In this document: positions 1-64,000 of the stretch, one piece after another
Layout of the letters: every line of letters begins with the position of its first letter
How positions within the stretch are numbered: the stretch's first letter is position 1
Made by a program: the position numbers and the translations under genes
Notes under the pieces: generated by a model
Database searches by the model: none
Told to the model about the DNA's origin: nothing
What the model saw: only the letters and a program-made list of their open reading frames with translations
Source of the DNA: Novosphingobium resinovorum
GTDB lineage: Bacteria > Pseudomonadota > Alphaproteobacteria > Sphingomonadales > Sphingomonadaceae
NCBI RefSeq assembly: GCF_001742225.1
Contig: NZ_CP017075.1
Coordinates: forward strand, 1,550,001 to 1,614,000
Reading direction: 5' to 3'
DNA length: 64,000 nucleotides

Positions 1-2
1 CG

Positions 3-485
3 ATCGATCCACGCGCCGACGAAGTCTTCATCGAGGACATCGCGGCTGCTCTGGGCAAGCTGTGTCGGTTCAACGGTCACTGCCGGGGCTTCTATAGCGT
101 CGCCGAGCATTCGGTTCTGGTGTCCATGGTCGTCCCCCGTGAGGATGCACTGGCCGGCCTGCTGCACGATGCCACGGAAGCCTACGTCGCCGACGTGATC
201 CGGCCGCTCAAGCCGTATCTGGCCGGTTACGCGGAAATCGAGCATCGCGTGTGGCTCGCTGTCGCCGAGAAGTTCGGCCTGGCACCCGAGTTGCCGGAGT
301 CGGTGAAGATCGCCGACAATGCCGTGCTGCTGCGGGAAGCCGACGAGATCATGGCCCAGCCGCCCGAACTCTGGAACGTCAAGGGTACACCGGCGAACGT
401 GCCGATCGAGTGCTGGTCCCCGGCCATGGCGACCACGATGTTCCGCGCGCGCTACACCGAACTGACCGGGGAGATGGTGCCGTGA
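3..485 (+). CDS. HD-domain nucleotidase-like phosphohydrolase (5' truncated by window edge)
   Basis: The frame is open from the first bases of the window, so the gene starts upstream; an internal GTG at 120 would cut the domain. Visible HD-superfamily features are a His in the segment FYSVAEHSV (near base 95) and the metal-binding His-Asp pair in LLHDATEAY. This arrangement is typical of YfbR-like phage proteins that dephosphorylate (d)NMPs. The stop overlaps the next start (GTGA at 482), so the two are translationally coupled. It heads a nucleotide-metabolism block with thyA, a dNMP kinase and nrdB, so a role in nucleotide pool control is inferred. The substrate is unknown. Confidence 0.8.
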
Positions 486-1855
486 TCCCGAACGACGTCA
501 AGGTTATCTACCCCCGCCCGACCGAGGCTGCGGCTCGCGTATTCGGTGACATCCACCTGACTCTCACCGGCGGCCAAGGTAGCGGGAAGACCCGCTTGGC
601 CGAAAGCATCGCCGCGTTCCTGAGGTTCGAGGGCTTCAAGGTCAGCCGCAAGCAGGAAGGCTTCTTCATCGGCGGCACGGTTGGTGTCGATGATGCCCGG
701 CCGCATGCGATCGTCGAAGAAATTCAGGCAGACGGCCCCCGCGCCAAGCTGGCGATCACTGACGACAGTCTCCTGTCGATCATGAACGAACTCACCGCGC
801 TGCGCCGCCGCCGGGACGAACTGCTGAAGTCGAACAACGACCTCGTCGAAGCACGTCGCGCAGCGGAACGTCAGACCCGCCTCCTAAAGACGCTTGTCGG
901 GGCAGGAATCGCCGGAATGACGATCGTGTTCACCGGGCACCTCGAACGCATGAGCCGTGAAGCCGCGAAGGCGCAGGCCGAGTGCCTGGGTGCGAAGGTT
1001 TCCGGATCGGTGCATAGCAGGACCAACCTGGTAGTCGCTGGCCCGGGCGCCGGATCGAAGCTGAAAAAGGCCGCCGAACTCGGGATCGACGTGATCGACG
1101 AGGAGACTTGGCTGCTGGTCGTGTCGGTTGTTCGGATGCCGTGGAAGCAGCAACGTGAATGGGGTGCGCCGATTCCGGTGAACGGCGAGTGTCCGGCATG
1201 GCTCCAAGCGGACGACGAGCTGCAGTGGGCCGGCGGCGAAGTCTCGTTCGAGGGCTCATGGTATAATGACACCGTGTGGCTGGCTTCGAGCGTTCGCTGG
1301 AACAGCAGCATCGCTGATATCCGCCTGTCCGCCGACCATTGGGTGTATAAAGCTCTGTCGCGCGGTTTCATTCCCTGGGCGGGCGGCAAAGATCACCCGG
1401 CTGACTGGGACGGCGGCGAAGTGCTGTTCGACGATGGGCAGACCGCGACTCGAGACCGCTCTTGGGGGTGGGATTGGTCGCGTGAGACTGTGCGAACTAT
1501 CATCGGTTACCGCTCCAAGGCCGCGCTGTGGGCTTTTGGTCCATGGGTGAACGGCCTCGACTTCGATGCGCCAGGCGGCGTACCCTATGAATGGCGGAAG
1601 GTTGACGGCAGCCAGCCGTACCCCGGAATTCATCGCAACGGGAGGTCCACCAAACCGGGCGCGCATGAGTTCCGCCGCGCCTACCGCATCGGCGAATGGG
1701 TTGACCATCAGCCCGGCACCCCCTGCCCCGTGCCTGACGATACGCGTGTCGAAGTGCAGTACGTCACCAATCCCACGACCACTGAAGGTCCGGCGGGTAA
1801 TCGTAACTGGGCACACGTGGCCCGGTGGCGTCCGGTCTCGGGAGCAGCAGCATGA
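482..1855 (+). CDS. P-loop / coiled-coil / BRCT-domain fusion protein
   Basis: 457 residues from a GTG that overlaps the previous stop. A Walker A loop (GGQGSGKT, residues 30-37) follows a short beta strand. Residues about 95-138 are charged and helical (Leu/Arg/Glu rich, likely coiled coil). Residues about 143-212 read as a BRCT domain of the kind found in bacterial DNA ligase LigA and replication factor C (start [18 protein letters not shown], then the GAKVSGSV and TNLVVAG strands and the final conserved Trp). The C-terminal 245 residues are Trp-rich and unrecognised. BRCT domains bind DNA ends or phosphoproteins, so a role in phage DNA metabolism is likely. No clear Walker B motif is seen, so ATPase activity is uncertain. 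Confidence 0.7.
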
Positions 1856-2694
1856 GCGTTCATCCCGAAAACCAGTATCTCGACCTGCTGCGCGATTGCC
1901 TCGAAAACGGCGAGAAGCGTGAAGGTCGTAACGGCGTCACCTATGGGCTGTTTGGCCGACAGATCCGCTTCGATTTGTCGCAGGGTTTCCCGCTGCTGAC
2001 GACCAAGCGAGTCCACTGGAAGGCGATCGTCGTCGAGTTGCTGTGGTTCCTGCGCGGCGACACGAACGTCAAGTTCCTCCACGACCACGGCGTTACCATC
2101 TGGGATGAGTGGGCGGATGAGGACGGCAACCTCGGCCCGGTCTATGGGAAGCAGTGGCGGTCGTGGATCGGCATCAAGATGGATACCTGGGACGCGGTGT
2201 GCATCGACCAGATCGCCAACGTCATCGACGGCCTGAAGCGCGATCCCTACGGACGCCGCCACATCGTCACCGCTTGGAACCCGGCTGAGATAGACGACAT
2301 GGCACTGCCGCCGTGCCACTGCCTGTTCCAGTTCTTCGTCGCGAACGGGAAACTGTCCTGCCAGCTTTATCAGCGGTCTGCAGACGTGTTCCTCGGCGTG
2401 CCGTTCAACATCGCCTCCTACGCGCTGCTGACGCACCTCATTGCGCGGGAAGTCGGACTAAAGGTCGGCGAGTTCGTCCACACCTTCGGCGATGTTCATC
2501 TCTACGGCAACCACGTCGACCAGGCGCGAGAGCAACTGAGCCGCGAGCCTCGGGCGTTTCCGACGCTTAATATCGCGCGCTGTCTGAACGAAAAGGGGTG
2601 GTGGGGACCGGTCCCCGGTGACCTATCCCCGATCGACATCACCCTCGACGACTACAACCCGCACCCGTCGATCAAGGCCGAGGTGTCGGCATGA
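1852..2694 (+). CDS. thyA: Thymidylate synthase (ThyA type)
   Basis: 280 residues. It makes dTMP from dUMP and methylene-tetrahydrofolate. The catalytic Cys is C155 in LPPCHC. The Asn of GVPFNIASY (N186) is the residue that selects dUMP in true thymidylate synthases, where dCMP hydroxymethylases have Asp. This argues against a modified-base enzyme. The folate-binding C-terminal region ([14 protein letters not shown]) is present. The start is the ATG at 1852 because it overlaps the previous stop (ATGA); an in-frame ATG 27 bases upstream lies inside the preceding gene. It works with the dNMP kinase and NrdB downstream to supply dTTP for phage replication. Confidence 0.96.
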
Positions 2695-2966
2695 ACACCC
2701 CTCTCCCCATCTTCTATTCCCGCATTGCCTGGGACGCGAAGGACGACCAGCTGGTGGCTGACGTTGTCGCCAAGAAGGTCGCGGTCGATGAGCTGTTCAA
2801 CCGGATGCCGTATCGCTCGTTCAAGGCGATCCGCCGTCGCTACGTCACCCATGGTCGGCCCGACGAGGAAACCCGCCTTCGACGCATGATGACGTTTGGT
2901 TCGACCGCGCTGCGCCGCTCACTGGAGGCCGAATATGCGCGGCGCGCCAATAACGCTGAGCGCTGA
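2691..2966 (+). CDS. Small SANT/GcrA-like putative DNA-binding protein
   Basis: 91 residues, starting in an ATGA overlap with thyA. The first 55 residues (a Trp near residue 14, a run of helices, then SFKAIRRRY) resemble the SANT/Myb-like or GcrA-type helix-turn-helix in which a Trp-containing first helix precedes a basic recognition helix. This is pattern recognition only. The C-terminus is very basic ([11 protein letters not shown]). The last 32 bases overlap the next gene. No family was recognised with confidence, so a transcriptional or DNA-packing role is a guess. Confidence 0.6.
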
Positions 2967-3339
2967 GATGTTCTGGCGCCCCGATCCCAACATCGATGCC
3001 GCCCGGCAACTGCCGGAATGGAAGCAATTCCACCGTCTCTGCGGGCAGCACGGTCTGGCGTTTGACGCGATCGAGCGCAGCGGTCGGAAGTACCAGTGCC
3101 GCGCCGTCCAGCCGAAGCGCACCGACATGGGCGGATGGATGTTCTTCGACCGGGGGCTGGCGACCGGGAAGACCGTGGTCGAGGCGATCCAGGCAGCCTT
3201 CCTGCAGTCGGGGATCGAAGTGCCGGGCGGCGCGGAAATGCTGGAACGCGGGTTGTGTGGTGCGCGGGTGTCAGCGCCGCAGCCAGATGATGATTTTGCC
3301 GACCTGCTCGGCGACGATTTCGAGGAGTTGTTGGGATGA
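2935..3339 (+). CDS. Hypothetical phage protein with tandem C-terminal LLG tag
   Basis: 134 residues. The start at 2935 is chosen because GGAGG sits six bases upstream, inside the preceding gene; another in-frame ATG at 2968 lacks a ribosome site. The body (about residues 10-110) has no motif I recognise. The C-terminus is distinctive: DDDFADLLG followed immediately by DDFEELLG, two copies of an acidic-Phe-x-x-Leu-Leu-Gly peptide that also ends other proteins of this phage. The final codons contain GAGGAG and merge into the ATG of the next gene (ATGA), so the tag DNA also serves as a ribosome site. Confidence 0.7.
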   Translation: MRGAPITLSAEMFWRPDPNIDAARQLPEWKQFHRLCGQHGLAFDAIERSGRKYQCRAVQPKRTDMGGWMFFDRGLATGKTVVEAIQAAFLQSGIEVPGGAEMLERGLCGARVSAPQPDDDFADLLGDDFEELLG

Positions 3340-4001
3340 CCCATATCATGTTCGACCTCGAGACCTGGGGTGTCACGCCCGGGTCCGATATTCGCAGCAT
3401 CGGCGCGGTCGTGTTCGACCCGCTCGCCGGGACGCTCGGTGCCGAGTTCTACGTCAATGTGAGCGGCGGCGCGCGTCACGGTCTAATCCGCGAACCGGAA
3501 ACCGTGAAGTTCTGGGACGACCAGCCAGAGGACACCGTCGCCCTTCTGCTTGAGAGCCAGGTGCCGATGGCAATAGGACTCGCCCAGTTCGCCGGGTGGC
3601 TGGAAGACCACGCAGGAACCGACCTCGGCCTCTGGTCGCACGGGCCCCATTTCGACGAGGCGATCCTGGCCGCCGTCTACCGCGCCGCCGGACAGACCGT
3701 TCCGTGGGGTCACCGAGCGCCGCGCGACACCCGGACCATCTACGAGGCGGCCGGGTGGCCCAGCATCCCGTTCCAAGGCGTGCAGCACTATGCGCTCGAC
3801 GATGCCCGCCATCAGGCTCGTGTAGTCAACGAGTCCTACCGGCGGCTGCTCGCGCCGCGTGAACTGCTGGCGGAATCCGGCGAGCTGTTCCGCTTCTACG
3901 AAGCCAGTCACCGGGCCAAACCGGCCACTGACGACACCATCTCCAAGGCCGAGCGCAACGCAGAGATCGCCGGCCGCATCGAAGGACTCCTTGCAGCATG
4001 A
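3336..4001 (+). CDS. DEDD-type 3'-5' exonuclease (Rv2179c-like)
   Basis: 221 residues. Exo I motif MFDLET (metal ligands D7 and E9), a middle segment LWSHGPHFDEAIL (Exo II-like Asp), and Exo III HYALDDARHQA with the His and Asp of the DEDDh class. The overall layout matches the Rv2179c/DUF5051 exoribonuclease-like family often found in phages, which trims 3' ends of RNA or ssDNA. Both ends are in ATGA overlaps with neighbours, so it is translated as part of the nucleotide-metabolism operon. Whether DNA or RNA is the natural substrate cannot be told. Confidence 0.85.
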   Translation: MTHIMFDLETWGVTPGSDIRSIGAVVFDPLAGTLGAEFYVNVSGGARHGLIREPETVKFWDDQPEDTVALLLESQVPMAIGLAQFAGWLEDHAGTDLGLWSHGPHFDEAILAAVYRAAGQTVPWGHRAPRDTRTIYEAAGWPSIPFQGVQHYALDDARHQARVVNESYRRLLAPRELLAESGELFRFYEASHRAKPATDDTISKAERNAEIAGRIEGLLAA

Positions 4002-4678
4002 CCCGCGGACGCCTCATCGCCCTTTGCTCCCCCGCCATGGGCTCGGGGAAATCCACCGCCGCCCAGTATCTGGTCGACCATGGCTACGACCTCGTAAAGT
4101 TTGCCGGGCCGCTTAAGCGAATGACACGCGCTCTACTGCGGTGTTGCGGCGTCAGCGGCATTGTCATCGACCGGTACGTGGATGGCGACCTCAAGGAAGT
4201 GCCGATTGGCGACCTTGGCGAGTTTCTGCCAGAGTATGCGGTCGCCATGCTGCAGGCGATGGGACCGGTGCCGGGTGCTGTCACGCTGACCCAGGGCGAG
4301 ATCATCGACAGCCTGGTCGAATGGGGTCGTGCGACCGTGGTGCCCGGTGTCACGTCGCGCCGGTTGCAGCAGACGCTCGGCACCGAGTGGGGCCGGGAGA
4401 AAATTCACACCAATCTCTGGGTGATGATCGCGATCGACGAGGCAGACCTGTCCCGTGCTGACGGTATCCATGTCGTGATCGACGATATGCGCTTCCCCAA
4501 CGAGTTCGAAGCGGTCGAGGCGGCAGACGGGGAATCCCGGCGGATCGTGCGTCCGGGGTTTGCGGTGACCGGCGGCGCGCACGCCAGTGAAGGGCAGCTC
4601 GACCTCATCCAGATGCCCGAAATCTGGAACACCGGCACTGTGGAAGATCTGCAGCGCGCCATCGCCGCGTTGCTGTGA
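3998..4678 (+). CDS. Deoxynucleoside monophosphate kinase
   Basis: 226 residues. The N-terminal P-loop PAMGSGKST begins near residue 13, followed by a KFAGPLKRM segment typical of phage dNMP kinases (T4 gp1-like fold). A central region of about 50 residues with GTEWGREKIHTNLWV corresponds to the lid/substrate part, and VIDDMRFPNE matches the conserved D-x-R-F-x-N-E motif of the family. It phosphorylates dNMPs to dNDPs, linking thyA upstream with nucleotide supply. It starts in an ATGA overlap with the exonuclease gene and is followed by 27 bases before the sigma-factor gene. Confidence 0.88.
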   Translation: MTRGRLIALCSPAMGSGKSTAAQYLVDHGYDLVKFAGPLKRMTRALLRCCGVSGIVIDRYVDGDLKEVPIGDLGEFLPEYAVAMLQAMGPVPGAVTLTQGEIIDSLVEWGRATVVPGVTSRRLQQTLGTEWGREKIHTNLWVMIAIDEADLSRADGIHVVIDDMRFPNEFEAVEAADGESRRIVRPGFAVTGGAHASEGQLDLIQMPEIWNTGTVEDLQRAIAALL

Positions 4679-4705
4679 GCACGGCATCAACTAAAAGGTG
4701 ATTCT

Positions 4706-5188
4706 GTGACTTTCGACCATGCCTACCGCAGCTACAGGGCACGTCTTGCCCACTACATCCGCCGCCGATGTGCGCAGACGCCCTTGGAGGCAGAGGATGT
4801 GCTGCAGGAGACGTTCTTGCAGGCGTGGCGCGCATGGTCGAACCGCACGACCGACAACGTCCTTGCCTGGCTGACCGGTGTCGCACGCCGCGTGTTTGCA
4901 CATCTTCTGCGCGAAGCGAACCGCGTCAAGCGTGGTGCCGGAAGCGACCATGTCTCGTGGGCCGAGGAAGACGATCAACGCGCTGCCCCAGCGCCGCAGG
5001 AGGCCGCAGTGCTCCTCGACCAGTTGCGACAGCGGGCGGTGACGCTCGGTCCCGCGCAGCGCGCTGCCGTGCTCGGTGTGATGAACGACCTTACCGTTTC
5101 CGAAATCGCCGAGCGTGGCGCCGTCAGCATTCAGTCCGTTTCCGCAGCCCTGAAGCTGGCGCGGTTGCGGCTCACCCATTTCGCATAA
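4706..5188 (+). CDS. Phage-encoded ECF-like sigma factor
   Basis: 160 residues from a GTG preceded by AAAAGGTG. Region 2 is clear: AEDVLQETFLQAWRAW around residues 28-43 (core RNA-polymerase binding and -10 recognition). Region 4 at about residues 112-157 contains the HTH segment LTVSEIAERGAVSIQSVSAAL. The linker is charged and short, as in ECF sigmas, and no anti-sigma gene lies next to it. A phage carrying its own sigma could direct host RNA polymerase to a set of phage promoters; the repeated 17-bp element found across this prophage is one candidate target, but nothing here proves that. It sits between dNMP kinase and nrdB. Confidence 0.82.
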   Translation: MTFDHAYRSYRARLAHYIRRRCAQTPLEAEDVLQETFLQAWRAWSNRTTDNVLAWLTGVARRVFAHLLREANRVKRGAGSDHVSWAEEDDQRAAPAPQEAAVLLDQLRQRAVTLGPAQRAAVLGVMNDLTVSEIAERGAVSIQSVSAALKLARLRLTHFA

Positions 5189-5200
5189 TTCGGAGTCAGC

Positions 5201-6220
5201 ATGCCCCTTCTCGAAGCTCGCAAAACGTACAAGCCGTTCGAATATCCGTGGGCCTATGACTACTGGAAGATCCAGCAGCAGGTCCACTGGCTGCCGGAGG
5301 AAGTGCCACTCGGCGAAGACTGTAAGGACTGGGCGCACAAGATCACTGACCAAGAGCGCAACCTGCTCACCCAGATTTTCCGCTTCTTCACGCAGGCCGA
5401 CGTCGAGGTGCAGGACTGCTACCACGAGAAGTACGCGCGGGTCTTCAAGCCGACCGAAATCAAGATGATGCTTACCTCGTTCTCCAACATGGAGACGGTG
5501 CATATCGCGGCCTATTCCCATCTGCTCGACACCATCGGCATGCCCGAGAGCGAATATGGCGCGTTCCTCGAATACGCAGCGCTCAAGGACAAGCACGACT
5601 ACCTGCAGACCTTCGGCGTCGATAACGACGAGGATATTGCGCGCACTCTCGCGATGTTCGGCGGCTTCACCGAGGGGTTGCAGCTGTTCGCCAGCTTCGC
5701 GATGCTCATGAACTTCCCGCGCTTCAACAAGATGAAGGGCATGGGCCAGATTGTCTCATGGTCGGTGCGCGACGAATCGCTGCATTGCGAGGGCATCATC
5801 AAGCTGTTCCACACCTTCGTGAAGGAGCGCGGCTGTCTTACCAAGGCCGTGAAGGACGACATCGCCGACCAGTGTCAGACGACCGTCCGTCTCGAAGACG
5901 CTTTCGTCGACCTGGCCTTCGAGATGGGGCCGGTCGAGGGTATGACGCCGACCGATATCAAGCGGTATATCCGGTTCATCGCTGACTGGCGCCTGAAACA
6001 ACTGGGGCTGGCGCCGATCTATCTCATTGAAGATCATCCTTTGCCCTGGCTCTCTGCCCTGCTCAACGGCGTGGAGCATGCGAACTTCTTCGAAGCCCGT
6101 GCGACCGAGTATTCCAAGGCCGCCACGACCGGCAACTGGAACGACGTGTGGGACCGGTTCGACACGCGCAGGTTGACCCGTGAATCGGAAAATACTGAGC
6201 TTACGAAAATCCTGAGTTGA
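5201..6220 (+). CDS. nrdB: Class I ribonucleotide reductase, beta subunit
   Basis: 339 residues. It houses the di-metal tyrosyl-radical cofactor used with NrdA to reduce NDPs to dNDPs. All expected ligands are visible: D67, E98, H101 (METVH), E158, E192 and H195 (RDESLH), and the radical Tyr Y105 (AAYSH). It is therefore expected to be active. The alpha subunit is not in the window; it may lie further left in the prophage or be supplied by the host. It begins 12 bases after the sigma-factor gene. A 170-base promoter-bearing gap separates it from the next gene, so it ends its operon. Confidence 0.95.
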   Translation: MPLLEARKTYKPFEYPWAYDYWKIQQQVHWLPEEVPLGEDCKDWAHKITDQERNLLTQIFRFFTQADVEVQDCYHEKYARVFKPTEIKMMLTSFSNMETVHIAAYSHLLDTIGMPESEYGAFLEYAALKDKHDYLQTFGVDNDEDIARTLAMFGGFTEGLQLFASFAMLMNFPRFNKMKGMGQIVSWSVRDESLHCEGIIKLFHTFVKERGCLTKAVKDDIADQCQTTVRLEDAFVDLAFEMGPVEGMTPTDIKRYIRFIADWRLKQLGLAPIYLIEDHPLPWLSALLNGVEHANFFEARATEYSKAATTGNWNDVWDRFDTRRLTRESENTELTKILS

Positions 6221-6333
6221 GATTCCGTTAAAGGATCACCGCTCGCAAAGTGGCAGATTTTCGCTGTTTTCGTAGCCTAAAAGCAAAGATGCCACATCAT
6301 CGCATGTTTATTTTTTCTAGGAATGATCGTCCA

Positions 6334-6366
6334 TTGACGCATGATTAAAATCAACCCATACGTGAT
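6334..6366 (+). promoter_or_regulatory. Promoter with phage 17-bp operator, upstream of gapR-like gene
   Basis: In the 170-base gap after nrdB, TTGACG at 6334-6339 is followed after 17 bases by CATACG. That -10 candidate lies inside the near-palindrome ATCAACCCATACGTGAT (6350-6366), one of eight copies of this element in the prophage. It ends 24 bases before the start codon at 6391. The rest of the gap (6221-6333) is AT-richer, with no gene seen. Confidence 0.6.
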
Positions 6367-6390
6367 TGGACTCGCCAAAAGGGATTCGCA

Positions 6391-6648
6391 ATGAGCACTA
6401 TCGGACACAATGGCGGCGAGGATAGCGACGACCGTCTGCGCCTGCTGATCGAGCGCGTCGAGCGCTTGGAAGAAGAGAAGAAGGGTGTCTCGGACGACAT
6501 CAAGGACGTCTACAACGAGGCCAAGGCTGTCGGCTACGACGTCAAGATCATGCGCAACATCGTTCGGCTCCGGAAGATCAAGCCCGACGATCGCCGCGAG
6601 CAGGAAATGCTCACCGAGACCTACATGGCTGCCCTGGGAATGATCTGA
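6391..6648 (+). CDS. GapR-like nucleoid-associated protein (DUF2312)
   Basis: 85 residues. The whole protein matches the GapR/DUF2312 pattern: a central coiled-coil helix beginning at RLRLLIERVERLEEEKK, then DDIKDVYNEAKAVGYDVKIMR and a C-terminal basic helix ending MLTETYMAALG. In Caulobacter, GapR clamps overtwisted DNA ahead of polymerases and helps topoisomerases. A phage copy could serve phage replication or transcription, or compete with the host's protein. It follows an operator-bearing promoter and is separated by only two bases from the next gene, so it leads a three-gene unit with the MT-A70 methylase. Confidence 0.9.
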   Translation: MSTIGHNGGEDSDDRLRLLIERVERLEEEKKGVSDDIKDVYNEAKAVGYDVKIMRNIVRLRKIKPDDRREQEMLTETYMAALGMI

Positions 6649-6650
6649 TC

Positions 6651-7034
6651 ATGGCTGCCGTTACTCCCCTTGAAGATTTGCTGCGGGCCGTATCCCTGCA
6701 GCGCGGCCGCATTGCGCTAGACCGTCTTCCGGATGGGGAGTGGGGCGCCGGAATCTACCCGTTCGACAACAGCCACCCGTCCTTCCACCACTTGGGTAAC
6801 ACCCACGGCGACCCGGTAGATGCGCTGCGTGCCGCCCTCATCGGGTTCGAACGCGAGGAGCGCGACCTAGAGCGGCGCTACCAAGCAGCGCTGCGCGAGA
6901 CCGGCGAGCACAACGCCCGCCGTCGCGCTGCCATGGCAGCAGTTTTCACGGAGCCGGACGCCGACGATTCGGACTCCTTCGAGGACGCTGTTGCCCCGGG
7001 CGCCGACGACGATTTCGGAGACTTGCTCGGATGA
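6651..7034 (+). CDS. Hypothetical phage protein with C-terminal LLG tag
   Basis: 127 residues. No domain was recognised. Residues about 55-95 are rich in Arg/Glu and probably helical (FEREERDLERRYQAAL). The last 30 residues are strongly acidic and end DDDFGDLLG, the peptide tag shared with several other proteins of this phage. The stop overlaps the methylase start (ATGA), so the two products are probably made in similar amounts. The position between GapR-like and MT-A70 genes suggests a role in handling phage DNA, but this is inference from context only. Confidence 0.65.
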   Translation: MAAVTPLEDLLRAVSLQRGRIALDRLPDGEWGAGIYPFDNSHPSFHHLGNTHGDPVDALRAALIGFEREERDLERRYQAALRETGEHNARRRAAMAAVFTEPDADDSDSFEDAVAPGADDDFGDLLG

Positions 7035-7693
7035 CTCAGGTCGCACGAATCAGCGGCGGTGCCTTCGATGGGCTGCGGCGGAATGGCTACGGCTTCATCA
7101 TGGCCGACCCTGCCTGGTCGTGGGTCAACTTCTCGGGGAAAGGGGCAGCCCCTCACCGGACGGAAGATGAACCATACCCCACCATGACGATCGAAGAGAT
7201 GGCCGCGCTGCCCGTCGCAGAGGTGGCGGCCAAGGACTGCGTTCTCATGATGTGGGTAATCGGCAGCCATCTAGACCAAGCGATCCAACTCGGTCGGGAT
7301 TGGGGCTTCGCGTTCAAAAGCGACGGTTTCGTCTGGGTGAAGGTCGGTAAGCATGATCCAAAAGTGCGCCCGATCAGCATGGGCAAATGGGTCCGTAAGC
7401 AGACCGAATACACGCTGATCTTCACGAAGGGTAAGCCGTCACGCCTCGACGCTGGCGTCCGGCAGCTTTTCGAGAGCGACGAGCACGTGATCTTTGCTCC
7501 CCGCCGCGAGCACAGCCGCAAGCCTGACGACCAGTACGATCGGTGTGAACGCCTTGCCGCCGGCCCATACCTCGAACTTTTTGCGCGCCAACAGCGACTC
7601 GGTTGGGACACGTGGGGAAACGAGACGACCAAGTTTGGCACCACGAACTTCGACGACCTGCTCGGCGACGAGTTCGAGGCACTGGTTGGCTGA
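7031..7693 (+). CDS. MT-A70 family N6-adenine methyltransferase
   Basis: 220 residues. Motif IV is DPAW (residues 26-29), a DPPW-type catalytic motif with Ala in the third position. It is followed by the family's YPTM and LMMWV segments, KWVRKQTEYTLIFTKG, and the C-terminal YDRCERLAAGPYLELFARQ-type AdoMet region. The permuted order (motif IV first) is typical of MT-A70 enzymes. No partner endonuclease is nearby, so it is an orphan methylase, likely protecting phage DNA or marking regulatory sites. It ends with the tandem tag FDDLLG plus DEFEALVG and overlaps the upstream stop. Confidence 0.87.
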   Translation: MTQVARISGGAFDGLRRNGYGFIMADPAWSWVNFSGKGAAPHRTEDEPYPTMTIEEMAALPVAEVAAKDCVLMMWVIGSHLDQAIQLGRDWGFAFKSDGFVWVKVGKHDPKVRPISMGKWVRKQTEYTLIFTKGKPSRLDAGVRQLFESDEHVIFAPRREHSRKPDDQYDRCERLAAGPYLELFARQQRLGWDTWGNETTKFGTTNFDDLLGDEFEALVG

Positions 7694-7749
7694 AGGAAAT
7701 TTCCTACGCCGAGAAAAGATTCGCCTGCTTCACCATAGGATATTTCCTA
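7694..7749. promoter_or_regulatory. Paired 13-bp palindromes upstream of winged-helix regulator
   Basis: AGGAAATTTCCTA at 7694-7706 and AGGATATTTCCTA at 7737-7749 are near-perfect palindromes differing at one central base, with starts 43 bp apart (about four helical turns). They occupy the gap before the regulator gene at 7781, the layout expected of an autoregulatory operator pair. They are unrelated to the 17-bp element found elsewhere in the prophage. Confidence 0.55.
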
Positions 7750-7780
7750 GACCGACGATTCATGGCAAAAGAGAACAAAC

Positions 7781-8161
7781 ATGGAACATGCTATTTTGCA
7801 AGACATCCGCCGTGATGAGGAGATCGTGGAACTTCGCAGTGAGGTTACCCGCCTGCGCGGCCTTCTTTTCGGAGGTGACGCCGCATTGGAAGCCCGGCTG
7901 CGACTCGCGCTGAACCTCACCCCAGGCGAGGCTTGGATTCTCGCAACGCTGTTCAAGGCCGGCGGTCGTGTCGTGTCGATGGAACAGCTGGCGGAAGGTC
8001 TTCCCGGTCACGGTGAAGCAGAGCGTCGGGGCAACGGAGTTCACGTTCGAATTTGCAGGATTCGGAAGAAACTGCCTTCGACAGAAACAATCCAGACACT
8101 TCGAGGGCTGGGTTTCTCAATTACTTCGGAAGCTATTGAATTTATTAATCATATTTGTTGA
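7781..8161 (+). CDS. Winged-helix transcription regulator (OmpR/PhoB C-terminal type)
   Basis: 126 residues. An N-terminal helix (about residues 8-30) could dimerise. Residues about 45-115 form a Trans_reg_C-like winged helix: LTPGEAWILATLF, a turn, SMEQLAEGL, then the recognition-helix segment NGVHVRICRIRKKL and the wing TLRGLGFSI. There is no receiver domain, so it is not a classical response regulator. Two palindromes immediately upstream are likely its own operator. It could be a master regulator of the right-hand phage genes. Base composition at the 3' end is AT-richer than neighbours. The start follows a weak ribosome site. Confidence 0.78.
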   Translation: MEHAILQDIRRDEEIVELRSEVTRLRGLLFGGDAALEARLRLALNLTPGEAWILATLFKAGGRVVSMEQLAEGLPGHGEAERRGNGVHVRICRIRKKLPSTETIQTLRGLGFSITSEAIEFINHIC

Positions 8162-8212
8162 CGCTCAATACTTGTGTCGGCTCTGACATTCGGGATCGGA
8201 AAGGGGAATACA

Positions 8213-8479
8213 ATGTTCGATTTTAAGCAGTTCGCGGGTCTGTCTTTTGTCGCGGAAGGCGACCTCTGGGCACCGGAACGTACCGGTGACTACTCGACTG
8301 ACTGCGCAACTGGTCGCCGTCATGCTGCTGAACTGATCGAGTTCATGCACCAGTCGGGCAATGCCCCGATCTTCGGGTCAGTGATCCGCCGCATCACGGA
8401 AAAGGGTCAGTTCGACGGCGTGGAGACTGGCTTCTGCGCGCAGTTCGGCATCACGCTGCTCGGCGCAGTGGCCTCATGA
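8213..8479 (+). CDS. Hypothetical phage protein
   Basis: 88 residues from ATG 8213, preceded by GGAAAGGGGAA; an upstream in-frame start at 8174 would place the ribosome site inside the coding region. It contains a TGDYSTDCATGRRHAAELIEFM segment that looks folded but matches no family I recognise. A TTGACG at 8158-8163 may act as a -35. It is the last rightward gene of the early block and converges with the leftward zinc-ribbon gene, overlapping its end by six bases with no obvious terminator between them. Confidence 0.65.
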   Translation: MFDFKQFAGLSFVAEGDLWAPERTGDYSTDCATGRRHAAELIEFMHQSGNAPIFGSVIRRITEKGQFDGVETGFCAQFGITLLGAVAS

Positions 8480-8704
8480 TTTCCGTGGCGACGGGGAACA
8501 TTCTACGCGCCGACCACCACACCGGGTGCAGCGAAGGCGCTTCCTGACGTCGGTCATACGGAAGCCGAGTCTACGGTCGATGCAGGATTTCACTACAGCC
8601 TTCGGGTCGATAACAGCTGAGTGACCACATCGACACGTGACCTTCAAGTCACACGCCCAACTCCCATAATCGAAGATCGTATCGAAGCGCTTCGGTCCAC
8701 CCAT
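8474..8704 (-). CDS. Small zinc-ribbon protein
   Basis: 76 residues from ATG 8704. Two Cys pairs, CRCG (residues about 24-27) and CTRCG (about 58-62), spaced as in a zinc ribbon; between them is an Asp-Pro/Arg-rich stretch. Proteins of this shape occur as small uncharacterised proteins in sphingomonads and their phages. The frame is open further upstream, but that part would overlap the HNH gene and shows no protein character, so the internal Met is preferred. It is the last gene of the leftward lysis/HNH unit and meets the rightward gene 8213-8479 tail to tail. Confidence 0.6.
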   Translation of the reverse strand: MGGPKRFDTIFDYGSWACDLKVTCRCGHSAVIDPKAVVKSCIDRRLGFRMTDVRKRLRCTRCGGRRVECSPSPRKS

Positions 8705-8742
8705 GCAGAGCGGATACCGCAAACAGAACGTTTGCGGAACAG

Positions 8743-9348
8743 TTACGCGGCCAGTGCAACACCGATGAGGAAGGAGCGAACTGCGCGCTCGTGCTGGAGT
8801 TCCAGTGCAAACCTCATTGGGTCTTTGACACTTTTCCGCTGATTGCAAACCGGGCATGCAATCGCAAGATTGTAGAGAGCATGTTCGCCGCCACGGGCCA
8901 ATGGGACAACGTGGTCCACATGGTAATCATCCGAGCAGTCAGCAGCGCACCAGACGCACGTAAATGTCTGAATTTCAAGCCACTCTCGAAGCTGAGCCGC
9001 CGTGCAGCCACCCTCAGTTTGGGACCGGCGCCGCGCCTTGTAATTGCGTATGATAGCCCGCCTGGCGGCAGGATTTCTCTTCGCCCAGTCAGCCACTTGG
9101 GCGATCCGGACTGACCGCTTCCGAGCGTATGAGTCTTGCTCGCGCAGCTGAATTCGGTCCCTGTTTTCAGCCACGTATCGGCGATCATACGACGCCTTCT
9201 TCGCCTTGGCTTCGGGAGTTTTAAGACGGGCTGCTTCAACGTTGCAGGGCCGGCACCATGGGTGAATGCCGCTCTTAGCTGACCGCTTTTTGCCGAACAT
9301 CTGGATCGGCTTGGATATGCGGCATTTAGTGCAAATCTTCGTCGTCAC
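8743..9348 (-). CDS. HNH endonuclease, probable homing enzyme
   Basis: 201 residues. An N-terminal zinc finger (CTKCRISK and later CRPCN) is followed by a basic helical linker (about residues 45-120) and a C-terminal HNH nuclease: CVWCAADC, YHVDHVVPLARGG (the HNH His-Asp-His core), then the CPVCNQRKS zinc knuckle. It starts in a four-base overlap with the metallophosphoesterase gene. Free-standing HNH genes of this type are common homing endonucleases that spread between phages by cutting alleles that lack them. No intron or intein boundary is visible around it. Confidence 0.85.
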   Translation of the reverse strand: MTTKICTKCRISKPIQMFGKKRSAKSGIHPWCRPCNVEAARLKTPEAKAKKASYDRRYVAENRDRIQLREQDSYARKRSVRIAQVADWAKRNPAARRAIIRNYKARRRSQTEGGCTAAQLREWLEIQTFTCVWCAADCSDDYHVDHVVPLARGGEHALYNLAIACPVCNQRKSVKDPMRFALELQHERAVRSFLIGVALAA

Positions 9349-10589
9349 ACCGCGTACGCTCTTCGGGGCCGAGCAAGTTCTATCGTTCGCCCCTCCAGCG
9401 CAGCGGCAGCAACGATTACGTCACGGACACGCTCAATCGGAAGGATCTGTCGCCCCACTTCCCCATAGGTTCGACTGCGGTGAATGATGGTCAGGCATTG
9501 TCGGCTACGCCATCCGCCTTCTGCGGCGTACTTGTCTTTCTCAGCGAGTTGGTTGAAGGATTCGACCACGACGCCGGGATGCTCTTTCAGCACCATGTTG
9601 TGGTGGATATGACCGATGTCGATGTACCGGTGGCGCGCCTCGCCCCAATCGACTGCAAAATCGGTCGCCATAACGTGAGCCAGCTTGGCGGGGCGGCATT
9701 TATCGGAATGGTGGCACATCACGAAGGTGTTGCCCATTCGATATCCAATGAAGACGCTGTCGTTGTCGAGAACGTTGACGCGACCAGTGTGACCGTATGC
9801 GACTCGTAGTATTTCCGCCATCCAGATGTCATTCGTGCGGCTGTGGTTCCCCTGATTGACGATAACGTCAACGGTATTGGCCTTCTCAAGCACTTTCTCT
9901 ACAATGAAGCGCATGACCCGGCTGTACACCCGAATCATCTTCGGAAAGCGCGTGTCGTAGTCAAGTGCATGACCACTGTGCTCCGTGGTCGCAGAGAAGT
10001 TCTCGTAGTGCGTCATGTCACCCATGTCCTGGATGACGATGCGATCGTGTTCACCCATGTCATCCACGGCTATGGATATCGCCGCGCACAGTTCGCGTTC
10101 AGCGATCTTGAGGTCGAAATTGGCACCTGTTTCAGCTTCATGGGCCAACATACCGAGATGGCCGTCGCCAATGTTTATCCAAGGGATGATGTCGGTGCCT
10201 CTGCCGGGCATCGGGGGTGCGGGGTAAATCGGCTGAACCGTTTCGCTTATGTAAGCATCGACAGCTTCACGCAGCATCGCCTGGTAGGCTGCGTCATCCA
10301 GCTTGGTTTTCACCCACTGCTGTGTCGGCTTCCCTTCGCGGTCATAGTAGGTGCTATGGCCCTTTGCGACGTAAGGGTCAGGAATGACATGGGTCAGCGC
10401 GTGCTCCGGACTATAACCTTTCGCAGCAGCGAGTTTTTTCAACCCCCGCATCGACCGCGCAATAAGGCCGTAACTGACGTTCAGCGCGCGCTCGGCAGCC
10501 CGGCAAGAACCGTGTAGGTCTATCGCGTCAATGAACTCGCGCTGTCGAGGGGTCGCCCATTCGCGAAGCCGTTCATCAATTGTCGACAT
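9345..10589 (-). CDS. Winged-helix plus calcineurin-like metallophosphoesterase
   Basis: 414 residues. Residues 1-60 look like a terminase-small-subunit style helix-turn-helix (TPRQREFIDAI, then SCRAAERALNVSYGLIARSM). Residues about 140-370 carry the metallophosphoesterase signature set: GDGHLG, QDMGDMTHYEN, NQGNHSRTND, CHHSDKC and GHIHHN, giving the Asp/His/Asn ligands for two metals. Phages encode such proteins near lysis or early genes; the substrate is unknown (nucleic acid phosphodiester or a nucleotide). The N-terminal DNA-binding part hints at action on DNA. It overlaps both neighbours slightly. Confidence 0.82.
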   Translation of the reverse strand: MSTIDERLREWATPRQREFIDAIDLHGSCRAAERALNVSYGLIARSMRGLKKLAAAKGYSPEHALTHVIPDPYVAKGHSTYYDREGKPTQQWVKTKLDDAAYQAMLREAVDAYISETVQPIYPAPPMPGRGTDIIPWINIGDGHLGMLAHEAETGANFDLKIAERELCAAISIAVDDMGEHDRIVIQDMGDMTHYENFSATTEHSGHALDYDTRFPKMIRVYSRVMRFIVEKVLEKANTVDVIVNQGNHSRTNDIWMAEILRVAYGHTGRVNVLDNDSVFIGYRMGNTFVMCHHSDKCRPAKLAHVMATDFAVDWGEARHRYIDIGHIHHNMVLKEHPGVVVESFNQLAEKDKYAAEGGWRSRQCLTIIHRSRTYGEVGRQILPIERVRDVIVAAAALEGRTIELARPRRAYAV

Positions 10590-10914
10590 AGACTTCCTTC
10601 TGGGGCGTCACCTGGATGACACGGTTCGCGCGCTCGTCGTTCAACTGCTGTTGAAGGCGACGGATTTCGGACTGGTTCTCGTCGTGCAGCTTTCCATTGG
10701 CATTCAGCTGCTGGACGAGCAGGAAGCCTAGGACTCCGAGGATCACGGTGAACGCGCCGCCGCCGGCCTTCCAGAGCACCCCTTTGATCTCATCGATCGC
10801 GTCATGGATGCCTTGGTAACGCTCGGCGCAGATGTCCTCGTGCTTCTCGATGTCGCGGGCGTTCTGTCTCGCCAAGTTGAGGGCTTGATAGGCCACGCTC
10901 GGGTCTTCGCTCAC
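10576..10914 (-). CDS. Small membrane protein, holin-associated (XhlA-like shape)
   Basis: 112 residues. A charged amphipathic N-terminal helix (ARQNARDIEKHEDICAER), one transmembrane segment at about residues 53-70 (GGAFTVILGVLGFLLVQQL) and a helical, Glu/Gln/Arg-rich tail. This bitopic layout resembles haemolysin XhlA-type proteins and other lysis-cassette accessories. It overlaps the start of the metallophosphoesterase gene by 14 bases and its own start overlaps the Rz1-like stop, so it is part of the leftward lysis operon. The function is inferred from topology and neighbours. Confidence 0.6.
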   Translation of the reverse strand: MSEDPSVAYQALNLARQNARDIEKHEDICAERYQGIHDAIDEIKGVLWKAGGGAFTVILGVLGFLLVQQLNANGKLHDENQSEIRRLQQQLNDERANRVIQVTPQKEVYVDN

Positions 10915-11186
10915 TTGCAGCCTGCCACCACGGTCTCGAGTTCCTGTTCACGCGGGATGCGCAGCTTCCGTCCGGCGTAGAGCAGCTTGTACCGCGCGGC
11001 CGCATCGGGGGCCTTCCGCAGCGCTGCATCATCGTCAGGGTAATCCGGCGCCCCACCAAGGGTTGTCGGCACGCACGCCTGTCGGACGGGGACTTTCACC
11101 TCGACGGTTCGCACAGTCTCCGGCGGCGCGGGAGCCGTGGTGCAGGCAGCCAGAGCAAGCGGAATGAAAATGGCGATCGGCTTCAC
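10911..11186 (-). CDS. Outer-membrane spanin lipoprotein (Rz1-like)
   Basis: 91 residues. A short signal peptide ends in a lipobox, LALAAC, so the mature protein would start at a lipidated Cys (about residue 15) and lie in the outer membrane. A Pro-rich stretch follows (APAPPETV), as in Rz1 proteins. It starts in a four-base overlap with the stop of the inner-membrane spanin gene. In Gram-negative phages the two proteins join across the periplasm and fuse inner and outer membranes in the last lysis step. At 91 residues it is longer than lambda Rz1, but within the range of separated spanin pairs. Confidence 0.72.
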   Translation of the reverse strand: MKPIAIFIPLALAACTTAPAPPETVRTVEVKVPVRQACVPTTLGGAPDYPDDDAALRKAPDAAARYKLLYAGRKLRIPREQELETVVAGCK

Positions 11187-11626
11187 TGCAGATCCTCCAG
11201 GATGAGGGCATCCACGTCCGCGAAACGCTCGGCGGCGGTGTTGCCTTTGATCGGGGTCGCCATCAGCACGGCAACTTGCTTCTCAGCAGCACGGGTGCGC
11301 TGTTGCGCGGCGGCCAGTGCGGCGGACGTGGATGCCAGTCGCGCGGCGGTGTCGGCAGCCTGACCGCTGAGCGCAGCATTCTGACGCTCAAGCCCGGCTT
11401 CAACGGTCGCCCGGTTGGCCCGCTCCGAGGCGAGTACGACGCGCAGCCCGGTCTTCGGGTTGTCTACCAGGTCGGTGAGTTCGCCGTTCCGTTTCGCGAG
11501 GCTCCGGTTCTCGAACTGGGCGGCGACCCAGGCGCCCCCGACGCCAAGCAGAGCGAGACCCGCCGCGCCGGTGATGATCTGCCACTTGATGGCGCTGAGC
11601 GAGGGAAACATCAGGCGGACTCCCAT
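11183..11626 (-). CDS. Inner-membrane spanin (Rz-like)
   Basis: 147 residues. One N-terminal transmembrane segment (IITGAAGLALLGVGGAWVAA, about residues 17-36) is followed by a long periplasmic alpha-helical region rich in Ala, Arg, Gln and Glu (residues about 40-125) likely to form a coiled coil. This is the class II membrane protein layout of i-spanins. Its gene overlaps the lipoprotein gene by four bases, the usual arrangement of a separated Rz/Rz1 pair. The start overlaps the end of the DUF6527-like gene by 16 bases. Confidence 0.7.
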   Translation of the reverse strand: MGVRLMFPSLSAIKWQIITGAAGLALLGVGGAWVAAQFENRSLAKRNGELTDLVDNPKTGLRVVLASERANRATVEAGLERQNAALSGQAADTAARLASTSAALAAAQQRTRAAEKQVAVLMATPIKGNTAAERFADVDALILEDLQ

Positions 11627-11943
11627 GCAGGAATATCGACCGTCAGGCCGGCAAGATGGTGAGTGCAGTCACCCAGAAACTGGATGCGGCCATCGGTGAC
11701 GAACGAGTGGCAGACTGCCGCCGGTGCGAGGTGCCCATCGCCTCGGTCAGCACCAGCGTCAGCACCGTTGTACGTCACGAGAATCGACGGGGTGAACGTC
11801 GGCCGGTTCGCATTCCCGTTGTACCCCCAGCGCGGCCCCGGACCCTCGCCGACAGTGACCATGTGGGCACCGTCGCAGCCCGGGCACCAGAACATGAGGC
11901 CGCCGCCTTCTACCGACCGCAGAATTTCGGATACCGCGCCCAT
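11611..11943 (-). CDS. DUF6527-like zinc-binding phage protein
   Basis: 110 residues. Conserved-looking features are an N-terminal Cys pair (FWCPGCDGAH), a middle FTPSILV segment, and a C-terminal CHSFVTDGRIQFLGDC with HHLAG. The Cys/His pattern suggests one bound zinc. I recognise this as the DUF6527 type often sitting inside phage lysis cassettes; its function is unknown. It starts one base from the endolysin stop (the junction at 11943 is shared) and ends inside the spanin gene, so it is co-translated with lysis genes. Confidence 0.72.
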   Translation of the reverse strand: MGAVSEILRSVEGGGLMFWCPGCDGAHMVTVGEGPGPRWGYNGNANRPTFTPSILVTYNGADAGADRGDGHLAPAAVCHSFVTDGRIQFLGDCTHHLAGLTVDIPAWESA

Positions 11944-12539
11944 CAGGCTGCCACCTTACACTTGGCGCGGTCGACGTTCCCGACCCGATGGTTGATCCAA
12001 CCCCGATAGAAGACCTTCAGGCTCGAGTTCACCCGGACCAGGCGGTCGTATTCCGCGCGCTGCTGGGCATCCAGGCTGTCGAGCATGGACACGCAGAGCT
12101 TCGAGGCACCGCGGGTCTTCTGGCAGTCGGTGAATGCCTTCCGGGTGCCGGGGCCGACTTTGCCGTCAACGACCAGGTGAGTGCCACACTGCGTATTGAT
12201 TGCCAGCTGGAACCAGCGCGACGGGCGGGCCGGCCCCATATTGACCGTGGTGTCGAACAGTTCCTCGGTAACCGCGGCGTCAACGTCGATCAGCGGAGCG
12301 TAACCGGGCTCGACGAGGTAGCGGTCGTAATAGATGCTCTCTGCGACGCTACGCGGAAGCGCCTTCATCGGGCCGGTATAGCCGTTCTGCACGGCGACCA
12401 CCTTCGTGATGCCCATGTTGGTCTCACCGCCGGGATCGTTCGGGTGATTCACCCATCCACCCTCAACCGCGATGACGCCTGCGATGAGCGACAGGGCCGC
12501 CGTGCCGATGCGTGCGAACGCCTTCTTACTTGCCGCCAT
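11943..12539 (-). CDS. Endolysin, glycoside hydrolase family 108
   Basis: 198 residues. The GH108 signature is at residues 26-43: catalytic Glu E26 in VEGGWV, followed by NHPNDPGG and TNMGIT. The C-terminal part resembles the PG-binding-3 half of the family (VDGKVGPGTRKAF). It cleaves peptidoglycan glycan strands. The segment before E26 (residues 11-25) is hydrophobic and Ala/Gly rich; this is the normal first helix of the family but could also act as a weak export signal. The gene overlaps the holin gene by 14 bases and is followed by the spanin pair. Confidence 0.92.
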   Translation of the reverse strand: MAASKKAFARIGTAALSLIAGVIAVEGGWVNHPNDPGGETNMGITKVVAVQNGYTGPMKALPRSVAESIYYDRYLVEPGYAPLIDVDAAVTEELFDTTVNMGPARPSRWFQLAINTQCGTHLVVDGKVGPGTRKAFTDCQKTRGASKLCVSMLDSLDAQQRAEYDRLVRVNSSLKVFYRGWINHRVGNVDRAKCKVAA

Positions 12540-12786
12540 TTTCCAGCTTCTCCTGGACGACCACGCGAGCCCACATGGACAGTCCGCTGAGTACGAGGGG
12601 GAGCGCGAGCGCGATGTGCTGCGGCACCTGCGCCTGCAGGGCGGCCGGGAGCCAGGTCCAGATGTCGACCAGGGCGTCCGGCCATGCAGTGAGGATCGCC
12701 AGCAGCACCGCGTTCAGCGCCGTGATGCGGTTCGACCAGGAGGTGACAAGCACCTTCTTCCAGTCGTCGAACAGCTTGAAGCGCAT
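12526..12786 (-). CDS. Holin (DUF7940-like)
   Basis: 86 residues from ATG 12786; an upstream in-frame start lies in the preceding gene. It opens with MRFKLFDDWKKVLVTSWSNR, the charged N-terminus of the DUF7940 small membrane proteins found next to endolysins, followed by two hydrophobic segments (about residues 22-40 and 55-75) and a short charged C-terminus. The two-helix topology and position directly upstream of the endolysin support a holin that permeabilises the inner membrane to time lysis. Assignment rests on topology and position. Confidence 0.75.
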   Translation of the reverse strand: MRFKLFDDWKKVLVTSWSNRITALNAVLLAILTAWPDALVDIWTWLPAALQAQVPQHIALALPLVLSGLSMWARVVVQEKLENGGK

Positions 12787-12790
12787 CGGA

Positions 12791-13159
12791 TTACGCCTTG
12801 CGGACGAGGACGCGCAGCGTGGTGCTGGCGAGGTCCACCGCGCCACCGGTGTCGTTGCGAGCGACAACCGTCACCGTATTCACCGCTGATACGTAACCTG
12901 ACAGGCGCAGCCCTGCAGCATCTACGCCGAGTGAAACGCCAGTGACGAAGTCACCCAATGCCGCGTCCGGGACGGTAACCGTGGTGGTTGCCTGAGCACC
13001 GACGAGAATGCTCGCGAAATCGTGCGTCTTGCTGCCGGTCAGAACGCGGCCGACAGCGGCATCGATCAGCGCCATTGCAGCCTTGAACGAGCGCTTGAAG
13101 GCCGAGTCGCCGAGAGTGGCAAGGGGAAGGCGCAGGTTCGCAGTGGTCTTGATCGCCAT
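12791..13159 (-). CDS. Hypothetical phage protein, first gene of lysis unit
   Basis: 122 residues with a good ribosome site (GGAGAACTGAC before ATG). The C-terminal half is Val/Thr/Ala rich with alternating hydrophobics (TTVTVPDAALGD, LSGYVSAVNTVTVVARND), suggesting a beta-sandwich of the type seen in virion or tail-associated proteins. The N-terminal half is helical. I do not recognise a family. It is the first gene transcribed leftward from the operator region at 13,204-13,260 and lies just upstream of the holin. Confidence 0.65.
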   Translation of the reverse strand: MAIKTTANLRLPLATLGDSAFKRSFKAAMALIDAAVGRVLTGSKTHDFASILVGAQATTTVTVPDAALGDFVTGVSLGVDAAGLRLSGYVSAVNTVTVVARNDTGGAVDLASTTLRVLVRKA

Positions 13160-13203
13160 GTCAGTTCTCCGTTGTTCGTTGATTTGGCGTTTGACCGCGA
13201 AAT

Positions 13204-13260
13204 ATCACGAGTCGCGAGAGTTACGAAGGTCATGAGGTTGAATATCACCTTTTGGTTGAC
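13204..13260. promoter_or_regulatory. Divergent promoter region with paired phage operator
   Basis: ATCACCTTTTGGTTGAC at 13,244-13,260 matches the prophage's 17-bp element. Forty bases to its left, 13,204-13,220 keeps only one half site (ATCACG). The spacing equals that of the pair at 20,129/20,169. The region lies between the leftward lysis unit (start 13,159) and the rightward accessory cassette (start 13,311), so it could control both. TTGACT at the right end may be a rightward -35. Confidence 0.6.
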
Positions 13261-13310
13261 TCTTCTCTCTCGTCATGGGATTCACGCGCCACCCCTCAAC
13301 GGAGGTTTCT

Positions 13311-14360
13311 GTGAATCCGACATTGCTGCTTTTGACGCTGCCGATGGTGCTGATCGCCATCGGGGTCCGGGTATTCCTGCACCAGACAATCACCTGGCTG
13401 GAGGCTGCCGGTCAGTTGCTGATCGGCGTTATCGTAGTGGGTGTCGTCTGGGGCATCAGCACGTATTCGTTGACGGCCGACACGGAAACGTTGAACGGTT
13501 ACGTCACTGGCAAGGCCCGCAACGAGGTCTCCTGCTCCCACAGCTATCGGTGCAACTGCTACACCACGTGCTCCGGCTCAGGTAAAACCCGGTCATGCAG
13601 CGAGCATTGCAGCACCTGCTACGACCATTCCTACGACGTGGACTGGGATGTCGGTTCGACGGTCGGCGGCTTCACTATCGCCCGGGTGGATCGTCAGGGA
13701 TTGTCGGAGCCCGCGCGCTGGTCACACGTCCAAACCGGCGACCCGGTCGCAGTGCCGCACGGCTACACCAATTACGTGAAGGGCGCGCCGGATAGCCTGT
13801 TCCACGTCATCGGCGACTTCAAGGGCACACTGCCCGAATACCCAGGCTTCTACGACTACCAGTTCTCGGATCGCGTCATCGGCGCGCCCCGTGATGCTGC
13901 ACTCTGGAACCGCAATCTCGCGCTGTCGCTGCGCACGCTGGGTGCTGAGAAGCAGGTGAACTTCGTCATTGTAATCTCGGACCAGCCGAAGCGATTTGCC
14001 GAGGCCCTGCGATCCAAGTGGCTCGGCGGCAAGAAGAACGACATCATCGTGGTCGTCGGTGCCAAGCACTACCCGACCATTGACTGGGTCGAGGTGTTCT
14101 CCTGGTCCAAGCTGGACATCGTCAACGTGTCTCTGCGCCAGGATCTGCTCGAAAGCCGATCGCTCGACCCCGTCCGCACCATCGACATCATCGCCCGCAA
14201 TGCCCGCGCCCACTACGTCCGCCGGCCTATGTCCGACTTCGAATATCTGAAGGACGACGTGAAGCCGAGCGCCTGGGTGCTGGTACTCGCCCTCATCCTC
14301 GGAACCGCCGCGTCGGCGGGCGCCGCCTACATTTTTCATCGTAATGGAGTGAACCCGTGA
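13311..14360 (+). CDS. TPM-domain-like membrane protein with Cys-rich insert
   Basis: 349 residues. The start is GTG 13,311 because GGAGG lies five bases upstream; ATG 13,275 has no ribosome site. There is a hydrophobic N-terminus (two segments within residues 1-55), then a Cys/His-rich region (residues about 75-110 with eight Cys, e.g. CSHSYRCNCYTTC and CSEHCSTC). Next is a domain resembling TPM/YgcG phosphatase-like proteins (FVIVISDQPKRFAEAL, then DIIVVVGAKHYPTIDW), and a final membrane helix (VLVLALILGTAASAGAAYIF). TPM-domain proteins usually pair with LemA proteins, and the next gene is LemA-like and overlaps by GTGA. The role in the phage is unknown. Confidence 0.65.
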   Translation: MNPTLLLLTLPMVLIAIGVRVFLHQTITWLEAAGQLLIGVIVVGVVWGISTYSLTADTETLNGYVTGKARNEVSCSHSYRCNCYTTCSGSGKTRSCSEHCSTCYDHSYDVDWDVGSTVGGFTIARVDRQGLSEPARWSHVQTGDPVAVPHGYTNYVKGAPDSLFHVIGDFKGTLPEYPGFYDYQFSDRVIGAPRDAALWNRNLALSLRTLGAEKQVNFVIVISDQPKRFAEALRSKWLGGKKNDIIVVVGAKHYPTIDWVEVFSWSKLDIVNVSLRQDLLESRSLDPVRTIDIIARNARAHYVRRPMSDFEYLKDDVKPSAWVLVLALILGTAASAGAAYIFHRNGVNP

Positions 14361-14920
14361 CCCGTAGCACCGTCATCCTACTTTCCACGCTCTCGGCGTT
14401 TGCCGCCGTCGTCCTCATGCTGCTCGGTGGTTTTATCGGCGCCAACAACACCGCCGTCCGCCGTGAAGCTGCGATCATCGCAGCGCACACCGACAGCCAG
14501 AACGTCCTCGGCCAGTACGCCCCGAAGCTGCGCGAAGCACTGGGCGTCACCAAGCTGCAGGCGACCGCCGTGGCCGATGTGATCACCAAGGCGAACGAAT
14601 CCCGTTACGGGTCGGACGGTAGCCAGGCGACCATTCAGTGGATCACCGAGCAGAACCCGTCGCTCGACCAGTCCGGCTACCGCCGTGTGATCGACCTCAT
14701 CGAAGCCGGCCGCAATGACTTCCAGGTCGCGCAGACGCGCAAGATCGACATGGTGCGCAGCTACAAGACCGAGATCGGCACCTTCCCCGGCGTGATGTTC
14801 TACAGCCTGCTGGGCAAACCGACGCCGGGCTTCTTCGAGAAGTACGAGGCTATCGTGGTTTCCGGCCACGCCGATGAAGCCTTCCGCACGCACCGCGACG
14901 ACGGCGTGAAGATCGACTGA
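14357..14920 (+). CDS. LemA-like membrane-anchored protein
   Basis: 187 residues, the usual LemA length. One N-terminal transmembrane helix (residues about 8-30), then a helical bundle. The closing region QTRKIDMVRSYKTEIGTFPG followed by VMFYSLLGKPTPGF resembles the conserved LemA end (x-YN-x-x-I-x-x-FPG-x-x-F-A-x-x-x-G). LemA proteins are anchored in the inner membrane with an unknown, possibly stress-related role; phage copies occur. The start overlaps the upstream stop, so it is co-expressed with the TPM-like protein. Its stop codon lies inside the first copy of the 56-bp structured repeat. Confidence 0.68.
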   Translation: MTRSTVILLSTLSAFAAVVLMLLGGFIGANNTAVRREAAIIAAHTDSQNVLGQYAPKLREALGVTKLQATAVADVITKANESRYGSDGSQATIQWITEQNPSLDQSGYRRVIDLIEAGRNDFQVAQTRKIDMVRSYKTEIGTFPGVMFYSLLGKPTPGFFEKYEAIVVSGHADEAFRTHRDDGVKID

Positions 14921-14972
14921 TTTCCCCGGACTCCGGCGGCTTCGGTCGCCGGGGCGAGGATGAAATCAGGAG
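14917..14972 (+). repeat. 56-bp structured direct repeat, copy A
   Basis: Identical to 15,219-15,274 over all 56 bases. It begins CTGA, supplying the LemA stop codon, and ends in a ribosome site (CAGGAG) for the next gene. As RNA it folds into a two-part stem: outer CTGATTTC pairing with GAAATCAG, inner CCGGCG pairing with CGCCGG and closed by a GCUUCGGU (UUCG tetraloop) cap. The outer stem touches the ribosome site, so folding could limit translation. Confidence 0.9.
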
Positions 14973-14982
14973 AAGTAAGTCA

Positions 14983-15222
14983 ATGGATAACCAACACAAG
15001 AAGATCACCGGTTACCGGGATTTGTCGCAGACCGAGATCGACGCGATGAATGCCGCAAAGGAACTGGAGGCGCGGTTCAATGGGATGATCGACCACTTGA
15101 AGGCGATCCCCGGCGTCGACCAGCGTCAGGTCGCACTGGCTGCCACGCATGGCGAAGACGCATTCATGCACGCGGTCCGGGCGGTTGCCCAGCCGGAGCG
15201 GAAGGTCATCCCCTTCTCCTGA
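14983..15222 (+). CDS. acb2: Probable Acb2 anti-CBASS cyclic-nucleotide sponge
   Basis: 79 residues. The layout matches the Acb2/Tad1 hairpin family: N-terminal QHKKITGYRDLSQTEIDAMN, a short helical middle, and a closing FMHAVRAVAQPE. The family proteins form hexamers that bind and sequester cyclic di- and trinucleotides made by CBASS or Thoeris defence. The two residues I recall as contacting ligand in the Pseudomonas phage protein, Tyr11 and Lys26, are at exactly those positions here. The gene is bracketed by two identical 56-bp repeats, each providing a stop before and a ribosome site after. Function is inferred from family resemblance. Confidence 0.8.
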   Translation: MDNQHKKITGYRDLSQTEIDAMNAAKELEARFNGMIDHLKAIPGVDQRQVALAATHGEDAFMHAVRAVAQPERKVIPFS

Positions 15223-15274
15223 TTTCCCCGGACTCCGGCGGCTTCGGTCGCCGGGGCGAGGATGAAATCAGGAG
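15219..15274 (+). repeat. 56-bp structured direct repeat, copy B
   Basis: Second identical copy of the repeat at 14,917-14,972 (starts 302 bp apart). It supplies the TGA stop of the acb2-like gene at 15,220-15,222 and the AGGAGG ribosome site of the next gene. Identity over all 56 bases, with no drift, points to recent duplication or strong selection on the hairpin. Confidence 0.9.
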
Positions 15275-15280
15275 GTTTGG

Positions 15281-15583
15281 ATGATGAAGTGTCCTCTGTG
15301 CGATAAGGATACTGTTCTGCGGAGAGCGCCCTACACCAAGAATGCCAAGCGTTGCTGCGCGAACACGCTATGTTCGAACTACAATCTTGCGGTCGAACCT
15401 GCGCCAGCGAAATCTCTCGTCAAGCGCTGCACCGAGATCGCCGACAAGGTGGTGCCGAAGTACCGGAACCCGCCGAAGGGTCGCAGCTATTCCTGCAGCA
15501 GTCATACCGCCAAGCTGTGGCAGGCAGCGTGGGACGGCGCATGCGTCGCGCTCAACGGAAACCCTGCGGAGTACGTGCAGTGA
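15281..15583 (+). CDS. Small Cys-rich putative zinc protein
   Basis: 100 residues, AGGAGG ribosome site inside repeat copy B. An N-terminal zinc-finger-like set, CPLCDKD at residues 4-10 and CCANTLCSNYN around 28-38, resembles a Com/zinc-ribbon knuckle. The remainder is basic with SLVKRCTEIADKV and a C-terminal AKLWQAAWDGACVAL helix. No family is recognised with confidence. The stop overlaps the next gene's GTG (GTGA). Placement behind a probable anti-CBASS gene makes it a candidate host-takeover or anti-defence protein, by position only. Confidence 0.6.
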   Translation: MMKCPLCDKDTVLRRAPYTKNAKRCCANTLCSNYNLAVEPAPAKSLVKRCTEIADKVVPKYRNPPKGRSYSCSSHTAKLWQAAWDGACVALNGNPAEYVQ

Positions 15584-15951
15584 GTTTGCCCTGGAATGCC
15601 ACCTCCACGCAGATTGCCGAGGCGCTGCGTACCGCCGATGCACCGAGCCGTGAGATCGACGATCGTATCTGGCGTTGGGTGAATGAGAAGCAGTGGGGCG
15701 TCAAAGGGTGGCGCTACGACCTGGAAGAAGCTCCGCGCTACACCGAGTCGGTCGACGCTGCTCTGACGTTGCTGCCGCTGTGCGACACGGGCGAGCGCTT
15801 CGATTACGTGTTGGAGCATATCAACGGCGGTTTGACGATCGGCTGCCAGGTTGGCACCAACGACCCGGACGCGGTCGTGTTCGGCTGCAATGATGCCAGC
15901 GCCATCTCGCGCGCCTGCCTGGTCGCGCACCACCGGGAGTTCGGACGATGA
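15580..15951 (+). CDS. Hypothetical accessory-cassette protein
   Basis: 123 residues from a GTG overlapping the upstream stop. An N-terminal helical part (STQIAEALRTADAPSREIDDRIWRW) is followed by a YTESVDAALTLLPL segment and a C-terminal SRACLVAHHREF motif. Phage proteins of this style, which contain an ASLDAAL- or SVDAALTL-like central strand, are common in alphaproteobacterial phages and uncharacterised. The stop overlaps the next start (ATGA). It belongs to the rightward accessory cassette. Confidence 0.65.
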   Translation: MSLPWNATSTQIAEALRTADAPSREIDDRIWRWVNEKQWGVKGWRYDLEEAPRYTESVDAALTLLPLCDTGERFDYVLEHINGGLTIGCQVGTNDPDAVVFGCNDASAISRACLVAHHREFGR

Positions 15952-16205
15952 CCATCATCCCCTTCCCCGGTCACCACCGGGCGCGCTGCACCCGAAAAGA
16001 ATGCCTTGGCTGCCACCTTTGTCACGGTGCTCTCTTCGTCTGCACCCGCTGCGGCGGCGCGGAAGGCAGCTTGCCCACCGACTGTCCCGGAGAGCGCATG
16101 ACCGAGCAGCAGCATGATGACGTCTACGCCGGTCATATCGATTTCGTGCATCGGCGTGGCTGGGTCGCCGAGGCCAGCTTTAACTCACCTGCCCGGTACA
16201 AATGA
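15948..16205 (+). CDS. Small conserved zinc-binding phage protein
   Basis: 85 residues. The Cys/His content is high: CTRKECLGCHLCHG and CTRCGG within residues 14-38, enough for two zinc sites, followed by SLPTDCPGERM and a C-terminal VYAGHIDFVHRRGW. I recognise this CGGAEGSLPTDCPGE pattern from many sphingomonad and rhizobial phage genomes, where it has no known function. It is the last gene of the rightward cassette and is followed at once by a strong terminator hairpin. Confidence 0.72.
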   Translation: MTIIPFPGHHRARCTRKECLGCHLCHGALFVCTRCGGAEGSLPTDCPGERMTEQQHDDVYAGHIDFVHRRGWVAEASFNSPARYK

Positions 16206-16207
16206 AA

Positions 16208-16233
16208 GCCCCCGCCGTTGCAGCAGCGGGGGC
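16208..16233. terminator. Terminator between convergent units
   Basis: GCCCCCGC and GCGGGGGC form an 8-bp GC stem around a 10-base loop, three bases after the stop of the rightward cassette and ahead of the leftward DUF2793 gene end. It lacks a long T run, so it may act on both strands only partly. Confidence 0.65.
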
Positions 16234-16283
16234 CTCAGTGTCGTGCTTCACTCGTTATACCGAGAACCCTGCGTCCCGGCAAC

Positions 16284-16955
16284 CTACCCCAAACCGAGGA
16301 ACGTGATCGCCAAGTCGGCCAGTGTCGCGTCAGCACCAGATGGGCCTCGAACGGTCAGCACGTCACCGGCAGCGAACGTAACCACACCGGTCCCGGTGCT
16401 GACGAAGACCCCGGTAGTTCCGGCCGCAGAAAACGTCAGTGTCCCGATGGCCGATCCGCCGCGCAGAATCGTGAACGCAGTGGACCCAGTGGCCGCCGCC
16501 CCCGCTCGCGCCTGGCTGCCAGCGAACTCGTCCTTGAACGAAACGGTCCGCGTGAAGACGTAACGCAGCACGACAGCTTCGCTCGACACCGTTCCAGCGA
16601 ACGATCCGGCGACCTCCACGCGGCCGGGCACGATGATCCACGCCGCGCCATCCCAGACGTAGAACACTCCCTCGTCAGCTACCCATGCGCGCAACCCGGC
16701 GAACGGGACGAAATACGTCCACGCCCCACTGTCGCGGATCGCAACCTGGTTGGGGTTGGTCGAGGCGCCGCTCGGCACGATGTAGATGTCACCGTTGGTC
16801 GGACTCCCCGGAAGTGCGGTGACCCGCGACTTCGCCGAAAGCTGGCCGAGCGCCGATGTCAACAACAGGTTCTGGTTCATTTCGGCAGCCCAACCGTCCT
16901 CGCCGGCCGAGCGTCCACCGACCAATCCGATGCCGGGAAAAGTGTGGGAAGCCAT
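16284..16955 (-). CDS. DUF2793 tail-tip accessory protein
   Basis: 223 residues. Residues about 25-115 match DUF2793: ALPGSPTNGDIYIVPSG, WTYFVPFAGLRAWVADEG, FYVWDGAAWIIVPG. This domain follows the central tail-fibre gene in many alphaproteobacterial siphophages. The C-terminal half is a repetitive beta-rich region (Thr/Val/Gly), likely exposed on the virion and possibly receptor-binding or a fibre cap. It is the last gene of the leftward tail operon, 12 bases after the tail-tip gene, and faces the accessory-cassette terminator. Confidence 0.82.
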   Translation of the reverse strand: MASHTFPGIGLVGGRSAGEDGWAAEMNQNLLLTSALGQLSAKSRVTALPGSPTNGDIYIVPSGASTNPNQVAIRDSGAWTYFVPFAGLRAWVADEGVFYVWDGAAWIIVPGRVEVAGSFAGTVSSEAVVLRYVFTRTVSFKDEFAGSQARAGAAATGSTAFTILRGGSAIGTLTFSAAGTTGVFVSTGTGVVTFAAGDVLTVRGPSGADATLADLAITFLGLG

Positions 16956-16967
16956 AGTGTTCGTCCT

Positions 16968-19694
16968 TTAGATCGGGTCTTGTTCGTTCAGGATGTCGCG
17001 TTTCCAAGCCGGAAGGCCGGGGAAGCTGGAGCCCGGATCGGGGTCTTCCGGCGTCGGCAATTCGGGTTCACCGATCGGCTCGTCGTTGCTACCGCCGCCG
17101 CCCCACTCCTCGCCCCAGTCGTCACCCCAGCCGCCGGGGCGGATCTTCACACGGACGCGGTTCGCCTGCAGCGAGATGAGGCCATCACGCTCGGACGACA
17201 CTTCGACGTCTGCGACTAGTTCATCGCCCCACGACGCCGCTGGGATGCTGAACGACGTGCCTGTCAGGCCACTGTGCGTCGCCAGCACGTCACCGGCAGT
17301 CGAGTAGAGTTTGACAGTGGTCGTTTGGCCGTCTTCGGGAATGACGTCACCATCAGTCCAGCCGAGCACCTGCGAGTCCTCAAGACGACGGTTCCGGTTC
17401 GCCCAGGTCACCGATACAGTGGCAGGCACTGATCCGGAAAGATCAACTGCACCGAAAGCGGTGCCTGCCACCAACACGTTCGCCGGGCGGCTCGGGAGGT
17501 GGGGCCGCCCGCTCATGGCAGCCGCGATGATCGGCGACTCTTCGAGCGGAAGCGCGCCGCGCGAGGTGTAGGGCGACACGCGGAAACGGGCCGTCTCGCC
17601 GTCCGAGAAGACGGTGCTGTCGATGAGGAAGTCTGACTCTATCGACACGAACCAAGCGACCGTGCCATCCGGCCACGGCCTGGGAACGGTGTCGAGCACG
17701 CCGCGCTTCAGCGTCCACCCCGTCGCATCGTCGTAGGCGTCGATCAGCGCAATCTCATGGCCGCCTTCCGCCACGTTTCCGATGATGACGAAGCCACCCG
17801 GCAGCGGTCCCGGGCCACCAACCGTCACGCCGAAAGTCTCGAGAATGGTCGCCCCCTCGGCGACCAGTGCATACGGGAGGATCGCGTGACCAATGGTCGC
17901 CCGGTTACCGATGAGATCGGCGACCACTTCACCGTTTGGCAGCGTGCCGATGCCGTAGAGGTCGTAGGACGTGGTGTCATCGTTGCTGTGGCTGACCAGT
18001 GCCGCTGCATAAACCGAAGGATACTCGGCGGCACTGAGGCCGACCTGCCGGGATGCAAAGAACGCTGGCACTGTAATTACACGCGCGTAGGCGGCCGCCG
18101 CCGGATCGTTCGCAGGATCTTCCCACTGGGTGTCGTCACCGAGGTCGTAGTCGGCGGAATCCAGCGCGAAGATATCCTCCATCGTGCTGATCTTGATCGC
18201 CGGAGTGCCGGGCTTGCCGTAATCGATGTCGCTGATGCGTAGAACGACGTCGTCGATTCCGTACTGGGGGTAATGCAGCCTGACACATCCACCGGGGACG
18301 AAGTCCCACGCCGATCGATCTACCTCGATATCGTAGAGTGCGATCGGCGCCGATGCCGTGGCCAGATCGCGATAGGCGAGCTGCTGGGCTAGTTGCTGGC
18401 TGCGGACTCCATAGTAGTTCCGACTGTCGGAGATGATGCCGCCCTGCACCGCGATGTTCGCGTTGTTCTGGGCAGCGACAGTCTCTTCCTGTTCGTTCTC
18501 CGGGTTCGTCCAGGTGACGACGATTTCGTTTGCAGTCTCTCCCCAAGCCTTGCGCGAGAACGAGATCACCCTGCAGTTGTCGGGCGTCAGCAGCGGGAGA
18601 TCGTTGATGTCGTAGTCGCCGCGGATCAGCTTGATGGTCATCAGGCCATCCCGCGGATTGACGAAAAGTGTCGCCTGAATGTGGTCCAGGATCTCCGAGA
18701 CGAAATCTTCGATCTTGGCTTGCTTCGTCCACTTCAGGGACATGCCGAAGCCTTCGTTGTACAGCGTCAGCGCCGCAGCATCGAACGAGGCGACATTGAT
18801 GCCGCTCGGCGCACCGCCCTGCCCCCAGTCGGTGTTCGTCAGACACTCGTAGATGATGTGCGCCGGATTGGCGTCGAGCAGTCTGGTGCCGAGAGTGACC
18901 GCAAGATTTGCAATCGTGACCCCGCCGGCCACATAGCTGCTCGGCGTCGCGACCGTGTAATTGCCCGCCTTCGTGACGCCGTCACCCATCTCATAGGTCA
19001 CGTCTCCCACGGTCACGGTGAAATCGGGGTCGAGGACAACGGTGATCGCAACCCCATCGATCGTGATGGTGCGACCATTGAGGTTGATGGTGTGCCCGTT
19101 GATCGTCGTCAGCGTGTTCTGCACGACGGTGTCAGCGACACCGTTGACGGTGACGATGTTCCCGTCAGTCGTCAGCGAAAGCGATGCCTGCGGGATCATG
19201 GCCAGCGCCGCGTCGAGGCCACGCGGTCGCCGTCGCATCTTCATCCAGATCGACTTCAGGTATGGGTTGTTCGACACCCACATGAAGCCGCGCGCACCGT
19301 ACCCGAGCTTGGAGACCACGCTGCCGGTGATGCCGCCGGGAGACTCTAGCGCCGTCTGCCGACCGACGAAGAAAACGGACGACATGCCGCGGTATGCTGG
19401 GCACGTGGCAGACGTCAGCCCGAGGCGGTTCGCCAGTTCTTCCGGCATGACCTGATCGTCATGACCCGGCAGGTACACGGCAGTCCCTGCGACCCCGCCT
19501 TCCTTCTTGTTGCCGCCGAAGAGATCCGGGCGACTGATGGCGATCGCCTGGCCGGAAGTGGCCTCGCCTTCCCACGCGACCTTTTCGCCGACGTAAATCC
19601 CGAGCAGTGCGTCGGTGGGACCATGGCAGACCCGATAATGGGTGGAGAGGTAATAGTCCGTGACCTCCATCTTGCCGCTTTTGCCGCCGCCCAT
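16968..19694 (-). CDS. Central tail-tip / tip attachment protein (gpJ-like)
   Basis: 908 residues from ATG 19,694 (MGGGKSGK), the usual Gly-rich opening of these proteins; a longer frame upstream overlaps its neighbour. The order follows lambda J-type hub proteins: an N-terminal hub region (VTDYYLSTHYRVCHG near residue 12), a central beta-rich block (about residues 180-270 with repeated VTVNG/ITIDG strands), a phage-tail-3 like region (ISFSRKAWGETANEIVVTW), then fibronectin-like strands and a Pro/Asp-rich C-terminus. It forms the tail tip that contacts the host receptor. Host-range variation would be expected in the C-terminal third. Confidence 0.87.
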   Translation of the reverse strand: MGGGKSGKMEVTDYYLSTHYRVCHGPTDALLGIYVGEKVAWEGEATSGQAIAISRPDLFGGNKKEGGVAGTAVYLPGHDDQVMPEELANRLGLTSATCPAYRGMSSVFFVGRQTALESPGGITGSVVSKLGYGARGFMWVSNNPYLKSIWMKMRRRPRGLDAALAMIPQASLSLTTDGNIVTVNGVADTVVQNTLTTINGHTINLNGRTITIDGVAITVVLDPDFTVTVGDVTYEMGDGVTKAGNYTVATPSSYVAGGVTIANLAVTLGTRLLDANPAHIIYECLTNTDWGQGGAPSGINVASFDAAALTLYNEGFGMSLKWTKQAKIEDFVSEILDHIQATLFVNPRDGLMTIKLIRGDYDINDLPLLTPDNCRVISFSRKAWGETANEIVVTWTNPENEQEETVAAQNNANIAVQGGIISDSRNYYGVRSQQLAQQLAYRDLATASAPIALYDIEVDRSAWDFVPGGCVRLHYPQYGIDDVVLRISDIDYGKPGTPAIKISTMEDIFALDSADYDLGDDTQWEDPANDPAAAAYARVITVPAFFASRQVGLSAAEYPSVYAAALVSHSNDDTTSYDLYGIGTLPNGEVVADLIGNRATIGHAILPYALVAEGATILETFGVTVGGPGPLPGGFVIIGNVAEGGHEIALIDAYDDATGWTLKRGVLDTVPRPWPDGTVAWFVSIESDFLIDSTVFSDGETARFRVSPYTSRGALPLEESPIIAAAMSGRPHLPSRPANVLVAGTAFGAVDLSGSVPATVSVTWANRNRRLEDSQVLGWTDGDVIPEDGQTTTVKLYSTAGDVLATHSGLTGTSFSIPAASWGDELVADVEVSSERDGLISLQANRVRVKIRPGGWGDDWGEEWGGGGSNDEPIGEPELPTPEDPDPGSSFPGLPAWKRDILNEQDPI

Positions 19695-19695
19695 G

Positions 19696-19887
19696 TCAGC
19701 CCTCGCGTTCTTCGGCGATGGCAATCACGCGCTGGGAAAAGGGGTCGCCGATCGGGCGGACGACTTCGACGTCCAGGCCGTGCTTGATGAAGTCTCGGAA
19801 GTTGAGGTCGTGGGCCTTGAACCAGAGTTCGGCGCCGTCGACGCAGTAGCCTGCCGTGCGCAGGTCGCTGACCACCACGCGCGTCAT
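19696..19887 (-). CDS. Small tail-assembly protein
   Basis: 63 residues from ATG 19,887, which overlaps the upstream stop (ATGA); the longer open frame is not needed. It is a compact alpha/beta protein (MTRVVVSDLRTAGYCVDGAE, then DFRDFIKHGLDVE-like segment). Small proteins of this size always precede the gpJ-like gene in sphingomonad siphophages and probably help build the tail tip. It ends one base before the tip gene start. Confidence 0.68.
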   Translation of the reverse strand: MTRVVVSDLRTAGYCVDGAELWFKAHDLNFRDFIKHGLDVEVVRPIGDPFSQRVIAIAEEREG

Positions 19888-20117
19888 GCCTTCACCTTGT
19901 AGGTGTGCATGTATTTGTCCCCGTACCAAAGGCAGTTGGGCGACTGGATCATCATGGTTCCGAAGATGACGGGACGCTCGATCCCGGCTTCGGCGACCGG
20001 CTCTTCGAGTTCCTTCACGGCTTCAGGCTTCGGCGCCTTGGGCTTCGGCATCAGCACGTAGCTGATGATCTGAATCGCAATCGCGACCAGTGTGGCGATG
20101 ATCCAGGCGGCAACCAT
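19884..20117 (-). CDS. Small membrane-helix tail-tip protein
   Basis: 77 residues. A strongly hydrophobic N-terminus (IIATLVAIAIQIISYVLM, residues 6-23) is followed by a KPKAPKPEAVKELEEP linker and a C-terminal IFGTMMIQSPNCLWYGDKYM segment. The hydrophobic part resembles the membrane-inserting segment of lambda gpI or other tip proteins. The gene starts 11 bases from the phage operator at 20,129-20,145, so it may begin its own transcription unit although it lies within the tail block. Confidence 0.66.
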   Translation of the reverse strand: MVAAWIIATLVAIAIQIISYVLMPKPKAPKPEAVKELEEPVAEAGIERPVIFGTMMIQSPNCLWYGDKYMHTYKVKA

Positions 20118-20128
20118 TCGCCGGACTT

Positions 20129-20185
20129 ATCACGACATAGGTGATTTTATGAGTCGTTGAAGTTGATATTCAATCTTTGGTTGAC
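20129..20185. promoter_or_regulatory. Paired phage operator between divergent tail-tip and J-domain genes
   Basis: ATCACGACATAGGTGAT (20,129-20,145) is a good palindrome; TTCAATCTTTGGTTGAC (20,169-20,185) is a second copy exactly 40 bp away. On the minus strand TTGAAT and CATAAA, 16 bases apart, form a promoter candidate for the gene starting at 20,117. The pair lies in the 116-base divergent region before the J-domain gene at 20,234. Confidence 0.65.
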
Positions 20186-20233
20186 TTTTGGGTTGTGAGT
20201 GGTAGCCGTGGTGGTCGAAAGGGACACCCAGTC

Positions 20234-20716
20234 ATGAGCCTCTACGAAGACCTCGGCGTCGATGAAACCGCGTCGCTCGAAGACATCAAGTCGGCCGCCA
20301 AGGCCGGCGCGAAACGGCATCACCCGGATGTCGGTGACGGCGACCGGGAAGCCTTCGCGAAGGTGCGGCATGCCTACGACGTGCTGAGCGACCCGGCGCG
20401 GCGCGCGCGCTACGACGAGACCGGCTTCGACGGCGAAGAGACCGACAACGAATTCGCGATCACCGTGCAACTGGTCGTCCAGGCTTTCGAGCAGGCACTG
20501 GCCGGTGGCAGCGTCGAGCACCGCGACATCCTGAAGACGACGGTCGAGCAGCGCATCGACCAGATGAAGCGTAATATCACGGTCAACGAGCAGCGCATGG
20601 AGCGGGTCAAGGGTGCCATCGCCCATGTCGATCTCTACGGGTATGAAGTGGATGAGACGTGGTTCACGCCGCCTGCCTATGCTGGGATTAGACGCTTGCC
20701 CACCGATTCCCGCTGA
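20234..20716 (+). CDS. J-domain (DnaJ-like) co-chaperone
   Basis: 160 residues from ATG 20,234 (AAAGGGA ribosome site); a longer frame from 20,177 lacks one. Residues 1-65 form a J domain: MSLYEDLGVDETAS, helix II basic region, the HPD tripeptide at residues 30-32, and AFAKVRHAYDVLSDPARRARYD (helices III-IV). The rest is helical, with no Gly/Phe region or zinc fingers. J proteins activate Hsp70; this one probably recruits host DnaK for phage assembly or replication. It is the only rightward gene within the tail block and has its own operator region. Confidence 0.88.
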   Translation: MSLYEDLGVDETASLEDIKSAAKAGAKRHHPDVGDGDREAFAKVRHAYDVLSDPARRARYDETGFDGEETDNEFAITVQLVVQAFEQALAGGSVEHRDILKTTVEQRIDQMKRNITVNEQRMERVKGAIAHVDLYGYEVDETWFTPPAYAGIRRLPTDSR

Positions 20717-20849
20717 TGTAGGATGCGGGGGCAAAAGGGGAGATCTGGCACGTCCAGTTCTACAGAGGCGGCTCGGGCAACCGGGCGACATGCCGCAGCG
20801 AGTGGAAGCCTCGCAAACACTCTCCCTGCAGAACGTGAGCGCGCCGCCC

Positions 20850-20866
20850 ACCCCGGCCGCCGGGGT
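20850..20866. terminator. Possible terminator hairpin between convergent genes
   Basis: ACCCC and GGGGT flank GGCCGCC, giving a GC hairpin in the 158-base gap between the J-domain gene (+) and the DUF2163-like gene (-). No T run follows in either direction, so the strength is doubtful. The rest of the gap holds only a start-less 38-codon open stretch (20,722-20,838). Confidence 0.35.
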
Positions 20867-20874
20867 ATCCCACC

Positions 20875-21684
20875 TCAGTAGAAGTTGTTCACAAAGCCCA
20901 CCGGGTTCTTCTTTGGAATCCACTTGCAGCCGCCGAAATTCAGGATGTTCCCGAACTCGTTGCAGTGCTCCGAGTTGTGGTTGCAGCCCCGCGACAGGGT
21001 GACGGTCGCACCCGGTTCCAGCGAAGCCAGGCTGCCAGCCACCTTCACCTGATTGCCCGAAACCTTGATGATCTGTCTCTGGTCGGTCCCCCACTGGATA
21101 ATGCCGTTGGCAAACCGGTCCGCAGCGATCGGGCCGTTCCACCCGGGTCCGAATGAAACCCAGCCTGCCGCCTTGCCGAGCGCAGTGGCTGCCACGGTGA
21201 ACGCCGGGCGCGAAACCCGGCAGCTGGGGCCGTACAGCGCGTGCATGCACTGATACTGGTCGCGAACCCGCAGCCCTGCCCGACGCATCGAAGTGCTGAT
21301 CGGCTCACAATCGAGGATCGCTTCGGAGTCCTCCCACTTGCTGGAGAGCACCCGGCCTGCCCAGATGGCGAGGTATTCTAGGTCACCGTCAGGCGCGTGC
21401 CCCTGGAAGATCACCAGCCCGACCACCTCGGATGGCGGGAAGACGCGGAACAGGTCGGCAACCGGGTTGTCCTGCGGCACCCGGACGGCAAGCGAGGACT
21501 TATCGAGCGTGCCAGACGTGTTCACGGAGCCGCGGTCAATCGGGATTGGCAGGTAGACCACGTCATCGACGGTGATCTCTTCCTCGGCATCCGTGTAGCT
21601 GTAGACCGTGTCGCCGATCGAGAACCGATAAAGGGCGTCAGGTTCGCCAAGCGACCGGCTTTCCTCGTAGGCGCCGAACGTCAT
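20875..21684 (-). CDS. DUF2163-like baseplate hub protein
   Basis: 269 residues from ATG 21,684, which overlaps the upstream stop (ATGA). It opens with an N-terminal DUF2163-type block (YRFSIGDTVYSYTDAEEEI, then VDDVVYLPIPIDRG). A C-terminal Cys-rich part follows (CMHALYGPSCRV, SRGCNHNSEHCNEFGN and the final FGGCKWIPKKNP), matching the BR0599-type conserved phage domain. In related siphophages and gene transfer agents this protein joins the distal tail ring to the tip. It sits between the distal tail gene and the J-domain insertion. Confidence 0.82.
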   Translation of the reverse strand: MTFGAYEESRSLGEPDALYRFSIGDTVYSYTDAEEEITVDDVVYLPIPIDRGSVNTSGTLDKSSLAVRVPQDNPVADLFRVFPPSEVVGLVIFQGHAPDGDLEYLAIWAGRVLSSKWEDSEAILDCEPISTSMRRAGLRVRDQYQCMHALYGPSCRVSRPAFTVAATALGKAAGWVSFGPGWNGPIAADRFANGIIQWGTDQRQIIKVSGNQVKVAGSLASLEPGATVTLSRGCNHNSEHCNEFGNILNFGGCKWIPKKNPVGFVNNFY

Positions 21685-23057
21685 TCCATGCTCTCCGGGA
21701 TCGTGAAATTGATGAAGTAGTCGAACGAGTCCAGCACGTCCTCGTGCACCATGTTCCACGGCAACGCCTCGAACTGGATCGCCGGATAGCGCACGTTGAC
21801 GGCCCAATCGAGATCGTCGAGCGGGTCGAGGTAGTCGCCCCATGACGTCTCCAGCAGGTACTGCGAAAGGTCGTCCAGGGGCTCGACAGGATTCTCGGCC
21901 GGCAGGGGCTCCAGCGTCCGGAAGCCGATTTTGACCTGCGCCGCAACAGTGGTCGGCCACTCGAATGTCAGAGCGTCGGACGAGAACCGGGCAACCTCCA
22001 ACCGGCACACCATCGCGACGTCGGCGGCCGTGAAGGCTTCCAACCAAGTGCGGTTCACCGTGATCTGCCCACCGGCCGTTGCTGTCACTTGCCGCGTCAG
22101 GACACGGCCGCTGCGCAGCCGGATCATGATCGCGCCCGTTTCGCCGTCATCGAGCCCGGTCACCAGCAATGTCGGTGAACCTTCTGCTGCGTCCCCGACA
22201 ACCGTGATGTCGTCGGTCCAGGTTGGCATCAGGAACTCGCCGCGGCGGCCGCGCATTCGGTGATAGAAGGACTCCATCTCCGTCTGCTCGGTGGGGCCGA
22301 CGTTCAGATACGTCGCGGTCTGCGTCAGCCATCCCATTTCGATCGGCTGAAAAGTGGATACCCGCCCATGGCCGTAATCGACCTGTTCCACCGGCCACTC
22401 GAAGGCTTCCCCTACTCCATCAACCCAGTTGGGCCGTTTGGCGAAGACCTCCCTGCCCTCGTGGATATAGACGCCCGGCCCACCTTCCGCCGGTGCTGGT
22501 TCGGTGCCCGGCTCGACCGCAAACACCAACCGCGCGGTGGCGACTCGGCTCACCGGGTGCGCTGCCGAGATGGAGCCGCCGAGGATGCCGCGCAGCAGGG
22601 GCTGCACCCTCGTCCCCACGGCAAGGACGTCGGCGAAATGGTCGTCGACCGTCACGGCTGCCAGATCCGCATCGACAGCGGTCACGGTGCGACGCAGTGA
22701 CCCGGCGATCAGAAGTTCGGTGCCGACGCCCAACCAGTGGGGAATAGCGGGAAGCGTGAAGACGTCGGAGTCTGCCGGGACGAATGCCGAAATCCGAGCA
22801 CTCCGCAAAGGGTCGGGCAGCAACATCGGTCGCCCCTGCCACGTCCGGATATCGCGAACGAACCGCTGCCGTGTCTCACCATCAAGGGCAACCGAGTAGG
22901 TGATCTGTCGGCGCGGTGCGCTGCGCAGTGCCCGCCGTTGTTCCCGGCCGGAACGCGCCGTGAAGATGTCCGTGCGGTATTCCACCTGAACATCGACACC
23001 GTCGTCCCAGTTGGGCTGGTACGGCCAGAGGCGCGCAGTGGTCGGATAATCGGGCAT
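21681..23057 (-). CDS. Distal tail-type protein, duplicated module
   Basis: 458 residues, long for a distal tail protein. Two related modules are visible: PNWDDGVDVQVEYRTDIFTA at about residue 15 and PNWVDGVGEAFEWPVEQVDY at about residue 215, each followed by a run of beta strands. The duplication suggests an internal gene doubling. It starts at the tape-measure stop and overlaps the next gene by four bases. It probably forms the ring at the tail end that carries the tip. The name is based on order and beta-rich character. Confidence 0.7.
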   Translation of the reverse strand: MPDYPTTARLWPYQPNWDDGVDVQVEYRTDIFTARSGREQRRALRSAPRRQITYSVALDGETRQRFVRDIRTWQGRPMLLPDPLRSARISAFVPADSDVFTLPAIPHWLGVGTELLIAGSLRRTVTAVDADLAAVTVDDHFADVLAVGTRVQPLLRGILGGSISAAHPVSRVATARLVFAVEPGTEPAPAEGGPGVYIHEGREVFAKRPNWVDGVGEAFEWPVEQVDYGHGRVSTFQPIEMGWLTQTATYLNVGPTEQTEMESFYHRMRGRRGEFLMPTWTDDITVVGDAAEGSPTLLVTGLDDGETGAIMIRLRSGRVLTRQVTATAGGQITVNRTWLEAFTAADVAMVCRLEVARFSSDALTFEWPTTVAAQVKIGFRTLEPLPAENPVEPLDDLSQYLLETSWGDYLDPLDDLDWAVNVRYPAIQFEALPWNMVHEDVLDSFDYFINFTIPESME

Positions 23058-26000
23058 CAGCGGCCACCCATTGCAGCGTTGAAGGCAGTCGGGTTGTTCT
23101 TCACCCAGGTCAGCAGCGCCTTTTCACCACGCTTGGTGTTGAGCGCTTCCGCGAAGGCTGCCGCCGGGTCGAACACGACAATGTTCTTGATGTTCGTACC
23201 GCTGCCGCCTGACGGTGTCGCGCCGCCGTTCAACACGTGGCGCGGGTCGTCGCGGGTCAGCATCTCCTCGCCTTCTTCGGCGATGACCGGCACCTCATTG
23301 GGCGCGAGGCCGATGATACCGCCGGTGTGATACCGGGTCGCGCCGGAGAACCACGATGGGTTGACCGCACGTGGCCCCGAACCGGTGCGCCAGTTGCGAA
23401 CAACGTTCAAAATCTCTTGCACCCCGGCGTCGGTCTGCACCAGCGAGCCGCTGCCGATCACGCCACCGTCATGTGCGCGCACACCGGCGAAGGCACCGGT
23501 GCTCCCGGTGGCCCCACCGCCGGAAGCACCTCCAGCCGCGCCACCGATTGCCCCGGCGATAGCGTTGAAGATGATCTGCTGCAGGATCATGGTGGCAATC
23601 TGCCGCAGGAACTGGGCTGCGAACTGCAGGAATGCCGTGCCGAGCGCCTGAAACGCATTGGCCCCGCTGGCGATCGACTGGGCGAAGCTGTCGAGGGCGT
23701 CGGTGGCGTTGCTGGCGAATGCCTGGGCGATCTGCTGCCCGGAGATGCCCATGATGTAGCCGAGGTTCTGCCCGGCCGCTGCCGACGCATCTAGACCGAG
23801 GCGGATCGTATCGACCTGCGTCTGCGTCAAACCAAGGGCGGCCATCGCTTCCGGGTTACCGGCGAGTGACGAGTAGAACGTCTGCGCGTTGCTGATCGCC
23901 TCCAACAGCTTGGAGTTGACCATGTCCAACTGCGGCATGAGCTGCTGCGCGAGGCCGCGCTGCCCGGTTTCCTCGAAGTATTGGATGCGCTGCTGCAGGC
24001 TATCCCGCAACGCGCTGAGATCCTGCACGGGCTGATCGACGCTCTGACGCTGGTTCTCGAACGACTGGCGAGCGTTTGCCGCATCGAAGTAGGCCCCGGT
24101 TACCTCGCGCAGCTTCTGGATGCGCAGTTCCAGCGCCGGATCGTCGGCGGCGATACCAGCCTTCGACGCATCGTCCCGCACCTTGGCGATCTGCGTTTCA
24201 ATGTCGGCCTGACGCTGGGCCGCCAACAGCGCGTCGCCGGTCAGCGTGGACTGGTCGCGCAACTGCGTGGTCTCGAGTTCACGGGCAGCGTTCGCCCGGT
24301 CGAGCCCATCCAGGAATTCCTGCTGCTTTTCGACGACCTTGTCGTAGTCGGCTACGGCATCCGCGAGGTCGGTCTTGAAGCGACCCAGGCCATCCTCGAC
24401 GAAGATACCCTTCTGCGGGTCGACCGCCTTCCCGTTGACCTCGACCTGGTAATGCAGGTGCGCGCCGGTGCTGTTGCCGGTGTTGCCCGACCGCCCGATC
24501 GTCTGTCCCTGCTCTACGATCTGGCCGCGCGACACGATGGCATTGTCGGACAGGTGGCCGAACTTCGAGACGGTGTTGTTGCCGTGGTCGATGTAGACGA
24601 ACTTGCCCAGCTTGGAGTCGTAGCCGGTTTCGACCACCACGCCCTTGGCGGGGGCCTTGACCTGCGTCCCGGTCGGCACGGCGAAATCAACACCGCGGTG
24701 GAACGTCGATGCGCCGGCCTTCGGTGCGGTTCGCTGGCCGTATCCGGATGATACGCGGCCGCTGACCGGGTCGATGAACTGGGTCTGCTGCGCGAGACGC
24801 TTGGCTTCGTCGGCGGCCCGCTTTCGTTCGTCGGCCTCCTTCTTAGCCTGGTCGGAAATGCGCTTCTGGGTCGCCTCGCGAGCGCGTGCGACCTCCTGCG
24901 CGATATACGCCTGCTTGGTCGCCTCGTCGGCGAGTTTGAATTCCTTCTCGACAAACTCGGTCGCCTTGCGACGGGCTTCCGTTTCGGCCTCGGCGACCGA
25001 CTTGGATTCCTTCGCGGCCGCAGTGGCGCGCTGAAGGTCGCCTGTCTGCTTCTGCGACAACTGGGACTGACGGGCGATCGTGTCGCCCTGCTTCCCGGAC
25101 TCCGTGTTCTGCTTCTTCAGGGTGTCCAGCTGCCGGACAAGCGAGGCTTCCTGGTCCTGAAAGACCTTGAGGTTTGCCTGCAATCCGCCACGGGTAAGCG
25201 CACTGGCGTCTTTCAGGTCGCCCTGAATCCCGGCAATAATGTCGCGGGTCGTCTTCAGTTGCTTGGTGACGTCGGCCTCACTGGCCGCACCGCGAAGCTG
25301 CCGCAGGGCCGCAGCAGCGTCCCGGCCGAGGCCAGCCAATCCGGAACCGGCATCGCGAATCCACTGGGTGTCGCCGACCAGTTCCTTGAATTCTTGCCAG
25401 GCTGCGGAGAGTTCCCGCATCGCACTCGCCCATGGGCCGCGCATCTTCTGGGCCGCGTCTTCCTGGCGCGCCGAGAAAATATCGAGTGCTTCGTTGCGCC
25501 CTTCTGCTGCGCGCCCTTCTTCGAACAGCGTGCGGATATGGTCGCGCTGTGCGGCGGTCAGGAAGTCGTAGGAATCGTCGAGCCGCTTGACGGCCTCGTA
25601 TCCGCCGGTGAACGCATCGGCCACCTCGTTGACGGCGTCCTTCAGATCGACACCCATCACGTCGGAGAGATTGGACGCTGCTTCGCCGAACTGCTCGATG
25701 CGAGATTGGTCGACACCCTCGCGGACGAACTTTCGCACGGCAGCTACGGCGTCTTCCGCCGACAAACCGTATCGATCCAGCGCCTCGGCAGCGTCGTTCA
25801 GCGCACCAGCGCCATACGAGTTACCATCTGCCGATGCCGCCAGTTGGCCCAAGAAACCGCGAAGCCGTTCGGCCTCGTCGCCAGCTTCCTTGAGGCCGAT
25901 CACCACGGCGCCGATCGCTGCTGCGGCTGCCAGCACTGCGGGGTTCCCGAGCGCAGCAACGATCATGCTGCCGGCCCGGGGGAAGATCTGGATGATCTGA

Positions 26001-27253
26001 CCACCCTGCTGCGCCAGCGTCTGGGTCAGCGAGGTGCCGGACGCAAGCTGCGTCACTATGTCGTTCAACTGGAACGACAGGTTCTGCATCTCGTAAGGCT
26101 TCAGGCCGAACAGCGTCGGTTTGCCGCCGCCGACGTTCTGCTGCCCCAACGACTGTGCAGCATCGTCGGCGCGCTTCCGCAGCAGCGTCTGAGCCTGCGC
26201 CAGTTCCGTGGCGCTGATCTTCCCGCGATCATACAGCTTCTGGGCTTCGGCCAGTTCGCGGTTCAGCTTGTCCTGGATGGCCGCTAGTGGATTGAGTTCC
26301 GATCGCAGCCGTGCGGTGGCGTCGACCAGTTCGGCCTCGGCATCCGCAGCAGCCTGCGCCGCAGCTTCTTCTTGCCGCAGCATATCGGCCAGTGCGGTTT
26401 CACCTGCGCGGCCTGCACTGCCACCGTTTCCTTCGATGCGAGCGCGAGCGCGCTGGGCGGCCTGCGACATCTCGACCGCCTGCGCATACTCGCGCTCAGC
26501 CTGAGCAGCGCGTTCTCGGGCAGCGGTTTCCTTTTCGACTGCCGCGATCGCGCGCTCGGTGTCGGTCAACCCGGCACGGGTGAACACGCTTGCCGAGTCT
26601 TCGGCCGACTTGCCCGACGTCGCGTTGGTGCTTCGCGCAATAGACGCCTGCAGTGCTGCAGCCTTCTCTGCCGCGGCATTCTGGCGGTCCAGCGACCGGG
26701 TGTACTGTTCGGATTCCTGCTTTGCGAACGTTGTGACGGCGCCAACCAGTCGGGTCTGCCGCTCCAGTTGTGCAAGGTCAGACGCGCTGCGCTGGAACCC
26801 GGCATCCTGTCGGGACACTTCACGCTCAAGGCTGCGGTACTGTGCCTCAAGGTTCTTCACCTCGGCGGCAACGCCCTGATACCTGGACATGGCTTCCCGG
26901 GTCGGCGGGCCGACGAAGGAGTCCATCTTGCTCTGCGCTGCGCGGGCCGCTTCCAGCTGCCGGGTCAAAGCGCGAAGCTGTGCCTGGTTACTCGCCAGCG
27001 AGGTCAACTGACGCTCAAATGCATCGGCACCACGGTTGATGCTGCCGGAGATCTGGCTGTACGCCTTGTCGAGCCCGGCCAGTGCGCTGATCGTCTGCGT
27101 GATGCCCGACGCGGTGTTCGTCGACCCCGATGCAACCTGCTTCTGGGTCGACAGCAGATCGGAAAGCGCGGACTCAAACGCCTTGACGGCCTTGGTGCCT
27201 TCATCCCTGGCCCGGATGACGAGCGAAACGTCGGTCTGCCGCCCGGTTGCCAT
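23057..27253 (-). CDS. Tape measure protein with M23 endopeptidase domain
   Basis: 1398 residues. The long N-terminal part is almost wholly helical with Ala/Gln/Arg coiled-coil repeats, and a hydrophobic patch (MIVAALGNPAVLAAAAAIGA, about residue 437). At about residues 845-960 there is a lysostaphin-type M23 domain: SSGYGQRTAP, HRGVDF (metal His/Asp), then GNNTVSKFGHLS and HLHYQV. By the usual 1.5 angstrom per residue the tail would be about 200 nm, typical of a long siphovirus. The peptidase likely cuts peptidoglycan cross-links locally during DNA entry. The C-terminus contains a Gly/Ala-rich hydrophobic stretch. Confidence 0.93.
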   Translation of the reverse strand: MATGRQTDVSLVIRARDEGTKAVKAFESALSDLLSTQKQVASGSTNTASGITQTISALAGLDKAYSQISGSINRGADAFERQLTSLASNQAQLRALTRQLEAARAAQSKMDSFVGPPTREAMSRYQGVAAEVKNLEAQYRSLEREVSRQDAGFQRSASDLAQLERQTRLVGAVTTFAKQESEQYTRSLDRQNAAAEKAAALQASIARSTNATSGKSAEDSASVFTRAGLTDTERAIAAVEKETAARERAAQAEREYAQAVEMSQAAQRARARIEGNGGSAGRAGETALADMLRQEEAAAQAAADAEAELVDATARLRSELNPLAAIQDKLNRELAEAQKLYDRGKISATELAQAQTLLRKRADDAAQSLGQQNVGGGKPTLFGLKPYEMQNLSFQLNDIVTQLASGTSLTQTLAQQGGQIIQIFPRAGSMIVAALGNPAVLAAAAAIGAVVIGLKEAGDEAERLRGFLGQLAASADGNSYGAGALNDAAEALDRYGLSAEDAVAAVRKFVREGVDQSRIEQFGEAASNLSDVMGVDLKDAVNEVADAFTGGYEAVKRLDDSYDFLTAAQRDHIRTLFEEGRAAEGRNEALDIFSARQEDAAQKMRGPWASAMRELSAAWQEFKELVGDTQWIRDAGSGLAGLGRDAAAALRQLRGAASEADVTKQLKTTRDIIAGIQGDLKDASALTRGGLQANLKVFQDQEASLVRQLDTLKKQNTESGKQGDTIARQSQLSQKQTGDLQRATAAAKESKSVAEAETEARRKATEFVEKEFKLADEATKQAYIAQEVARAREATQKRISDQAKKEADERKRAADEAKRLAQQTQFIDPVSGRVSSGYGQRTAPKAGASTFHRGVDFAVPTGTQVKAPAKGVVVETGYDSKLGKFVYIDHGNNTVSKFGHLSDNAIVSRGQIVEQGQTIGRSGNTGNSTGAHLHYQVEVNGKAVDPQKGIFVEDGLGRFKTDLADAVADYDKVVEKQQEFLDGLDRANAARELETTQLRDQSTLTGDALLAAQRQADIETQIAKVRDDASKAGIAADDPALELRIQKLREVTGAYFDAANARQSFENQRQSVDQPVQDLSALRDSLQQRIQYFEETGQRGLAQQLMPQLDMVNSKLLEAISNAQTFYSSLAGNPEAMAALGLTQTQVDTIRLGLDASAAAGQNLGYIMGISGQQIAQAFASNATDALDSFAQSIASGANAFQALGTAFLQFAAQFLRQIATMILQQIIFNAIAGAIGGAAGGASGGGATGSTGAFAGVRAHDGGVIGSGSLVQTDAGVQEILNVVRNWRTGSGPRAVNPSWFSGATRYHTGGIIGLAPNEVPVIAEEGEEMLTRDDPRHVLNGGATPSGGSGTNIKNIVVFDPAAAFAEALNTKRGEKALLTWVKNNPTAFNAAMGGR

Positions 27254-27257
27254 GGTG

Positions 27258-27476
27258 TCAGTTCTCCGTCATCTGCTTGAGCAGTTTCTTGAAATGGTCG
27301 CCGCCCTTCTTCGACATGATCGACGCGGCGGCGGCTTGGATGGTGACGGCTTCGGTGGCGATCAGAGCGTTCTGTCGCTCGACCACCAGCGCGGCCTCGT
27401 CACCGAGGAAGCCCAGCGGATATTCACCGGCATCGGAGTGTCCCTGGGAGAGCAGCAGGCTGACCTTGCGCCGCAT
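27258..27476 (-). CDS. gpT-like tail chaperone extension (reached by -1 frameshift)
   Basis: Coordinates give the part from the first Met. The frame is open upstream across the stop of the gpG-like gene (27,500), and it is the -1 frame relative to it, as in lambda G/GT. Shifting at GCGAAAAGC (just before 27,502) would join the products and continue KLTLEKWVWEMRRKVS. A separate start at 27,476 has no ribosome site. The fused protein would act as an assembly chaperone that coats the tape measure and recruits tail-tube subunits. Gene order (tube, G, T, tape measure) fits exactly. Confidence 0.72.
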   Translation of the reverse strand: MRRKVSLLLSQGHSDAGEYPLGFLGDEAALVVERQNALIATEAVTIQAAAASIMSKKGGDHFKKLLKQMTEN

Positions 27477-27499
27477 CTCCCAGACCCACTTCTCCAGGG

Positions 27500-27976
27500 T
27501 CAGCTTTTCGCTGACTGGCTGAAGGCCGCCGTGGCTTTGCCGGCCAGTTTGATCACCACGGCGAGGAATTTTCCCGGCGGCATGCTCGACGAGAAGGTCA
27601 GCTCGCCGATCTTGAGCAGCGCTTCCATCTGGACCGGAAGCGGTAGCGATCGGGCAGCCTCGACGTCGCGCTCGTAGTCCGTGAGACCGAGCGGATTGAC
27701 CTCGGTGTCGGGTTCGACAAAGTCGTCGGTGACCTTGCTTCCCGATGCGATGGCGATCAGTTCGGCCATGATATCGGGAGCATCGGAAAGCAGGCTGACG
27801 ATAAGATCCTGCACTTCGGTGATGTTTTCCCGCGAATCCCAGAGCGCCGAAAGCTGCCCAGTGTGGCGGTTGTAGAGGGTGATCACCTTGTCCGGACTGA
27901 GGCCCCGGACGGTGAAAGATTCACCGCCGGGGACCTCGACCGTGGCCGGAGCAAAGGATAGGTTACGCAGTCCCAT
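27500..27976 (-). CDS. gpG-like tail assembly chaperone
   Basis: 158 residues, with no motif specific enough to name alone, but the position between tail-tube and tape-measure genes is that of gpG. It has an N-terminal beta part (SFAPATVEVPGGESFTVRGL) and a helical C-terminus ending SAKS. The stop is passed by a likely -1 frameshift at a run of four A residues, giving a minor GT fusion. The downstream gene continues in the shifted frame without a stop. It is expected in the cytoplasm during assembly and absent from mature virions. Confidence 0.75.
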   Translation of the reverse strand: MGLRNLSFAPATVEVPGGESFTVRGLSPDKVITLYNRHTGQLSALWDSRENITEVQDLIVSLLSDAPDIMAELIAIASGSKVTDDFVEPDTEVNPLGLTDYERDVEAARSLPLPVQMEALLKIGELTFSSSMPPGKFLAVVIKLAGKATAAFSQSAKS

Positions 27977-27989
27977 CGCTACCTATCCC

Positions 27990-28760
27990 TTATGCGGAGA
28001 ACGGACGGCCATCGACGTAGATGCGCTCGCGGCCGTCGTCGGGCTTCAGGATCTCGATGTTGAGCGACAGCTGCTGCCACTCGTCCGACTTGAGCGCGAA
28101 GTCGCCGTTCGGGCCGAGCTTCACGTAGGGGAGCAGGTAGTCCATCTTCGCGCCTTCGGGGTTCGCCGAGACGTAGAGGATGGCGCCTTCCACCTGCTGG
28201 TCGCCGGAAATGACCTGGGTGCGGCTGCGCGCAGCACGGTCGAAGGTGACTTCCAGGTCGGCATCGGCAACGATATCGCCGCCTTCGAGAACGGTGATGA
28301 GACCGAGTTCCAGGTCGACCGTGTAGTCTTCGTTCACCACGTAGGTGGTCGCGCCGACTTCGACGGTAACGTTGCTGATCGAACGCACACCGGTGGGATT
28401 GAGGGTCGTCCGGCCCAGCTGGTACATCAGGCCCGGCTTGACGTCGGTGATCGTCTCGGTCTGCGCGGTAGCGGCCGTCTGGACCAACGTCGAGGTATGG
28501 CCGAAGAAGAACAGCGCGAGGTTTTCGAGGCTGATATCGTCGGCAGTGAGCGACCCGGTTGCGGTCGTCTCGAGGATGATCGAGCGATCCTTCTGGCGGA
28601 TACCCTCGTCGGACGAGTAGTGGTCCAGCGTCTCGTTGTCGATCGTCAGGTTGAACTCGGGCGTGTTGCCTAAATATCTGAATCCTGCCGGGATCTGGGT
28701 ATTGGGTCGGAAGGCCGAGAAGTAGACCTTCCCTCGTCCAAGGGTATAGTTCTTTGCCAT
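27990..28760 (-). CDS. Major tail tube protein
   Basis: 256 residues from ATG 28,760, with AAAAGGTGA just upstream. The opening MAKNYTLGRGKVYFSAF and the beta-rich body (FNLTIDNETLDHYSS, TATGSLTADDISLENLALFFFG) are typical of tube proteins of sphingomonad/rhizobial siphophages. A domain at about residues 130-180 (GATTYVVNEDYTVDLE) resembles an Ig-like addition. The phage operator at 28,785-28,801 lies 24 bases upstream, so this highly expressed gene may have its own promoter, cut off from the head genes by the HNH insertion. Confidence 0.85.
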   Translation of the reverse strand: MAKNYTLGRGKVYFSAFRPNTQIPAGFRYLGNTPEFNLTIDNETLDHYSSDEGIRQKDRSIILETTATGSLTADDISLENLALFFFGHTSTLVQTAATAQTETITDVKPGLMYQLGRTTLNPTGVRSISNVTVEVGATTYVVNEDYTVDLELGLITVLEGGDIVADADLEVTFDRAARSRTQVISGDQQVEGAILYVSANPEGAKMDYLLPYVKLGPNGDFALKSDEWQQLSLNIEILKPDDGRERIYVDGRPFSA

Positions 28761-28784
28761 CTCATTTTCACCTTTTGCATGTTT

Positions 28785-28801
28785 CTCACGCAATACGTGA
28801 T
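28785..28801. promoter_or_regulatory. Phage 17-bp operator upstream of tail tube gene
   Basis: CTCACGCAATACGTGAT, nearly a perfect palindrome (TCACG, 7 bases, CGTGA shifted within the 17-bp frame). In the direction of the tail-tube gene the core reads TATTGC, a possible -10. It ends 24 bases before that gene's ATG and 19 bases beyond the stop of the HNH gene. Confidence 0.62.
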
Positions 28802-28820
28802 TCTAGAGGCATTCGGAAGG

Positions 28821-29459
28821 TTATGGTGCACTCTCGGATGCGGCGGCGGTCGGCCACGGCCAATGGTTCGATTTTAAAGCGTTTTCCCGGGCGGTGAGGT
28901 ATTGTAGGTTTTCCGCGACGTGCAAGCCGCAGATGATGTGCTCGCCGTGCTCGTTCACTCCTTTCAGGGGAACGCGGTGATCCACCTGCATTCCGCCCGG
29001 GCAACCTGCATATATCTCACGGATAGCATCCATGTCCGCCCATGGTGGGGTTGCATGGCGGACACGCTTCATTCGAGCCTTTGTCGTCGCGGCGGGCACA
29101 GGAGAATTTGCGTAGTAGCGGCGCCTAATAGCGTTGACTATGGGTCGATTTTCTCGTTTCCAGATGGCCGCTTTTTCAGCAGACCTTGGCTTATTATCCT
29201 TATACCACTCCCGAGACGCCTCTTTGGCGTATTCAATGTTATTTTGTCGCCAAGTTTTATGTCGCTCTGCGGCGCGCGCTCGGAACGCAGGAACTTCATC
29301 TCTGCGCCGTTTATGTTTGGCAAGATCGCACTCTACGCATTTGTATGTACTTACGAAGCGCGGTGAAAAATGACCGTTCCTACATGGCAAGTCCGGCATA
29401 AACTGCTTTTCGCCGGCAGCAATGGCTGCGTCACGCGCCGCATTTCTTCGATTAGCCAA
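28821..29459 (-). CDS. HNH endonuclease, probable homing insertion in tail operon
   Basis: 212 residues from a TTG at 29,459 with no strong ribosome site. The N-terminal zinc-finger set is CRNGHFSPRF and CVECDLAKHKRR, followed by a long basic helical linker and a C-terminal HNH core: MQVDHRVPLKG with HIICGLHVAENLQYL and the final NALKSNHW. The middle (about 29,100-29,350) is clearly AT-richer than the surrounding phage genes, a sign of recent arrival. It splits tail-completion genes from the tail-tube gene. It is similar in layout, not identical, to the HNH at 8,743-9,348. Confidence 0.83.
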   Translation of the reverse strand: MANRRNAARDAAIAAGEKQFMPDLPCRNGHFSPRFVSTYKCVECDLAKHKRRRDEVPAFRARAAERHKTWRQNNIEYAKEASREWYKDNKPRSAEKAAIWKRENRPIVNAIRRRYYANSPVPAATTKARMKRVRHATPPWADMDAIREIYAGCPGGMQVDHRVPLKGVNEHGEHIICGLHVAENLQYLTARENALKSNHWPWPTAAASESAP

Positions 29460-29468
29460 CGGATTCGC

Positions 29469-30035
29469 TCAGTCGTATGGCTTGCTGGCGTTCTCGACGA
29501 TCCGGACGGTGATCGAAAGCCAGAACCACGCAGTGCTGGACAACTCGTCAGCCGGCCGCACGACGCCCGAGCCGAACCGCAGCTTGGTCACCTCGCTGGC
29601 ACTCGAACCAGCAGCCTTGAGGCCAAAGATGTCCGGCTCCGTGCGGTCGTGTGGTAGGCGGCGCTTTGCCTCGGCTGCCAGCTTCTGGCGAACGTCAGCC
29701 AGCAGGACGTATGCCGTGTCGGTCGGGTTCGCCGGGTCGTCGGTCACCCAGCCCTGAATGAGAAGGTCGTAGTCATACTCCGACGTCGGCTCCGATGCCG
29801 GGGGCTCGGCCACTTCGCTCGCCGGGTCAACGCCTTCCAGGGTCGATACCATCGGCAGCGGGTCATTGTCGCCGAACCACGCGCGGCCGCGGTAGACGCG
29901 CGGCGTGAACACCCCGTCGCCGGGATCAAACGCCGAAAGGTCCGACACGAAGCCGTTCGCCGGGGTGATCTCGGCCAGGCATGCGGACAGTGCTTTTTGC
30001 AGCCGCAGTTTGAACGGCTCGGTATAGGTCGGCAT
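29469..30035 (-). CDS. Tail terminator (gpU-like)
   Basis: 188 residues. An N-terminal helix (FKLRLQKALSACLAEI) is followed by strands and a YDYDLLIQGWVTDDP segment close to those in lambda gpU-family proteins, then a helix (AYVLLADVRQKLAAEAKRR) and two final strands (AWFWLSITVRIVEN). This alpha/beta layout and its place after the gpZ-like gene fit the protein that caps the tail tube and joins it to the head. Its end abuts the inserted HNH gene by nine bases. Confidence 0.72.
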   Translation of the reverse strand: MPTYTEPFKLRLQKALSACLAEITPANGFVSDLSAFDPGDGVFTPRVYRGRAWFGDNDPLPMVSTLEGVDPASEVAEPPASEPTSEYDYDLLIQGWVTDDPANPTDTAYVLLADVRQKLAAEAKRRLPHDRTEPDIFGLKAAGSSASEVTKLRFGSGVVRPADELSSTAWFWLSITVRIVENASKPYD

Positions 30036-30655
30036 CAGAGTCCTTCCGTGCCCATCAGTCGCGAGAACTCGCGCTGCAGGTCAGTCTCGATGTTGGGGAT
30101 GTCGCTGCCCGCCACGCTGCGGAACACCTGGTTTACGGAAGGGCCGAACAGCAGGTAGAGCCCTGTCTTGCCCATCTGCTGCAGCGTGACCTTCTTGTTG
30201 TCGATCGTCTCACCGGGCTTCAGGCGGATCGCGACGCCCATGTTCGACTTGGTGTCCACACCGGAGCGACCTGCCGGTAGTCGAATGAGGAACATCCGTT
30301 TGCTGCGCGTCGCTTTGCCCGGAGTCACCTCGAACGTCACACCCGGTTTCGACGGTCGCCCGCGCGTCGCGAAGCGCGCAAGACTGGTCGGACGAAACCG
30401 CCCGGTGATCGACGCCTCGTCGCCGAAACCCTTGGCCGTGCGAAGCGCCAACCGGGAGTCATCGCCGCGCAGATACGACGCCGGAAAGTTGACCTGGTCT
30501 CGCATCTCCTTGGCAGTACGGGTGCGCGATCGACCAGCGGCGTAGTTGACGGCCCTGACCGCGTTGCGCCGAATGCGCTCCGGAATTGCCTCAATGCTAC
30601 GGGTGTCCGGGATGCCATCAAGCGCGACCACGTAGATCTCGTTGCCGAACTTCAT
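30035..30655 (-). CDS. Minor tail protein / tail completion (gpZ-like)
   Basis: 206 residues. It opens with MKFGNEIYVVALDGIPDTRS, then a basic helix (RIRRNAVRAVNYAAGRSRTRTAKEM) typical of the HK97 gp10/lambda Z group of tail-completion proteins; the rest is basic with a C-terminal VFRSVAGSDIPNIE segment. It overlaps the upstream joining-protein gene by four bases and shares a base with the gpU-like stop. It likely stabilises the head end of the tail and DNA position in the connector. Confidence 0.72.
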   Translation of the reverse strand: MKFGNEIYVVALDGIPDTRSIEAIPERIRRNAVRAVNYAAGRSRTRTAKEMRDQVNFPASYLRGDDSRLALRTAKGFGDEASITGRFRPTSLARFATRGRPSKPGVTFEVTPGKATRSKRMFLIRLPAGRSGVDTKSNMGVAIRLKPGETIDNKKVTLQQMGKTGLYLLFGPSVNQVFRSVAGSDIPNIETDLQREFSRLMGTEGL

Positions 30656-31017
30656 GCCGGAACCGGGAGGCCAGTGGTCTGCGCGACGGGCAACTTGGTG
30701 ACCCGGGCGGTGATGAAGCCGGCATCGTCCACGGGGTCGGCGGCTTCAATGTGGTACGCCTCACCTGCCTCGACCGACACGACTGCTTTGTTGCGCAGCC
30801 CGTTCACGGGAAGCTGGGAAGCCTGGAATACGATCTGAGGTTCGATGTCGGCACGCTGCATCATCTGCGGGTCGCCGAGCGCATCGAACTTGGTATGAAT
30901 GCGAACCGTGACGGGGACCGGTGAAGCCCCCGTCACAGGAATGTAGAACGCCCGCACCGCCAAAGCAGTGTGCAGGCGCTGCCGGGCAGCACGCTTGATG
31001 TCGCGGATGCCGCCCAT
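30652..31017 (-). CDS. Head-tail joining protein
   Basis: 121 residues. Size, beta-rich composition (FYIPVTGASPVPVTVRIHTKF, VVSVEAGEAYHIEAADPVDD) and gene order between the small head protein and the gpZ-like gene fit a gpFII-type joining protein, which attaches completed heads to tails. No specific motif is present. It starts seven bases after the upstream stop and overlaps the next gene by four bases. Confidence 0.65.
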   Translation of the reverse strand: MGGIRDIKRAARQRLHTALAVRAFYIPVTGASPVPVTVRIHTKFDALGDPQMMQRADIEPQIVFQASQLPVNGLRNKAVVSVEAGEAYHIEAADPVDDAGFITARVTKLPVAQTTGLPVPA

Positions 31018-31024
31018 TGCCGTG

Positions 31025-31330
31025 TTACTCGATCACGTCGGAACCGGCCGGAGCCGTCGAGGCAGCGGCGGTGGGGGTGAACAGCTTCGCTTCGTCGGCG
31101 GTGAGTTCGCGGACGGCCTTGAGATCCAGCAGCTCATTTCGTTCGGTCTCCGAGAAGGGAGTGAAGATCGACTTCGACGGGGCAGTCCTGCCGTCGCCGT
31201 AGGTGACCTTGAACAGAGCGAACACGGGATCGATGTCGTCTTCGGCTTCGATTTCGGGACGTTCGAGCTGGCTCGGCGAGACCTTCTCGACGGCCTTGCG
31301 AGCACCAGTATTGCTTCGGGAAGTTCCCAT
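31025..31330 (-). CDS. Small head-assembly protein (gpFI-like position)
   Basis: 101 residues from ATG 31,330 with AAAGGTG upstream; an earlier in-frame Met lacks support. The N-terminus is basic and probably disordered (GTSRSNTGARKAVEKVSPSQL), the C-terminus helical with LDLKAVRELTADEAKLF and a Ser/Thr/Ala tail. It occupies the position of lambda gpFI after the major capsid gene. gpFI helps terminase-bound DNA find the prohead, but sequence alone does not prove that role here. Confidence 0.6.
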   Translation of the reverse strand: MGTSRSNTGARKAVEKVSPSQLERPEIEAEDDIDPVFALFKVTYGDGRTAPSKSIFTPFSETERNELLDLKAVRELTADEAKLFTPTAAASTAPAGSDVIE

Positions 31331-31388
31331 AAAAGCACCTTTAAGTTGAAACGGCAGGCGCAACTCACCTGCCGTTCCGGGTTGAAGT

Positions 31389-32504
31389 TTAGGCCGGAGC
31401 CTTCACGGTCGCCTTGTAGGTGGCGTTCGGGTTGATCGGCACGAACAGCGGTGCCGATTCCACCGAGATGTTCTCGACCTTGGTGCGCTCACCGGTCTTG
31501 AAGTCCTTCGGGAACAGCGGCAGCGCCTGGTACTGCGCGTCCTCGTCGACAATCATGCCGAAGCATTCCCAGCCGTTGATCGAGGTGGGCGAACCGGTGG
31601 CGACGATCTCGTTGTCGCCGAGGTAGCGTGCACGGTTGCCAGCGGCGTCCGTGTACTCCTCGTTGTTCACCCACAGTTCGACGGTCTGGCCCGACGCGCC
31701 GCCGATGAACAGCTCGCCGAACTTATAGACCTTGTCGGCCGACGCGATCGAACGGTCGATCACGTGGACACCACCCTTCACGTTGAGGTCCATGTGATCC
31801 AGGATCTCGTTGTCCTGGCGCACGATCGACGCCACCGAGCCGCCCATGGTGATGCGCTGGAGGGCGCCGCCGAACTCGGCGTTGACCATGGTGTCGTTGA
31901 TCCGCTGGACGTGATCCAGCAGCGACACGCCGGAGTCACCCCAGTAGTTGCCGGAGGTGAGGACTTCGGTGTGATCGGTGTCGCGCTGGAAATCGACTTC
32001 GACCGAGGTGCCATCCAGGTAGTTGCAGGTGACCTTGCCGTCGATGATGGCGCGGGCCTTCATCCATTCCCAGGTACGCATGACCTGCTGCTGGAACTCC
32101 TGCACCATCTGCGCCTTGATCAGCTCCTTGCGCTGCATCGGCGAGATGTTGTTGAGGTTCATGTGCAGCGCGGACACGTCGATGCCGGGGGCGAACGACA
32201 GCGGGCGGAACGGATCGACCGCGTCTTCGGCGACGATGTTCGCCGGCTTGAAGCGGAAACCCTGCACGCGGTCCTTCAGGGCACCCTTGCCGCGACCCAT
32301 CGGGCGCACGAAGGGCGCGAGCGACCGGCTGCGGATCGGCAGCTTCTCGAAGTCGATCCACTCATCGGTGGAGCGCATCTGGCCGCCGGTGAAGAACTGG
32401 CCGAAATACCAGGTCTCCGGGCGCATGTCGCGGAACACGCCCAGCAGCTTGTGAGTGCTCCACGGCTGATACGGCGCGTTGGGAGCGGGAGAGTAGATGG
32501 TCAT
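31389..32504 (-). CDS. Major capsid protein (lambda gpE family)
   Basis: 371 residues. It matches the gpE family in length and features: FFTGGQMRSTDEWIDFEKLPIR near the N-terminus, a VRPMGRGKG loop, RTWEWMKARAIIDGKV in the long spine-helix region, and a C-terminal HVIDRSIAS/FGELFIGG beta part. It adopts the HK97 fold and forms the icosahedral shell. Translation should be very high, and the gene follows the decoration protein after a 35-base gap. There is no N-terminal delta domain, so scaffolding is expected to come from the separate protease/scaffold gene. Confidence 0.92.
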   Translation of the reverse strand: MTIYSPAPNAPYQPWSTHKLLGVFRDMRPETWYFGQFFTGGQMRSTDEWIDFEKLPIRSRSLAPFVRPMGRGKGALKDRVQGFRFKPANIVAEDAVDPFRPLSFAPGIDVSALHMNLNNISPMQRKELIKAQMVQEFQQQVMRTWEWMKARAIIDGKVTCNYLDGTSVEVDFQRDTDHTEVLTSGNYWGDSGVSLLDHVQRINDTMVNAEFGGALQRITMGGSVASIVRQDNEILDHMDLNVKGGVHVIDRSIASADKVYKFGELFIGGASGQTVELWVNNEEYTDAAGNRARYLGDNEIVATGSPTSINGWECFGMIVDEDAQYQALPLFPKDFKTGERTKVENISVESAPLFVPINPNATYKATVKAPA

Positions 32505-32539
32505 CTTTCAGAATTCCTTCTAGTGGAGCCGGTCGCCGA

Positions 32540-33022
32540 TTACGAGGCGTCGCGCTGCAGGCGGCTGCGGAACAGGAGGTTCGGGTTGCCGTTGAAGTGC
32601 GGCAGGCCGGCCCACTGGGTCTTCTTGGCGAGGGTGTCGAACGACGCATCCCAGACGAGCGGGCTGTCGGCGCCGGCGTCGTTCTCGCCGACGTTGAAGC
32701 AGCCGGTCAGGAACACTTCACCGTAGATGGTGGTGTTGTTCGCGCCCGAGACCGCCGCATAGACGAGGACGCCGATCGGCTTGACGCCGTTGGCGACAGT
32801 GGCGTTCCAGGTTGCCGGAACCAGCTTGCCGCCGCTGATACCGACCACGGTGAACTGCGCCAGATTGAGCGAGTCGCCGAGCAGGATGCGCTTGGGCTGC
32901 TGGATCGCCGGTTCGGCGCCCGCAACGAGATTGCTGTCGATGTAGGTGTCCATGACCTGGAAGTCGGGGACGCCGCGGACACCCGCGTTCTGGTACGAGG
33001 TGTTGATGGTGGAGGAAGCCAT
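32540..33022 (-). CDS. Head decoration protein (gpD family)
   Basis: 160 residues. C-terminal to residue 40 there is a typical gpD-like beta barrel (ILLGDSLNLAQFTVVGISGGKL, IGVLVYAAVSGANNTTIYGEVFLTGCFN). Trimers of gpD-type proteins clamp the expanded capsid. An N-terminal extension of about 40 residues (MASSTINTSYQNAGVRGVPD) is longer than lambda's. The gene lies between protease/scaffold and capsid genes as in lambda, 12 bases after the former. Confidence 0.83.
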   Translation of the reverse strand: MASSTINTSYQNAGVRGVPDFQVMDTYIDSNLVAGAEPAIQQPKRILLGDSLNLAQFTVVGISGGKLVPATWNATVANGVKPIGVLVYAAVSGANNTTIYGEVFLTGCFNVGENDAGADSPLVWDASFDTLAKKTQWAGLPHFNGNPNLLFRSRLQRDAS

Positions 33023-33034
33023 GGGTCGTTCTCC

Positions 33035-33454
33035 TTACTTGGCCGAGGGCTTGGTGAAGCCCTGCAGACCGAGCGCCGCGCCGAGGGCGAGCACGCTGTC
33101 GGCACTGTCGTCGTTCGCGGTGTCGGGGTTGGCCGGGCTCGCGCCGACCTCAGGGTTGCCGGTCTGCATCGCGTCAGCGAAGGTGCCGGGCTGCTGCTGA
33201 CCGGTCGGTGCCGGGGCGGCGGCAGTTTCCTTGCCGAGCTTGCCCAGGAAGGTGTTCGCCTGCTCGACCGAAAGGTCGGTGTCGATCGCAGCGGCCAGTG
33301 CGGCAGCGGGACGATCTGCGGCGTTCTCGCAACCCAGAATCGCGGTGATGCGGGTGCGCTCGGCGGCGGAACCTTCGGCAGCGCCAGCGGCGCGAGCGTC
33401 GGCAACCGCCTGTTCGTGGACGGCCTTGTCGACCGTCTCGACCGGAGTGGTCAT
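33035..33454 (-). CDS. Probable nested scaffold protein (Nu3-like internal start)
   Basis: Inferred internal initiation inside the protease gene. An in-frame ATG at 33,454 (MTTPVETVDKAVHEQ) is preceded by GGAGACGAAGAG, a plausible ribosome site, and the stretch to the shared stop is 139 residues of helical, Ala-rich, low-complexity sequence. Lambda Nu3 is made the same way from within C. No separate scaffold gene is visible elsewhere in the head block, which supports this reading. Confidence 0.5.
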   Translation of the reverse strand: MTTPVETVDKAVHEQAVADARAAGAAEGSAAERTRITAILGCENAADRPAAALAAAIDTDLSVEQANTFLGKLGKETAAAPAPTGQQQPGTFADAMQTGNPEVGASPANPDTANDDSADSVLALGAALGLQGFTKPSAK

Positions 33455-34339
33455 CTCTTCGTCTCCATTGTTGTCGGACGGTTCGTCCAGGGAATCCGCG
33501 AATGCGGACATGGCGTCCTCCGGGCTGCCGATGTGATCGGCGAGACCGTTTGACGTTGCCTCCGAGGCGGTGAACGTCAGCGCTTCGGTGTCCCGAACGT
33601 CGCGTTCGTCCATGTCTCGGCCTCGTGCCACGGAGGACACGAAGATCTTGTAGAGTTCGTCGATACGCGACTGGATGCGCGCCTTCGCGTCAGCCGACAG
33701 CGGTTCTTCGGGGTTGCCATCGACCTTGTGCTTGCCAGCGAAGATGAAGGTGTAATCGAGGCCGACGCGCTCGTTGTAGGCCGACCAGTCGATGTGCGTG
33801 GTCATTACGCCGATCGACCCGACACCGCCTTCACGGCAGACCCAGATTTCGCCGGTGGCGGCAATGTTGTAGGCCGCCGAGTAGGCGCCGCCGGTGACGA
33901 TGGTGCGGATCGGCTTTTCGCCGCGGCGCGCATACATCTTGTCAACGAGAGTCTGGTTGCCCGAAACGAGGCCACCGGGCGAGTTGATCATCAGCGCAAT
34001 GCCGCGAACGGTGCCGTCTGCCAGGCCACGCTCGAACGCACGCCAGATGTACTCGTAGCCAGTCGCCCAGCTAGTCGCGAACGGGAACTCGTTGAGCATG
34101 ATTCCGCGCACGGGGATTTGGAGAATCCCGTTGACGACGGAGTACGGGCGATAGTGCGCCATCCACGAACCGGTTTCGGGCCAGAAGCCGTCATCGGCGG
34201 CAGCCATGGGTTCGCCCATCAGCTTCTGGAAATCGGGGTGTGCCATACCGGCAGCCAGGTGCGCCTTGACCTGCCCGAGCATGTCGGGCGCGATCATCAC
34301 CGGCTGATCGGCGAACTGGGCGAGCAGCGGGTTACTCAT
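33035..34339 (-). CDS. Prohead protease, S49 family (gpC-like), with scaffold C-terminus
   Basis: 434 residues from ATG 34,339, which overlaps the stop of a tiny upstream gene (ATGA). The S49/SppA domain spans about residues 60-280: INSPGG (oxyanion region) and the nucleophile Ser in GGAYSAAYNIA. The catalytic Lys would lie about 50 residues later, as in lambda C. The C-terminal 140 residues are Ala/Asp/Thr rich and helical, like the scaffold part shared by lambda C and Nu3. It cleaves scaffold and portal during maturation. Confidence 0.9.
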   Translation of the reverse strand: MSNPLLAQFADQPVMIAPDMLGQVKAHLAAGMAHPDFQKLMGEPMAAADDGFWPETGSWMAHYRPYSVVNGILQIPVRGIMLNEFPFATSWATGYEYIWRAFERGLADGTVRGIALMINSPGGLVSGNQTLVDKMYARRGEKPIRTIVTGGAYSAAYNIAATGEIWVCREGGVGSIGVMTTHIDWSAYNERVGLDYTFIFAGKHKVDGNPEEPLSADAKARIQSRIDELYKIFVSSVARGRDMDERDVRDTEALTFTASEATSNGLADHIGSPEDAMSAFADSLDEPSDNNGDEEMTTPVETVDKAVHEQAVADARAAGAAEGSAAERTRITAILGCENAADRPAAALAAAIDTDLSVEQANTFLGKLGKETAAAPAPTGQQQPGTFADAMQTGNPEVGASPANPDTANDDSADSVLALGAALGLQGFTKPSAK

Positions 34340-34437
34340 CCGCCGAACCCTTCTGCCGAGATGTCGCCACCCCAACCTTCGATGTCATCCTTGGTGGGCA
34401 GCTTGGTGCCACCCCAGCCTTCAACCTGCTTATCCAC
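34336..34437 (-). CDS. 33-residue mini-gene with triple EGWGG repeat, between portal and protease
   Basis: A GTG-started frame of 33 codons. Its first codons overlap the portal stop (GTGGATAA) and its stop overlaps the protease start (ATGA), so it is locked between both. The product contains EGWGG, then EGWGG again and EGFGG at the end, with a LPTKDD middle. The tight coupling on both sides and the repeats argue for real translation. It could be a small connector or scaffold-associated peptide. I know no family. Confidence 0.5.
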   Translation of the reverse strand: MDKQVEGWGGTKLPTKDDIEGWGGDISAEGFGG

Positions 34438-36145
34438 GGGGGCTGTCTCCTTCGTCGCTGGGCGTCGCCGACAGCGCGTTCATCGCAGCCATCGTCGCGG
34501 GATCGGTCGCCATGAACTGGAGCCCCAGCGCCTCGCGCAGCGCCATTTCGCGCTTGAGTTGGCGGTAAACCTTGCGCCAGTCCTTCCCGAGACGGGCCAG
34601 TTCGTCCTCGGCGGTCGACAGGCCATTGTTGATGCGGAGCACCGCGGCCTGCGTTTCCTTGAGTTCGTCGATCTGGCCGCGCGATGCGCCAACCCAGTCA
34701 CACCGCGACAGTGCGTCGAAGTTGCTGTTCAGACGGCCGTAGCGCTGGCCCGGGCGCGGGGGATTGTAGATCCGGAAGCGCTTGGCGGACTCGATGTCGC
34801 CTGCGTTGATCGCTTCCTCCAGCCAGAGGCGGAAGATGATCGTGGCGAAGCGATCGGCGATCAGCTTCTTGCGCGCCTGCATGAACTTCCAGGTCTCGGC
34901 CATGGAGGCGCGGGCAGACGAGTAGTTCGTGTTGGTGTAGTCGCGGCTCAGCTGCTCGTAGGACACGCCGATTGCTGCAGCCATGTAGCGCAGCAGAGAC
35001 TGCTCAAACTGGCTGCCCAGCGGACCGTTACCGGCTGCCGACTTCAGTTCGAACTTCTCGCCGGGGAACAGGCGCGGCACCTTGACGCCGTCGATGGCGA
35101 TACCGCCCTTCCCGACGTACTGCCCCACGGCACCCATGTAGCCCTGCGCATACGCCGCAATGGCTGCCTGCGCGGCTTCCGGGGAATCGCCGCCCATGCG
35201 TTGGAGGATGTCGGCAGTTGGCAGTTCGGACGTGATCGCCGCAGCATACATCGCCTGGGTGACGGCGTGCTGCACGGTGATGTCGCGCCACGTGTGCGTG
35301 ATCTTCATCGCCTTGAGGGCTGCAGCCATCTCGGTGATGCCGCGTGTCTGCTCCGGACGCACCTGCTCGAACAGGTGGATCATCTGCAGGCGGCCCCACG
35401 GCTTGGTGCGGTCGATCTCGTCCCATTTGGGAGGCGCGAAATCGACCGGTCCGTAATCGTTCGGATGGGCCGATCGGACGAAGTACGACACCGGCGCACC
35501 GCGGCGATTGTACCGCACACCGGCGCGCTGGTCGGGCGACTGAATCCAGCGCCAGCCAGTCATGTCCTTCGGATCGGACAGGCGGTCGAGGTCGACCATC
35601 TGGATCGCGGTGCTGTAAGGCGAGCCGTCGTCCGTGGTCCATTCGGCAGCGGCTAGCACTTCGCCGCCCATCAGATGGATGCCGACTGCCATGCGGACCA
35701 GCGACGTGAAATTATTCGTCCGGGCGGCGTCGATCCAGTTCTCAGGAGAGTCCGAGTAGAGTTCCCACTTGGCCTCGACTTCTTCCTGGAACTCTTCTTC
35801 CCAGAGGTCGTCGTCCTTGCCGAGCAGCACCCGGGTCGCCGGGCGGCAGTTCAGCAGGTAGTGACTGCCGACGATGTTGTCCTTGTGGAGATTGGCACCG
35901 CCTTGGACGAATGCGTCATTGCGCAGCATGTCACGGGCGCGACCATCAACCGTCGTCTTCTCGGGCAAGATTTCCAGGTCAGCCGACTTCAGCGGCGAGT
36001 CCCACAGCGCGATGGTGCTGTTGAAGCGGTCAGCGCCTTCGAAGGCACCGAGAGCCACTTCGCCGCCTGCCACGGCAGGGACCAGAGCCTTGGCAGGCGG
36101 CGCTGCGACCTCTCGGGCCAGCAGATCGGTGAACTCGTCGCTCAC
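34430..36145 (-). CDS. Portal protein (lambda gpB family)
   Basis: 571 residues from the GTG at 36,145, which overlaps the gpW-like stop (GTGA); a TTG further upstream would create a 43-base overlap and is less likely. Family features are RARDMLRNDAFVQGG and GSHYLLN near the N-terminus, WTTDDGSPYSTAIQMVDLDRL, RRGAPVSYFVRS, the clip region HTWRDITVQHAV, and SYEQLSRDYTNTNYSSARAS in the wing. It forms the dodecameric vertex for DNA packaging and tail attachment. The C-terminal 60 residues are less conserved. Confidence 0.92.
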   Translation of the reverse strand: MSDEFTDLLAREVAAPPAKALVPAVAGGEVALGAFEGADRFNSTIALWDSPLKSADLEILPEKTTVDGRARDMLRNDAFVQGGANLHKDNIVGSHYLLNCRPATRVLLGKDDDLWEEEFQEEVEAKWELYSDSPENWIDAARTNNFTSLVRMAVGIHLMGGEVLAAAEWTTDDGSPYSTAIQMVDLDRLSDPKDMTGWRWIQSPDQRAGVRYNRRGAPVSYFVRSAHPNDYGPVDFAPPKWDEIDRTKPWGRLQMIHLFEQVRPEQTRGITEMAAALKAMKITHTWRDITVQHAVTQAMYAAAITSELPTADILQRMGGDSPEAAQAAIAAYAQGYMGAVGQYVGKGGIAIDGVKVPRLFPGEKFELKSAAGNGPLGSQFEQSLLRYMAAAIGVSYEQLSRDYTNTNYSSARASMAETWKFMQARKKLIADRFATIIFRLWLEEAINAGDIESAKRFRIYNPPRPGQRYGRLNSNFDALSRCDWVGASRGQIDELKETQAAVLRINNGLSTAEDELARLGKDWRKVYRQLKREMALREALGLQFMATDPATMAAMNALSATPSDEGDSPRG

Positions 36146-36369
36146 AGGAAGAACGGCCTGAGGGGGCCATTGTAGGTCTGACAACCGGTCGCCTGGTCAG
36201 CGATCTGCTGCTTCAGGTCACGAATGTAACCCTGCAGCTTGCTCGCGTTCGCTGCGACGTATTCGACACGCTCGCCGTTCTGATCAACGTAGACGCGGGC
36301 GAGCGTGCCGGTCATCAACGAGTGATAAGCGGTCTCAGCTTCTACAAGTCGTTCAGCAAGCGTCGGCAT
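36142..36369 (-). CDS. Head-completion protein gpW
   Basis: 75 residues, the typical gpW length (lambda 68). The helix-hairpin-helix pattern is LAERLVEAETAYHSLMTGTLARV, then VDQNGERVEYVAANASKLQGYIRDL with the conserved G-x-x-V-E-Y turn. gpW plugs the portal after packaging and forms part of the connector. The gene starts 11 bases from a phage operator (36,381-36,397), placing a regulatory site between terminase and the rest of the head genes. Confidence 0.88.
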   Translation of the reverse strand: MPTLAERLVEAETAYHSLMTGTLARVYVDQNGERVEYVAANASKLQGYIRDLKQQIADQATGCQTYNGPLRPFFL

Positions 36370-36380
36370 GAACGCGAATT

Positions 36381-36418
36381 ATCACGCACTAGTTGATGCG
36401 ACAATGTTATGGTGTCAA
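36381..36418 (-). promoter_or_regulatory. Promoter with phage operator upstream of gpW-portal-capsid genes
   Basis: On the minus strand TTGACA (36,418-36,413) begins directly after the terminase stop, and the near-palindrome ATCAACTAGTGCGTGAT lies at 36,397-36,381, overlapping the expected -10 zone. No clean -10 hexamer is seen at 17 bases. The start of the gpW gene is 11 bases downstream. Confidence 0.6.
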
Positions 36419-38614
36419 TCAACCCAGCAAGCTACCCAGCTGCTCAAGCGAAGTGCTCTCCGAAGCAGGCTTGGTGCCCCGGGCACCCTGCGCATCGAAC
36501 ACATGATCGTTGACGTCCCACTCGGCCGCCCACGACGGCGGCTGCGACCAGTCGAGACGATCAATCTTGATGTCTTTCATCCGCAGGAATGCGACGCAGT
36601 ACGCAGCCAAGTCGAATGCTTCATTGCGGCGGCGGCTGCGGTTCTCCCAGCCGGACTGCAGTCGGATTTCAGCCGTCAGCTGCGTGTAGAGCCAGTCGAT
36701 GTTTTCCAGTTCACCGGTCTCGACGTCGAACCATTCCGGGAAGTGAAACTGGCCGCCCGGCTCAGTGCGCCCGAGCATGTTCGAGACTTGGTCCTTGGCG
36801 ACGTTGGAATTGATCTTCCAGACCGGCACGTCGCCGCGAGCGATCGCCCATTTGTCCTTCTGCTGCGAATCGGGGTAATCGACGCGGATCATGTTGTCCT
36901 GCCGACTGGGCTCACCCTTCAGCAGATGGAACTTCATGTGGTAGTTCCGCTGCTCTGGATCATGCAGACGGAGGTAGCGCCAGAAATCGTAAGCGTTGGA
37001 CGTCACGGAAACCACCGGGCCGTCGAGCGCCTTGTTCAGCCGAACAGCTGCTGCGGATGCCGCGCCGCCAGAGTCGCAGGCCACCAGCTTCGCCTTCATG
37101 AAACGCCCCGACCCGTCGCCGAGCGGGTATTCACGCTCAATGACCTGGTCGATGAGAACGTGCCAGTCTTCCTTGAACGACGCCGGGTCCAGTTTCAGCG
37201 GGTGACCGTCAGCATCGATGCGGCGCGACTTGGTGATCTTCCACATGTCGACGTGGTAGACGTCCATGGACTGGGCGCCGCCTACCATTGTGACCGGAGC
37301 GATCCCGAACGTGTGGACGACAAAACTGTCCTTCTGGACGTCGACCGTGGTGACTAGGAACCGAACACCTTCCGGCACCTCGCCGCGGTAGTTGTAGGCC
37401 CGGGCGCGTTTTTTCAGTTCGTCCGGCAGGCGCCCAGCCTCAATCGACTTGGGCGTATAAGGCAGGCCGAACGAGGTGTTGGTCACGGCGCGCAATTTCT
37501 CTTCGCTGCCGGTTCGCTCGAAATCGGACTTGGCGTTGAGGTAGTTCAGCACCAGCTTCTGCCACGTGTTGAATGCCGCCGAGGGGCCTTTCAGCCAGAA
37601 CGACGCAATGTCCGACCGGCGCGGCTGCCCGACCACTGAGCCGTCCTCGAGCCAGATCTCCCCTTCCCGAAGCCAGCGGCCGTCGTGCTCGAGGTCGTGC
37701 TTGAGATCGGGGACAAGGCGGCATCCGTTGCCCGGGCATACCATGACCACCTGCTCAGCAGCGTCATGCGGATCTGCGGACGCCGGGTAATCGAACAACT
37801 TGAAGTCCGGCTCGAACTTCTGTCCGCAATGAGGGCACGACCAGTAGCGGCGGCGGCGGTCGCCCATGTTGTACAGGGACAGGATACCTTCGCACGGCGG
37901 TGCCTCGTGCGGCGAACTAGGAATCCACCGGGCATCGTTGACGTCGAAGCCCGGTGACGACTCCACCACGGTCATGGCGTATCGGCCCAGCGTCTCGCCG
38001 CGTTTCGACAGCAGCGTCCAGGCGTCGCCTTCGCCGTCGATGCTGAGCGGCAGGCGGTCGTAGTCCATCGCCCAGTTGCGACCGACCGTCTTACCGGAGA
38101 ATTCGTTGATCGACGGATGGACGATCGTGACGCGCATGCCGGAGATGAAGGTCTTGTCGAAGACGTTGTCGTTGACACGACCGGGCACCAGCTTTGCTCG
38201 GACATCGGCAGAATTGCGGAAGTGCTTGCGCAAATCCGACTGGGAGAACTCGCGCGCACGGCCCTGCGACATCTGGACCAGCATCATGTCTGCCGGGTCG
38301 CAGATCGCCGAATGCGACATCCAGTTCAGCCACATCTGCGACTTGCCGGTACGCGCCGGGCCGACAAATACCATCCCCTGGTAGGCCAGGCTGGTGAGCA
38401 CGTTCTGCGGCTCGACGAGATACGGCGTTTTGTCCTCGGACCAGAGGCCGGAGTAATTCTTCTCCTTGATCCGGACGTACTTTTTCGCCGCCTCGGTAAC
38501 GGTGATGCGCTCCGGCGGCGCGACCGCTTCAGTGGCGGCGGCGATCAGTTCTTCGAGCGACCGGTAACTGGCGGGCCGGTCCTTGACGAGCATCCGGCGG
38601 GCGGGCGCGCTCAT
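36419..38614 (-). CDS. Terminase large subunit (lambda gpA family)
   Basis: 731 residues. The packaging ATPase has Walker A GPARTGKS at about residues 85-92 and VQMSQGRAREFSQSD and MDYDRLPL (Walker B/C region) following. A zinc-finger-like CPHCGQKFEPDF and CPGNGC lies in the middle, as in gpA homologues. The nuclease region is in the C-terminal half (VTTVDVQKD with conserved Asp, VACDSGG). It cuts concatemers at cos sites and drives DNA into proheads. The last residues are LEQLGSLLG, a weak version of this phage's C-terminal tag. Confidence 0.94.
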   Translation of the reverse strand: MSAPARRMLVKDRPASYRSLEELIAAATEAVAPPERITVTEAAKKYVRIKEKNYSGLWSEDKTPYLVEPQNVLTSLAYQGMVFVGPARTGKSQMWLNWMSHSAICDPADMMLVQMSQGRAREFSQSDLRKHFRNSADVRAKLVPGRVNDNVFDKTFISGMRVTIVHPSINEFSGKTVGRNWAMDYDRLPLSIDGEGDAWTLLSKRGETLGRYAMTVVESSPGFDVNDARWIPSSPHEAPPCEGILSLYNMGDRRRRYWSCPHCGQKFEPDFKLFDYPASADPHDAAEQVVMVCPGNGCRLVPDLKHDLEHDGRWLREGEIWLEDGSVVGQPRRSDIASFWLKGPSAAFNTWQKLVLNYLNAKSDFERTGSEEKLRAVTNTSFGLPYTPKSIEAGRLPDELKKRARAYNYRGEVPEGVRFLVTTVDVQKDSFVVHTFGIAPVTMVGGAQSMDVYHVDMWKITKSRRIDADGHPLKLDPASFKEDWHVLIDQVIEREYPLGDGSGRFMKAKLVACDSGGAASAAAVRLNKALDGPVVSVTSNAYDFWRYLRLHDPEQRNYHMKFHLLKGEPSRQDNMIRVDYPDSQQKDKWAIARGDVPVWKINSNVAKDQVSNMLGRTEPGGQFHFPEWFDVETGELENIDWLYTQLTAEIRLQSGWENRSRRRNEAFDLAAYCVAFLRMKDIKIDRLDWSQPPSWAAEWDVNDHVFDAQGARGTKPASESTSLEQLGSLLG

Positions 38615-38838
38615 GCGAAACTCTGCCGAATTTCCGCGTAGAACGCAGCTGGCACGTAAAGTCTCGTGAGCTTGAATCTCGCGAGATCAATCGTCGGTGG
38701 CCACGGACCAGCGGCGACGATTTGCTGTCCGGCAAGTGCGAGGTAGTGGTCCGCCGGGATATACGCCGGTGCCTCACCAATCTGGACTGCGTACTCGACG
38801 AAGCCAAAAGGTGCGACTTGAACGGTGGCTTCAGTCAT
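38611..38838 (-). CDS. Hypothetical protein between terminase genes
   Basis: 75 residues from ATG 38,838, overlapping both neighbours (8 bases with the small terminase gene, 4 with the large). It is a compact mixed alpha/beta protein (MTEATVQVAPFGFVEYAVQI, then YIPADHYLALAGQQIVAAGPW, then FKLTRLYVPAAFYAEIRQ). I recognise no family. Location between terminase subunits suggests it is packaging-related. Confidence 0.55.
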   Translation of the reverse strand: MTEATVQVAPFGFVEYAVQIGEAPAYIPADHYLALAGQQIVAAGPWPPTIDLARFKLTRLYVPAAFYAEIRQSFA

Positions 38839-39613
38839 CGAAATCCCCGTCGTCCTCATCCCACGCCGGAATGTCCGGGTCGCCGTCAGGCTGCTCGGCG
38901 ATGCCGAACATCGGCTTGGCGAACATCGACCCAGTGAACTTCTGCTTGGGAAGATCGATCAGCTTTTCCCGAACTTCGCTGCGAAACTCGTCGATCGCGG
39001 CTGACAGGATTTCCGTCTGCTCGTCGGTCAGTTTCGCGCGGTCACGCATCTCCTCGACCACGGAGACGAGGCTGTCGTTGAAGATCATCGAGACCTCCCC
39101 CAGTGCCTGCATCACGTCTTCCGTTTCCCAGGCTTCCTGGGCTTCGATCTTGTACTTCACGCGGCTGCGCTGGCTGTCCCAGAAGGACTTATTGATCTCC
39201 GGCGGCAGGTCTGCCTTGTTGAGCGTCCGGGCAAATTCCTCGGCCGTCATCTTCGGCTTCACGAGATAATGAATCGCCTCGTGGAAGTAGTAGACCTTGC
39301 GGGTGCCGACGATCGCAGCCGGCCGACACTTCGCCAGGCGCTGGTTGACGGTCTGGGGGTCCATCCGCATCAGGCGCGCGAGGAAGTTTTGCGGCACCGG
39401 GTCGCCGAACTGATCGAGTCCCAGCGACTGGTGACCTTGGGCCGCTTTCCGCAGTTCTGCTTGATGGTTCAGTTCACTGGTCGCAGATTCACGGCGAGCA
39501 GCCAGTTCCGCATTGGATGGGCGACCGCGCTTTCGGCGCGGCTCGGCGACGAGGCTTTCGAATTCGTCCACGGTGTTAGCGAGCCGTCCGGTGGAACGTG
39601 TTGTTGCCGACAT
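38831..39613 (-). CDS. Terminase small subunit (gpNu1/DUF1441-like)
   Basis: 260 residues. Residues about 25-40 contain an AT-hook-like basic stretch (PRRKRGRPSNAEL). A helix-turn-helix at about residues 70-110 follows (PQNFLARLMRMDPQTVNQRLAKCRPA), the part that recognises cos/pac DNA; then a beta-hairpin-like KVYYFHEAIHYLV and long helices that likely oligomerise and bind the large subunit. The C-terminus is acidic (WDEDDGDFDD). It brings the large subunit to the packaging site. It precedes the large subunit with one small gene between. Confidence 0.82.
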   Translation of the reverse strand: MSATTRSTGRLANTVDEFESLVAEPRRKRGRPSNAELAARRESATSELNHQAELRKAAQGHQSLGLDQFGDPVPQNFLARLMRMDPQTVNQRLAKCRPAAIVGTRKVYYFHEAIHYLVKPKMTAEEFARTLNKADLPPEINKSFWDSQRSRVKYKIEAQEAWETEDVMQALGEVSMIFNDSLVSVVEEMRDRAKLTDEQTEILSAAIDEFRSEVREKLIDLPKQKFTGSMFAKPMFGIAEQPDGDPDIPAWDEDDGDFDD

Positions 39614-39761
39614 GCCAGTGGTGACAGAGGCGACAGCGATACACGATCATGCGGCCCTCGCGCTTATCCCGAGCACGACGGTGACGGCTGTGCTTCAGCA
39701 TGCGATCAGCCTCATCCCACGTCAGATACTGCGCTTTTCCGGTGCAACCAACGTGGACCAC
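39576..39761 (-). CDS. Small zinc-finger phage protein, first gene of packaging unit
   Basis: 61 residues from a GTG with AGGAGG five bases upstream. The C-terminal YRCRLCHHWHVGNN is a C-x2-C-H-x-W-H zinc knuckle found in many small alphaproteobacterial phage proteins; the N-terminus has the paired GCTGKAQYLTWDEAD. The gene overlaps the small terminase start by 38 bases. It is the first leftward gene after the operator at 39,788-39,804. Function unknown, perhaps nucleic-acid binding. Confidence 0.7.
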   Translation of the reverse strand: MVHVGCTGKAQYLTWDEADRMLKHSRHRRARDKREGRMIVYRCRLCHHWHVGNNTFHRTAR

Positions 39762-39787
39762 TACAACCTCCTGTTCGGAGTTTGCAT

Positions 39788-39804
39788 GTCACGTTATAGT
39801 TGAT
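39788..39804. promoter_or_regulatory. Phage 17-bp operator upstream of packaging genes
   Basis: GTCACGTTATAGTTGAT, reading leftward ATCAACTATAACGTGAC; the core TATAAC could be a -10. It ends 26 bases from the GTG at 39,761. No canonical -35 was found at 17 bases, so an activator or alternative sigma may be needed. The neighbouring 39,805-39,971 shows no gene; it is AT-richer and may hold a rightward promoter for the DUF2158 gene. Confidence 0.6.
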
Positions 39805-39971
39805 TGGTCAATCATAAGGTGTCTGGTGAGCTTCGGTTGCGTCTGATTACGTCTTGCCTCCGGATTGCGGCGTCGCAGCATCATGTGTAAAAATGGGACA
39901 CATATTCAGTGCCCCCCATTGCGGACCATCCGATAATCGCCATGCTAAGTGGACATCAGGGAGTAAGCACT

Positions 39972-40148
39972 ATGGCTTTTAAGAAGGGTGATGTAGTTCA
40001 ATTGAAATCGGGCGGGCCGAAGATGACCGTTGATGCGGTGACAGGCAGCACCACCATTCGCGTTGTATGGTTCGCCGGTTCAAAAATGGAAATGAAGCAC
40101 GTGGATAAGGATTCGATCCAAACTTATTCAGAGCCTGAGAAGAAATGA
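39972..40148 (+). CDS. DUF2158 (YodC-like) small protein
   Basis: 58 residues from ATG 39,972 (GGGAGTAAGC ribosome site). The sequence FKKGDVVQLKSGGPKMTVD followed by IRVVWFAGSKMEMKHVDKDSI is the DUF2158/YodC SH3-like pattern, a small beta barrel of unknown function found in bacteria and prophages. It is one of only two rightward genes between the packaging unit and the integrase, overlapping the next by four bases. Carriage beside the attachment end suggests a gene expressed in the lysogen. Confidence 0.8.
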   Translation: MAFKKGDVVQLKSGGPKMTVDAVTGSTTIRVVWFAGSKMEMKHVDKDSIQTYSEPEKK

Positions 40149-40405
40149 CGCCTCGCGAAGCGGCTGAATGGATGAAATCGACTGTCGAAAGTGAGGGTGT
40201 GTTATCCCAATTTCAGGCAGCGAGTGAACTATTGACCCGCGATGACGAGAAGCTGGCATATTACGACGACAGCGGAAACCTCTGCGTCGGTAAGCCGGTC
40301 CTGCAAGCATTCCTTAAGATCACGCCTGACCTCGTCTACGAACGATCGTCAAAACAGTGGTGTACGCGCCAAGACTATCATCTGCCTGGTCGGATGCAGT
40401 CGTGA
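40145..40405 (+). CDS. DUF6953-like small protein
   Basis: 86 residues starting in an ATGA overlap with the DUF2158 gene. Features are an N-terminal helix (TPREAAEWMKSTVESEG), a QAASELL helix, a YYDDSGNLCVGKPVLQAFL segment and a closing WCTRQDYHLPGR. I recognise this as the DUF6953 type, uncharacterised. A strong hairpin terminator follows six bases after the stop, so the pair forms a compact two-gene unit that is a lysogenic-conversion candidate. Confidence 0.65.
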   Translation: MTPREAAEWMKSTVESEGVLSQFQAASELLTRDDEKLAYYDDSGNLCVGKPVLQAFLKITPDLVYERSSKQWCTRQDYHLPGRMQS

Positions 40406-40410
40406 TCTAA

Positions 40411-40431
40411 CCGGGAGGGCGAGCCTCCCGG
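40411..40431. terminator. Terminator between convergent small genes
   Basis: CCGGGAGG and CCTCCCGG pair over 8 bp with a 5-base loop (GCGAG). It lies between the rightward two-gene unit ending at 40,405 and the leftward gene ending at 40,434, and probably serves both directions. Confidence 0.75.
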
Positions 40432-40433
40432 AC

Positions 40434-40685
40434 TCACCTCTTTCCAGCTTCCCGACGACTGCGCTCAATATCTTCCGTAGACAGCCCGCGGCCGCGAAAC
40501 TCGGTCAACAGCGATTGCTGCTCCGCATCGGTGCATAGAGTCTGAATGTAGCGCCAGCCATCAACGCTCCCGGTCGATACAGCCTGTCGGCATTTGTCGC
40601 TGACCCCGCTGCCGCGGGGACTCAACAAAACGATCGCCACGAAGGCAACCAACAGCAAACCGGCCACGGGGAGTATCTTTCCCAT
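40434..40685 (-). CDS. Small exported or membrane-anchored protein
   Basis: 83 residues. A hydrophobic N-terminus (LPVAGLLLVAFVAIVLL, residues 5-21) is a signal anchor, followed by a soluble part with two Cys (CRQAVSTGS, LCTDAEQQS) that could form a disulfide in the periplasm, and a helical C-terminus. No family was recognised. A promoter candidate lies directly upstream, so short that the mRNA would be nearly leaderless. It may be expressed from the prophage, for example in superinfection exclusion, but that is speculation from topology. Confidence 0.6.
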   Translation of the reverse strand: MGKILPVAGLLLVAFVAIVLLSPRGSGVSDKCRQAVSTGSVDGWRYIQTLCTDAEQQSLLTEFRGRGLSTEDIERSRREAGKR

Positions 40686-40694
40686 GGCCGGAGT

Positions 40695-40723
40695 GATTAA
40701 CAGTCGTTTGGTCGATCGGTCAA
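40695..40723 (-). promoter_or_regulatory. Promoter of small membrane-protein gene
   Basis: TTGACC (40,723-40,718), 17-base spacer, TTAATC (40,700-40,695) on the minus strand, with the start codon at 40,685. The predicted transcript start is within a few bases of the ATG. The -35 overlaps the end of the upstream gene. The 17-bp phage operator is absent here, so regulation should differ. Confidence 0.5.
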
Positions 40724-40959
40724 TTGGGCTCTGCGAGGGCCGCGTCGATCATCTCAACCCAGAAATCTTCTGGATAGACTGCCTGCCCAAAACTCACGGC
40801 TACCTGCTTCATTGCGTCGCTGGGCTCCCGCACAGCTTGCAGGACCGCTCGAACCTCGTCCTTTAGTTCCCGCTGCAACTCAGCGTCCAAAGCGTCCCAA
40901 TCGTCCGACCCGCTTTGCTTCTTCGCCAGTTCCCTAGCGGCGCGCTCGATAATGCTCAT
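40720..40959 (-). CDS. Small acidic phage protein downstream of excisionase-like gene
   Basis: 79 residues, starting in an ATGA overlap with the upstream gene. It is helical and rich in Glu/Asp/Ala (LAKKQSGSDDWDALDAELQREL, then EVRAVLQAVREPSDAMK). The C-terminal FWVEMIDAALAE is common in small phage proteins of this group. No known function. The ribosome site is the GAGGAG in the LLG-tag codons of the excisionase-like gene, so expression is tied to it. Confidence 0.65.
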   Translation of the reverse strand: MSIIERAARELAKKQSGSDDWDALDAELQRELKDEVRAVLQAVREPSDAMKQVAVSFGQAVYPEDFWVEMIDAALAEPN

Positions 40960-41165
40960 CCCAGCAACTCCTCGAAACCGTCTCCGAGTACCGACATCTG
41001 CCAGTTCTGGACGACATTGGAAGGCCAGAAATTCATCGACGAGCCGGGATACTTCCGCGGCGCTGGAAACCGTTGCTCATCGACTCTGCGATAGATCTCT
41101 GACTTTGAGAGTCCGGTCACTTCGCAAACGCGCTGGAGGCGCCAAAATTCGAGTTGCTGTCCCAT
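40956..41165 (-). CDS. AlpA/excisionase-like DNA-binding protein with LLG tag
   Basis: 69 residues from ATG 41,165; an ATG at 41,174 overlaps the promoter -10 and is unlikely to be transcribed. The winged-HTH AlpA pattern is plain: FWRLQRVCEVTGLSKSEIYR, VDEQRFPAPRKYPG, then a W-x-x-x-V-x-x-W end. Such proteins act as excision directionality factors or regulators of the integrase. It ends GDGFEELLG, the phage's C-terminal tag. It is just downstream of the integrase stop, and both read leftward; its own promoter lies between them. Confidence 0.82.
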   Translation of the reverse strand: MGQQLEFWRLQRVCEVTGLSKSEIYRRVDEQRFPAPRKYPGSSMNFWPSNVVQNWQMSVLGDGFEELLG

Positions 41166-41173
41166 GGGCACCA

Positions 41174-41202
41174 TGGATATTCAACTTTTGCGTGACTGTC
41201 AA
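41174..41202 (-). promoter_or_regulatory. Promoter with operator filling the spacer, excisionase-like gene
   Basis: On the minus strand TTGACA (41,202-41,197), then exactly 17 bases (41,196-41,180) that are a full copy of the phage operator (GTCACGCAAAAGTTGAA), then TATCCA (41,179-41,174). A protein bound there would block RNA polymerase. The predicted start point falls near ATG 41,165, implying a leaderless mRNA. Confidence 0.68.
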
Positions 41203-42422
41203 CCGAGGAGCTGGCTGAACTCGTCTTCCACGGCGCTCTGAAGACTGTCATCGACAGCCTGTGATCGCCTAGTCGCAAGCAGCTTCGCCCACCAATTCAT
41301 CATATCCCGGCGGCCGGGCAGCCACTCGGCAGAGTTGTAGGCACCGCGAATCTTGTTCTCTTCCACGTGGGCAAGCTGGCGCTCCACCCAGTCCTTGTTC
41401 CAACCGGCCTCGTTGGCGATCGTTGATGCGGTGCCTCGGAAGCCATGGATCGTTGCCCGACTGTGATACCCCATTCTGTAGATGCCGTAGAGCATAGTGT
41501 TCTCTGACATCGCTTTGCCTTTGAGTCCGGGGAAGATGTACCGAGAGGATCGCGGAAGGCGTGACAGGACGTCAGCGGCCGCCGCTGAGAGCGGGACGAG
41601 GTGTTCACGGCCCATCTTCATCCGCGGTGCTGGGATGCGCCACAGCGGTGCCTCACCGCCGAGCCCTTCGATCTCAGACCACTCGGCAAACCGCGTTTCG
41701 GAAGTGCGCACCCAGGTGAGCAGGGTGAACCAGATTGCATCCTTGGTCAGAACGTCACCGTCGTACCGATCGAGACGCTGCAGGAATTCCGGCAACTCGT
41801 CGTCAGCAAGCGACGGCATGTGCGTGACCTTTGCCTTCGGCTTCATGGCTTCCAGCAAGTCGGCAGATGCAGGGTTGTTCTCGACCAGTCCGGACGCCTT
41901 TGCATACCGGAAGATTTGATCACAGGTCTGACGCAGTCGCCGCGCGATATCCAGCGCGCCTCGGTCCTCCACCTTGCGGAGCATCTCGAGGATTTCGGGA
42001 GCCCGGATGCCGGCCACGTGCCGATTACCAAAGATTGGGTACACGTCCTTTTTCAGACGGTTCTCGACGCGCAGGATATGGGCGGCGTCTTTGCCCACCT
42101 GCCACAGCCCCAACCATTCCCTGGATACGCTATGGAATGTCTGGGAAGACTCTACGACCTCCTGCTTCCGGACTTCCGCCGGGTCATGGCCGAGGTGCAG
42201 CTGGGTGCGCGCCTCCTGTCGCAGTTCCCGCGCCTTGGCGAGAGATACAGAGGGGTATGGGCCGAGCGAAAGCGTCTTCTGCTTGCCATCGAATCGGTAG
42301 GCCAACCGCCACAGCCGCGATCCATTAGTCTGTACCAGAAGGTGCAAACCCTCGGAATCCGTCAGTTTGTAAGCCTTGTCGCGCGGCTTCGCATTGCGGC
42401 AGGTAGTGTCAGAAATCGGCAT
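41199..42422 (-). CDS. int: Tyrosine integrase, P4 type (DUF4102 N-terminus)
   Basis: 407 residues from ATG 42,422; the frame is open to 42,596 but that part runs into the tRNA. The N-terminal DUF4102 arm-binding domain covers about residues 1-90 (MPISDTTCRNAKPRDKAYKL, LSLGPYPSVSLAKARE), the core-binding domain about 100-200, and the catalytic domain after 210 (RTSETRFAEW with catalytic Arg, HGFRGT as H-x-x-R, HVEENKIRGAYN with the likely nucleophile Tyr). It integrates the phage into the tRNA-Met gene 140 bases to the right. It ends EDEFSQLLG, the C-terminal tag. Confidence 0.92.
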   Translation of the reverse strand: MPISDTTCRNAKPRDKAYKLTDSEGLHLLVQTNGSRLWRLAYRFDGKQKTLSLGPYPSVSLAKARELRQEARTQLHLGHDPAEVRKQEVVESSQTFHSVSREWLGLWQVGKDAAHILRVENRLKKDVYPIFGNRHVAGIRAPEILEMLRKVEDRGALDIARRLRQTCDQIFRYAKASGLVENNPASADLLEAMKPKAKVTHMPSLADDELPEFLQRLDRYDGDVLTKDAIWFTLLTWVRTSETRFAEWSEIEGLGGEAPLWRIPAPRMKMGREHLVPLSAAAADVLSRLPRSSRYIFPGLKGKAMSENTMLYGIYRMGYHSRATIHGFRGTASTIANEAGWNKDWVERQLAHVEENKIRGAYNSAEWLPGRRDMMNWWAKLLATRRSQAVDDSLQSAVEDEFSQLLG

Positions 42423-42563
42423 GTGGTCACGGTCCCAGGTCGTGATACCAACGATATGACCACATCTTGCGGCGATGCAATGGTCTTCATGGTACGCATG
42501 GGAAACCGGAAACCGCAGTTTTCTGAGCTTCCTTCCCCCTCTGGAACTCTGGGGAAATGGTGG

Positions 42564-42640
42564 TGGTAGCGGAGGAGGGACTCGAACCCCCGACACGCGG
42601 ATTATGATTCCGCTGCTCTAACCGACTGAGCTACTCCGCC
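42564..42640 (-). tRNA. tRNA-Met (CAT anticodon), prophage attachment site
   Basis: A 77-base cloverleaf on the minus strand: acceptor GGCGGAG pairing with CTCCGCT (one G-T), D-arm GCTCAGTCGGTTAGAGC, anticodon stem GCGGA/TCCGC with loop ATCATAA (anticodon CAT), T-arm GGGGGTTCGAGTCCCTC, and encoded CCA. Elongator Met is most likely; an Ile2 tRNA with lysidine cannot be excluded from sequence alone. Its 3' end points at the integrase, as expected when the prophage used the tRNA 3' end as attachment core and restored it. Confidence 0.95.
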
Positions 42641-42703
42641 ATACCAAGGCCGCTGTGATGAGCGGCTCGATCTGGTGCCCCGTTGCTGCGGGGCAGGCCG
42701 CGT

Positions 42704-42732
42704 CCTCTAGGGGCAAGGTTCGCATCGGTCAA
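42704..42732 (-). promoter_or_regulatory. tRNA-Met promoter
   Basis: On the minus strand TTGACC (42,732-42,727), a 17-base spacer, and TAGAGG (42,709-42,704), about 64 bases before the tRNA 5' end. A GCCCCG/CGGGGC hairpin lies in the leader. The promoter is on the host side and remains intact after phage integration. Confidence 0.5.
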
Positions 42733-42748
42733 CACCGAAAAAGCACCT

Positions 42749-43312
42749 TCAACCACGAAAAGATATCAGCCGGATCGGACGCCACAGACCGTCTTCCCAG
42801 GCATAGAGTCCGAAGCCGCGAAAGCGGAACTTGCGCGGTTGCAACTGCGGCGCCAGTTCCGCCTGCAGCGCCCTCGCCGCCTGCGCCGTCACCTTGTTCT
42901 GGATCGTCACGTGAAGGCGTAGCGGCTGTGCGTCCTGCTGGGTGAGCAGGCCGTGCATGCGCTCGGCGATCTCCGCGTGGAGCGCCACCATTTCCAGGCT
43001 TTCGATGGAAAGAGCCGTGCCAGTGCCCAGCTTCATCAGCCCCTCGATCCGCGCTGGAGGCGGCGCGGCACGGGCGAGGTCGCTCAGAAGGTCGATCAGT
43101 TCCTCTTCGACCGATGGCGGCAGCGCATGGAACAGCGTCACATGGGCGCGCAGGCGATTACGCTCGGGCGGGTAATGCGCACGCCTGAGGGCATCCGCCC
43201 AGCCCAGCACGTCGGACGGCAGTTCCGCAGTGACGAGCAAAGGCGCGCCCGCCTTGCGCGGGCCGGTCGCGACCCAGTTTTTGGCGGGCCAGTCAGGCGA
43301 TTGTTCGGTCAT
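42749..43312 (-). CDS. 2H phosphoesterase, 2'-5' RNA ligase-like
   Basis: 187 residues from ATG 43,312 (MTEQSPDW); a longer frame upstream has no support. The two H-x-T-x motifs of the 2H superfamily are present, HVTLF at about residue 74 and HVTIQ at about 141, spaced as in LigT/ThpR proteins. Members hydrolyse cyclic 2',3'-phosphates or ligate tRNA halves; the physiological substrate here is unknown. It is the first host gene beyond the tRNA and is transcribed toward it. Confidence 0.85.
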   Translation of the reverse strand: MTEQSPDWPAKNWVATGPRKAGAPLLVTAELPSDVLGWADALRRAHYPPERNRLRAHVTLFHALPPSVEEELIDLLSDLARAAPPPARIEGLMKLGTGTALSIESLEMVALHAEIAERMHGLLTQQDAQPLRLHVTIQNKVTAQAARALQAELAPQLQPRKFRFRGFGLYAWEDGLWRPIRLISFRG

Positions 43313-43407
43313 CGTGAAACTCCGCTGCCCTCCCGAATCCGCCCCGATTGCCAGAAAGAACTGCGCAGGGCAAAGTTCGCGCCGGGAGTGCATGAAGGGG
43401 GAAGCAG

Positions 43408-43818
43408 ATGCGAACGTTCCGCGTGATCTCGATACTGATCCTGATCTGGAACCTGATCGGCGATGCCGCTTATCTGATGCAGGTCAACGCCGATCTCGAC
43501 GATGTCGCGAAGACGGACCCGGTCACCGCACAGGCGTTCGGCTCGATGCCCGCATGGGCGTGGGCCGCTTATGCCGTGGCGGTCTGGGGCGGCACGCTGG
43601 GCGCGATCCTGCTGCTGATGCGCCGCGAGATCGCCTGGGTGTTCTTCGCCGCGTCGTTGGCGGGCGTGGTGGTGCAGTTCGGCTGGAGTTTCCTCGGCTT
43701 CGGGATGATCGCAGCCAAGGGGTGGTCGACGGCGGTTTTCCCCGCCGTGATCTTCGCCATCGCCCTCGCCTCGCTGCTCTATGCGCGGGCGAAGGCGAAG
43801 GACGGGACGCTGAGCTAG
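43408..43818 (+). CDS. Small four-helix membrane protein
   Basis: 136 residues. Four hydrophobic segments (about residues 5-24, 50-70, 77-98 and 104-126) with short loops; MRTFRVISILILIWNLIGDAAYLMQ opens it. Proteins of this length and opening occur widely in alphaproteobacteria, sometimes annotated as sugar-transporter-like without evidence. There is no catalytic motif. It is divergent from the 2H phosphoesterase gene and ends two bases before the convergent mltG stop. Confidence 0.72.
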   Translation: MRTFRVISILILIWNLIGDAAYLMQVNADLDDVAKTDPVTAQAFGSMPAWAWAAYAVAVWGGTLGAILLLMRREIAWVFFAASLAGVVVQFGWSFLGFGMIAAKGWSTAVFPAVIFAIALASLLYARAKAKDGTLS

Positions 43819-43819
43819 A

Positions 43820-44794
43820 TTACAGCTCGCCGCGCTCGCGGCGGATGGCAAACCACTTGGCGACATTGCGGTTGTGCTCGGCCAGAGTGCCTGCGAAGGC
43901 GTGGCCGCCGGTGCCGTCCGCAACCATGTAGAGCGCGTCGGTCTTGGCCGGGTTCAGCACCGCCGCGATCGATTCGCGGCTGGGGTTGGTGATCGGCCCC
44001 TTGGGCAGTCCGACCATCGTGTAGGTGTTGTAGCCGTTGACCGCCTGGATTTCCGACTGGAGGATGCGGCGGCCGAGGCGCTTGCCCTTGGTGATGGGGT
44101 AGATGATCGTCGGGTCGGCCTGAAGCAGCATGCCGGTCCGCAGTCGGTTCGAGTAGAGCCCTGCCACCATGCGCCGTTCGGAGGGCTTGCCGGTTTCCTT
44201 CTCGACGATCGAGGCGAGGACGATCGCCTGCTCCGGCGTCTTTACGACGAGGCCCTTGGCGCGGTTCGCCCAGAGTTCCTTGAGCGTGCGGCTCATCGCC
44301 GCCTGCATGCGCCGCACCAGTTCCTCGCGCGGTTCGCCGTTCTCGAAGTTGTAGGTGTCGGGGAGGATCGAGCCCTCTTCCGGCACCGAAACGTCGCCGG
44401 TCAGCGCCGTCTGCGCCTTGAGGCGATCGTAGACCATCACCGAGGGCATGCCTTCGGGGATCGTCACGAAGCGGCGGATGATCTCGTCGCTGGAGATGAT
44501 CGCCAGCACGGCCGAGGGGCTGGCGTGCGCGGGAATGGCGAACTCGCCCGCCTTGATGCCGCTGCCGCCTCCGAACACGCGGGCGCGCAGCTTGAAGCCG
44601 GAAGCGGAGGCGATCACGCCCTGCTTTTCCAGCCTGTCCGCAACGTCCCCAAGGCTGGCGCCGGTGGGGACGACGAAGTGCTTGTCTTCTTCCAGCGGGC
44701 CGGAGCCGTACCAGCCGCCGAAGAAGGCCCAGAGGCTCCCGACGAAGAGTACGGCGACGACTGCCGCCAGGCCGCATCCGCGCCGGGAGATCAT
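43820..44794 (-). CDS. mltG: Endolytic murein transglycosylase MltG
   Basis: 324 residues. One N-terminal membrane helix (CGLAAVVAVLFVGSLWAFFGG), a LysM-like region, then the YceG catalytic domain with the conserved Glu in IVLASIVEKET and later LLQADPTIIYPITKGKR and PKGPITNPS, all family hallmarks. It cuts nascent glycan strands and sets their length at the inner-membrane face. It follows fabF with four bases between, in the common acpP-fabF-mltG order, so it is co-transcribed with fatty-acid genes. Confidence 0.94.
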   Translation of the reverse strand: MISRRGCGLAAVVAVLFVGSLWAFFGGWYGSGPLEEDKHFVVPTGASLGDVADRLEKQGVIASASGFKLRARVFGGGSGIKAGEFAIPAHASPSAVLAIISSDEIIRRFVTIPEGMPSVMVYDRLKAQTALTGDVSVPEEGSILPDTYNFENGEPREELVRRMQAAMSRTLKELWANRAKGLVVKTPEQAIVLASIVEKETGKPSERRMVAGLYSNRLRTGMLLQADPTIIYPITKGKRLGRRILQSEIQAVNGYNTYTMVGLPKGPITNPSRESIAAVLNPAKTDALYMVADGTGGHAFAGTLAEHNRNVAKWFAIRRERGEL

Positions 44795-44798
44795 GAGT

Positions 44799-46058
44799 TT
44801 AGTCGATCTTGCGCATCACGAGGCTGGCGTTGGTACCGCCGAACCCGAAGCTGTTGTTGAGCACGGCGCGCACTTCGCGCTTGCGGGCGACGTGCGGCAC
44901 GAGGTCGACGCCCTCGCAGCCCTCGTCCGGGTTGTCGAGGTTGAGGGTCGGCGGCACGATCTGGTCGCGCAGCGCAAGGATGCAGAAGATCGATTCGACC
45001 GCACCCGCGCCGCCCAGAAGGTGGCCGATGGCCGACTTGGTCGAGCTCATCGAGACATTGCCGATGGCGTCGCCGAACAGGCGGCGCACGGCGCCCAGTT
45101 CGATGGTGTCGGCCATGGTCGAGGTGCCGTGGGCGTTGATGTAGTCGATGTCGGCAGGCGTCATGCCGGCCTTCTTCAGCGCCATCTGCATCGAGCGGTA
45201 GGCGCCGTCGCCGTCCGGGTGCGGGGCGGTGACGTGGTAGGCGTCGCCCGACAGGCCGTAGCCGATCACTTCGCAGTAGATCTTTGCGCCGCGCGCCTTG
45301 GCGTGCTCGTACTCTTCCAGGACGAGGACACCGGCGCCTTCACCCATGACGAAGCCGTCGCGGTCCTTGTCGTAGGGGCGGCTCGCCTGTTCGGGGCGGT
45401 CGTTGTAGCTGCAGTTGAGCGCACGGGCCTGCGCGAAACCGGCGATGCCGATCGGACAGACGGTCGATTCGGCGCCGCCCGCCAGCATGATGTCGGCGTC
45501 GCCGTCCTTGATCATACGCGCGGCGTCGCCGATCGAGTGCGCGCCGGTCGAGCAGGCGGTGACGACCGCGTGGTTCGGACCCTTGAGGCCGTACTTGATC
45601 GAGACCTGGCCCGAGATCAGGTTGATGAGGCGGCCATGGACGAAGTGCGGCGAGACGCGGCCGGGGCCTTTGTCAGCCAGCACCAGCGATTCGCTTTCGA
45701 TGCCCGGCAGGCCGCCGATGCCCGAACCGATCGAGCAGCCGGCCATGAGCTTGTCTTCCTCGCTCATGTCGGTCAGGCCCGCGTCCTCGAGCGCCTGGCC
45801 TGCAGCGTCGATGCCGAAGACGATGAAGGGATCGACTTGGCGCTGGATCTTGTGATCGACGCGCTTGCCGGCGTCGAAGCCGTATTCGTGATCGGCGGGC
45901 TTCACTTCGCACGCGATCAGGCACTTCTGGCCCGTCGTGTCGAACTTGGTGATCGGACCTGCGCCCGACTTGCTCGCGAGGATGTTGGCCCAAACGGTCT
46001 CCACGTCAGCGCCCAGGGGGGTGACGAGACCAAGTCCGGTTACGACGACACGACGCAT
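44799..46058 (-). CDS. fabF: Beta-ketoacyl-ACP synthase II
   Basis: 419 residues from ATG 46,058 (MRRVVVTGLGLVTPLG, the classic opening). The thiolase-fold triad is complete: Cys in TACSTG, His in NAHGTST and His in SAIGHLLGGAGA. It elongates acyl-ACP with malonyl-ACP in type II fatty acid synthesis. acpP lies 180 bases upstream, separated by a hairpin-bearing leader, and mltG follows, so the three form one operon with separate ACP levels. Confidence 0.96.
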   Translation of the reverse strand: MRRVVVTGLGLVTPLGADVETVWANILASKSGAGPITKFDTTGQKCLIACEVKPADHEYGFDAGKRVDHKIQRQVDPFIVFGIDAAGQALEDAGLTDMSEEDKLMAGCSIGSGIGGLPGIESESLVLADKGPGRVSPHFVHGRLINLISGQVSIKYGLKGPNHAVVTACSTGAHSIGDAARMIKDGDADIMLAGGAESTVCPIGIAGFAQARALNCSYNDRPEQASRPYDKDRDGFVMGEGAGVLVLEEYEHAKARGAKIYCEVIGYGLSGDAYHVTAPHPDGDGAYRSMQMALKKAGMTPADIDYINAHGTSTMADTIELGAVRRLFGDAIGNVSMSSTKSAIGHLLGGAGAVESIFCILALRDQIVPPTLNLDNPDEGCEGVDLVPHVARKREVRAVLNNSFGFGGTNASLVMRKID

Positions 46059-46121
46059 ATGCTCTCCGAAAATCTCAAATGGCCGCATCCGGTCGTCGGG
46101 AAACCGACGGCCCGAAAACGG

Positions 46122-46155
46122 CGACAGGCCCGCCCCCTTAAAGGGCGAGCCTGCC
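46122..46155 (-). promoter_or_regulatory. Intercistronic hairpin between acpP and fabF
   Basis: A strong stem (leftward GGCAGG-CTCGCCC pairing with GGGCGGG-CCTGTC) lies between acpP and fabF. With no following T run it may be a partial terminator or mRNA-stability stem, which would explain making far more ACP than FabF from one operon. Confidence 0.45.
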
Positions 46156-46237
46156 GATTTCAATCCGGTGTTGCATTCACGCCCCACCCCTCACGAGCGG
46201 AGCGCCGAAATGCAGGCCCGAAATCAGACCGAAGGGA

Positions 46238-46474
46238 TTAACCCTTGTTCTCTTCGATGTACTTGATGGCATCGGAGACGGTGCTGATCTTCTCGGCGGC
46301 ATCGTCCGGAATCTCGACGCCGAATTCTTCCTCGAACGCCATGACCAGCTCGACGATGTCGAGCGAGTCGGCGCCCAGATCGTCGATGAAGCTGGCGTCC
46401 TCGGTGACCTTCTCGGCTTCAACGCCGAGGTGCTCGACGACGATCTTCTTAACCCGATCGGCGGTATCGCTCAT
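46238..46474 (-). CDS. acpP: Acyl carrier protein
   Basis: 78 residues from ATG 46,474 ([12 protein letters not shown]). The phosphopantetheine-attachment Ser is in [11 protein letters not shown] (about residue 37), and the acidic helices II/III are standard ([16 protein letters not shown]). It carries growing acyl chains for fatty acid and lipid A synthesis. It leads the acpP-fabF-mltG operon; its promoter should lie in 46,475-46,620. Confidence 0.97.
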
Positions 46475-46628
46475 TTGTATAGACCCCTTCGAAAATAGGC
46501 GGGTTTGAATTACGCTAGTCGCCCTAAAGACTGGGCGGCGCGCTGGCAAGAGCCTTGGGGCGGCAGTGATCGCTGATGAGCCTCGCGTTATCCACGGTTG
46601 ACGGCAGAAAGCGCCCTTGCGGCCAAGG

Positions 46629-46757
46629 CTCCTCCCCGAGCTTGCCTTGGGGAGGTGGCAGCGCGTCAGCGCTGACGGAGGGGGAATGCCTCACCTCTTC
46701 CCCTCCACCACCGCCGGCGGAGGCGGTCCCGCTCCCCGAGACAAGTTCGGGGAGGAA
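46629..46757. repeat. Intergenic inverted-repeat element upstream of acpP
   Basis: Two CTCCCC...GGGGAG hairpins, one at about 46,631-46,654 and one at about 46,732-46,755 (CTCCCCGAGACAAGTTCGGGGAG), separated by a GC-rich stretch with TCAGCGCTGA. Such CTCCCC/GGGGAG elements are scattered through sphingomonad genomes between genes. It lies just past the aspS stop and may double as a terminator. Otherwise the 46,475-46,763 gap shows no gene. Confidence 0.6.
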
Positions 46758-46763
46758 TGGGTT

Positions 46764-48572
46764 TTACTCCGCCGACTTGGCGGGCGCAGCCTGCTTGACC
46801 GGCTCCACCACGCGCAAGTGCAGTTCGCGCAGCTGCTTGGGCTCGGCGTGGCTCGGCGCGTTCATGAGGAGGTCCTCGGCGCGCTGGTTCATCGGGAACA
46901 GCGTGATCTCGCGCAGGTTCTGCGCGCCGCACAGCAGCATCACGATGCGATCCACACCGGCGGCCATGCCGCCATGCGGCGGCGCGCCGTACTGGAACGC
47001 GCGGTAGAGGCCGCCAAAGCGATCCTCCACGTCCGCTTGCGTCAGGCCGGTCATCTCGAAGGCCTTGACCATCAGCTCGGGCGACTGGTTGCGGATCGAA
47101 CCCGAAGCGATCTCGAAGCCGTTGCAGACGAGGTCATACTGGTAGGCCTTGATCGTCAGCGGATCCTGGTTCTGCAACGCGTCCATCCCGCCCTGCGGCA
47201 TCGAGAACGGGTTGTGCGCGAAGTCGACCTTCTTGTTGTCCTCGTCCCATTCGTAGAACGGGAAATCGACGATCCAGCACAGCTCGAAGCGGTCCTTGTC
47301 GATCAGGCCCAGCTGCTCGCCAACGCGGGTGCGCGCGAGGCCCGCCAGCTTGGCGGCCTGCTCTTCCTTGCCCGCGGCGAAGAACACGCCGTCGTTCGGG
47401 CCAAGGCCGAGCGCGGCGATCAGCGCGGCGGTCTTTTCCTCGCCGTGGTTCTTGGCGATCGGACCGCCGGGGACGCCGTCCTTGATGTTGATGTAGCCGA
47501 GGCCCGAATAGCCCTCGCCGCGTGCCCAGACGTTCATGTCGTCGAAGAACTTGCGGCTGCCCGCGCCTGCGCCCGGAGCCGGGATCGCACGGATCGTGCC
47601 GCCATTGGCGACGATGCCCGCGAAAATGCCGAAGCCCGAGTCGACGAAGTGCTCCGTCACGTCCTTGATCAGCAGCGGGTTGCGCAAGTCCGGCTTGTCC
47701 GAACCGTAGTCCAGCATCGCCTGCGCGTGCGGGATGCGACGGAACTCACCGGCCGGGGTGACCGGCTTGTCGCCCGCGAACTCGGCGAAGGTGGCGCGCA
47801 GCACCGGCTCCATCGTTTCCCAGACTTCTTCCTGGGTGACGAAGCTCATTTCGAGGTCGAGCTGGTAGAATTCGCCCGGCAGACGGTCGGCGCGCGGGTC
47901 CTCGTCGCGGAAGCAGGGTGCGATCTGGAAGTAGCGGTCGAACCCCGCGACCATCAGCAGCTGCTTGTACTGCTGCGGTGCCTGCGGCAGCGCGTAAAAC
48001 TTTCCGGCGTGGATGCGGCTGGGCACCAGGAAGTCGCGTGCGCCTTCGGGGCTGGAAGCGGTCAGGATCGGCGTCGAATATTCGGTGAAACCGGTGTCTT
48101 CCATGCGGCGGCGCATGTCGCGGATGATCTGCGTGCGCTTGACGATGTTGGCGTGCAGCGTCTCACGGCGCAGGTCGAGGAAGCGGTACTTGAGGCGGAT
48201 GTCCTCCGGGTACTCCTGCTCGCCGGCGACCGGCATCGGCAGTTCCTCGGCCTTGCCCAGCACGGTGGCGACGCGGGCATAGACCTCGATCTCGCCGGTG
48301 GCGAGGTTGGGGTTCACGGTGCCTTCGGTGCGCGCCTTCACGGTGCCCTCGATCGTCACGACGCTTTCCGCGCGCAGCGAATCGAGTACGGCGAGCGCCG
48401 GGCTGTCGCTGTCGGTCACGACCTGGGTGATGCCGTAATGATCGCGCAGGTCGACGAACAGCACGCCGCCATGGTCACGCTTGCGATGGACCCAGCCCGA
48501 GAGGCGGACGGTCTGGCCGACCTCAGCCGCGCTCAGGGCGCCGCAGGTGTGGGAGCGGTAGGGATGGGTCAT
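46764..48572 (-). CDS. aspS: Aspartyl-tRNA synthetase
   Basis: 602 residues. Bacterial-type class II synthetase: an N-terminal OB-fold anticodon-binding domain ([23 protein letters not shown]), motif 2 in [11 protein letters not shown], the GAD insertion domain in the middle, and motif 3 [13 protein letters not shown] near the C-terminus. It charges tRNA-Asp. Its long length and GAD domain are as expected for bacterial AspRS. It is monocistronic in appearance, with repeats on both sides. Confidence 0.96.
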
Positions 48573-48659
48573 GACGGGCTCTTTTGGTCGAATGGAATAG
48601 TTGCGGCCCCACTAAAGGAGTGCCGCAGCGATTGCCAGATGGGGATTCGCGTAAAATCC

Positions 48660-48773
48660 CCGTCATCCCGGCGCAGGCCGGGAACGCTTGCGGTCTTCAG
48701 GCATTGGCCGGGAGCCTCGATGCAAGGTGGGCTGTTCATCGCCAGCGGTGCCGGCCTGCGCCGGGATGACGGC
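48660..48773. repeat. Dispersed inverted repeat (GTCATCCCGGCGCAGGCCGG type)
   Basis: GTCATCCCGGCGCAGGCCGG near 48,661-48,681 is mirrored at 48,752-48,772 as CCGGCCTGCGCCGGGATGAC. The 270-base gap between aspS and the next gene is largely this element; no gene is seen in it. The same arms are typical of repeats present in many copies in sphingomonad chromosomes. Confidence 0.7.
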
Positions 48774-48842
48774 GGTAACTCCAAATAAACCATTTGGCGA
48801 TTATGCTCCCGCGCACGGGTCGCCACACCAAAAAACCGGGAA

Positions 48843-49178
48843 ATGCAGATGTTTGCTGACGGCAAGCTGGACGAAACCATCTTCCACCCGACCGACGAAG
48901 AGAAAGCGGCGCAGTACCAGGAATGGGCCGACGCACCGGTTTCCGCGCCTGCGAGCGCTTCGGTCGAGGCCGAATTTCCGGCCATGCTCGACTTGCGCGA
49001 ACTCGCCGATCCGGAAGCGGACCCGGGATATGAACCCGAGGGCCTGTACCTTCCCCTCCCCTATGGTCACACCACCGGATCGCAGTTGCGCCGCCGCTTC
49101 GTGACGGCCGAGAGCATCGCCGAACTGGCCGACGTCAAAAAGCCCAGCCTGTGGCAGCGGCTCCTCGGTCGGAAATAA
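48843..49178 (+). CDS. Hypothetical protein
   Basis: 111 residues (MQMFADGKLDETIF; a start two codons later is also possible). Acidic, with a disordered-looking Ala/Ser/Pro middle, a central DPGYEPEGLYLPLPYGHTTG motif and a basic C-terminus (KKPSLWQRLLGRK). I know no domain. It lies 66 bases before rnd in the same direction and may be co-transcribed with it. Confidence 0.65.
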   Translation: MQMFADGKLDETIFHPTDEEKAAQYQEWADAPVSAPASASVEAEFPAMLDLRELADPEADPGYEPEGLYLPLPYGHTTGSQLRRRFVTAESIAELADVKKPSLWQRLLGRK

Positions 49179-49243
49179 ACTGCGACAAAACGGTAACACG
49201 GGGCGTTGATCCCCCGCGCGGTTAGGCGTAACGCCCTCGTTCA

Positions 49244-50437
49244 ATGAAAATTCACCCGCTGATAACGAAAACCGAAGATCTTGCCGCCCTGTGCGAGCGT
49301 CTCGCGAAGTCCGATTTCGTGAGCGTCGACACGGAGTTCATGCGCGAGAACACCTATTGGCCCGAACTCTGCCTCGTGCAGATCGCCAATACCGAGGAAG
49401 CTGCCGCGATCGACCCGCTGGCGGACGGCCTCGACATGACTCCGCTGCTGGATCTGCTGACGCAGAACGAGGACGTCCTCAAGGTCTTCCACGCGGGCGG
49501 TCAGGACGTGGAGATCATCTTCAACTTCACCGGCCGCACCCCGCACCCGATCTTCGACACCCAGATCGCGATGATGGCGATCAGCCAGTCCGAGCAGATC
49601 GGCTATTCCAACCTCGTCGAATCGTGGCAGGGCCTGACGATCGACAAGGGCGCCCGCTTCACAGACTGGTCGCGCCGCCCGCTAACCGACCGCCAGATCG
49701 AATACGCGATCGGCGACGTCACGCATCTTTCCAAGATCTTCCCCAAAATCCTCAAGCGCCTGATCAAGACCGGGCGCGGTGCCTGGCTGGACCAGGAGAT
49801 GGAAAAGCTGGCCGATCCGGAAAACTACCGGAACGACCCCAAGGAAGCCTGGCACCGGATCAAGGCGCCGGGCCGCAACCCGCAAGTGCTTGGCCGCCTG
49901 CGCGCGATCGCCGAATGGCGAGAACTGGAAGCGCAGGGCAAGAACATCCCGCGCGGCCGCATCGCCCGTGACGAGACGCTGGCCGACATCGCCAGTCACC
50001 CGCCCAAGAGCCAGGCCGACCTCGCCAAAGTGCGCGGCCTCTCGCAAGGCTGGAAGGACAATGAAATCGGCCGCCGCCTGATGACCGCCATCGCCAAGGC
50101 GGAGCCGCTGACCGACGACGAGATGCCCGCCCGCGCCCCGCGCGGCGCGCCGCTCGGCAAGGAAGGCTCGCTGGTCGCCGACCTGCTCAAGCTGCTGCTC
50201 AAGATCCGTGCCCGTGAAATCGATGCCGCGGCCCGCCTGCTGGCGCGCAGCGACGAACTGGAACTGCTCGCGGCGGGCGTTCGCAAGAACCTCAGCCTGC
50301 TGCAGGGCTGGCGCTACGACGTGTTCGGCCGCGATGCGCTCGATCTCGTCGAGGGCAAGCTCGCCTTCGCGGTGGAGAACGGCAAGCTCAAGATGACGCG
50401 CGTGGAAGACGTCGTCGACGATACGGTGGCCGAATAA
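49244..50437 (+). CDS. rnd: Ribonuclease D
   Basis: 397 residues. The DEDDy exonuclease domain has Exo I VSVDTEFMRE, Exo II FHAGGQDVE and Exo III YAIGDVTHL with Tyr in the final motif. It is followed by an HRDC domain (residues about 210-290, with WHRIKAPGRNPQVLGRL) and a second C-terminal helical domain. It trims 3' ends of tRNA precursors and other RNAs. The start is ATG 49,244 (MKIHPLITK). Confidence 0.93.
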   Translation: MKIHPLITKTEDLAALCERLAKSDFVSVDTEFMRENTYWPELCLVQIANTEEAAAIDPLADGLDMTPLLDLLTQNEDVLKVFHAGGQDVEIIFNFTGRTPHPIFDTQIAMMAISQSEQIGYSNLVESWQGLTIDKGARFTDWSRRPLTDRQIEYAIGDVTHLSKIFPKILKRLIKTGRGAWLDQEMEKLADPENYRNDPKEAWHRIKAPGRNPQVLGRLRAIAEWRELEAQGKNIPRGRIARDETLADIASHPPKSQADLAKVRGLSQGWKDNEIGRRLMTAIAKAEPLTDDEMPARAPRGAPLGKEGSLVADLLKLLLKIRAREIDAAARLLARSDELELLAAGVRKNLSLLQGWRYDVFGRDALDLVEGKLAFAVENGKLKMTRVEDVVDDTVAE

Positions 50438-50479
50438 GCCCACCCCGCTGCGACTAGGTCCTCCGGACCAAGTCTCGCT

Positions 50480-50542
50480 CCCCTCCCGCTTGCGGGAGGG
50501 GCAACGCTGCGATTTTTCCGCCCCTCCCGCTTGCGGGAGGGG
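50480..50542. repeat. Two identical 22-bp hairpins between rnd and oxyR
   Basis: CCCCTCCCGCTTGCGGGAGGGG occurs at 50,480-50,501 and again at 50,521-50,542, 41 bp apart. Each is a perfect 9-bp stem with a CTTG-type loop. They lie in the gap after rnd and may terminate it; similar elements are common in sphingomonad intergenic regions. Confidence 0.75.
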
Positions 50543-50624
50543 CCGGGGGTGGGCTCCCTTCCTCCTTCTTCCGCATTGCACAACGCCGCTTGGCGAACCG
50601 CTCCCACCGTGCAATAGCCACCAC

Positions 50625-51521
50625 ATGACCGTCTACCAACCGACGCTCAAGCAGCTCCAGTATCTCGTCTCGCTCCACGAGCACGGCCATTTCGGCCGTG
50701 CCGCCGATGCCTGCTTCGTGTCGCAATCGACACTGTCGGCGGGTCTGCGCGATCTGGAAACGCTGCTTGGCGTAGTCCTCGTGGAGCGCACCAAGCGCGC
50801 CGTCCGCTTCACGCCGCTGGGCAATGCCGTGGTCGAGAAGGCCCACCGCATCCTGCGCGAGACGGAGGAACTGTCCGAACTCGTCCAGTCCAGCGGCAAG
50901 CCGCTCTCGGGCGAAGTGCGCATGAGCGTGATCCCGACGATCGCGCCGTTCCTGCTGCCCCGGATGCTGCCACGCCTGCGCCGCGAACGCCCGAATCTCA
51001 AGCTCTTCCTGCGCGAGGAACCGAGCCAGGCGGCGATGGAATCGCTCCACCATGGCCGCGCCGACTGCGTGCTGCTCGCCCTGCCCTATGCGACCGGCGA
51101 GGTGGAGAAGGAGACGATCGAACTCGACGCCTTCTTCGTCGCCTTCCCCCGCGACGATCCGCGCGATCCGCCCGCCGAAGTCAGCCCCGACGTGATCGAC
51201 GAGAACCGCCTGCTCCTGCTCGAGGACGGGCACTGCCTCAAGGACCATGCCCTCGCCGCCTGCAACCGGCCCGAACTGCGGGCCAGCGCGACGATGATCG
51301 GCACCTCGCTGCATACGCTGGTGCAAATGGTCGACAACGGGCTGGGCCTGACGATGCTGCCGGAAATGGCGCTCGACGCAGGGATTCTCAATGGAACCAA
51401 CGTCGTCGCCCGGCCGCTGATCTCGCCCAACGCGAATCGCGAGATCACGCTGGTGTGGCGCAAGAATTCCCCGCGTGCAGAGGAATTCCGGATGCTGGCG
51501 GACGAGTTGCGGGCTGGTTGA
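50625..51521 (+). CDS. oxyR: OxyR-type hydrogen peroxide regulator
   Basis: 298 residues from ATG 50,625 (MTVYQPTLKQLQYLVSL); the longer frame upstream covers the repeat region. LysR-type HTH at residues 20-45 (HFGRAADACFVSQSTLSAGL), then an effector domain. The two redox cysteines of OxyR are in the segment HCLKDHALAAC (C-x8-C, about residues 204 and 213), the same spacing as E. coli C199/C208. Peroxide would form the disulfide and switch target transcription. No catalase gene is next to it. Confidence 0.9.
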   Translation: MTVYQPTLKQLQYLVSLHEHGHFGRAADACFVSQSTLSAGLRDLETLLGVVLVERTKRAVRFTPLGNAVVEKAHRILRETEELSELVQSSGKPLSGEVRMSVIPTIAPFLLPRMLPRLRRERPNLKLFLREEPSQAAMESLHHGRADCVLLALPYATGEVEKETIELDAFFVAFPRDDPRDPPAEVSPDVIDENRLLLLEDGHCLKDHALAACNRPELRASATMIGTSLHTLVQMVDNGLGLTMLPEMALDAGILNGTNVVARPLISPNANREITLVWRKNSPRAEEFRMLADELRAG

Positions 51522-51540
51522 CCTGGCTTTGTAGCCTGAG

Positions 51541-51619
51541 GGGGCTTCGACAAGCTCAGCCTGAGCGGTATTGAGAGCCAGTCCTTGAACCCCGCTCAGG
51601 CTGAGCTTGTCGAAGCCCC
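51541..51619. repeat. Perfect 28-bp inverted repeat
   Basis: Arms 51,541-51,568 and 51,592-51,619 are exact reverse complements (starting GGGGCTTCGACAAGCTCAGC), with a 23-base loop. The element lies between the convergent oxyR and MFS genes and can terminate both. This GGGGCTTCGACAAGCTCAG arm is a familiar sphingomonad dispersed repeat. Confidence 0.85.
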
Positions 51620-51625
51620 GGCGTC

Positions 51626-52789
51626 CTAGCGCCGCCGCAGCACCTGCAGCGCCACGCCGAGCACCGAAATGCCGATCCCGAGCGCCGAGACCCCGCTCCA
51701 GCCCCACTCGTGCCATGCCGCCGTCGCCGCGCCCGAACTGGCCGCCCCGGCCAGAAACATCATCGCCATGTAGACGGTGTTGATGCGTGAGCGCGCCTCA
51801 GGCCGCAGCGCGTAGATGATGCTCTGGTTGGAGATCTGGCTGAGCTGCACCGCCACGTCGAGCACAAGCACGCCCACGATCAGCCCGGCGATCGAATGCC
51901 AGAAACCGAAGATCAGCCACGCCGCCAGCGTCATCACCGTGCCCAGCACGATGGCGGGATGCGGACCGCGACGGTCGGCGAGTCGTCCTGCGACCGGTGC
52001 TGCGAGCACGCCCGCGGCACCGACGATACCGAACAGTCCCGCAGCTTCCGGCCCAAGGTCGAAGTGCTCCTGCAGGCGCAGGGCAAGAATGGTCCAGAAC
52101 ACGCTGAAGACGCCGAACTGGCAGCACTGGGTATAAGTCGCCAGCCGCAGCGCGGGAAATTCGCGCCACAGACTCCAGAGCGAGCGCAGCAGGCCGACAT
52201 AGCCGAGTCCGGTGTCTTGCGGACGACTGCGCGGAAGCTGGAACGCCATGAGCAGTGCGGTCAAAAGCGCCAGTGGAACCGCGAGCCAGAACATCTCCCG
52301 CCACCCGAGCGTTCCGGCAACGAAGCCCGCCAGCGTACGGCTGAGCAGGATACCGCACAGGAGACCGGCCATCACCGTGCCGACGATTGCGCCACGCTTC
52401 TCGTCAGGGGCGAGATTCGCCGCGAACGGCACGATCTGCTGCGCAACCGAAGCGAGCAGCCCGACCAGCAGCGATGCGGCCAGCACCAGCCCGGCACTCG
52501 GCGCGACGGCGACGAGTGCCAGCGCGGCGGTCAGCGCCAGGCATTGCAGCACGATCAGCCTCCGCCGCTCCACCAGATCGCCAAGCGGCACCAACACGAC
52601 GAGGCCGAAGGCGTAACCGAGCTGCGTCGCGGTCGGCACGTAAGTCGCCGCCGCACCCGCAAGGTCGCGCTCCATCAGCCCGATCATCGGCTGGTTGTAG
52701 TAGATGTTGGCGACGGTCAGCCCGGCAGCGACGGCCAGCGAGAAGACGACCGGGCGACTGGGGCCGCCGACGGCACTGGACGCCGACAT
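51626..52789 (-). CDS. MFS efflux transporter
   Basis: 387 residues with twelve predicted membrane helices. The loop between helices 2 and 3 carries the MFS motif A variant GDLVERRRLIV, and a second half-copy DRRGPHPAIVLG appears after helix 8. Overall similarity is to drug-efflux proteins of the YnfM/arabinose-efflux type. The substrate cannot be told. It is convergent with oxyR across the inverted repeat. Upstream (52,790-52,923) nothing else is seen. Confidence 0.85.
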   Translation of the reverse strand: MSASSAVGGPSRPVVFSLAVAAGLTVANIYYNQPMIGLMERDLAGAAATYVPTATQLGYAFGLVVLVPLGDLVERRRLIVLQCLALTAALALVAVAPSAGLVLAASLLVGLLASVAQQIVPFAANLAPDEKRGAIVGTVMAGLLCGILLSRTLAGFVAGTLGWREMFWLAVPLALLTALLMAFQLPRSRPQDTGLGYVGLLRSLWSLWREFPALRLATYTQCCQFGVFSVFWTILALRLQEHFDLGPEAAGLFGIVGAAGVLAAPVAGRLADRRGPHPAIVLGTVMTLAAWLIFGFWHSIAGLIVGVLVLDVAVQLSQISNQSIIYALRPEARSRINTVYMAMMFLAGAASSGAATAAWHEWGWSGVSALGIGISVLGVALQVLRRR

Positions 52790-52923
52790 GGTGCTGGACG
52801 CGACGGTAATGGTGAAATCCTTCGTGCTGTAGCCCCCGCTCCAAGCGCAAATGGCCCTCGAGCCGCGTCAGACCAAGTGCGGGGAACGCAAGTCCGCTTG
52901 CCCGCACCGCAAACGCAAGGGGT

Positions 52924-53517
52924 TCAGTCCATGTGCTTGAGGCCGACCCGCAGGTAGTCCCAGCCCGTCACCACCGTCAGTGCGGCGGCCGCCCACAGCG
53001 TCGTCAGGCCCACGGTATGCGGCACGTTGATTACCAGCGCGCCGAGGTCGAGATTCCACCACGGCATCGCCACGCCAAGGATCAGCGCCCCCAGGCAGAT
53101 CAGCTGGAACGTCGTCTTCCACTTCGCAAGGCGACTGACCGGCACCGAAACCTGCAGCCCCCCAAGAAACTCACGCAGGCCCGACACGGCGATCTCACGC
53201 ACGAGGATGACGAGGCCCGCGATCACGTGCATGTCGCCCACGAAAGGCCCACGCAGGATGCCTTGCGCGGTCAGCACCAGAATCACCGTCGCCACCATGA
53301 TCTTGTCGGCGATAGGGTCGAGGAATACGCCCAGCTTCGACACCGTCCCGCTCGAACGAGCAAGATAGCCGTCGAAATAGTCGGTGAGTCCCATCAGGCA
53401 GTAAAGCCCGAAAGCCAGTCCGTACCCGAATTCCCATCTGGGCCACCAGAGCAGGAAGGCCAGCAACGGAAGGGCGACGATGCGTGAAAGCGTCAGGATG
53501 TTCGGCAGAGTCAGCAT
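52924..53517 (-). CDS. pgsA: CDP-diacylglycerol-glycerol-3-phosphate phosphatidyltransferase
   Basis: 197 residues from ATG 53,517 (MLTLPNILTLSRI, the standard opening). CDP-alcohol signature D-G-x2-A-R-x8-G-x3-D-x3-D is complete in DYFDGYLARSSGTV with KLGVFLDPIADK. About five membrane helices. It makes phosphatidylglycerol phosphate, the committed step to PG and cardiolipin. It is divergent from the MFS (LplT-like) gene at 53,640, both acting in phospholipid metabolism. Confidence 0.94.
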   Translation of the reverse strand: MLTLPNILTLSRIVALPLLAFLLWWPRWEFGYGLAFGLYCLMGLTDYFDGYLARSSGTVSKLGVFLDPIADKIMVATVILVLTAQGILRGPFVGDMHVIAGLVILVREIAVSGLREFLGGLQVSVPVSRLAKWKTTFQLICLGALILGVAMPWWNLDLGALVINVPHTVGLTTLWAAAALTVVTGWDYLRVGLKHMD

Positions 53518-53639
53518 GATGGGAATGCCATAGCCCGCAATCGCTACGGGAATAAAGTGGTGAACAGGGCTTGTGCCCCCGCCCCATGCCATTAAGTGTC
53601 CCGACGACCAATGAGCAAGGCCGGCGGCATACTTAGATC

Positions 53640-54953
53640 ATGACCACGACGACCCAACTCATCCGGGCGCGACGTTTTCTCCCCCTTTTCGTCACCCAGC
53701 TTCTGGGCGCGTTCAACGACAACCTGTTCAAGAACGCGATGGTGCTCTTCGTCGTCTACGAGGTGTACCACTCGGAAGGCCAGGAGGCGCGGTTCAGCGC
53801 GATGGCCTCGGCGATCTTCATCATCCCCTTCTTCCTGCTCTCGGCGCTGGCCGGACAGCTGGCCGACATGCGCGACAAGGCGAAGCTGATTCGCATCATC
53901 AAGGCCTGCGAGATCGGCATCATGCTGGTCGGCGGCGCGGGCCTTGCCCTTGCGTGGCAGGGGCAGGCGCTCGACGCCGTGGCCATCCCGCTGATGCTGC
54001 TGGCGCTGTTCGCGATGGGCGTTCACTCGACCTTCTTCGGACCGATCAAGTACGCGATCCTGCCGCAGCACCTGAAGGACGGCGAAGTCCTCTCCGGCAC
54101 CGGGCTGGTCGAAGCAGGTACGTACATCGCCGTACTCGCCGGCACGATCGTCGCAGGCTGGATCAGCGTCGACGCCGCCGCGATCGGCGTGATCGTCGTC
54201 GCCGTCATCGGCTGGTTCGCCGGACGACAGGTCCCCTCCGCCCCGCCGCTGGGCAAAATCGAGCCGCTCGACTACCACGTCATCCGCGCTTCCGTGCGCC
54301 TCGTGCGCACCACGATGCAGGACCGCCGCGTGTTCCTTGCCATCTGCGCGATCAGCTTCTTCTGGGCGATCGGCACCGTGCTGTTCGTGCAGTTCCCGCC
54401 GCTCGCCAAGAACATGCTGATGGCCAGCAAGGAAGTGGCCAGCCTGTTCCTCGTGATCTTCTCGGTCGGCGTCGCAATCGGGTCGATGGCGATCAATGCG
54501 CTGCTCAAGGGCACCGTTTCCGCGCGCTGGTCGCCGATCTCGGTGATCGGCATGGGCGTGTTCCTCGTCGCCTTCCAGCAGGTCTGCCGCATCTGGCCGC
54601 CGCATAGCGGAACGGGAACGCTGATGGACGTGGGCATCTTCGTCGTGCAGCCGCTGGCGATCCCGCTGATGCTGACCTTGCTGGGCATCGCCATCTGCGG
54701 CGGTATGTTCGTGGTGCCGCTTTACGCCTTCCTCACCACCTTCGTGCCCAAGTCGCAGACCGCGCGCACGATTGCCGCAAACAACATCGTCAATTCGGGC
54801 GCGATGGTCGTCGGTTCGCTGGCGACCGGTGTAATGACGCTGATGGGCGTTGCGGTGGCGCAGCAGCTTCTGGTCGTCTCGCTGTGCTGCGTCGCCTCGG
54901 CCTGGCTGGGATACCTGCTGTTCCGCGCCGAGAAGTGCCCCAGCGTGGGTTGA
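53640..54953 (+). CDS. LplT-like MFS lysophospholipid transporter
   Basis: 437 residues, twelve membrane helices. The opening RRFLPLFVTQLLGAFNDNLFKNAMV is the hallmark of LplT/acyl-ACP-synthetase-linked MFS carriers that flip lysophospholipids inward. Motif A-like AGQLADMRDKAKLIR and the FFGPIKYAILPQHL segment are also typical. The fused acyltransferase/synthetase domains seen in some family members are absent. It is divergent from pgsA with a 122-base gap. Confidence 0.88.
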   Translation: MTTTTQLIRARRFLPLFVTQLLGAFNDNLFKNAMVLFVVYEVYHSEGQEARFSAMASAIFIIPFFLLSALAGQLADMRDKAKLIRIIKACEIGIMLVGGAGLALAWQGQALDAVAIPLMLLALFAMGVHSTFFGPIKYAILPQHLKDGEVLSGTGLVEAGTYIAVLAGTIVAGWISVDAAAIGVIVVAVIGWFAGRQVPSAPPLGKIEPLDYHVIRASVRLVRTTMQDRRVFLAICAISFFWAIGTVLFVQFPPLAKNMLMASKEVASLFLVIFSVGVAIGSMAINALLKGTVSARWSPISVIGMGVFLVAFQQVCRIWPPHSGTGTLMDVGIFVVQPLAIPLMLTLLGIAICGGMFVVPLYAFLTTFVPKSQTARTIAANNIVNSGAMVVGSLATGVMTLMGVAVAQQLLVVSLCCVASAWLGYLLFRAEKCPSVG

Positions 54954-54966
54954 GGCGCACATTTTT

Positions 54967-55043
54967 CGTAATTGCGAGCGTAGCGAAGCAATCCAGGGCA
55001 GTGTCCAGCCGCTCTGGATTGCTTCGCTACGCTCGCAATTACG
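54967..55043. repeat. Perfect 30-bp inverted repeat
   Basis: Arms 54,967-54,996 and 55,014-55,043 are exact reverse complements (beginning CGTAATTGCGAGCGTAGCGA) with a 17-base loop. It lies just past the LplT-like gene and before the convergent small gene at 55,073, and likely terminates transcription both ways. Confidence 0.85.
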
Positions 55044-55072
55044 CTACAGGTAAATGGCGACGTCTCGCCGTA

Positions 55073-55291
55073 TCAGGCGATGAACAGGGTGATCGCCACG
55101 AAACTCGCGCAGTAGGCGGTCAGAAACCCCCGCCAGTCGCCGCCGCTGAGGCGCCATTTGCGCGCGGCCTCCACATCTTCGTCTTCCTCCTCAAGCGATT
55201 CGGTGAAGACGTGGGGCGGCAGTGAGCGGCGGAACCAGTGCCCGGCCGACTCCTGCGTGAGGACGAGTGCGCGACGTGTCATGCTTCGCAT
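55073..55291 (-). CDS. Small single-helix membrane protein
   Basis: 72 residues. A basic N-terminus (RSMTRRALVLTQESAGHWFRR), an acidic middle (ESLEEEDEDVEAARKW) and a C-terminal hydrophobic helix (FLTAYCASFVAITLFIA). A C-tail-anchored layout. There is no known function. The gene is convergent with the MFS gene across the inverted repeat. Confidence 0.6.
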   Translation of the reverse strand: MRSMTRRALVLTQESAGHWFRRSLPPHVFTESLEEEDEDVEAARKWRLSGGDWRGFLTAYCASFVAITLFIA

Positions 55292-55389
55292 AAGTCACGC
55301 ATTAACGATTTGTTTACCATTGCGCAAAGCGCTTGGCGAACCCTTCCCGAAACGGGACGATTCGTTCTTGCAAGCATCGGAAACCCAAA

Positions 55390-55417
55390 GAAAAAGGGCC
55401 GCCCTAAGGCAGCCCTC
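55390..55417 (-). terminator. Terminator of csbD-like gene
   Basis: On the minus strand AGGGCTGCC and GGGCGGCCCT form a stem with a short TTA loop followed by TTTTTCTTT. A classical intrinsic terminator 30 bases after the csbD-like stop. The gap 55,292-55,446 shows no other gene. Confidence 0.8.
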
Positions 55418-55446
55418 TCGCTGGTTTCCGTCAGGAAGAGGTTAGG

Positions 55447-55629
55447 TCAGACCCGGTCGCCGAGCGCGCCCTTGACCTTGCCGATGCCCTGCTGAAGCTC
55501 GCCCTTCTTTTCCTGGGCCTTGCCTTCTGCCTGCTGGGCCGGGTCGTTGCGCGCCTTGCCTGCGGCCTGCTTGACGTTACCGGCAATCTCGTTGCCCAGG
55601 CCCTTCACGGTGTCCTTGAGTTCACCCAC
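55447..55629 (-). CDS. CsbD family stress protein
   Basis: 60 residues. MGELKDTVKGLGNEIAGNVK followed by QAAGKARNDPAQQAEGKAQEKKGELQQ is the full CsbD repeat pattern (two G-x-x-x-Q-x-x-G-x-x-x units). These small hydrophilic proteins are induced by general stress in many bacteria; the molecular role is unknown. An alphaproteobacterial general-stress promoter might lie in 55,630-55,749 but I could not fix one. Confidence 0.9.
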   Translation of the reverse strand: MGELKDTVKGLGNEIAGNVKQAAGKARNDPAQQAEGKAQEKKGELQQGIGKVKGALGDRV

Positions 55630-55749
55630 GGCGGTATCTCCTTAGCTCGGCGGCGAAACATCTCGCTGCCGTCACGTGAAGAGAACACGCTGCTCCGCCG
55701 CTAAGTTTCGTACGCCTGCGCCGAGGCGTGCCTTAGCGGCGATATGTCG

Positions 55750-56157
55750 TCACTCCCCTGCCAGCCCCAGCACATAGTCCCACTCCTGCGGCGTCACCAC
55801 ACCCACCGACAGGCGCGAGAACTTCACCAGTTCCATCTCCGCCAGCTTGGGATCGCCCTTCACTTGCGCGAGTGTCACCGGCCGCTTCAGCTTGCGCACC
55901 GGCTTCACCTTGACCGCCGCCCACTTGCCCTCGGAATCGCTGGGATCGGTGATCCCGGCCTTGCTCACCGTAGCGATGCCGACGATCTCCTTGCCGATGT
56001 TGGAGTGGTAGAAGAACACCTCGTCTCCCACTTCCATGGCGCGCAGGTTGTTGGCGGCGCGGTGGTTGCGCACGCCGTCCCATGTGCCCTCGCCTTCCTT
56101 CACAAGATCGTTCCAGCCGTAAGCATCGGGTTCAGACTTCATCAGCCAGTATGCCAT
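55750..56157 (-). CDS. EVE-domain protein
   Basis: 135 residues from ATG 56,157 (MAYWLMKSEPDAYGW, the typical opening); the upstream five residues are not part of the domain. RNHRAANNLRAMEVGDEVFFYHS and GIATVSKAGITDPSD are hallmarks of the EVE (PUA-like) fold, which binds modified bases such as 5-methylcytosine derivatives. It is divergent from the 2OG-oxygenase gene. Function in the cell is unknown. Confidence 0.92.
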   Translation of the reverse strand: MAYWLMKSEPDAYGWNDLVKEGEGTWDGVRNHRAANNLRAMEVGDEVFFYHSNIGKEIVGIATVSKAGITDPSDSEGKWAAVKVKPVRKLKRPVTLAQVKGDPKLAEMELVKFSRLSVGVVTPQEWDYVLGLAGE

Positions 56158-56255
56158 GCCCGCACCTTCCATCGTAAATTTCCGGCCCGAATTAGACTGT
56201 GACGGCCGGGGCGCCTAAAGGGGCGGCATACCGACTCGTTACGGATTGCACTACC

Positions 56256-57191
56256 ATGGACCTCGCACAAATCCCCGTCCTCAGCCTCGTGGCCGACAGC
56301 GCCGACCTGCCCGCGCGCATCGGCGAGAGCTTCCGCACCTTCGGCTTCGCGATGATCCGCGACCACGGTATCGACCAGTCGCTGATCGACCAGGCCTGGG
56401 CCAGGACCGAGGAATTCTTCGCCCTCCCGGTCGAGACCAAGCAGAAATACTTCATCCCCGGCCAGGGCGGCGCGCGCGGCTATACGCCGTTCCGCACCGA
56501 AGTCGCCAAGGGCGCCAAAGAGAAGGACCTCAAGGAATTCTGGCACGTCGGCCGCGACGTTCCCGCCGATTCGCCGCTCGCCGCCTCGATGCCGCCGAAC
56601 ATCTGGCCGACCGAGGTTGAAGGCTTCGAAGAGACCTTCCGCGAACTCTACGCCCAGTTCGACGAGGCCGGCGCCAAGGTGCTCTCAGCGATCGCCGTCG
56701 ACCTCGGCCTCGATGCGGGTTGGTTCGACGCAGGGATCGAGGACGGCAACTCGGTGATGCGCCTGCTGCACTACCCGCCGGTTTCCGCTGAATCCGGAGG
56801 CGCCATCCGTGCCGGCGCGCATGAGGACATCAACCTCATCACCCTGCTGCTCGGCGCACAGGAAGCGGGCCTCGAACTGCTGAGCAAGGACGGTCGCTGG
56901 CTCTCGGTCGCGCCGCCCGAAGGCGCCATCGTCGTCAACATCGGCGACATGCTGCAGCGCCTGACCAACCACGTGCTGCCCTCGACCACGCACCGCGTCC
57001 GCAACCCCGAGGGCGCGCGTGCCGGGCACAGCCGCTACTCGATGCCGTTCTTCCTCCACCTGCGCAGCGACTTCCGCTTCGTCACCCTGCCCGAGTGCGT
57101 GAGCGACGAGAACCCGGACCGCTACCCGGTCTCGATCACCGCCGACGACTACCTGCAGGAGCGCCTGCGCGAGATCGGTCTGAAGATGTGA
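56256..57191 (+). CDS. 2-oxoglutarate/Fe(II) oxygenase, isopenicillin-N-synthase family
   Basis: 311 residues from ATG 56,256. N-terminal DIOX_N domain (LAQIPVLSLVADSAD to about residue 110), then the 2OG-Fe oxygenase core with H-x-D in GAHEDINLITLLL, the distal His in TTHRVRNPEG and R-x-S in RYSMPFF. All three metal ligands and the 2-oxoglutarate Arg are in place. The substrate is unknown; bacterial members often act on small molecules. A terminator follows at 57,222. Confidence 0.9.
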   Translation: MDLAQIPVLSLVADSADLPARIGESFRTFGFAMIRDHGIDQSLIDQAWARTEEFFALPVETKQKYFIPGQGGARGYTPFRTEVAKGAKEKDLKEFWHVGRDVPADSPLAASMPPNIWPTEVEGFEETFRELYAQFDEAGAKVLSAIAVDLGLDAGWFDAGIEDGNSVMRLLHYPPVSAESGGAIRAGAHEDINLITLLLGAQEAGLELLSKDGRWLSVAPPEGAIVVNIGDMLQRLTNHVLPSTTHRVRNPEGARAGHSRYSMPFFLHLRSDFRFVTLPECVSDENPDRYPVSITADDYLQERLREIGLKM

Positions 57192-57221
57192 ACGGCGCCG
57201 ATTAAAACTCTGTAATAGCCC

Positions 57222-57256
57222 AAGCCCCGGCCCGCTGATGCAGGCCGGGGCTTTTT
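57222..57256 (+). terminator. Terminator after oxygenase gene
   Basis: AAGCCCCGGCC and GGCCGGGGCTT form an 11-bp stem with a 12-base loop, followed by TTTT. A strong intrinsic terminator, 30 bases after the stop at 57,191. Confidence 0.9.
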
Positions 57257-57328
57257 CGTTAACTGATATTTCAGAGGAACTGCGTAGCTCCAACGGCTTA
57301 CAAGCCACGCCCTTGGAGGGGCCATTTC

Positions 57329-58939
57329 GTGCACGCAGCAAGTATCCTTTCCTCCCGGCGTGACACGGAAGGCAGCGAGGTCGACATCGTCGCTTTCGGC
57401 ATCGTTACCGCGGCGATCATTCTTTTCGTCGCCACCGGCAGCGAAATCGGCCCGGCGGTCGTCAATTCGCTCGCCGGACAGGGGCCGGGGCCGGACCATT
57501 TCCTGCTCAACGCCTTCCTGCTCAACATCGCGATCATCATCTTCGGCTGGAGCCGCTACCGCGAACTGTGCGACGAGATCATGCTGCGCCGCGCCGCCGA
57601 GCGTGAAGCGCGGCGTCTAGCCGAAACCGATTCGCTCACCGGCTTCCACAACCGCCGCAGCTTCAACCTGAGCGTCGACGCGCTGATCGATCGCAGCGCG
57701 ACGGCCGGGCGGGCCGTGGCAGTGCTGATGATCGATCTCGACAACTTCAAACAGGTCAACGACTACAACGGCCACGCCACCGGCGACCGCCTGCTGGTGG
57801 AATGCGCCCGCCGCATCACCGCCGCGCTTCCAGAAGGCACCATCGTCGGCCGCATCGGCGGCGACGAATTCGCCGTAGCCGTTCCGTTCGAGCCCCGTCA
57901 CAGCGAAACCGTCGACAGCATCGCCGCCGCGCTGGTCCAGGCCATCGCCGAGGGCTCGCGCATCAGCAACGCGACGATCGACGTCACCGCCTCGATCGGC
58001 CTCGCCCGCGCCGAATCACGCACCACGTCCTCGCCCGCGCTGCTGGAGATGGCCGACGTCGCGATGTACCACGCCAAGCGACAGGGCCGGAACCAGTTCT
58101 CGTGGTTCGAGCCGCAGATGGCGCACGAGATGCGTTTCCGCGCCGACCTAGAGGCAGGCATCCGCCAAGGCATTCCGCGCGGCGAATTCGTACCGTTCTA
58201 CGAACAGCAGGTGGATCTGGAGACCGGCGAACTCACCGGATTCGAGATGCTGGCACGTTGGGATTCGCCGCAGTTCGGCATCGTCGCGCCTGACATCTTC
58301 ATCCCCGTCGCCGAAGAGATCGGCGCGATCACCGAACTCTCGCGCAGCGTGATCGCACAGGCGCTGGAAGACGCGAAACTGTGGGACCCGAAGCTGACGC
58401 TGGCGGTCAACATCTCGCCCATCCAGCTGCGCGACCCGTGGTTCGCCCAGAAACTCCTGCGCATGCTGGTGGAGGCCAACTTCCCGCCGCAGCGGCTGGA
58501 GATCGAGATCACCGAAAGCTGCCTCCACCAGAACCTGGGCCAGGTACGCACGCTGGTGACCAGCCTCAAGAACCAGGGCATCCGCATCAGCCTCGACGAT
58601 TTCGGCACCGGCTACAGCTCGATCGGGCAGCTCAAGCAGCTGCCGTTCGACCGCATCAAGATCGACCGCAGCTTCGTCTCCAGCATGCTCGACGACGAGG
58701 ACAGCGCCGCCATCGTCCGCGCCGTGGCGACGCTGGGCGAAGGGCTGCACATGCCGGTAACGGCCGAGGGGATCGAGACGCAGGCCGTGCTCGACCACTT
58801 GCGCCAGTACGGCGGGATCACCGGCCAGGGCTATCTGTACGGCCGCCCCCGCCCCGCGGCCGAACTCGGCGAATGGCTGGGTGAGGAACCCAAGACCGAA
58901 GTCGCCCCGGATGATACACCGGAAGTGAAGCGCGCCTGA
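57329..58939 (+). CDS. Membrane GGDEF-EAL protein (c-di-GMP turnover)
   Basis: 536 residues from a GTG with GGAGG 12 bases upstream. Two hydrophobic segments (about residues 20-40 and 65-82), then GGDEF (residues about 100-260) with an intact catalytic RIGGDEFAVAV, and an EAL domain (residues about 280-520). The EAL motif reads EML in GFEMLARW, an allowed variant; DDFGTGYSS, IKIDRSF and the final VTAEGIE are present. It may make or degrade c-di-GMP. The closing 20 residues are acidic. No known regulator adjoins it. Confidence 0.9.
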   Translation: MHAASILSSRRDTEGSEVDIVAFGIVTAAIILFVATGSEIGPAVVNSLAGQGPGPDHFLLNAFLLNIAIIIFGWSRYRELCDEIMLRRAAEREARRLAETDSLTGFHNRRSFNLSVDALIDRSATAGRAVAVLMIDLDNFKQVNDYNGHATGDRLLVECARRITAALPEGTIVGRIGGDEFAVAVPFEPRHSETVDSIAAALVQAIAEGSRISNATIDVTASIGLARAESRTTSSPALLEMADVAMYHAKRQGRNQFSWFEPQMAHEMRFRADLEAGIRQGIPRGEFVPFYEQQVDLETGELTGFEMLARWDSPQFGIVAPDIFIPVAEEIGAITELSRSVIAQALEDAKLWDPKLTLAVNISPIQLRDPWFAQKLLRMLVEANFPPQRLEIEITESCLHQNLGQVRTLVTSLKNQGIRISLDDFGTGYSSIGQLKQLPFDRIKIDRSFVSSMLDDEDSAAIVRAVATLGEGLHMPVTAEGIETQAVLDHLRQYGGITGQGYLYGRPRPAAELGEWLGEEPKTEVAPDDTPEVKRA

Positions 58940-59059
58940 CGTCGTCCCGGACCTGATCCGGGACCGCTTGCCTTGAGCGACCTTGCTCTCGGCAAGGCGT
59001 CTCGCCGACCGCATCCGCCTAAAGACAGCCACCGGTCCCGGATCAAGTCCGGGACGACG
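58940..59059. repeat. Dispersed inverted repeat after the GGDEF-EAL gene
   Basis: CGTCGTCCCGGACCTGATCC begins the left arm (about 58,940-58,966); the right arm (59,033-59,059) is its near-exact reverse complement (GGATCAAGTCCGGGACGACG end). It fills most of the 171-base gap before dapF, with no gene seen. A familiar sphingomonad repeat type. Confidence 0.75.
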
Positions 59060-59110
59060 AAAACGGCAGGGGAAATTGACCTTCCCCCCCGCACCACCTA
59101 AATCGCGCGC

Positions 59111-59941
59111 ATGCGGATCGACTTCACCAAGATGCACGGCCTGGGCAACGACTTCATCGTGCTCGACGGCCGCGTGCACGCGCTGCCCCCGGTGGACGCC
59201 GCCTTCGCCTCGGCGCTGGCGGACCGCCACACCGGGATCGGCTGCGACCAGCTCATCGTCCTCGAACCCTCGATGGACGCCGATTTCCGCATGCGCATCT
59301 TCAACGCCGACGGCAGCGAGGTCGAGGCTTGCGGCAACGCCACGCGCGCGGTCGGCCTGCTGCACGGTGAACCCGCCCGGATCGAGACGCTCGGCGGGCT
59401 CGTCATCTCCACGCCCACCGATGGCGGCATCAGCGTCCAGATGGGCAAGCCGCGCTTCGACTGGAACGCGATCCCCCTCGCCTACGCCATGGACACTCAC
59501 GCCATGCCCGTCGCGTGGGAGGAACTGGTGAACCCGATCGCGGTCAACGTCGGCAACCCGCACGTCATCTTTTTCGTCGCCGATCCCTACGCGATCGACA
59601 TGGCCCGCATCGGCCCGATGATCGAGACCGACCCGCTGTTCCCCGAGCGCATCAACGTCAACGTAGCTGGCATCACCGCGCGAGACGCGATCACCCTGCG
59701 CGTGTGGGAGCGCGGCGCGGGCCTCACGCGCGCCTGCGGCACCGGCGCCTGCGCCACCGCGATCGGCGCGATGAAGCGCGGCCTCGTCGACCGCCGCGTC
59801 ACCGTGACGCTGCCCGGCGGCCCGCTGGTGATCGAGTGGCGCGAGGACAACGAGATCGTCATGACCGGCCCCGCGACCGAAGCCTTCCGCGGTTCGTTCG
59901 ACGCCGCCGATTTCGGAGCGCACATCAGGATCGCCATTTGA
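59111..59941 (+). CDS. dapF: Diaminopimelate epimerase
   Basis: 276 residues. Both catalytic Cys are present, in EACGNATRA (about residue 77) and in TRACGTGACATA (about residue 215). The opening MRIDFTKMHGLGNDFIVLDG is standard. It converts LL- to meso-diaminopimelate for lysine and peptidoglycan. It starts the operon dapF-mtaB-ftsY-yciB, each joined by stop/start overlaps. Confidence 0.97.
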   Translation: MRIDFTKMHGLGNDFIVLDGRVHALPPVDAAFASALADRHTGIGCDQLIVLEPSMDADFRMRIFNADGSEVEACGNATRAVGLLHGEPARIETLGGLVISTPTDGGISVQMGKPRFDWNAIPLAYAMDTHAMPVAWEELVNPIAVNVGNPHVIFFVADPYAIDMARIGPMIETDPLFPERINVNVAGITARDAITLRVWERGAGLTRACGTGACATAIGAMKRGLVDRRVTVTLPGGPLVIEWREDNEIVMTGPATEAFRGSFDAADFGAHIRIAI

Positions 59942-61116
59942 CCGTCGAGGTCCATTCGCTCGGCTGCCGCCTGAACCTCGCCGAGAGCGAGACCCTGCGC
60001 GGGATGCTGGGTGAGGCGGACGACCTCGTCGTCATCAACTCCTGCGCGGTCACGGCGGAAGCCGTGCGCCAGACCCGCCAGGCCATCCGTCGCGCCCGCA
60101 AGGCCCGTCCCGACGCGCGCCTCCTCGTCACCGGCTGCGCGGCCGAAGTCGAGCGCGAGGCGCTAGCGGCGATGCCCGAGGTGGACGGCCTCATCGCCAA
60201 CACCGCCAAGCTCGACCCGCGCGCCTGGAACGTGCCGCTCGCCACGCGAGCGCCGGAAACCCGCGCCCACACCCGCGCCTTCGTGCAGGTACAGAACGGC
60301 TGCGACCACGCCTGCACCTTCTGCGTCATCCCGCAAGGCCGAGGCCCGAGCCGCTCGCGCACCGTCACGCAAGTGCTGGACGACGTGGCCCGCCACCTCG
60401 ACGCAGGCGTACAGGAAGTGATCCTCACCGGCGTCGATCTCACCTCATGGGGCGACGACCTGCCCGGAGAGCCGCGCCTCGGTACGCTGGCAGAAGCGAT
60501 CCTTACCCGCTTCCCCGGCCTGCCGCGCTTGCGCCTCTCCTCGATCGACGGCGCCGAAGTGGACGACCTGCTGTTCGACCTCCTCGCCTCCGAGGCGCGG
60601 GTCATGCCCCATGTGCACCTCTCGCTGCAGCACGGCCACGACCTGATCCTCAAGCGCATGAAGCGCCGCCACTCGCGCGCCGACGCGGTGAACCTCGTTG
60701 CAGCCCTGCGCGCTCGCCGCCCGGAGATCGCCATCGGTGCCGATCTCATCGCCGGTTTCCCCACCGAGGACGACGAGGCGCACGCCGCCAACCTGTCGAT
60801 CATCGAGGCGCTGGGTGTCGTCCACGGCCACGTTTTCCCCTACTCGCAGCGCCCCGGCACCCCCGCCGCGCGCATGCCGCAGGTGGAGCATGCGACGATC
60901 CGCGCCCGCGCCGCGCAGTTGCGCGCAAAGGTCGCGGAAACCCGCGCATCGTGGCTTGCCGCGCATCTGGGCTTGCCGCTATGGGTGCTCGCCGAAAGGG
61001 GCGGGAGCGGCCACGCGGCCGACTTCGCGCCCGTCCGGGTTCCCCCCGGCACGCCGCCCGGCGCGCTGGTGGAAGTGACCCCGACCCGAATTGTCGAAGG
61101 AATGCTGGAAGCATGA
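59938..61116 (+). CDS. mtaB: tRNA (t6A37) methylthiotransferase MtaB
   Basis: 392 residues from a TTG that overlaps the dapF stop (TTGA). UPF0004 domain with three Cys (LGCRLN, NSCAVT, TGCAAE) for one Fe-S cluster, then radical SAM CDHACTFC (C-x3-C-x2-C) for the second, and a shortened C-terminal TRAM region. It converts t6A37 to ms2t6A in tRNAs. It is coupled to ftsY by ATGA at 61,113. Confidence 0.92.
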   Translation: MTVEVHSLGCRLNLAESETLRGMLGEADDLVVINSCAVTAEAVRQTRQAIRRARKARPDARLLVTGCAAEVEREALAAMPEVDGLIANTAKLDPRAWNVPLATRAPETRAHTRAFVQVQNGCDHACTFCVIPQGRGPSRSRTVTQVLDDVARHLDAGVQEVILTGVDLTSWGDDLPGEPRLGTLAEAILTRFPGLPRLRLSSIDGAEVDDLLFDLLASEARVMPHVHLSLQHGHDLILKRMKRRHSRADAVNLVAALRARRPEIAIGADLIAGFPTEDDEAHAANLSIIEALGVVHGHVFPYSQRPGTPAARMPQVEHATIRARAAQLRAKVAETRASWLAAHLGLPLWVLAERGGSGHAADFAPVRVPPGTPPGALVEVTPTRIVEGMLEA

Positions 61117-62066
61117 GTACCCCTGACCCCCAGCAAAACGAGGGGGCATCAAGCGACTGGTCCGACCGTCTCTTCGGAGGCTTTCGCCAGACCTCGCAGC
61201 GCCTCGCGGGCAACCTCGCGGGCCTTGGCGGCGGCACCCGTCTGACCTCGGCGCAGCTCGATGCGCTGGAAGACGCGCTCATCATGTCCGACCTCGGCCC
61301 CCGCGCCGCCGCCCGCATCCGTGACCGGCTGGCCGAGGAGCGCTTCGAGCGCGACGCGGATGAACGCGCCATCATGGAAGTCGTCGCGCGCGAGATCGCC
61401 GAAATCCTGCGCCCGGTCGCCAAGCCGCTCGACATCGTCGCCTTCCCGCGCCCGCAGGTGATCCTCGTGATCGGCGTCAACGGCTCGGGCAAGACCACCA
61501 CGATCGCCAAGCTGGCGCACCTGTTCCAGGAGCAGGACTATTCGGTCATGCTGGCAGCCGGAGACACCTTCCGCGCCGCCGCGATCGGCCAGCTCAAGGT
61601 CTGGGCGGAGCGCCTCTCGATCCCGATCGTAACCGGTCCCGAGGGCGGCGACCCCGCCTCGATCGTGTTCGACGGCCTCAAGGCCGCGACCGAGCAGGGC
61701 ATCGACGCGCTGATCGTCGACACCGCCGGGCGCCTCCAGAACAAGCGCGAACTGATGGACGAACTGGCCAAGATCCGCCGCGTCCTCGGCCGCCTGAACC
61801 CCGCCGCGCCGCATGACGTGGTGCTGGTGCTGGACGCCACCAACGGCCAGAACGCGCTCTCGCAGATCGAGATATTCAAGGAAGTGGCTGGCGTTTCCGG
61901 GCTCATCATGACCAAGCTCGACGGCACCGCGCGCGGCGGTGTCCTCGTCGCGGCGGCGGAGCAGTACGGGTTGCCGATCCATGCCATCGGCGTCGGCGAA
62001 AAGATCGACGACTTGCGCCCCTTCAACCCCGACCTGCTCGCGCGGGTCATCGCGGGGATCGCGTGA
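61113..62066 (+). CDS. ftsY: Signal recognition particle receptor FtsY
   Basis: 317 residues from ATG 61,113, overlapping the mtaB stop. Short acidic N-terminus, N domain, then the SRP GTPase G domain with G1 GVNGSGKTTTIAKL, G2 DTFRAAA, G3 DTAGR, G4 TKLDGTARGG and the C-terminal GEKIDDLRPF. It docks SRP-ribosome complexes at the inner membrane. The A domain is much shorter than in E. coli, which is normal for alphaproteobacteria. Confidence 0.97.
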   Translation: MSTPDPQQNEGASSDWSDRLFGGFRQTSQRLAGNLAGLGGGTRLTSAQLDALEDALIMSDLGPRAAARIRDRLAEERFERDADERAIMEVVAREIAEILRPVAKPLDIVAFPRPQVILVIGVNGSGKTTTIAKLAHLFQEQDYSVMLAAGDTFRAAAIGQLKVWAERLSIPIVTGPEGGDPASIVFDGLKAATEQGIDALIVDTAGRLQNKRELMDELAKIRRVLGRLNPAAPHDVVLVLDATNGQNALSQIEIFKEVAGVSGLIMTKLDGTARGGVLVAAAEQYGLPIHAIGVGEKIDDLRPFNPDLLARVIAGIA

Positions 62067-62713
62067 TGAGCGCCGATGCTGCCAAGAAGCCCAAATCCAG
62101 CTGGCTGAACCTCGTCGTCGATTTCGGGCCGCTGCTGGTGTTCTTCCTCGCCTACCGGCACTTCTCGCCCGAGGGCGACGGCAATTCGATCGCCACCGTC
62201 ACCGCCGTCATCAAGGGCACGATCGCCTTCATGGTCGCGACCGTGGCGGCGCTGGTCGTGTCGAAGTGGCGGCTCGGCCATGTCTCGCCGATGCTGTGGC
62301 TGACGACGGTGCTGATCCTCGGCTTCGGCGCGCTGACGGTGGTGTTCCGCAATGCGATCTTCATCCAGCTCAAGCCCACCGCCGTCTACCTGATGTTCTC
62401 GGCCGTGCTGTTCTTCGGGCTGTGGCGCGGCAAGGCGATGCTCAAGTACCTGCTGCAGGCCGCCTTCGAGGGGCTGGACGACGCCGGCTGGATGATCCTG
62501 TCGCGCAACTGGGCGTGGTTCTTCCTGGTGCTGGCGGTGCTGAACACGGTGCTGGTCTATACCGTCAGCTTCGACACGTGGCTGCAGGCCAAGCTCTGGG
62601 GCTTCACGGTGCTTTCGTTCCTGTTCACGTTCTCGCAGCTGCCGATGGTGCTGAAGCACGGCATGGGCGAAAGCGCGAAGGAAGAACTGGTCGAGAACCC
62701 GCCGCACGATTGA
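62063..62713 (+). CDS. yciB: Inner-membrane-spanning septation protein YciB (IspZ)
   Basis: 216 residues (a start one codon later is equally possible). Opening KSSWLNLVVDFGPLLVFFLAY is the YciB pattern, with about five membrane helices and the conserved LKPTAVYLMFSAVLFFGLWRGKAML. It has been linked to cell envelope and division in enteric bacteria. It overlaps the ftsY stop by four bases as the last member of the operon. Confidence 0.93.
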   Translation: MMSADAAKKPKSSWLNLVVDFGPLLVFFLAYRHFSPEGDGNSIATVTAVIKGTIAFMVATVAALVVSKWRLGHVSPMLWLTTVLILGFGALTVVFRNAIFIQLKPTAVYLMFSAVLFFGLWRGKAMLKYLLQAAFEGLDDAGWMILSRNWAWFFLVLAVLNTVLVYTVSFDTWLQAKLWGFTVLSFLFTFSQLPMVLKHGMGESAKEELVENPPHD

Positions 62714-62761
62714 ACTCGACCTACCGTCCGCGACATCAGGCCGTCCGCGCGCAGAGGGCGC

Positions 62762-63481
62762 ATGCATCACATCACCCCGCCTGCCCGCACGATCATCGTC
62801 GTGGGCCGCACCGACAAGACCCGCGATTCGGGCGATATCCAACGCATCCTGCTGATGCTGGAAGCACAAGGGTTCAAGGTGCACTGGTTCGTATCCGACT
62901 ATACCCGGTCTTACGAGGACATCGGTGCGCGCATCGTCGCCAGATGGCCCCGACTGTGCTGGCGGGACCGCGACACCGCGCCGCGCCGCATGCTACGCAT
63001 GCTGCTGCGGCTCGTGCTGGTGGTGCTGGATCAGCACCGCTACGACCACCTCTACACATTCCTCCACGGCCGGTCTGCCAACGACGCGCGGCAATTGCGA
63101 CGAATGCTGGATGCGATGGGTGATCATGCCGCCTGCATCGTGACACATTCTGCAGGCGGCATCTCGGCCACCAGTGTCGCCGATCATCGCGCAATCGCCC
63201 GCATCGTCTGCTTCGCGTACCCGTTCCGGCATCCGGAGCGCCAGCCACAAGCCTACCGGACGGCGCACCTGCCTGCCGTCACCAAGCCGCTGCTGATCGT
63301 CCAGGGCGATGCCGACGACTATGGCGCCGACCCGTCCGACTTCCGACGCCACCTGCCCCCGAGCGCGCGCGTGGTATCGCTCGCCTGCGGTCATGACTGC
63401 GACCGACTACGATCCTCCGAGTTCAGCCGCGCGTGGGCGGCGGTTTCCGGTTTCTTGGAGATGCAGTCCGAACAGACATGA
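62762..63481 (+). CDS. Alpha/beta-hydrolase-like protein
   Basis: 239 residues. The nucleophile elbow is THSAGGIS (Ser about residue 134), and later KPLLIVQGDADDYGA (acid) and SLACGHDCD (His). The layout resembles KANL3/Tex30-like hydrolases. Catalytic triad order Ser-Asp-His is complete, but the substrate is unknown. The N-terminal region has a hydrophobic, Arg-rich stretch (RMLRMLLRLVLVVL). It stands 48 bases after yciB. Confidence 0.68.
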   Translation: MHHITPPARTIIVVGRTDKTRDSGDIQRILLMLEAQGFKVHWFVSDYTRSYEDIGARIVARWPRLCWRDRDTAPRRMLRMLLRLVLVVLDQHRYDHLYTFLHGRSANDARQLRRMLDAMGDHAACIVTHSAGGISATSVADHRAIARIVCFAYPFRHPERQPQAYRTAHLPAVTKPLLIVQGDADDYGADPSDFRRHLPPSARVVSLACGHDCDRLRSSEFSRAWAAVSGFLEMQSEQT

Positions 63482-63603
63482 GGGTGTTCCCGAAAACCTG
63501 CGTCTTTCCTACAAAGGTACGGCCACGATACTGTCGGCAGCCGCTCAGGCCATGAGCGGACCGCGAATGCACATAGTGACACCTTGTTGTAATGCAGGCG
63601 CGC

Positions 63604-63636
63604 ACAAAAAAAGCCTCCGCCCAAGGACGGAGGCTT
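63604..63636 (-). terminator. Terminator of ATP synthase F0 operon
   Basis: On the minus strand AAGCCTCCG and CGGAGGCTT pair over nine bases with an eight-base loop, followed by a run of seven T. It lies 30 bases beyond the atpF stop. The gap 63,482-63,603 holds nothing recognisable. Confidence 0.88.
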
Positions 63637-63665
63637 CTTGATCCCACCCGCAAAGGTGCGGAAAA

Positions 63666-64000
63666 TCAGATCCCGGCGATCGCCTGGTCCACCAGCGCCT
63701 TGTCGGCGGCGGCGGAATGGTTCGCGGCGATCAGGCCCTTCGCGGCAGCGGCGGCGGCAGCGGCAGCCTGATTGCGCAGCTGGGTCACGGCAGCGAACTC
63801 GGCTGCGGTAATCTTGTCCTGCGCCATCTTCTCGCGGCGGGCGATGGTCTCGGTGGTGTCCGCCTCGGCCTTGGCGACGATCGCCTCGGCTTCGTGACGG
63901 GCATGGTCGAGCATCGCGGCGGCGTCCTTCTCGGCGTTCGCGATCTTGCTCGCGTATTCCGAACGAAGGACTTCCGCTTCGGCGCGCAGCGACTTGGCTT
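63666..64000 (-). CDS. atpF: ATP synthase F0 subunit b (5' part beyond window)
   Basis: The frame stays open to the right window edge, so the N-terminal membrane helix lies outside; about 111 C-terminal residues are visible. The sequence is continuously helical and rich in Ala/Glu/Lys (AEAEVLRSEYASKIANAEKD, ARHEAEAIVAKAEADT), typical of the b-subunit stator stalk. The Ala run (AAAAAAAAA) near the end and the AGI terminus are seen in sphingomonad copies. Whether it is b or b-prime cannot be decided without the N-terminus. Confidence 0.8.
   Translation of the reverse strand, partial: AKSLRAEAEVLRSEYASKIANAEKDAAAMLDHARHEAEAIVAKAEADTTETIARREKMAQDKITAAEFAAVTQLRNQAAAAAAAAAKGLIAANHSAAADKALVDQAIAGI

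Follow-up and report, generated by a model that had tools for sequence, protein, structure and literature searches.

An acidic terminal peptide with phage-specific spelling on non-homologous proteins of a Novosphingobium prophage and its relatives

The window that we analysed is a stretch of 64,000 nucleotides from Novosphingobium resinovorum (NZ_CP017075.1, positions 1,550,001 to 1,614,000), and it carries prophage genes for unrelated proteins that end in nearly the same peptide. Why would a methyltransferase, an integrase and several small proteins finish on acidic residues followed by F-x-x-L-L-G? The first-pass annotation listed five strong tags of this kind and we saw all five in the translations. 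The small protein s123 (2968..3339, forward strand) ends in a tandem tag, DDDFADLLG (3286-3312) and DDFEELLG (3313-3336). This gene had been drawn from 2935; its tag is as described, but ATG 2968 is a plausible start, from which the protein has 123 aa. A second small protein, s127 (6651..7034, forward), ends in DDDFGDLLG (7005-7031), and its stop overlaps the next start. An MT-A70 DNA methyltransferase (7031..7693, forward) also has a tandem tag, FDDLLG-DEFEALVG (7649-7690). The GapR-like DNA-binding protein (6391..6648, forward), a neighbour of these tagged genes, is untagged. On the reverse strand, an AlpA-like excisionase or regulator (Phage_AlpA) ends in GDGFEELLG (40959-40985); its tag was read correctly at first, but its frame covers 40956..41174 and does not end at 41165. 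The tyrosine integrase (41199..42422, reverse) ends in EDEFSQLLG (41202-41228). A tRNA-Met (42564-42640) adjoins the integrase gene.

To count a prophage protein as tagged we required a terminal F..L[LIVM]G and at least two acidic residues among positions -11 to -3. An F-x-x-L-[L/V]-G end in an acidic context was found on 8 of the 87 called prophage proteins, against a mean of 0.002 and a maximum of 1 in 2000 tail shuffles. Three of the eight genes lie upstream of the window, and they encode a DpdA-like protein, a C5 methyltransferase and a NADAR protein. Across the prophage's own genome, the pattern DF[ADEG][DE]LLG-stop matches two prophage genes only.

Tags in related phages

We compared 18 phages: the prophage, G001 as an independent phage, and 16 more identified through homology of their primase or polymerase. 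Across G001 and the 16 others, related tags occur on the SSB, p208, the DnaQ exonuclease and some primases, and also on DNA methyltransferases, integrases, excisionases and small proteins of no assigned function. A lack of enrichment in relatives had been set beforehand as evidence against a protein-level role, and what we found was enrichment: outside structural clusters 43 of 1408 proteins are tagged, compared with 0.27 from shuffled tails. Inside structural clusters there were none among 269 (0.04 expected; Fisher p 0.001 against the outside). One counter-example to this absence is gp55 of the phage DSS3-P1, which lies in a head-gene region and ends in GEDLLG. Tag-like C-termini were also absent from the polymerase (0/17), the repressor (0/17) and GapR (0/9), a GapR-like protein being present in all 16 related phage records searched. 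The primase has a tag-like C-terminus in only 3 of the 18, and several others have a copy in the linker.

Within families, carriage is uneven. The s123 family is present in 8 of the 18 phages, with six of the eight members tag-like by a loose rule and two tag copies also in three of the relatives. With the prophage member counted in, 5/6 MT-A70 proteins are tag-like, as are 6/13 AlpA proteins (7/13 are not) and 6/14 integrases (8/14 are not). In the C5MT family, 7/10 are not tag-like.

Two cultured phages, RcSalem and DSS3-P1, carry the tag, and therefore it is testable now. RcSalem has it on its integrase (GDTELLV), methylase gp52 (NDELLV), gp55 (EGLLV), gp56 (DDLFV) and exonuclease gp7 (SELLI); its SSB has the end LLDF, and there is no tag on its primase or excisionase. 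DSS3-P1 has it on the SSB (DDDLLG), exonuclease (DDLLG), p208 homologue (DDILG) and primase (EDLLG), with three further copies in the primase linker, and its integrase is without one. The SSB and primase have the same tail in G001, G390, G391 and DSS3-P1.

The exact spelling is not a widespread motif. In IMG/VR, DDF[ADEG][DE]LLG-stop was found at 8 loci and the reversed peptide at 3; only three of the eight (L006, L008, L012) have the tag at an ORF end; L008 and L012 are this same prophage as entered in IMG/VR. We consider the spelling uncommon outside this clade. A first pass over 79 primase loci, many from distant VapE phages, gave strict tags on 4 of 1719 genes (0.07 shuffled), three of them in this same prophage. 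Of 385 genomes in the class only 5, own genome among them, have the SSB family, and the genome collection supplied one relative, L215. The scan of SSB loci used a tag-like pattern and was left out of the statistics.

The spelling is specific to each phage

The peptide is spelled differently from phage to phage, and in concert across non-homologous proteins of one phage. It ends in ..IG in G390 and G391, ..MLG in G393, ..LLV in RcSalem and ..DLLG in DSS3-P1. I, M or L precedes the G according to the phage, and V replaces the G in RcSalem. In the 18 phages, the tails of SSB and p208 from the same phage have a mean similarity of 23.0, against 5.4 when shuffled (11 pairs, z 6.9). The same-phage match also holds among the four core families (z 4.8, 65 pairs), among eight accessory families (z 4.6, 140 pairs) and between accessory and core families (z 3.1, 240 pairs), while control families gave z 0.0 and -0.6 in the same permutation test. 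Dropping WIN, G001, G386 and G391 left accessory by core at z 3.5, accessory by accessory at 3.4 and SSB by p208 at 5.8, and adding RcSalem and DSS3-P1 (20 phages) gave 3.4, 4.7 and 7.0. The accessory by core value depends more on three phages: with G386, G390 and G391 dropped it fell to z 1.6 (p 0.058) in the 18-phage set and was z 1.8 (p 0.039) in the 20-phage set. Tested singly, the integrase, C5MT, MT438, TerS C-termini and DpdA did not reach significance, and the phage code is not seen in the DUF2800 exonuclease (z 0.8) or the helicase (z 0.2).

The tag is not confined to C-termini. The terminase small subunit (TerS; 38831..39613, reverse; phrog_141, E 3.6e-32) has a copy near its N-terminus, VDEFESLVA (39545-39571). 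The motif lies within the first 40 residues of 9 of 14 TerS proteins, against 0.2 expected from shuffles, and TerS N-termini resemble the tags of their own phage (13 phages, p 0.0006); this signal may partly be composition or tag number, because a control stretch of TerS gave p 0.023 in the same-phage matching. In DSS3-P1, TerS begins with SIDDLLGG, a peptide that also makes up two of the three primase-linker copies. The terminase large subunit (TerL; 36419..38614, reverse) had been put forward as a weaker case, and its end does read LEQLGSLLG. Its family's tails are without the phage code, however (TerL by core z -1.1; TerL by accessory z 1.4, p 0.09), and we judge it to be outside the tag system.

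Explanations of the tag

We believe, with a probability of roughly 0.72, that the peptide is a phage-specific docking motif that gathers DNA-acting proteins on one putative partner. Such a motif would consist of acidic residues followed by hydrophobic-x-x-hydrophobic-hydrophobic-small. It is placed mostly at the C-terminal end, though at times it lies near the N-terminus (TerS) or within a flexible linker, as in the primase, and some proteins have it in tandem. The carriers are proteins that act on phage DNA and small proteins of no assigned function, and hardly any structural proteins. All copies in one phage would bind the same partner, and tagged proteins would thereby collect where the phage replicates; the partner's pocket would differ between phages, so that the spelling on its clients drifts in concert. 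A docking role had been suggested from the window itself, and the concerted variation, the N-terminal and linker copies and the absence from the 269 structural-cluster proteins, all read from sequence, support it.

One alternative is that the codons serve translation: GAG GAG TTG TTG GGA TGA makes a Shine-Dalgarno sequence and an ATGA junction, with the peptide as a by-product. In the prophage, s123, s127, AlpA, DpdA and the C5 methyltransferase do end in GGATGA and overlap the start of the next frame. However, no such junction is formed at the ends of NADAR, SSB, p208 and MT-A70. The first-pass annotation held that no gene stands directly behind the MT-A70 and integrase tags, which is right for MT-A70 (the next frame is 87 nt away) and only partly so for the integrase, with AlpA on the same strand 24 nt after its stop. 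Nor is the tag conserved only at ribosome sites: a first count on gene calls put 50 of 71 tagged genes without a near start, and in a permissive recount 37 of 70 had no same-strand ORF of at least 60 codons starting within 25 nt of the stop. Because of these genes and the TerS N-terminal copies, reuse of ribosome sites is insufficient; copies at TerS N-termini and in primase linkers cannot serve a downstream start, and the last residues vary in concert by phage. We reject it as the sole cause and find it hardly credible as the main one, although junctions that overlap may be further constrained by it. A proteolysis signal (a C-degron or an adaptor site), by which these proteins would be removed at some defined stage, fits worse than docking and is very improbable. 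Hydrophobic C-termini can serve as AAA+ protease signals, and proteases can have integrases and excisionases as substrates, but SSB and primase are required throughout replication, and tag copies stand near N-termini and in linkers. A concerted code for each phage would also be unexpected because host proteases are conserved.

The tag could also act in cis as an acidic mimic: each tail would only reduce the unspecific DNA binding of the protein that carries it, and no partner would be shared. The tagged proteins of known kind are mostly DNA-acting, and the part of PMC5686142 available to us describes that the Enc34 SSB without its 21 C-terminal residues binds dsDNA. Yet this predicts neither phage-specific hydrophobic endings common to unrelated proteins nor the lack of a tag on polymerase, GapR and repressor, and we think it quite unlikely. 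The tags could instead be degenerate x-x-[SD]-L-[FL] peptides that bring their proteins to the beta clamp of the host, whose binding consensus is QL[SD]LF. SDIFD, DDLFG and SDLFQ resemble the last residues of that consensus, and the beta-clamp model PF02768 had no match in 17 phage records, compared with 11 of 14 control genomes. The T4 clamp, in the accessible text of PMC2988020, is bound by similar hydrophobic-acidic C-termini. The Q in first place is nevertheless absent from all tags listed in the enrichment count, a conserved host pocket leaves the concerted per-phage code unexplained, and the codes differ between RcSalem (Rhodobacter) and DSS3-P1 (Ruegeria). This too is unlikely.

Docking on a common partner could go further, and here we are somewhat short of even odds: each phage lineage of this clade may have a private docking code on its DNA-acting proteins, among them accessory ones such as integrases, excisionases, methyltransferases, a DpdA-like base-exchange enzyme and terminase small subunits, and one co-evolving hub or condensate at replicating phage DNA would collect them. 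By taking on the local tag, proteins acquired from outside would then become part of the factory; different codes would keep the machineries of phages in one cell apart. If this is true, a tail principle known from a handful of replisome proteins of T4 and T7 would amount to a phage-wide addressing system that ties together replication, DNA modification, integration and packaging. Small phage proteins of no assigned function could then be approached from sequence (a tag suggests that they are DNA-acting), interactions could be predicted from the genome, and there would be a hint at how phages hold DNA enzymes on their own DNA. In the literature searched, including the available portions of PMC3556154, PMC7824862 and PMC10684548, we found no earlier report of the tag in these phages.

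Known systems and candidate partners

The C-terminal tip of bacterial SSB is an interaction hub in DNA metabolism, an acidic peptide with a hydrophobic tip. There one carrier has many readers, whereas here many carriers presumably have one reader. In T4, gp43, gp55 and gp33 bind the sliding clamp gp45 through hydrophobic-acidic C-termini, a similarity that is not kept in all phages of the family (PMC2988020, in part). T4 thus has three tagged proteins, and this clade has more, also near N-termini and in linkers. The T4 polymerase carries the epitope, unlike the polymerases here, the distant phage L207 apart, whose polymerase ends in GEDL, similar to the tag. A search for a phage-encoded clamp with the gp45 model PF09116 was uninformative because the model matched nowhere, controls included. 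Recruitment to the phage nucleus is likewise a species-specific gathering of phage DNA proteins in a replication compartment; the sections of PMC11087766 at hand report no conserved signal sequence for import and favour a recognition surface, whereas in these phages a short peptide is plain.

T7 offers another parallel. The acidic C-terminal tails of its SSB gp2.5 and primase-helicase gp4 contact the polymerase gp5 (PMC12593628 and PMC5686142, in part). In T7 these tails have a hydrophobic tip, as they do on the SSB and primase of some phages here, and the polymerase is untagged in T7 and here. Only gp2.5 (DEDGDF) and gp4 (NDTDF) have an acidic-DF end among the 32 T7 proteins inspected. Here, by contrast, the tag is also on methyltransferases, integrases, excisionases, TerS and small proteins, and its spelling differs by phage.

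The partner probably belongs to the replisome. By analogy with T7 we tentatively rank the untagged phage DNA polymerase first, with the odds against it; after it we place a protein of the host replisome, for instance the beta clamp, or else the SSB/p208 module itself. Tail type follows neither polymerase divergence (Mantel r 0.03) nor that of the SSB core (r -0.10), and the polymerase is disfavoured as hub because of this and because of the similar end in L207. When we compared 35 families for co-divergence with SSB/p208 tails, the repressor (L003:18794-19483) was the best (r 0.52, p 0.001; with accessory tails r 0.44, p 0.056), followed by p208 itself at 0.48 and two structural-region clusters at 0.45-0.47. 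We do not take this as an identification of the partner.

The p208 model had no PDB match at E <0.001. The prophage SSB has an Enc34/gp2.5-type OB-fold (Pfam Enc34_ssDNA-bd, E 2.4e-11), the same fold type as T7 gp2.5, and its AlphaFold model (mean pLDDT 89; tail placement not confident) matches Enc34 (5odl, E 3.4e-9) and T7 gp2.5 (1je5, E 2e-5). From this fold extends an unstructured acidic C-terminal tail, DEFDDLDDDDDIGGASTTTAAADDDFG, with blocks at pLDDT 52-69.

Tagged proteins in the prophage and its relatives

The first-pass annotation had described five strong tags in the window, short peptides of acidic and hydrophobic residues at the ends of unrelated proteins (DDDFGDLLG is an example), and all five were confirmed in the translations. 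The window (G000:C1:1550001-1614000) covers the larger part of the prophage, with an integrase adjoining a tRNA-Met gene (42564-42640) at one end. This arrangement suggests an attachment site; we found no 18-base copy of the region in the 40 kb upstream. Judged by gene content, the prophage continues for some 20 kb beyond the upstream edge of the window, and that stretch has genes for a DpdA-like queuine transglycosylase (phrog_887), a DNA polymerase (phrog_1252), a C5 methyltransferase, an Enc34/gp2.5-type SSB, a DUF2800 exonuclease, the small protein p208, a Prim-Pol/VapE primase-helicase and a NADAR protein.

The strict tag, F..L[LIVM]G at the protein end with two or more acidic residues between positions -11 and -3, is also on three of these upstream proteins: the DpdA-like protein (EDFERLLG), the C5 methyltransferase (DEFEALLG) and the NADAR protein (CEFAALLG), encoded at L002:1497-2585, L002:4902-6695 and L002:12770-13225. 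There are relaxed forms too: DDDFG ends the SSB as well as p208, EFEDLDD ends the exonuclease, DEFDDLDDD and GEGFDDLVG lie within the primase linker, and VDEFESLVA is close to the N-terminus of the terminase small subunit, TerS (assigned by phrog_141). Strict tags were found in 8 of the 87 called prophage genes, versus a mean of 0.002 by chance, estimated by shuffling the final 20 residues 2000 times; genes were called with our own longest-ORF heuristic, which gets some starts and genes wrong while ends are fixed by stop codons.

An exact-pattern scan recovered an independent 66.5-kb phage, G001. It has tags on its primase (linker GDGFEDLLG, end DEELDLLG), SSB (DDDLLG), p208 homologue (DDDDLMG), DnaQ exonuclease (DDDIDLLG), three small proteins close to GapR (NDDFEDLLG, DDDLGGLLG, DDDGFDDLLG) and a methyltransferase with two copies, and its TerS starts MSDEFEDLLGG. 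Tandem copies are also present in MT-A70 (7031-7693) and s123, a small protein at 2968..3339 on the plus strand. Further relatives were gathered via primase and polymerase with search patterns that did not contain the tag, and 16 records were retrieved. Five pairs among the 17 polymerases found are at least 60% identical, the closest being G386 with the window prophage (75%) and G390 with G391 (65%).

Phage-specific spelling

Tag spelling differs among phages and agrees across unrelated proteins of one phage. An IG ending is on the integrase, AlpA, C5 methyltransferase, primase and SSB of both G390 and G391, and also on MT-A70 (G390) and on p208 and s123 (G391). G393 has MLG on integrase, MT-A70 and s123 and PLG on SSB and p208; endings in G398 are IF/LF. 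The cultured Rhodobacter phage RcSalem has V or I in place of G: integrase GDTELLV, methylase gp52 NDELLV, gp55 EGLLV, gp56 DDLFV, gp22 methylase DGLIV, DnaQ SELLI and p208 SDALV, with the exceptions of the SSB (LLDF) and the untagged primase and excisionase ends. The Ruegeria phage DSS3-P1 (Casjensviridae), whose terminase large subunit (TerL) is among the relatives of the prophage TerL at 46% identity, spells DLLG/LLA: SSB GDDDLLG, exonuclease VDDLLG, p208 homologue DDDDILG, primase IEDLLG at the end plus three linker copies, gp30 VDDLLS, two methyltransferases ALLA, gp80 DISDLLA, and GEDLLG on gp55, which lies in a head-gene region. The DSS3-P1 integrase has no tag.

We shuffled tails among phages within each family and scored the similarity of the last five residues. 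SSB against p208 scored 23.0 versus 5.4 shuffled (11 pairs, z 6.9). Tails of the same phage matched among SSB, p208, DnaQ and primase (z 4.8), among eight accessory families (z 4.6) and between accessory and core families (z 3.1); control families gave z 0.0 and -0.6. With both discovery phages (the window prophage and G001) and a pair of close relatives (G386 and G391) left out, the accessory-by-core, accessory and SSB-by-p208 values were z 3.5, 3.4 and 5.8, and with RcSalem and DSS3-P1 added they were 3.4, 4.7 and 7.0. Leaving out G386, G390 and G391 lowered accessory-by-core to z 1.6 (p 0.058), or to 1.8 (p 0.039; accessory 3.4) when the two named phages were included; these leave-out and permutation tests remove shared ancestry just in part. 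Taken singly, AlpA, MT-A70 and s123 were significant, and integrase, C5 methyltransferase, MT438, TerS C-termini and DpdA were not. Tails of the DUF2800 exonuclease and of the helicase depart from the phage code. The tag system is real, protein-level and phage-specific.

Carriers, position and the ribosome-site question

A general rule (hydrophobic-x-x-hydrophobic-hydrophobic-G with two or more acidic residues between -11 and -3) found tags on 43 of the 1408 proteins that fall outside structural clusters (0.27 from shuffled tails) and on none of the 269 inside (0.04 from shuffled tails), a cluster being structural if any member lies at window 9000-36200 or in the corresponding G001 stretch. 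The stricter F..L rule gave 15 outside versus 0 inside (Fisher p 0.15). A looser rule found tag-like ends in SSB (14/16), p208 (11/13), MT-A70 (5/6), s123 (6/8), AlpA (6/13), integrase (6/14), MT438-type methyltransferase (5/10), C5 methyltransferase (3/10), DnaQ (3/9), helicase (3/7), primase (3/18), TerS (2/14, counting C-termini) and DUF2800 exonuclease (1/18), and in no polymerase (0/17), repressor (0/17), GapR (0/9) or ThyA (0/6). It also matched TerL (5/15) and a small HTH protein (5/17), whose tails depart from the phage code, and NrdB (1/1), nucleotide kinase (1/10) and DUF210 (1/15), taken for false positives. Of the 17 untagged polymerases, 10 have a C-terminal AA preceded by a hydrophobic run.

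In TerS the motif lies within the first 40 residues in 9 of 14 (0.2 expected), and the N-termini resemble the tags of their own phage (13 phages, p 0.0006). This signal may be partly composition or number of tags, because residues 61-100, used as a control, likewise reach p 0.023. The TerS starts of DSS3-P1, MSDDLSIDDLLGG, which repeats SIDDLLGG of its primase linker, and of RcSalem, MTTDLTDLFS, agree with the N-terminal pattern. Reuse of the tag codons as a ribosome site for the next gene would fit the overlapping junctions (GGATGA) at some tagged genes, but for 37 of the 70 tagged genes no same-strand ORF of 60 codons begins within 25 nt of the stop, and such reuse cannot account for the N-terminal and linker copies.

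Candidate partner and neighbouring genes

The simplest account is that the tag would be a short linear motif for docking, recognised in each phage by a single partner; the system would then be a novel form of the tails shared by replisome proteins. In T7, acidic tails of gp4 contact basic patches of the polymerase gp5 (PMC12593628), and the tail of gp2.5 has been linked to contacts with both the polymerase and the primase-helicase (PMC5686142). In T4, gp43, gp55 and gp33 have common, interchangeable hydrophobic-acidic C-termini that bind the clamp gp45 (PMC2988020). We rank the phage DNA polymerase first as candidate partner because the tag is on the SSB and not on the polymerase, an arrangement that matches T7 and differs from T4. 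Two observations speak against this choice: tail type shows no relation to the divergence of the polymerases, and the polymerase of the distant phage L207 has a tail-like end. No beta clamp (PF02768) was found in 17 phage records. Among 35 families, the divergence of a repressor-like HTH_3 protein (L003:18794-19483) best follows SSB/p208 tail similarity (r 0.52); the correlation may be due to chance or common descent, or may point towards the partner. An AlphaFold model of the SSB has a good OB-fold with the tail not placed; that of p208, which consists of one long helix and a small domain of helices, had no PDB match.

An untagged GapR-like protein (6391-6648) adjoins the tagged small genes; it is in 16 of 16 related records and in DSS3-P1, and perhaps belongs to the core functions of the phage clade. 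The tagged DpdA-like transglycosylase, C5 methyltransferase, NADAR protein and MT-A70 in one prophage suggest modified phage DNA. Two endonuclease-VII/HNH-type genes (phrog_1035), at 8743-9348 (E 1.6e-28) and, amid structural genes on the minus strand, at 28821-29459 (E 3e-10), are possibly free-standing homing endonucleases.
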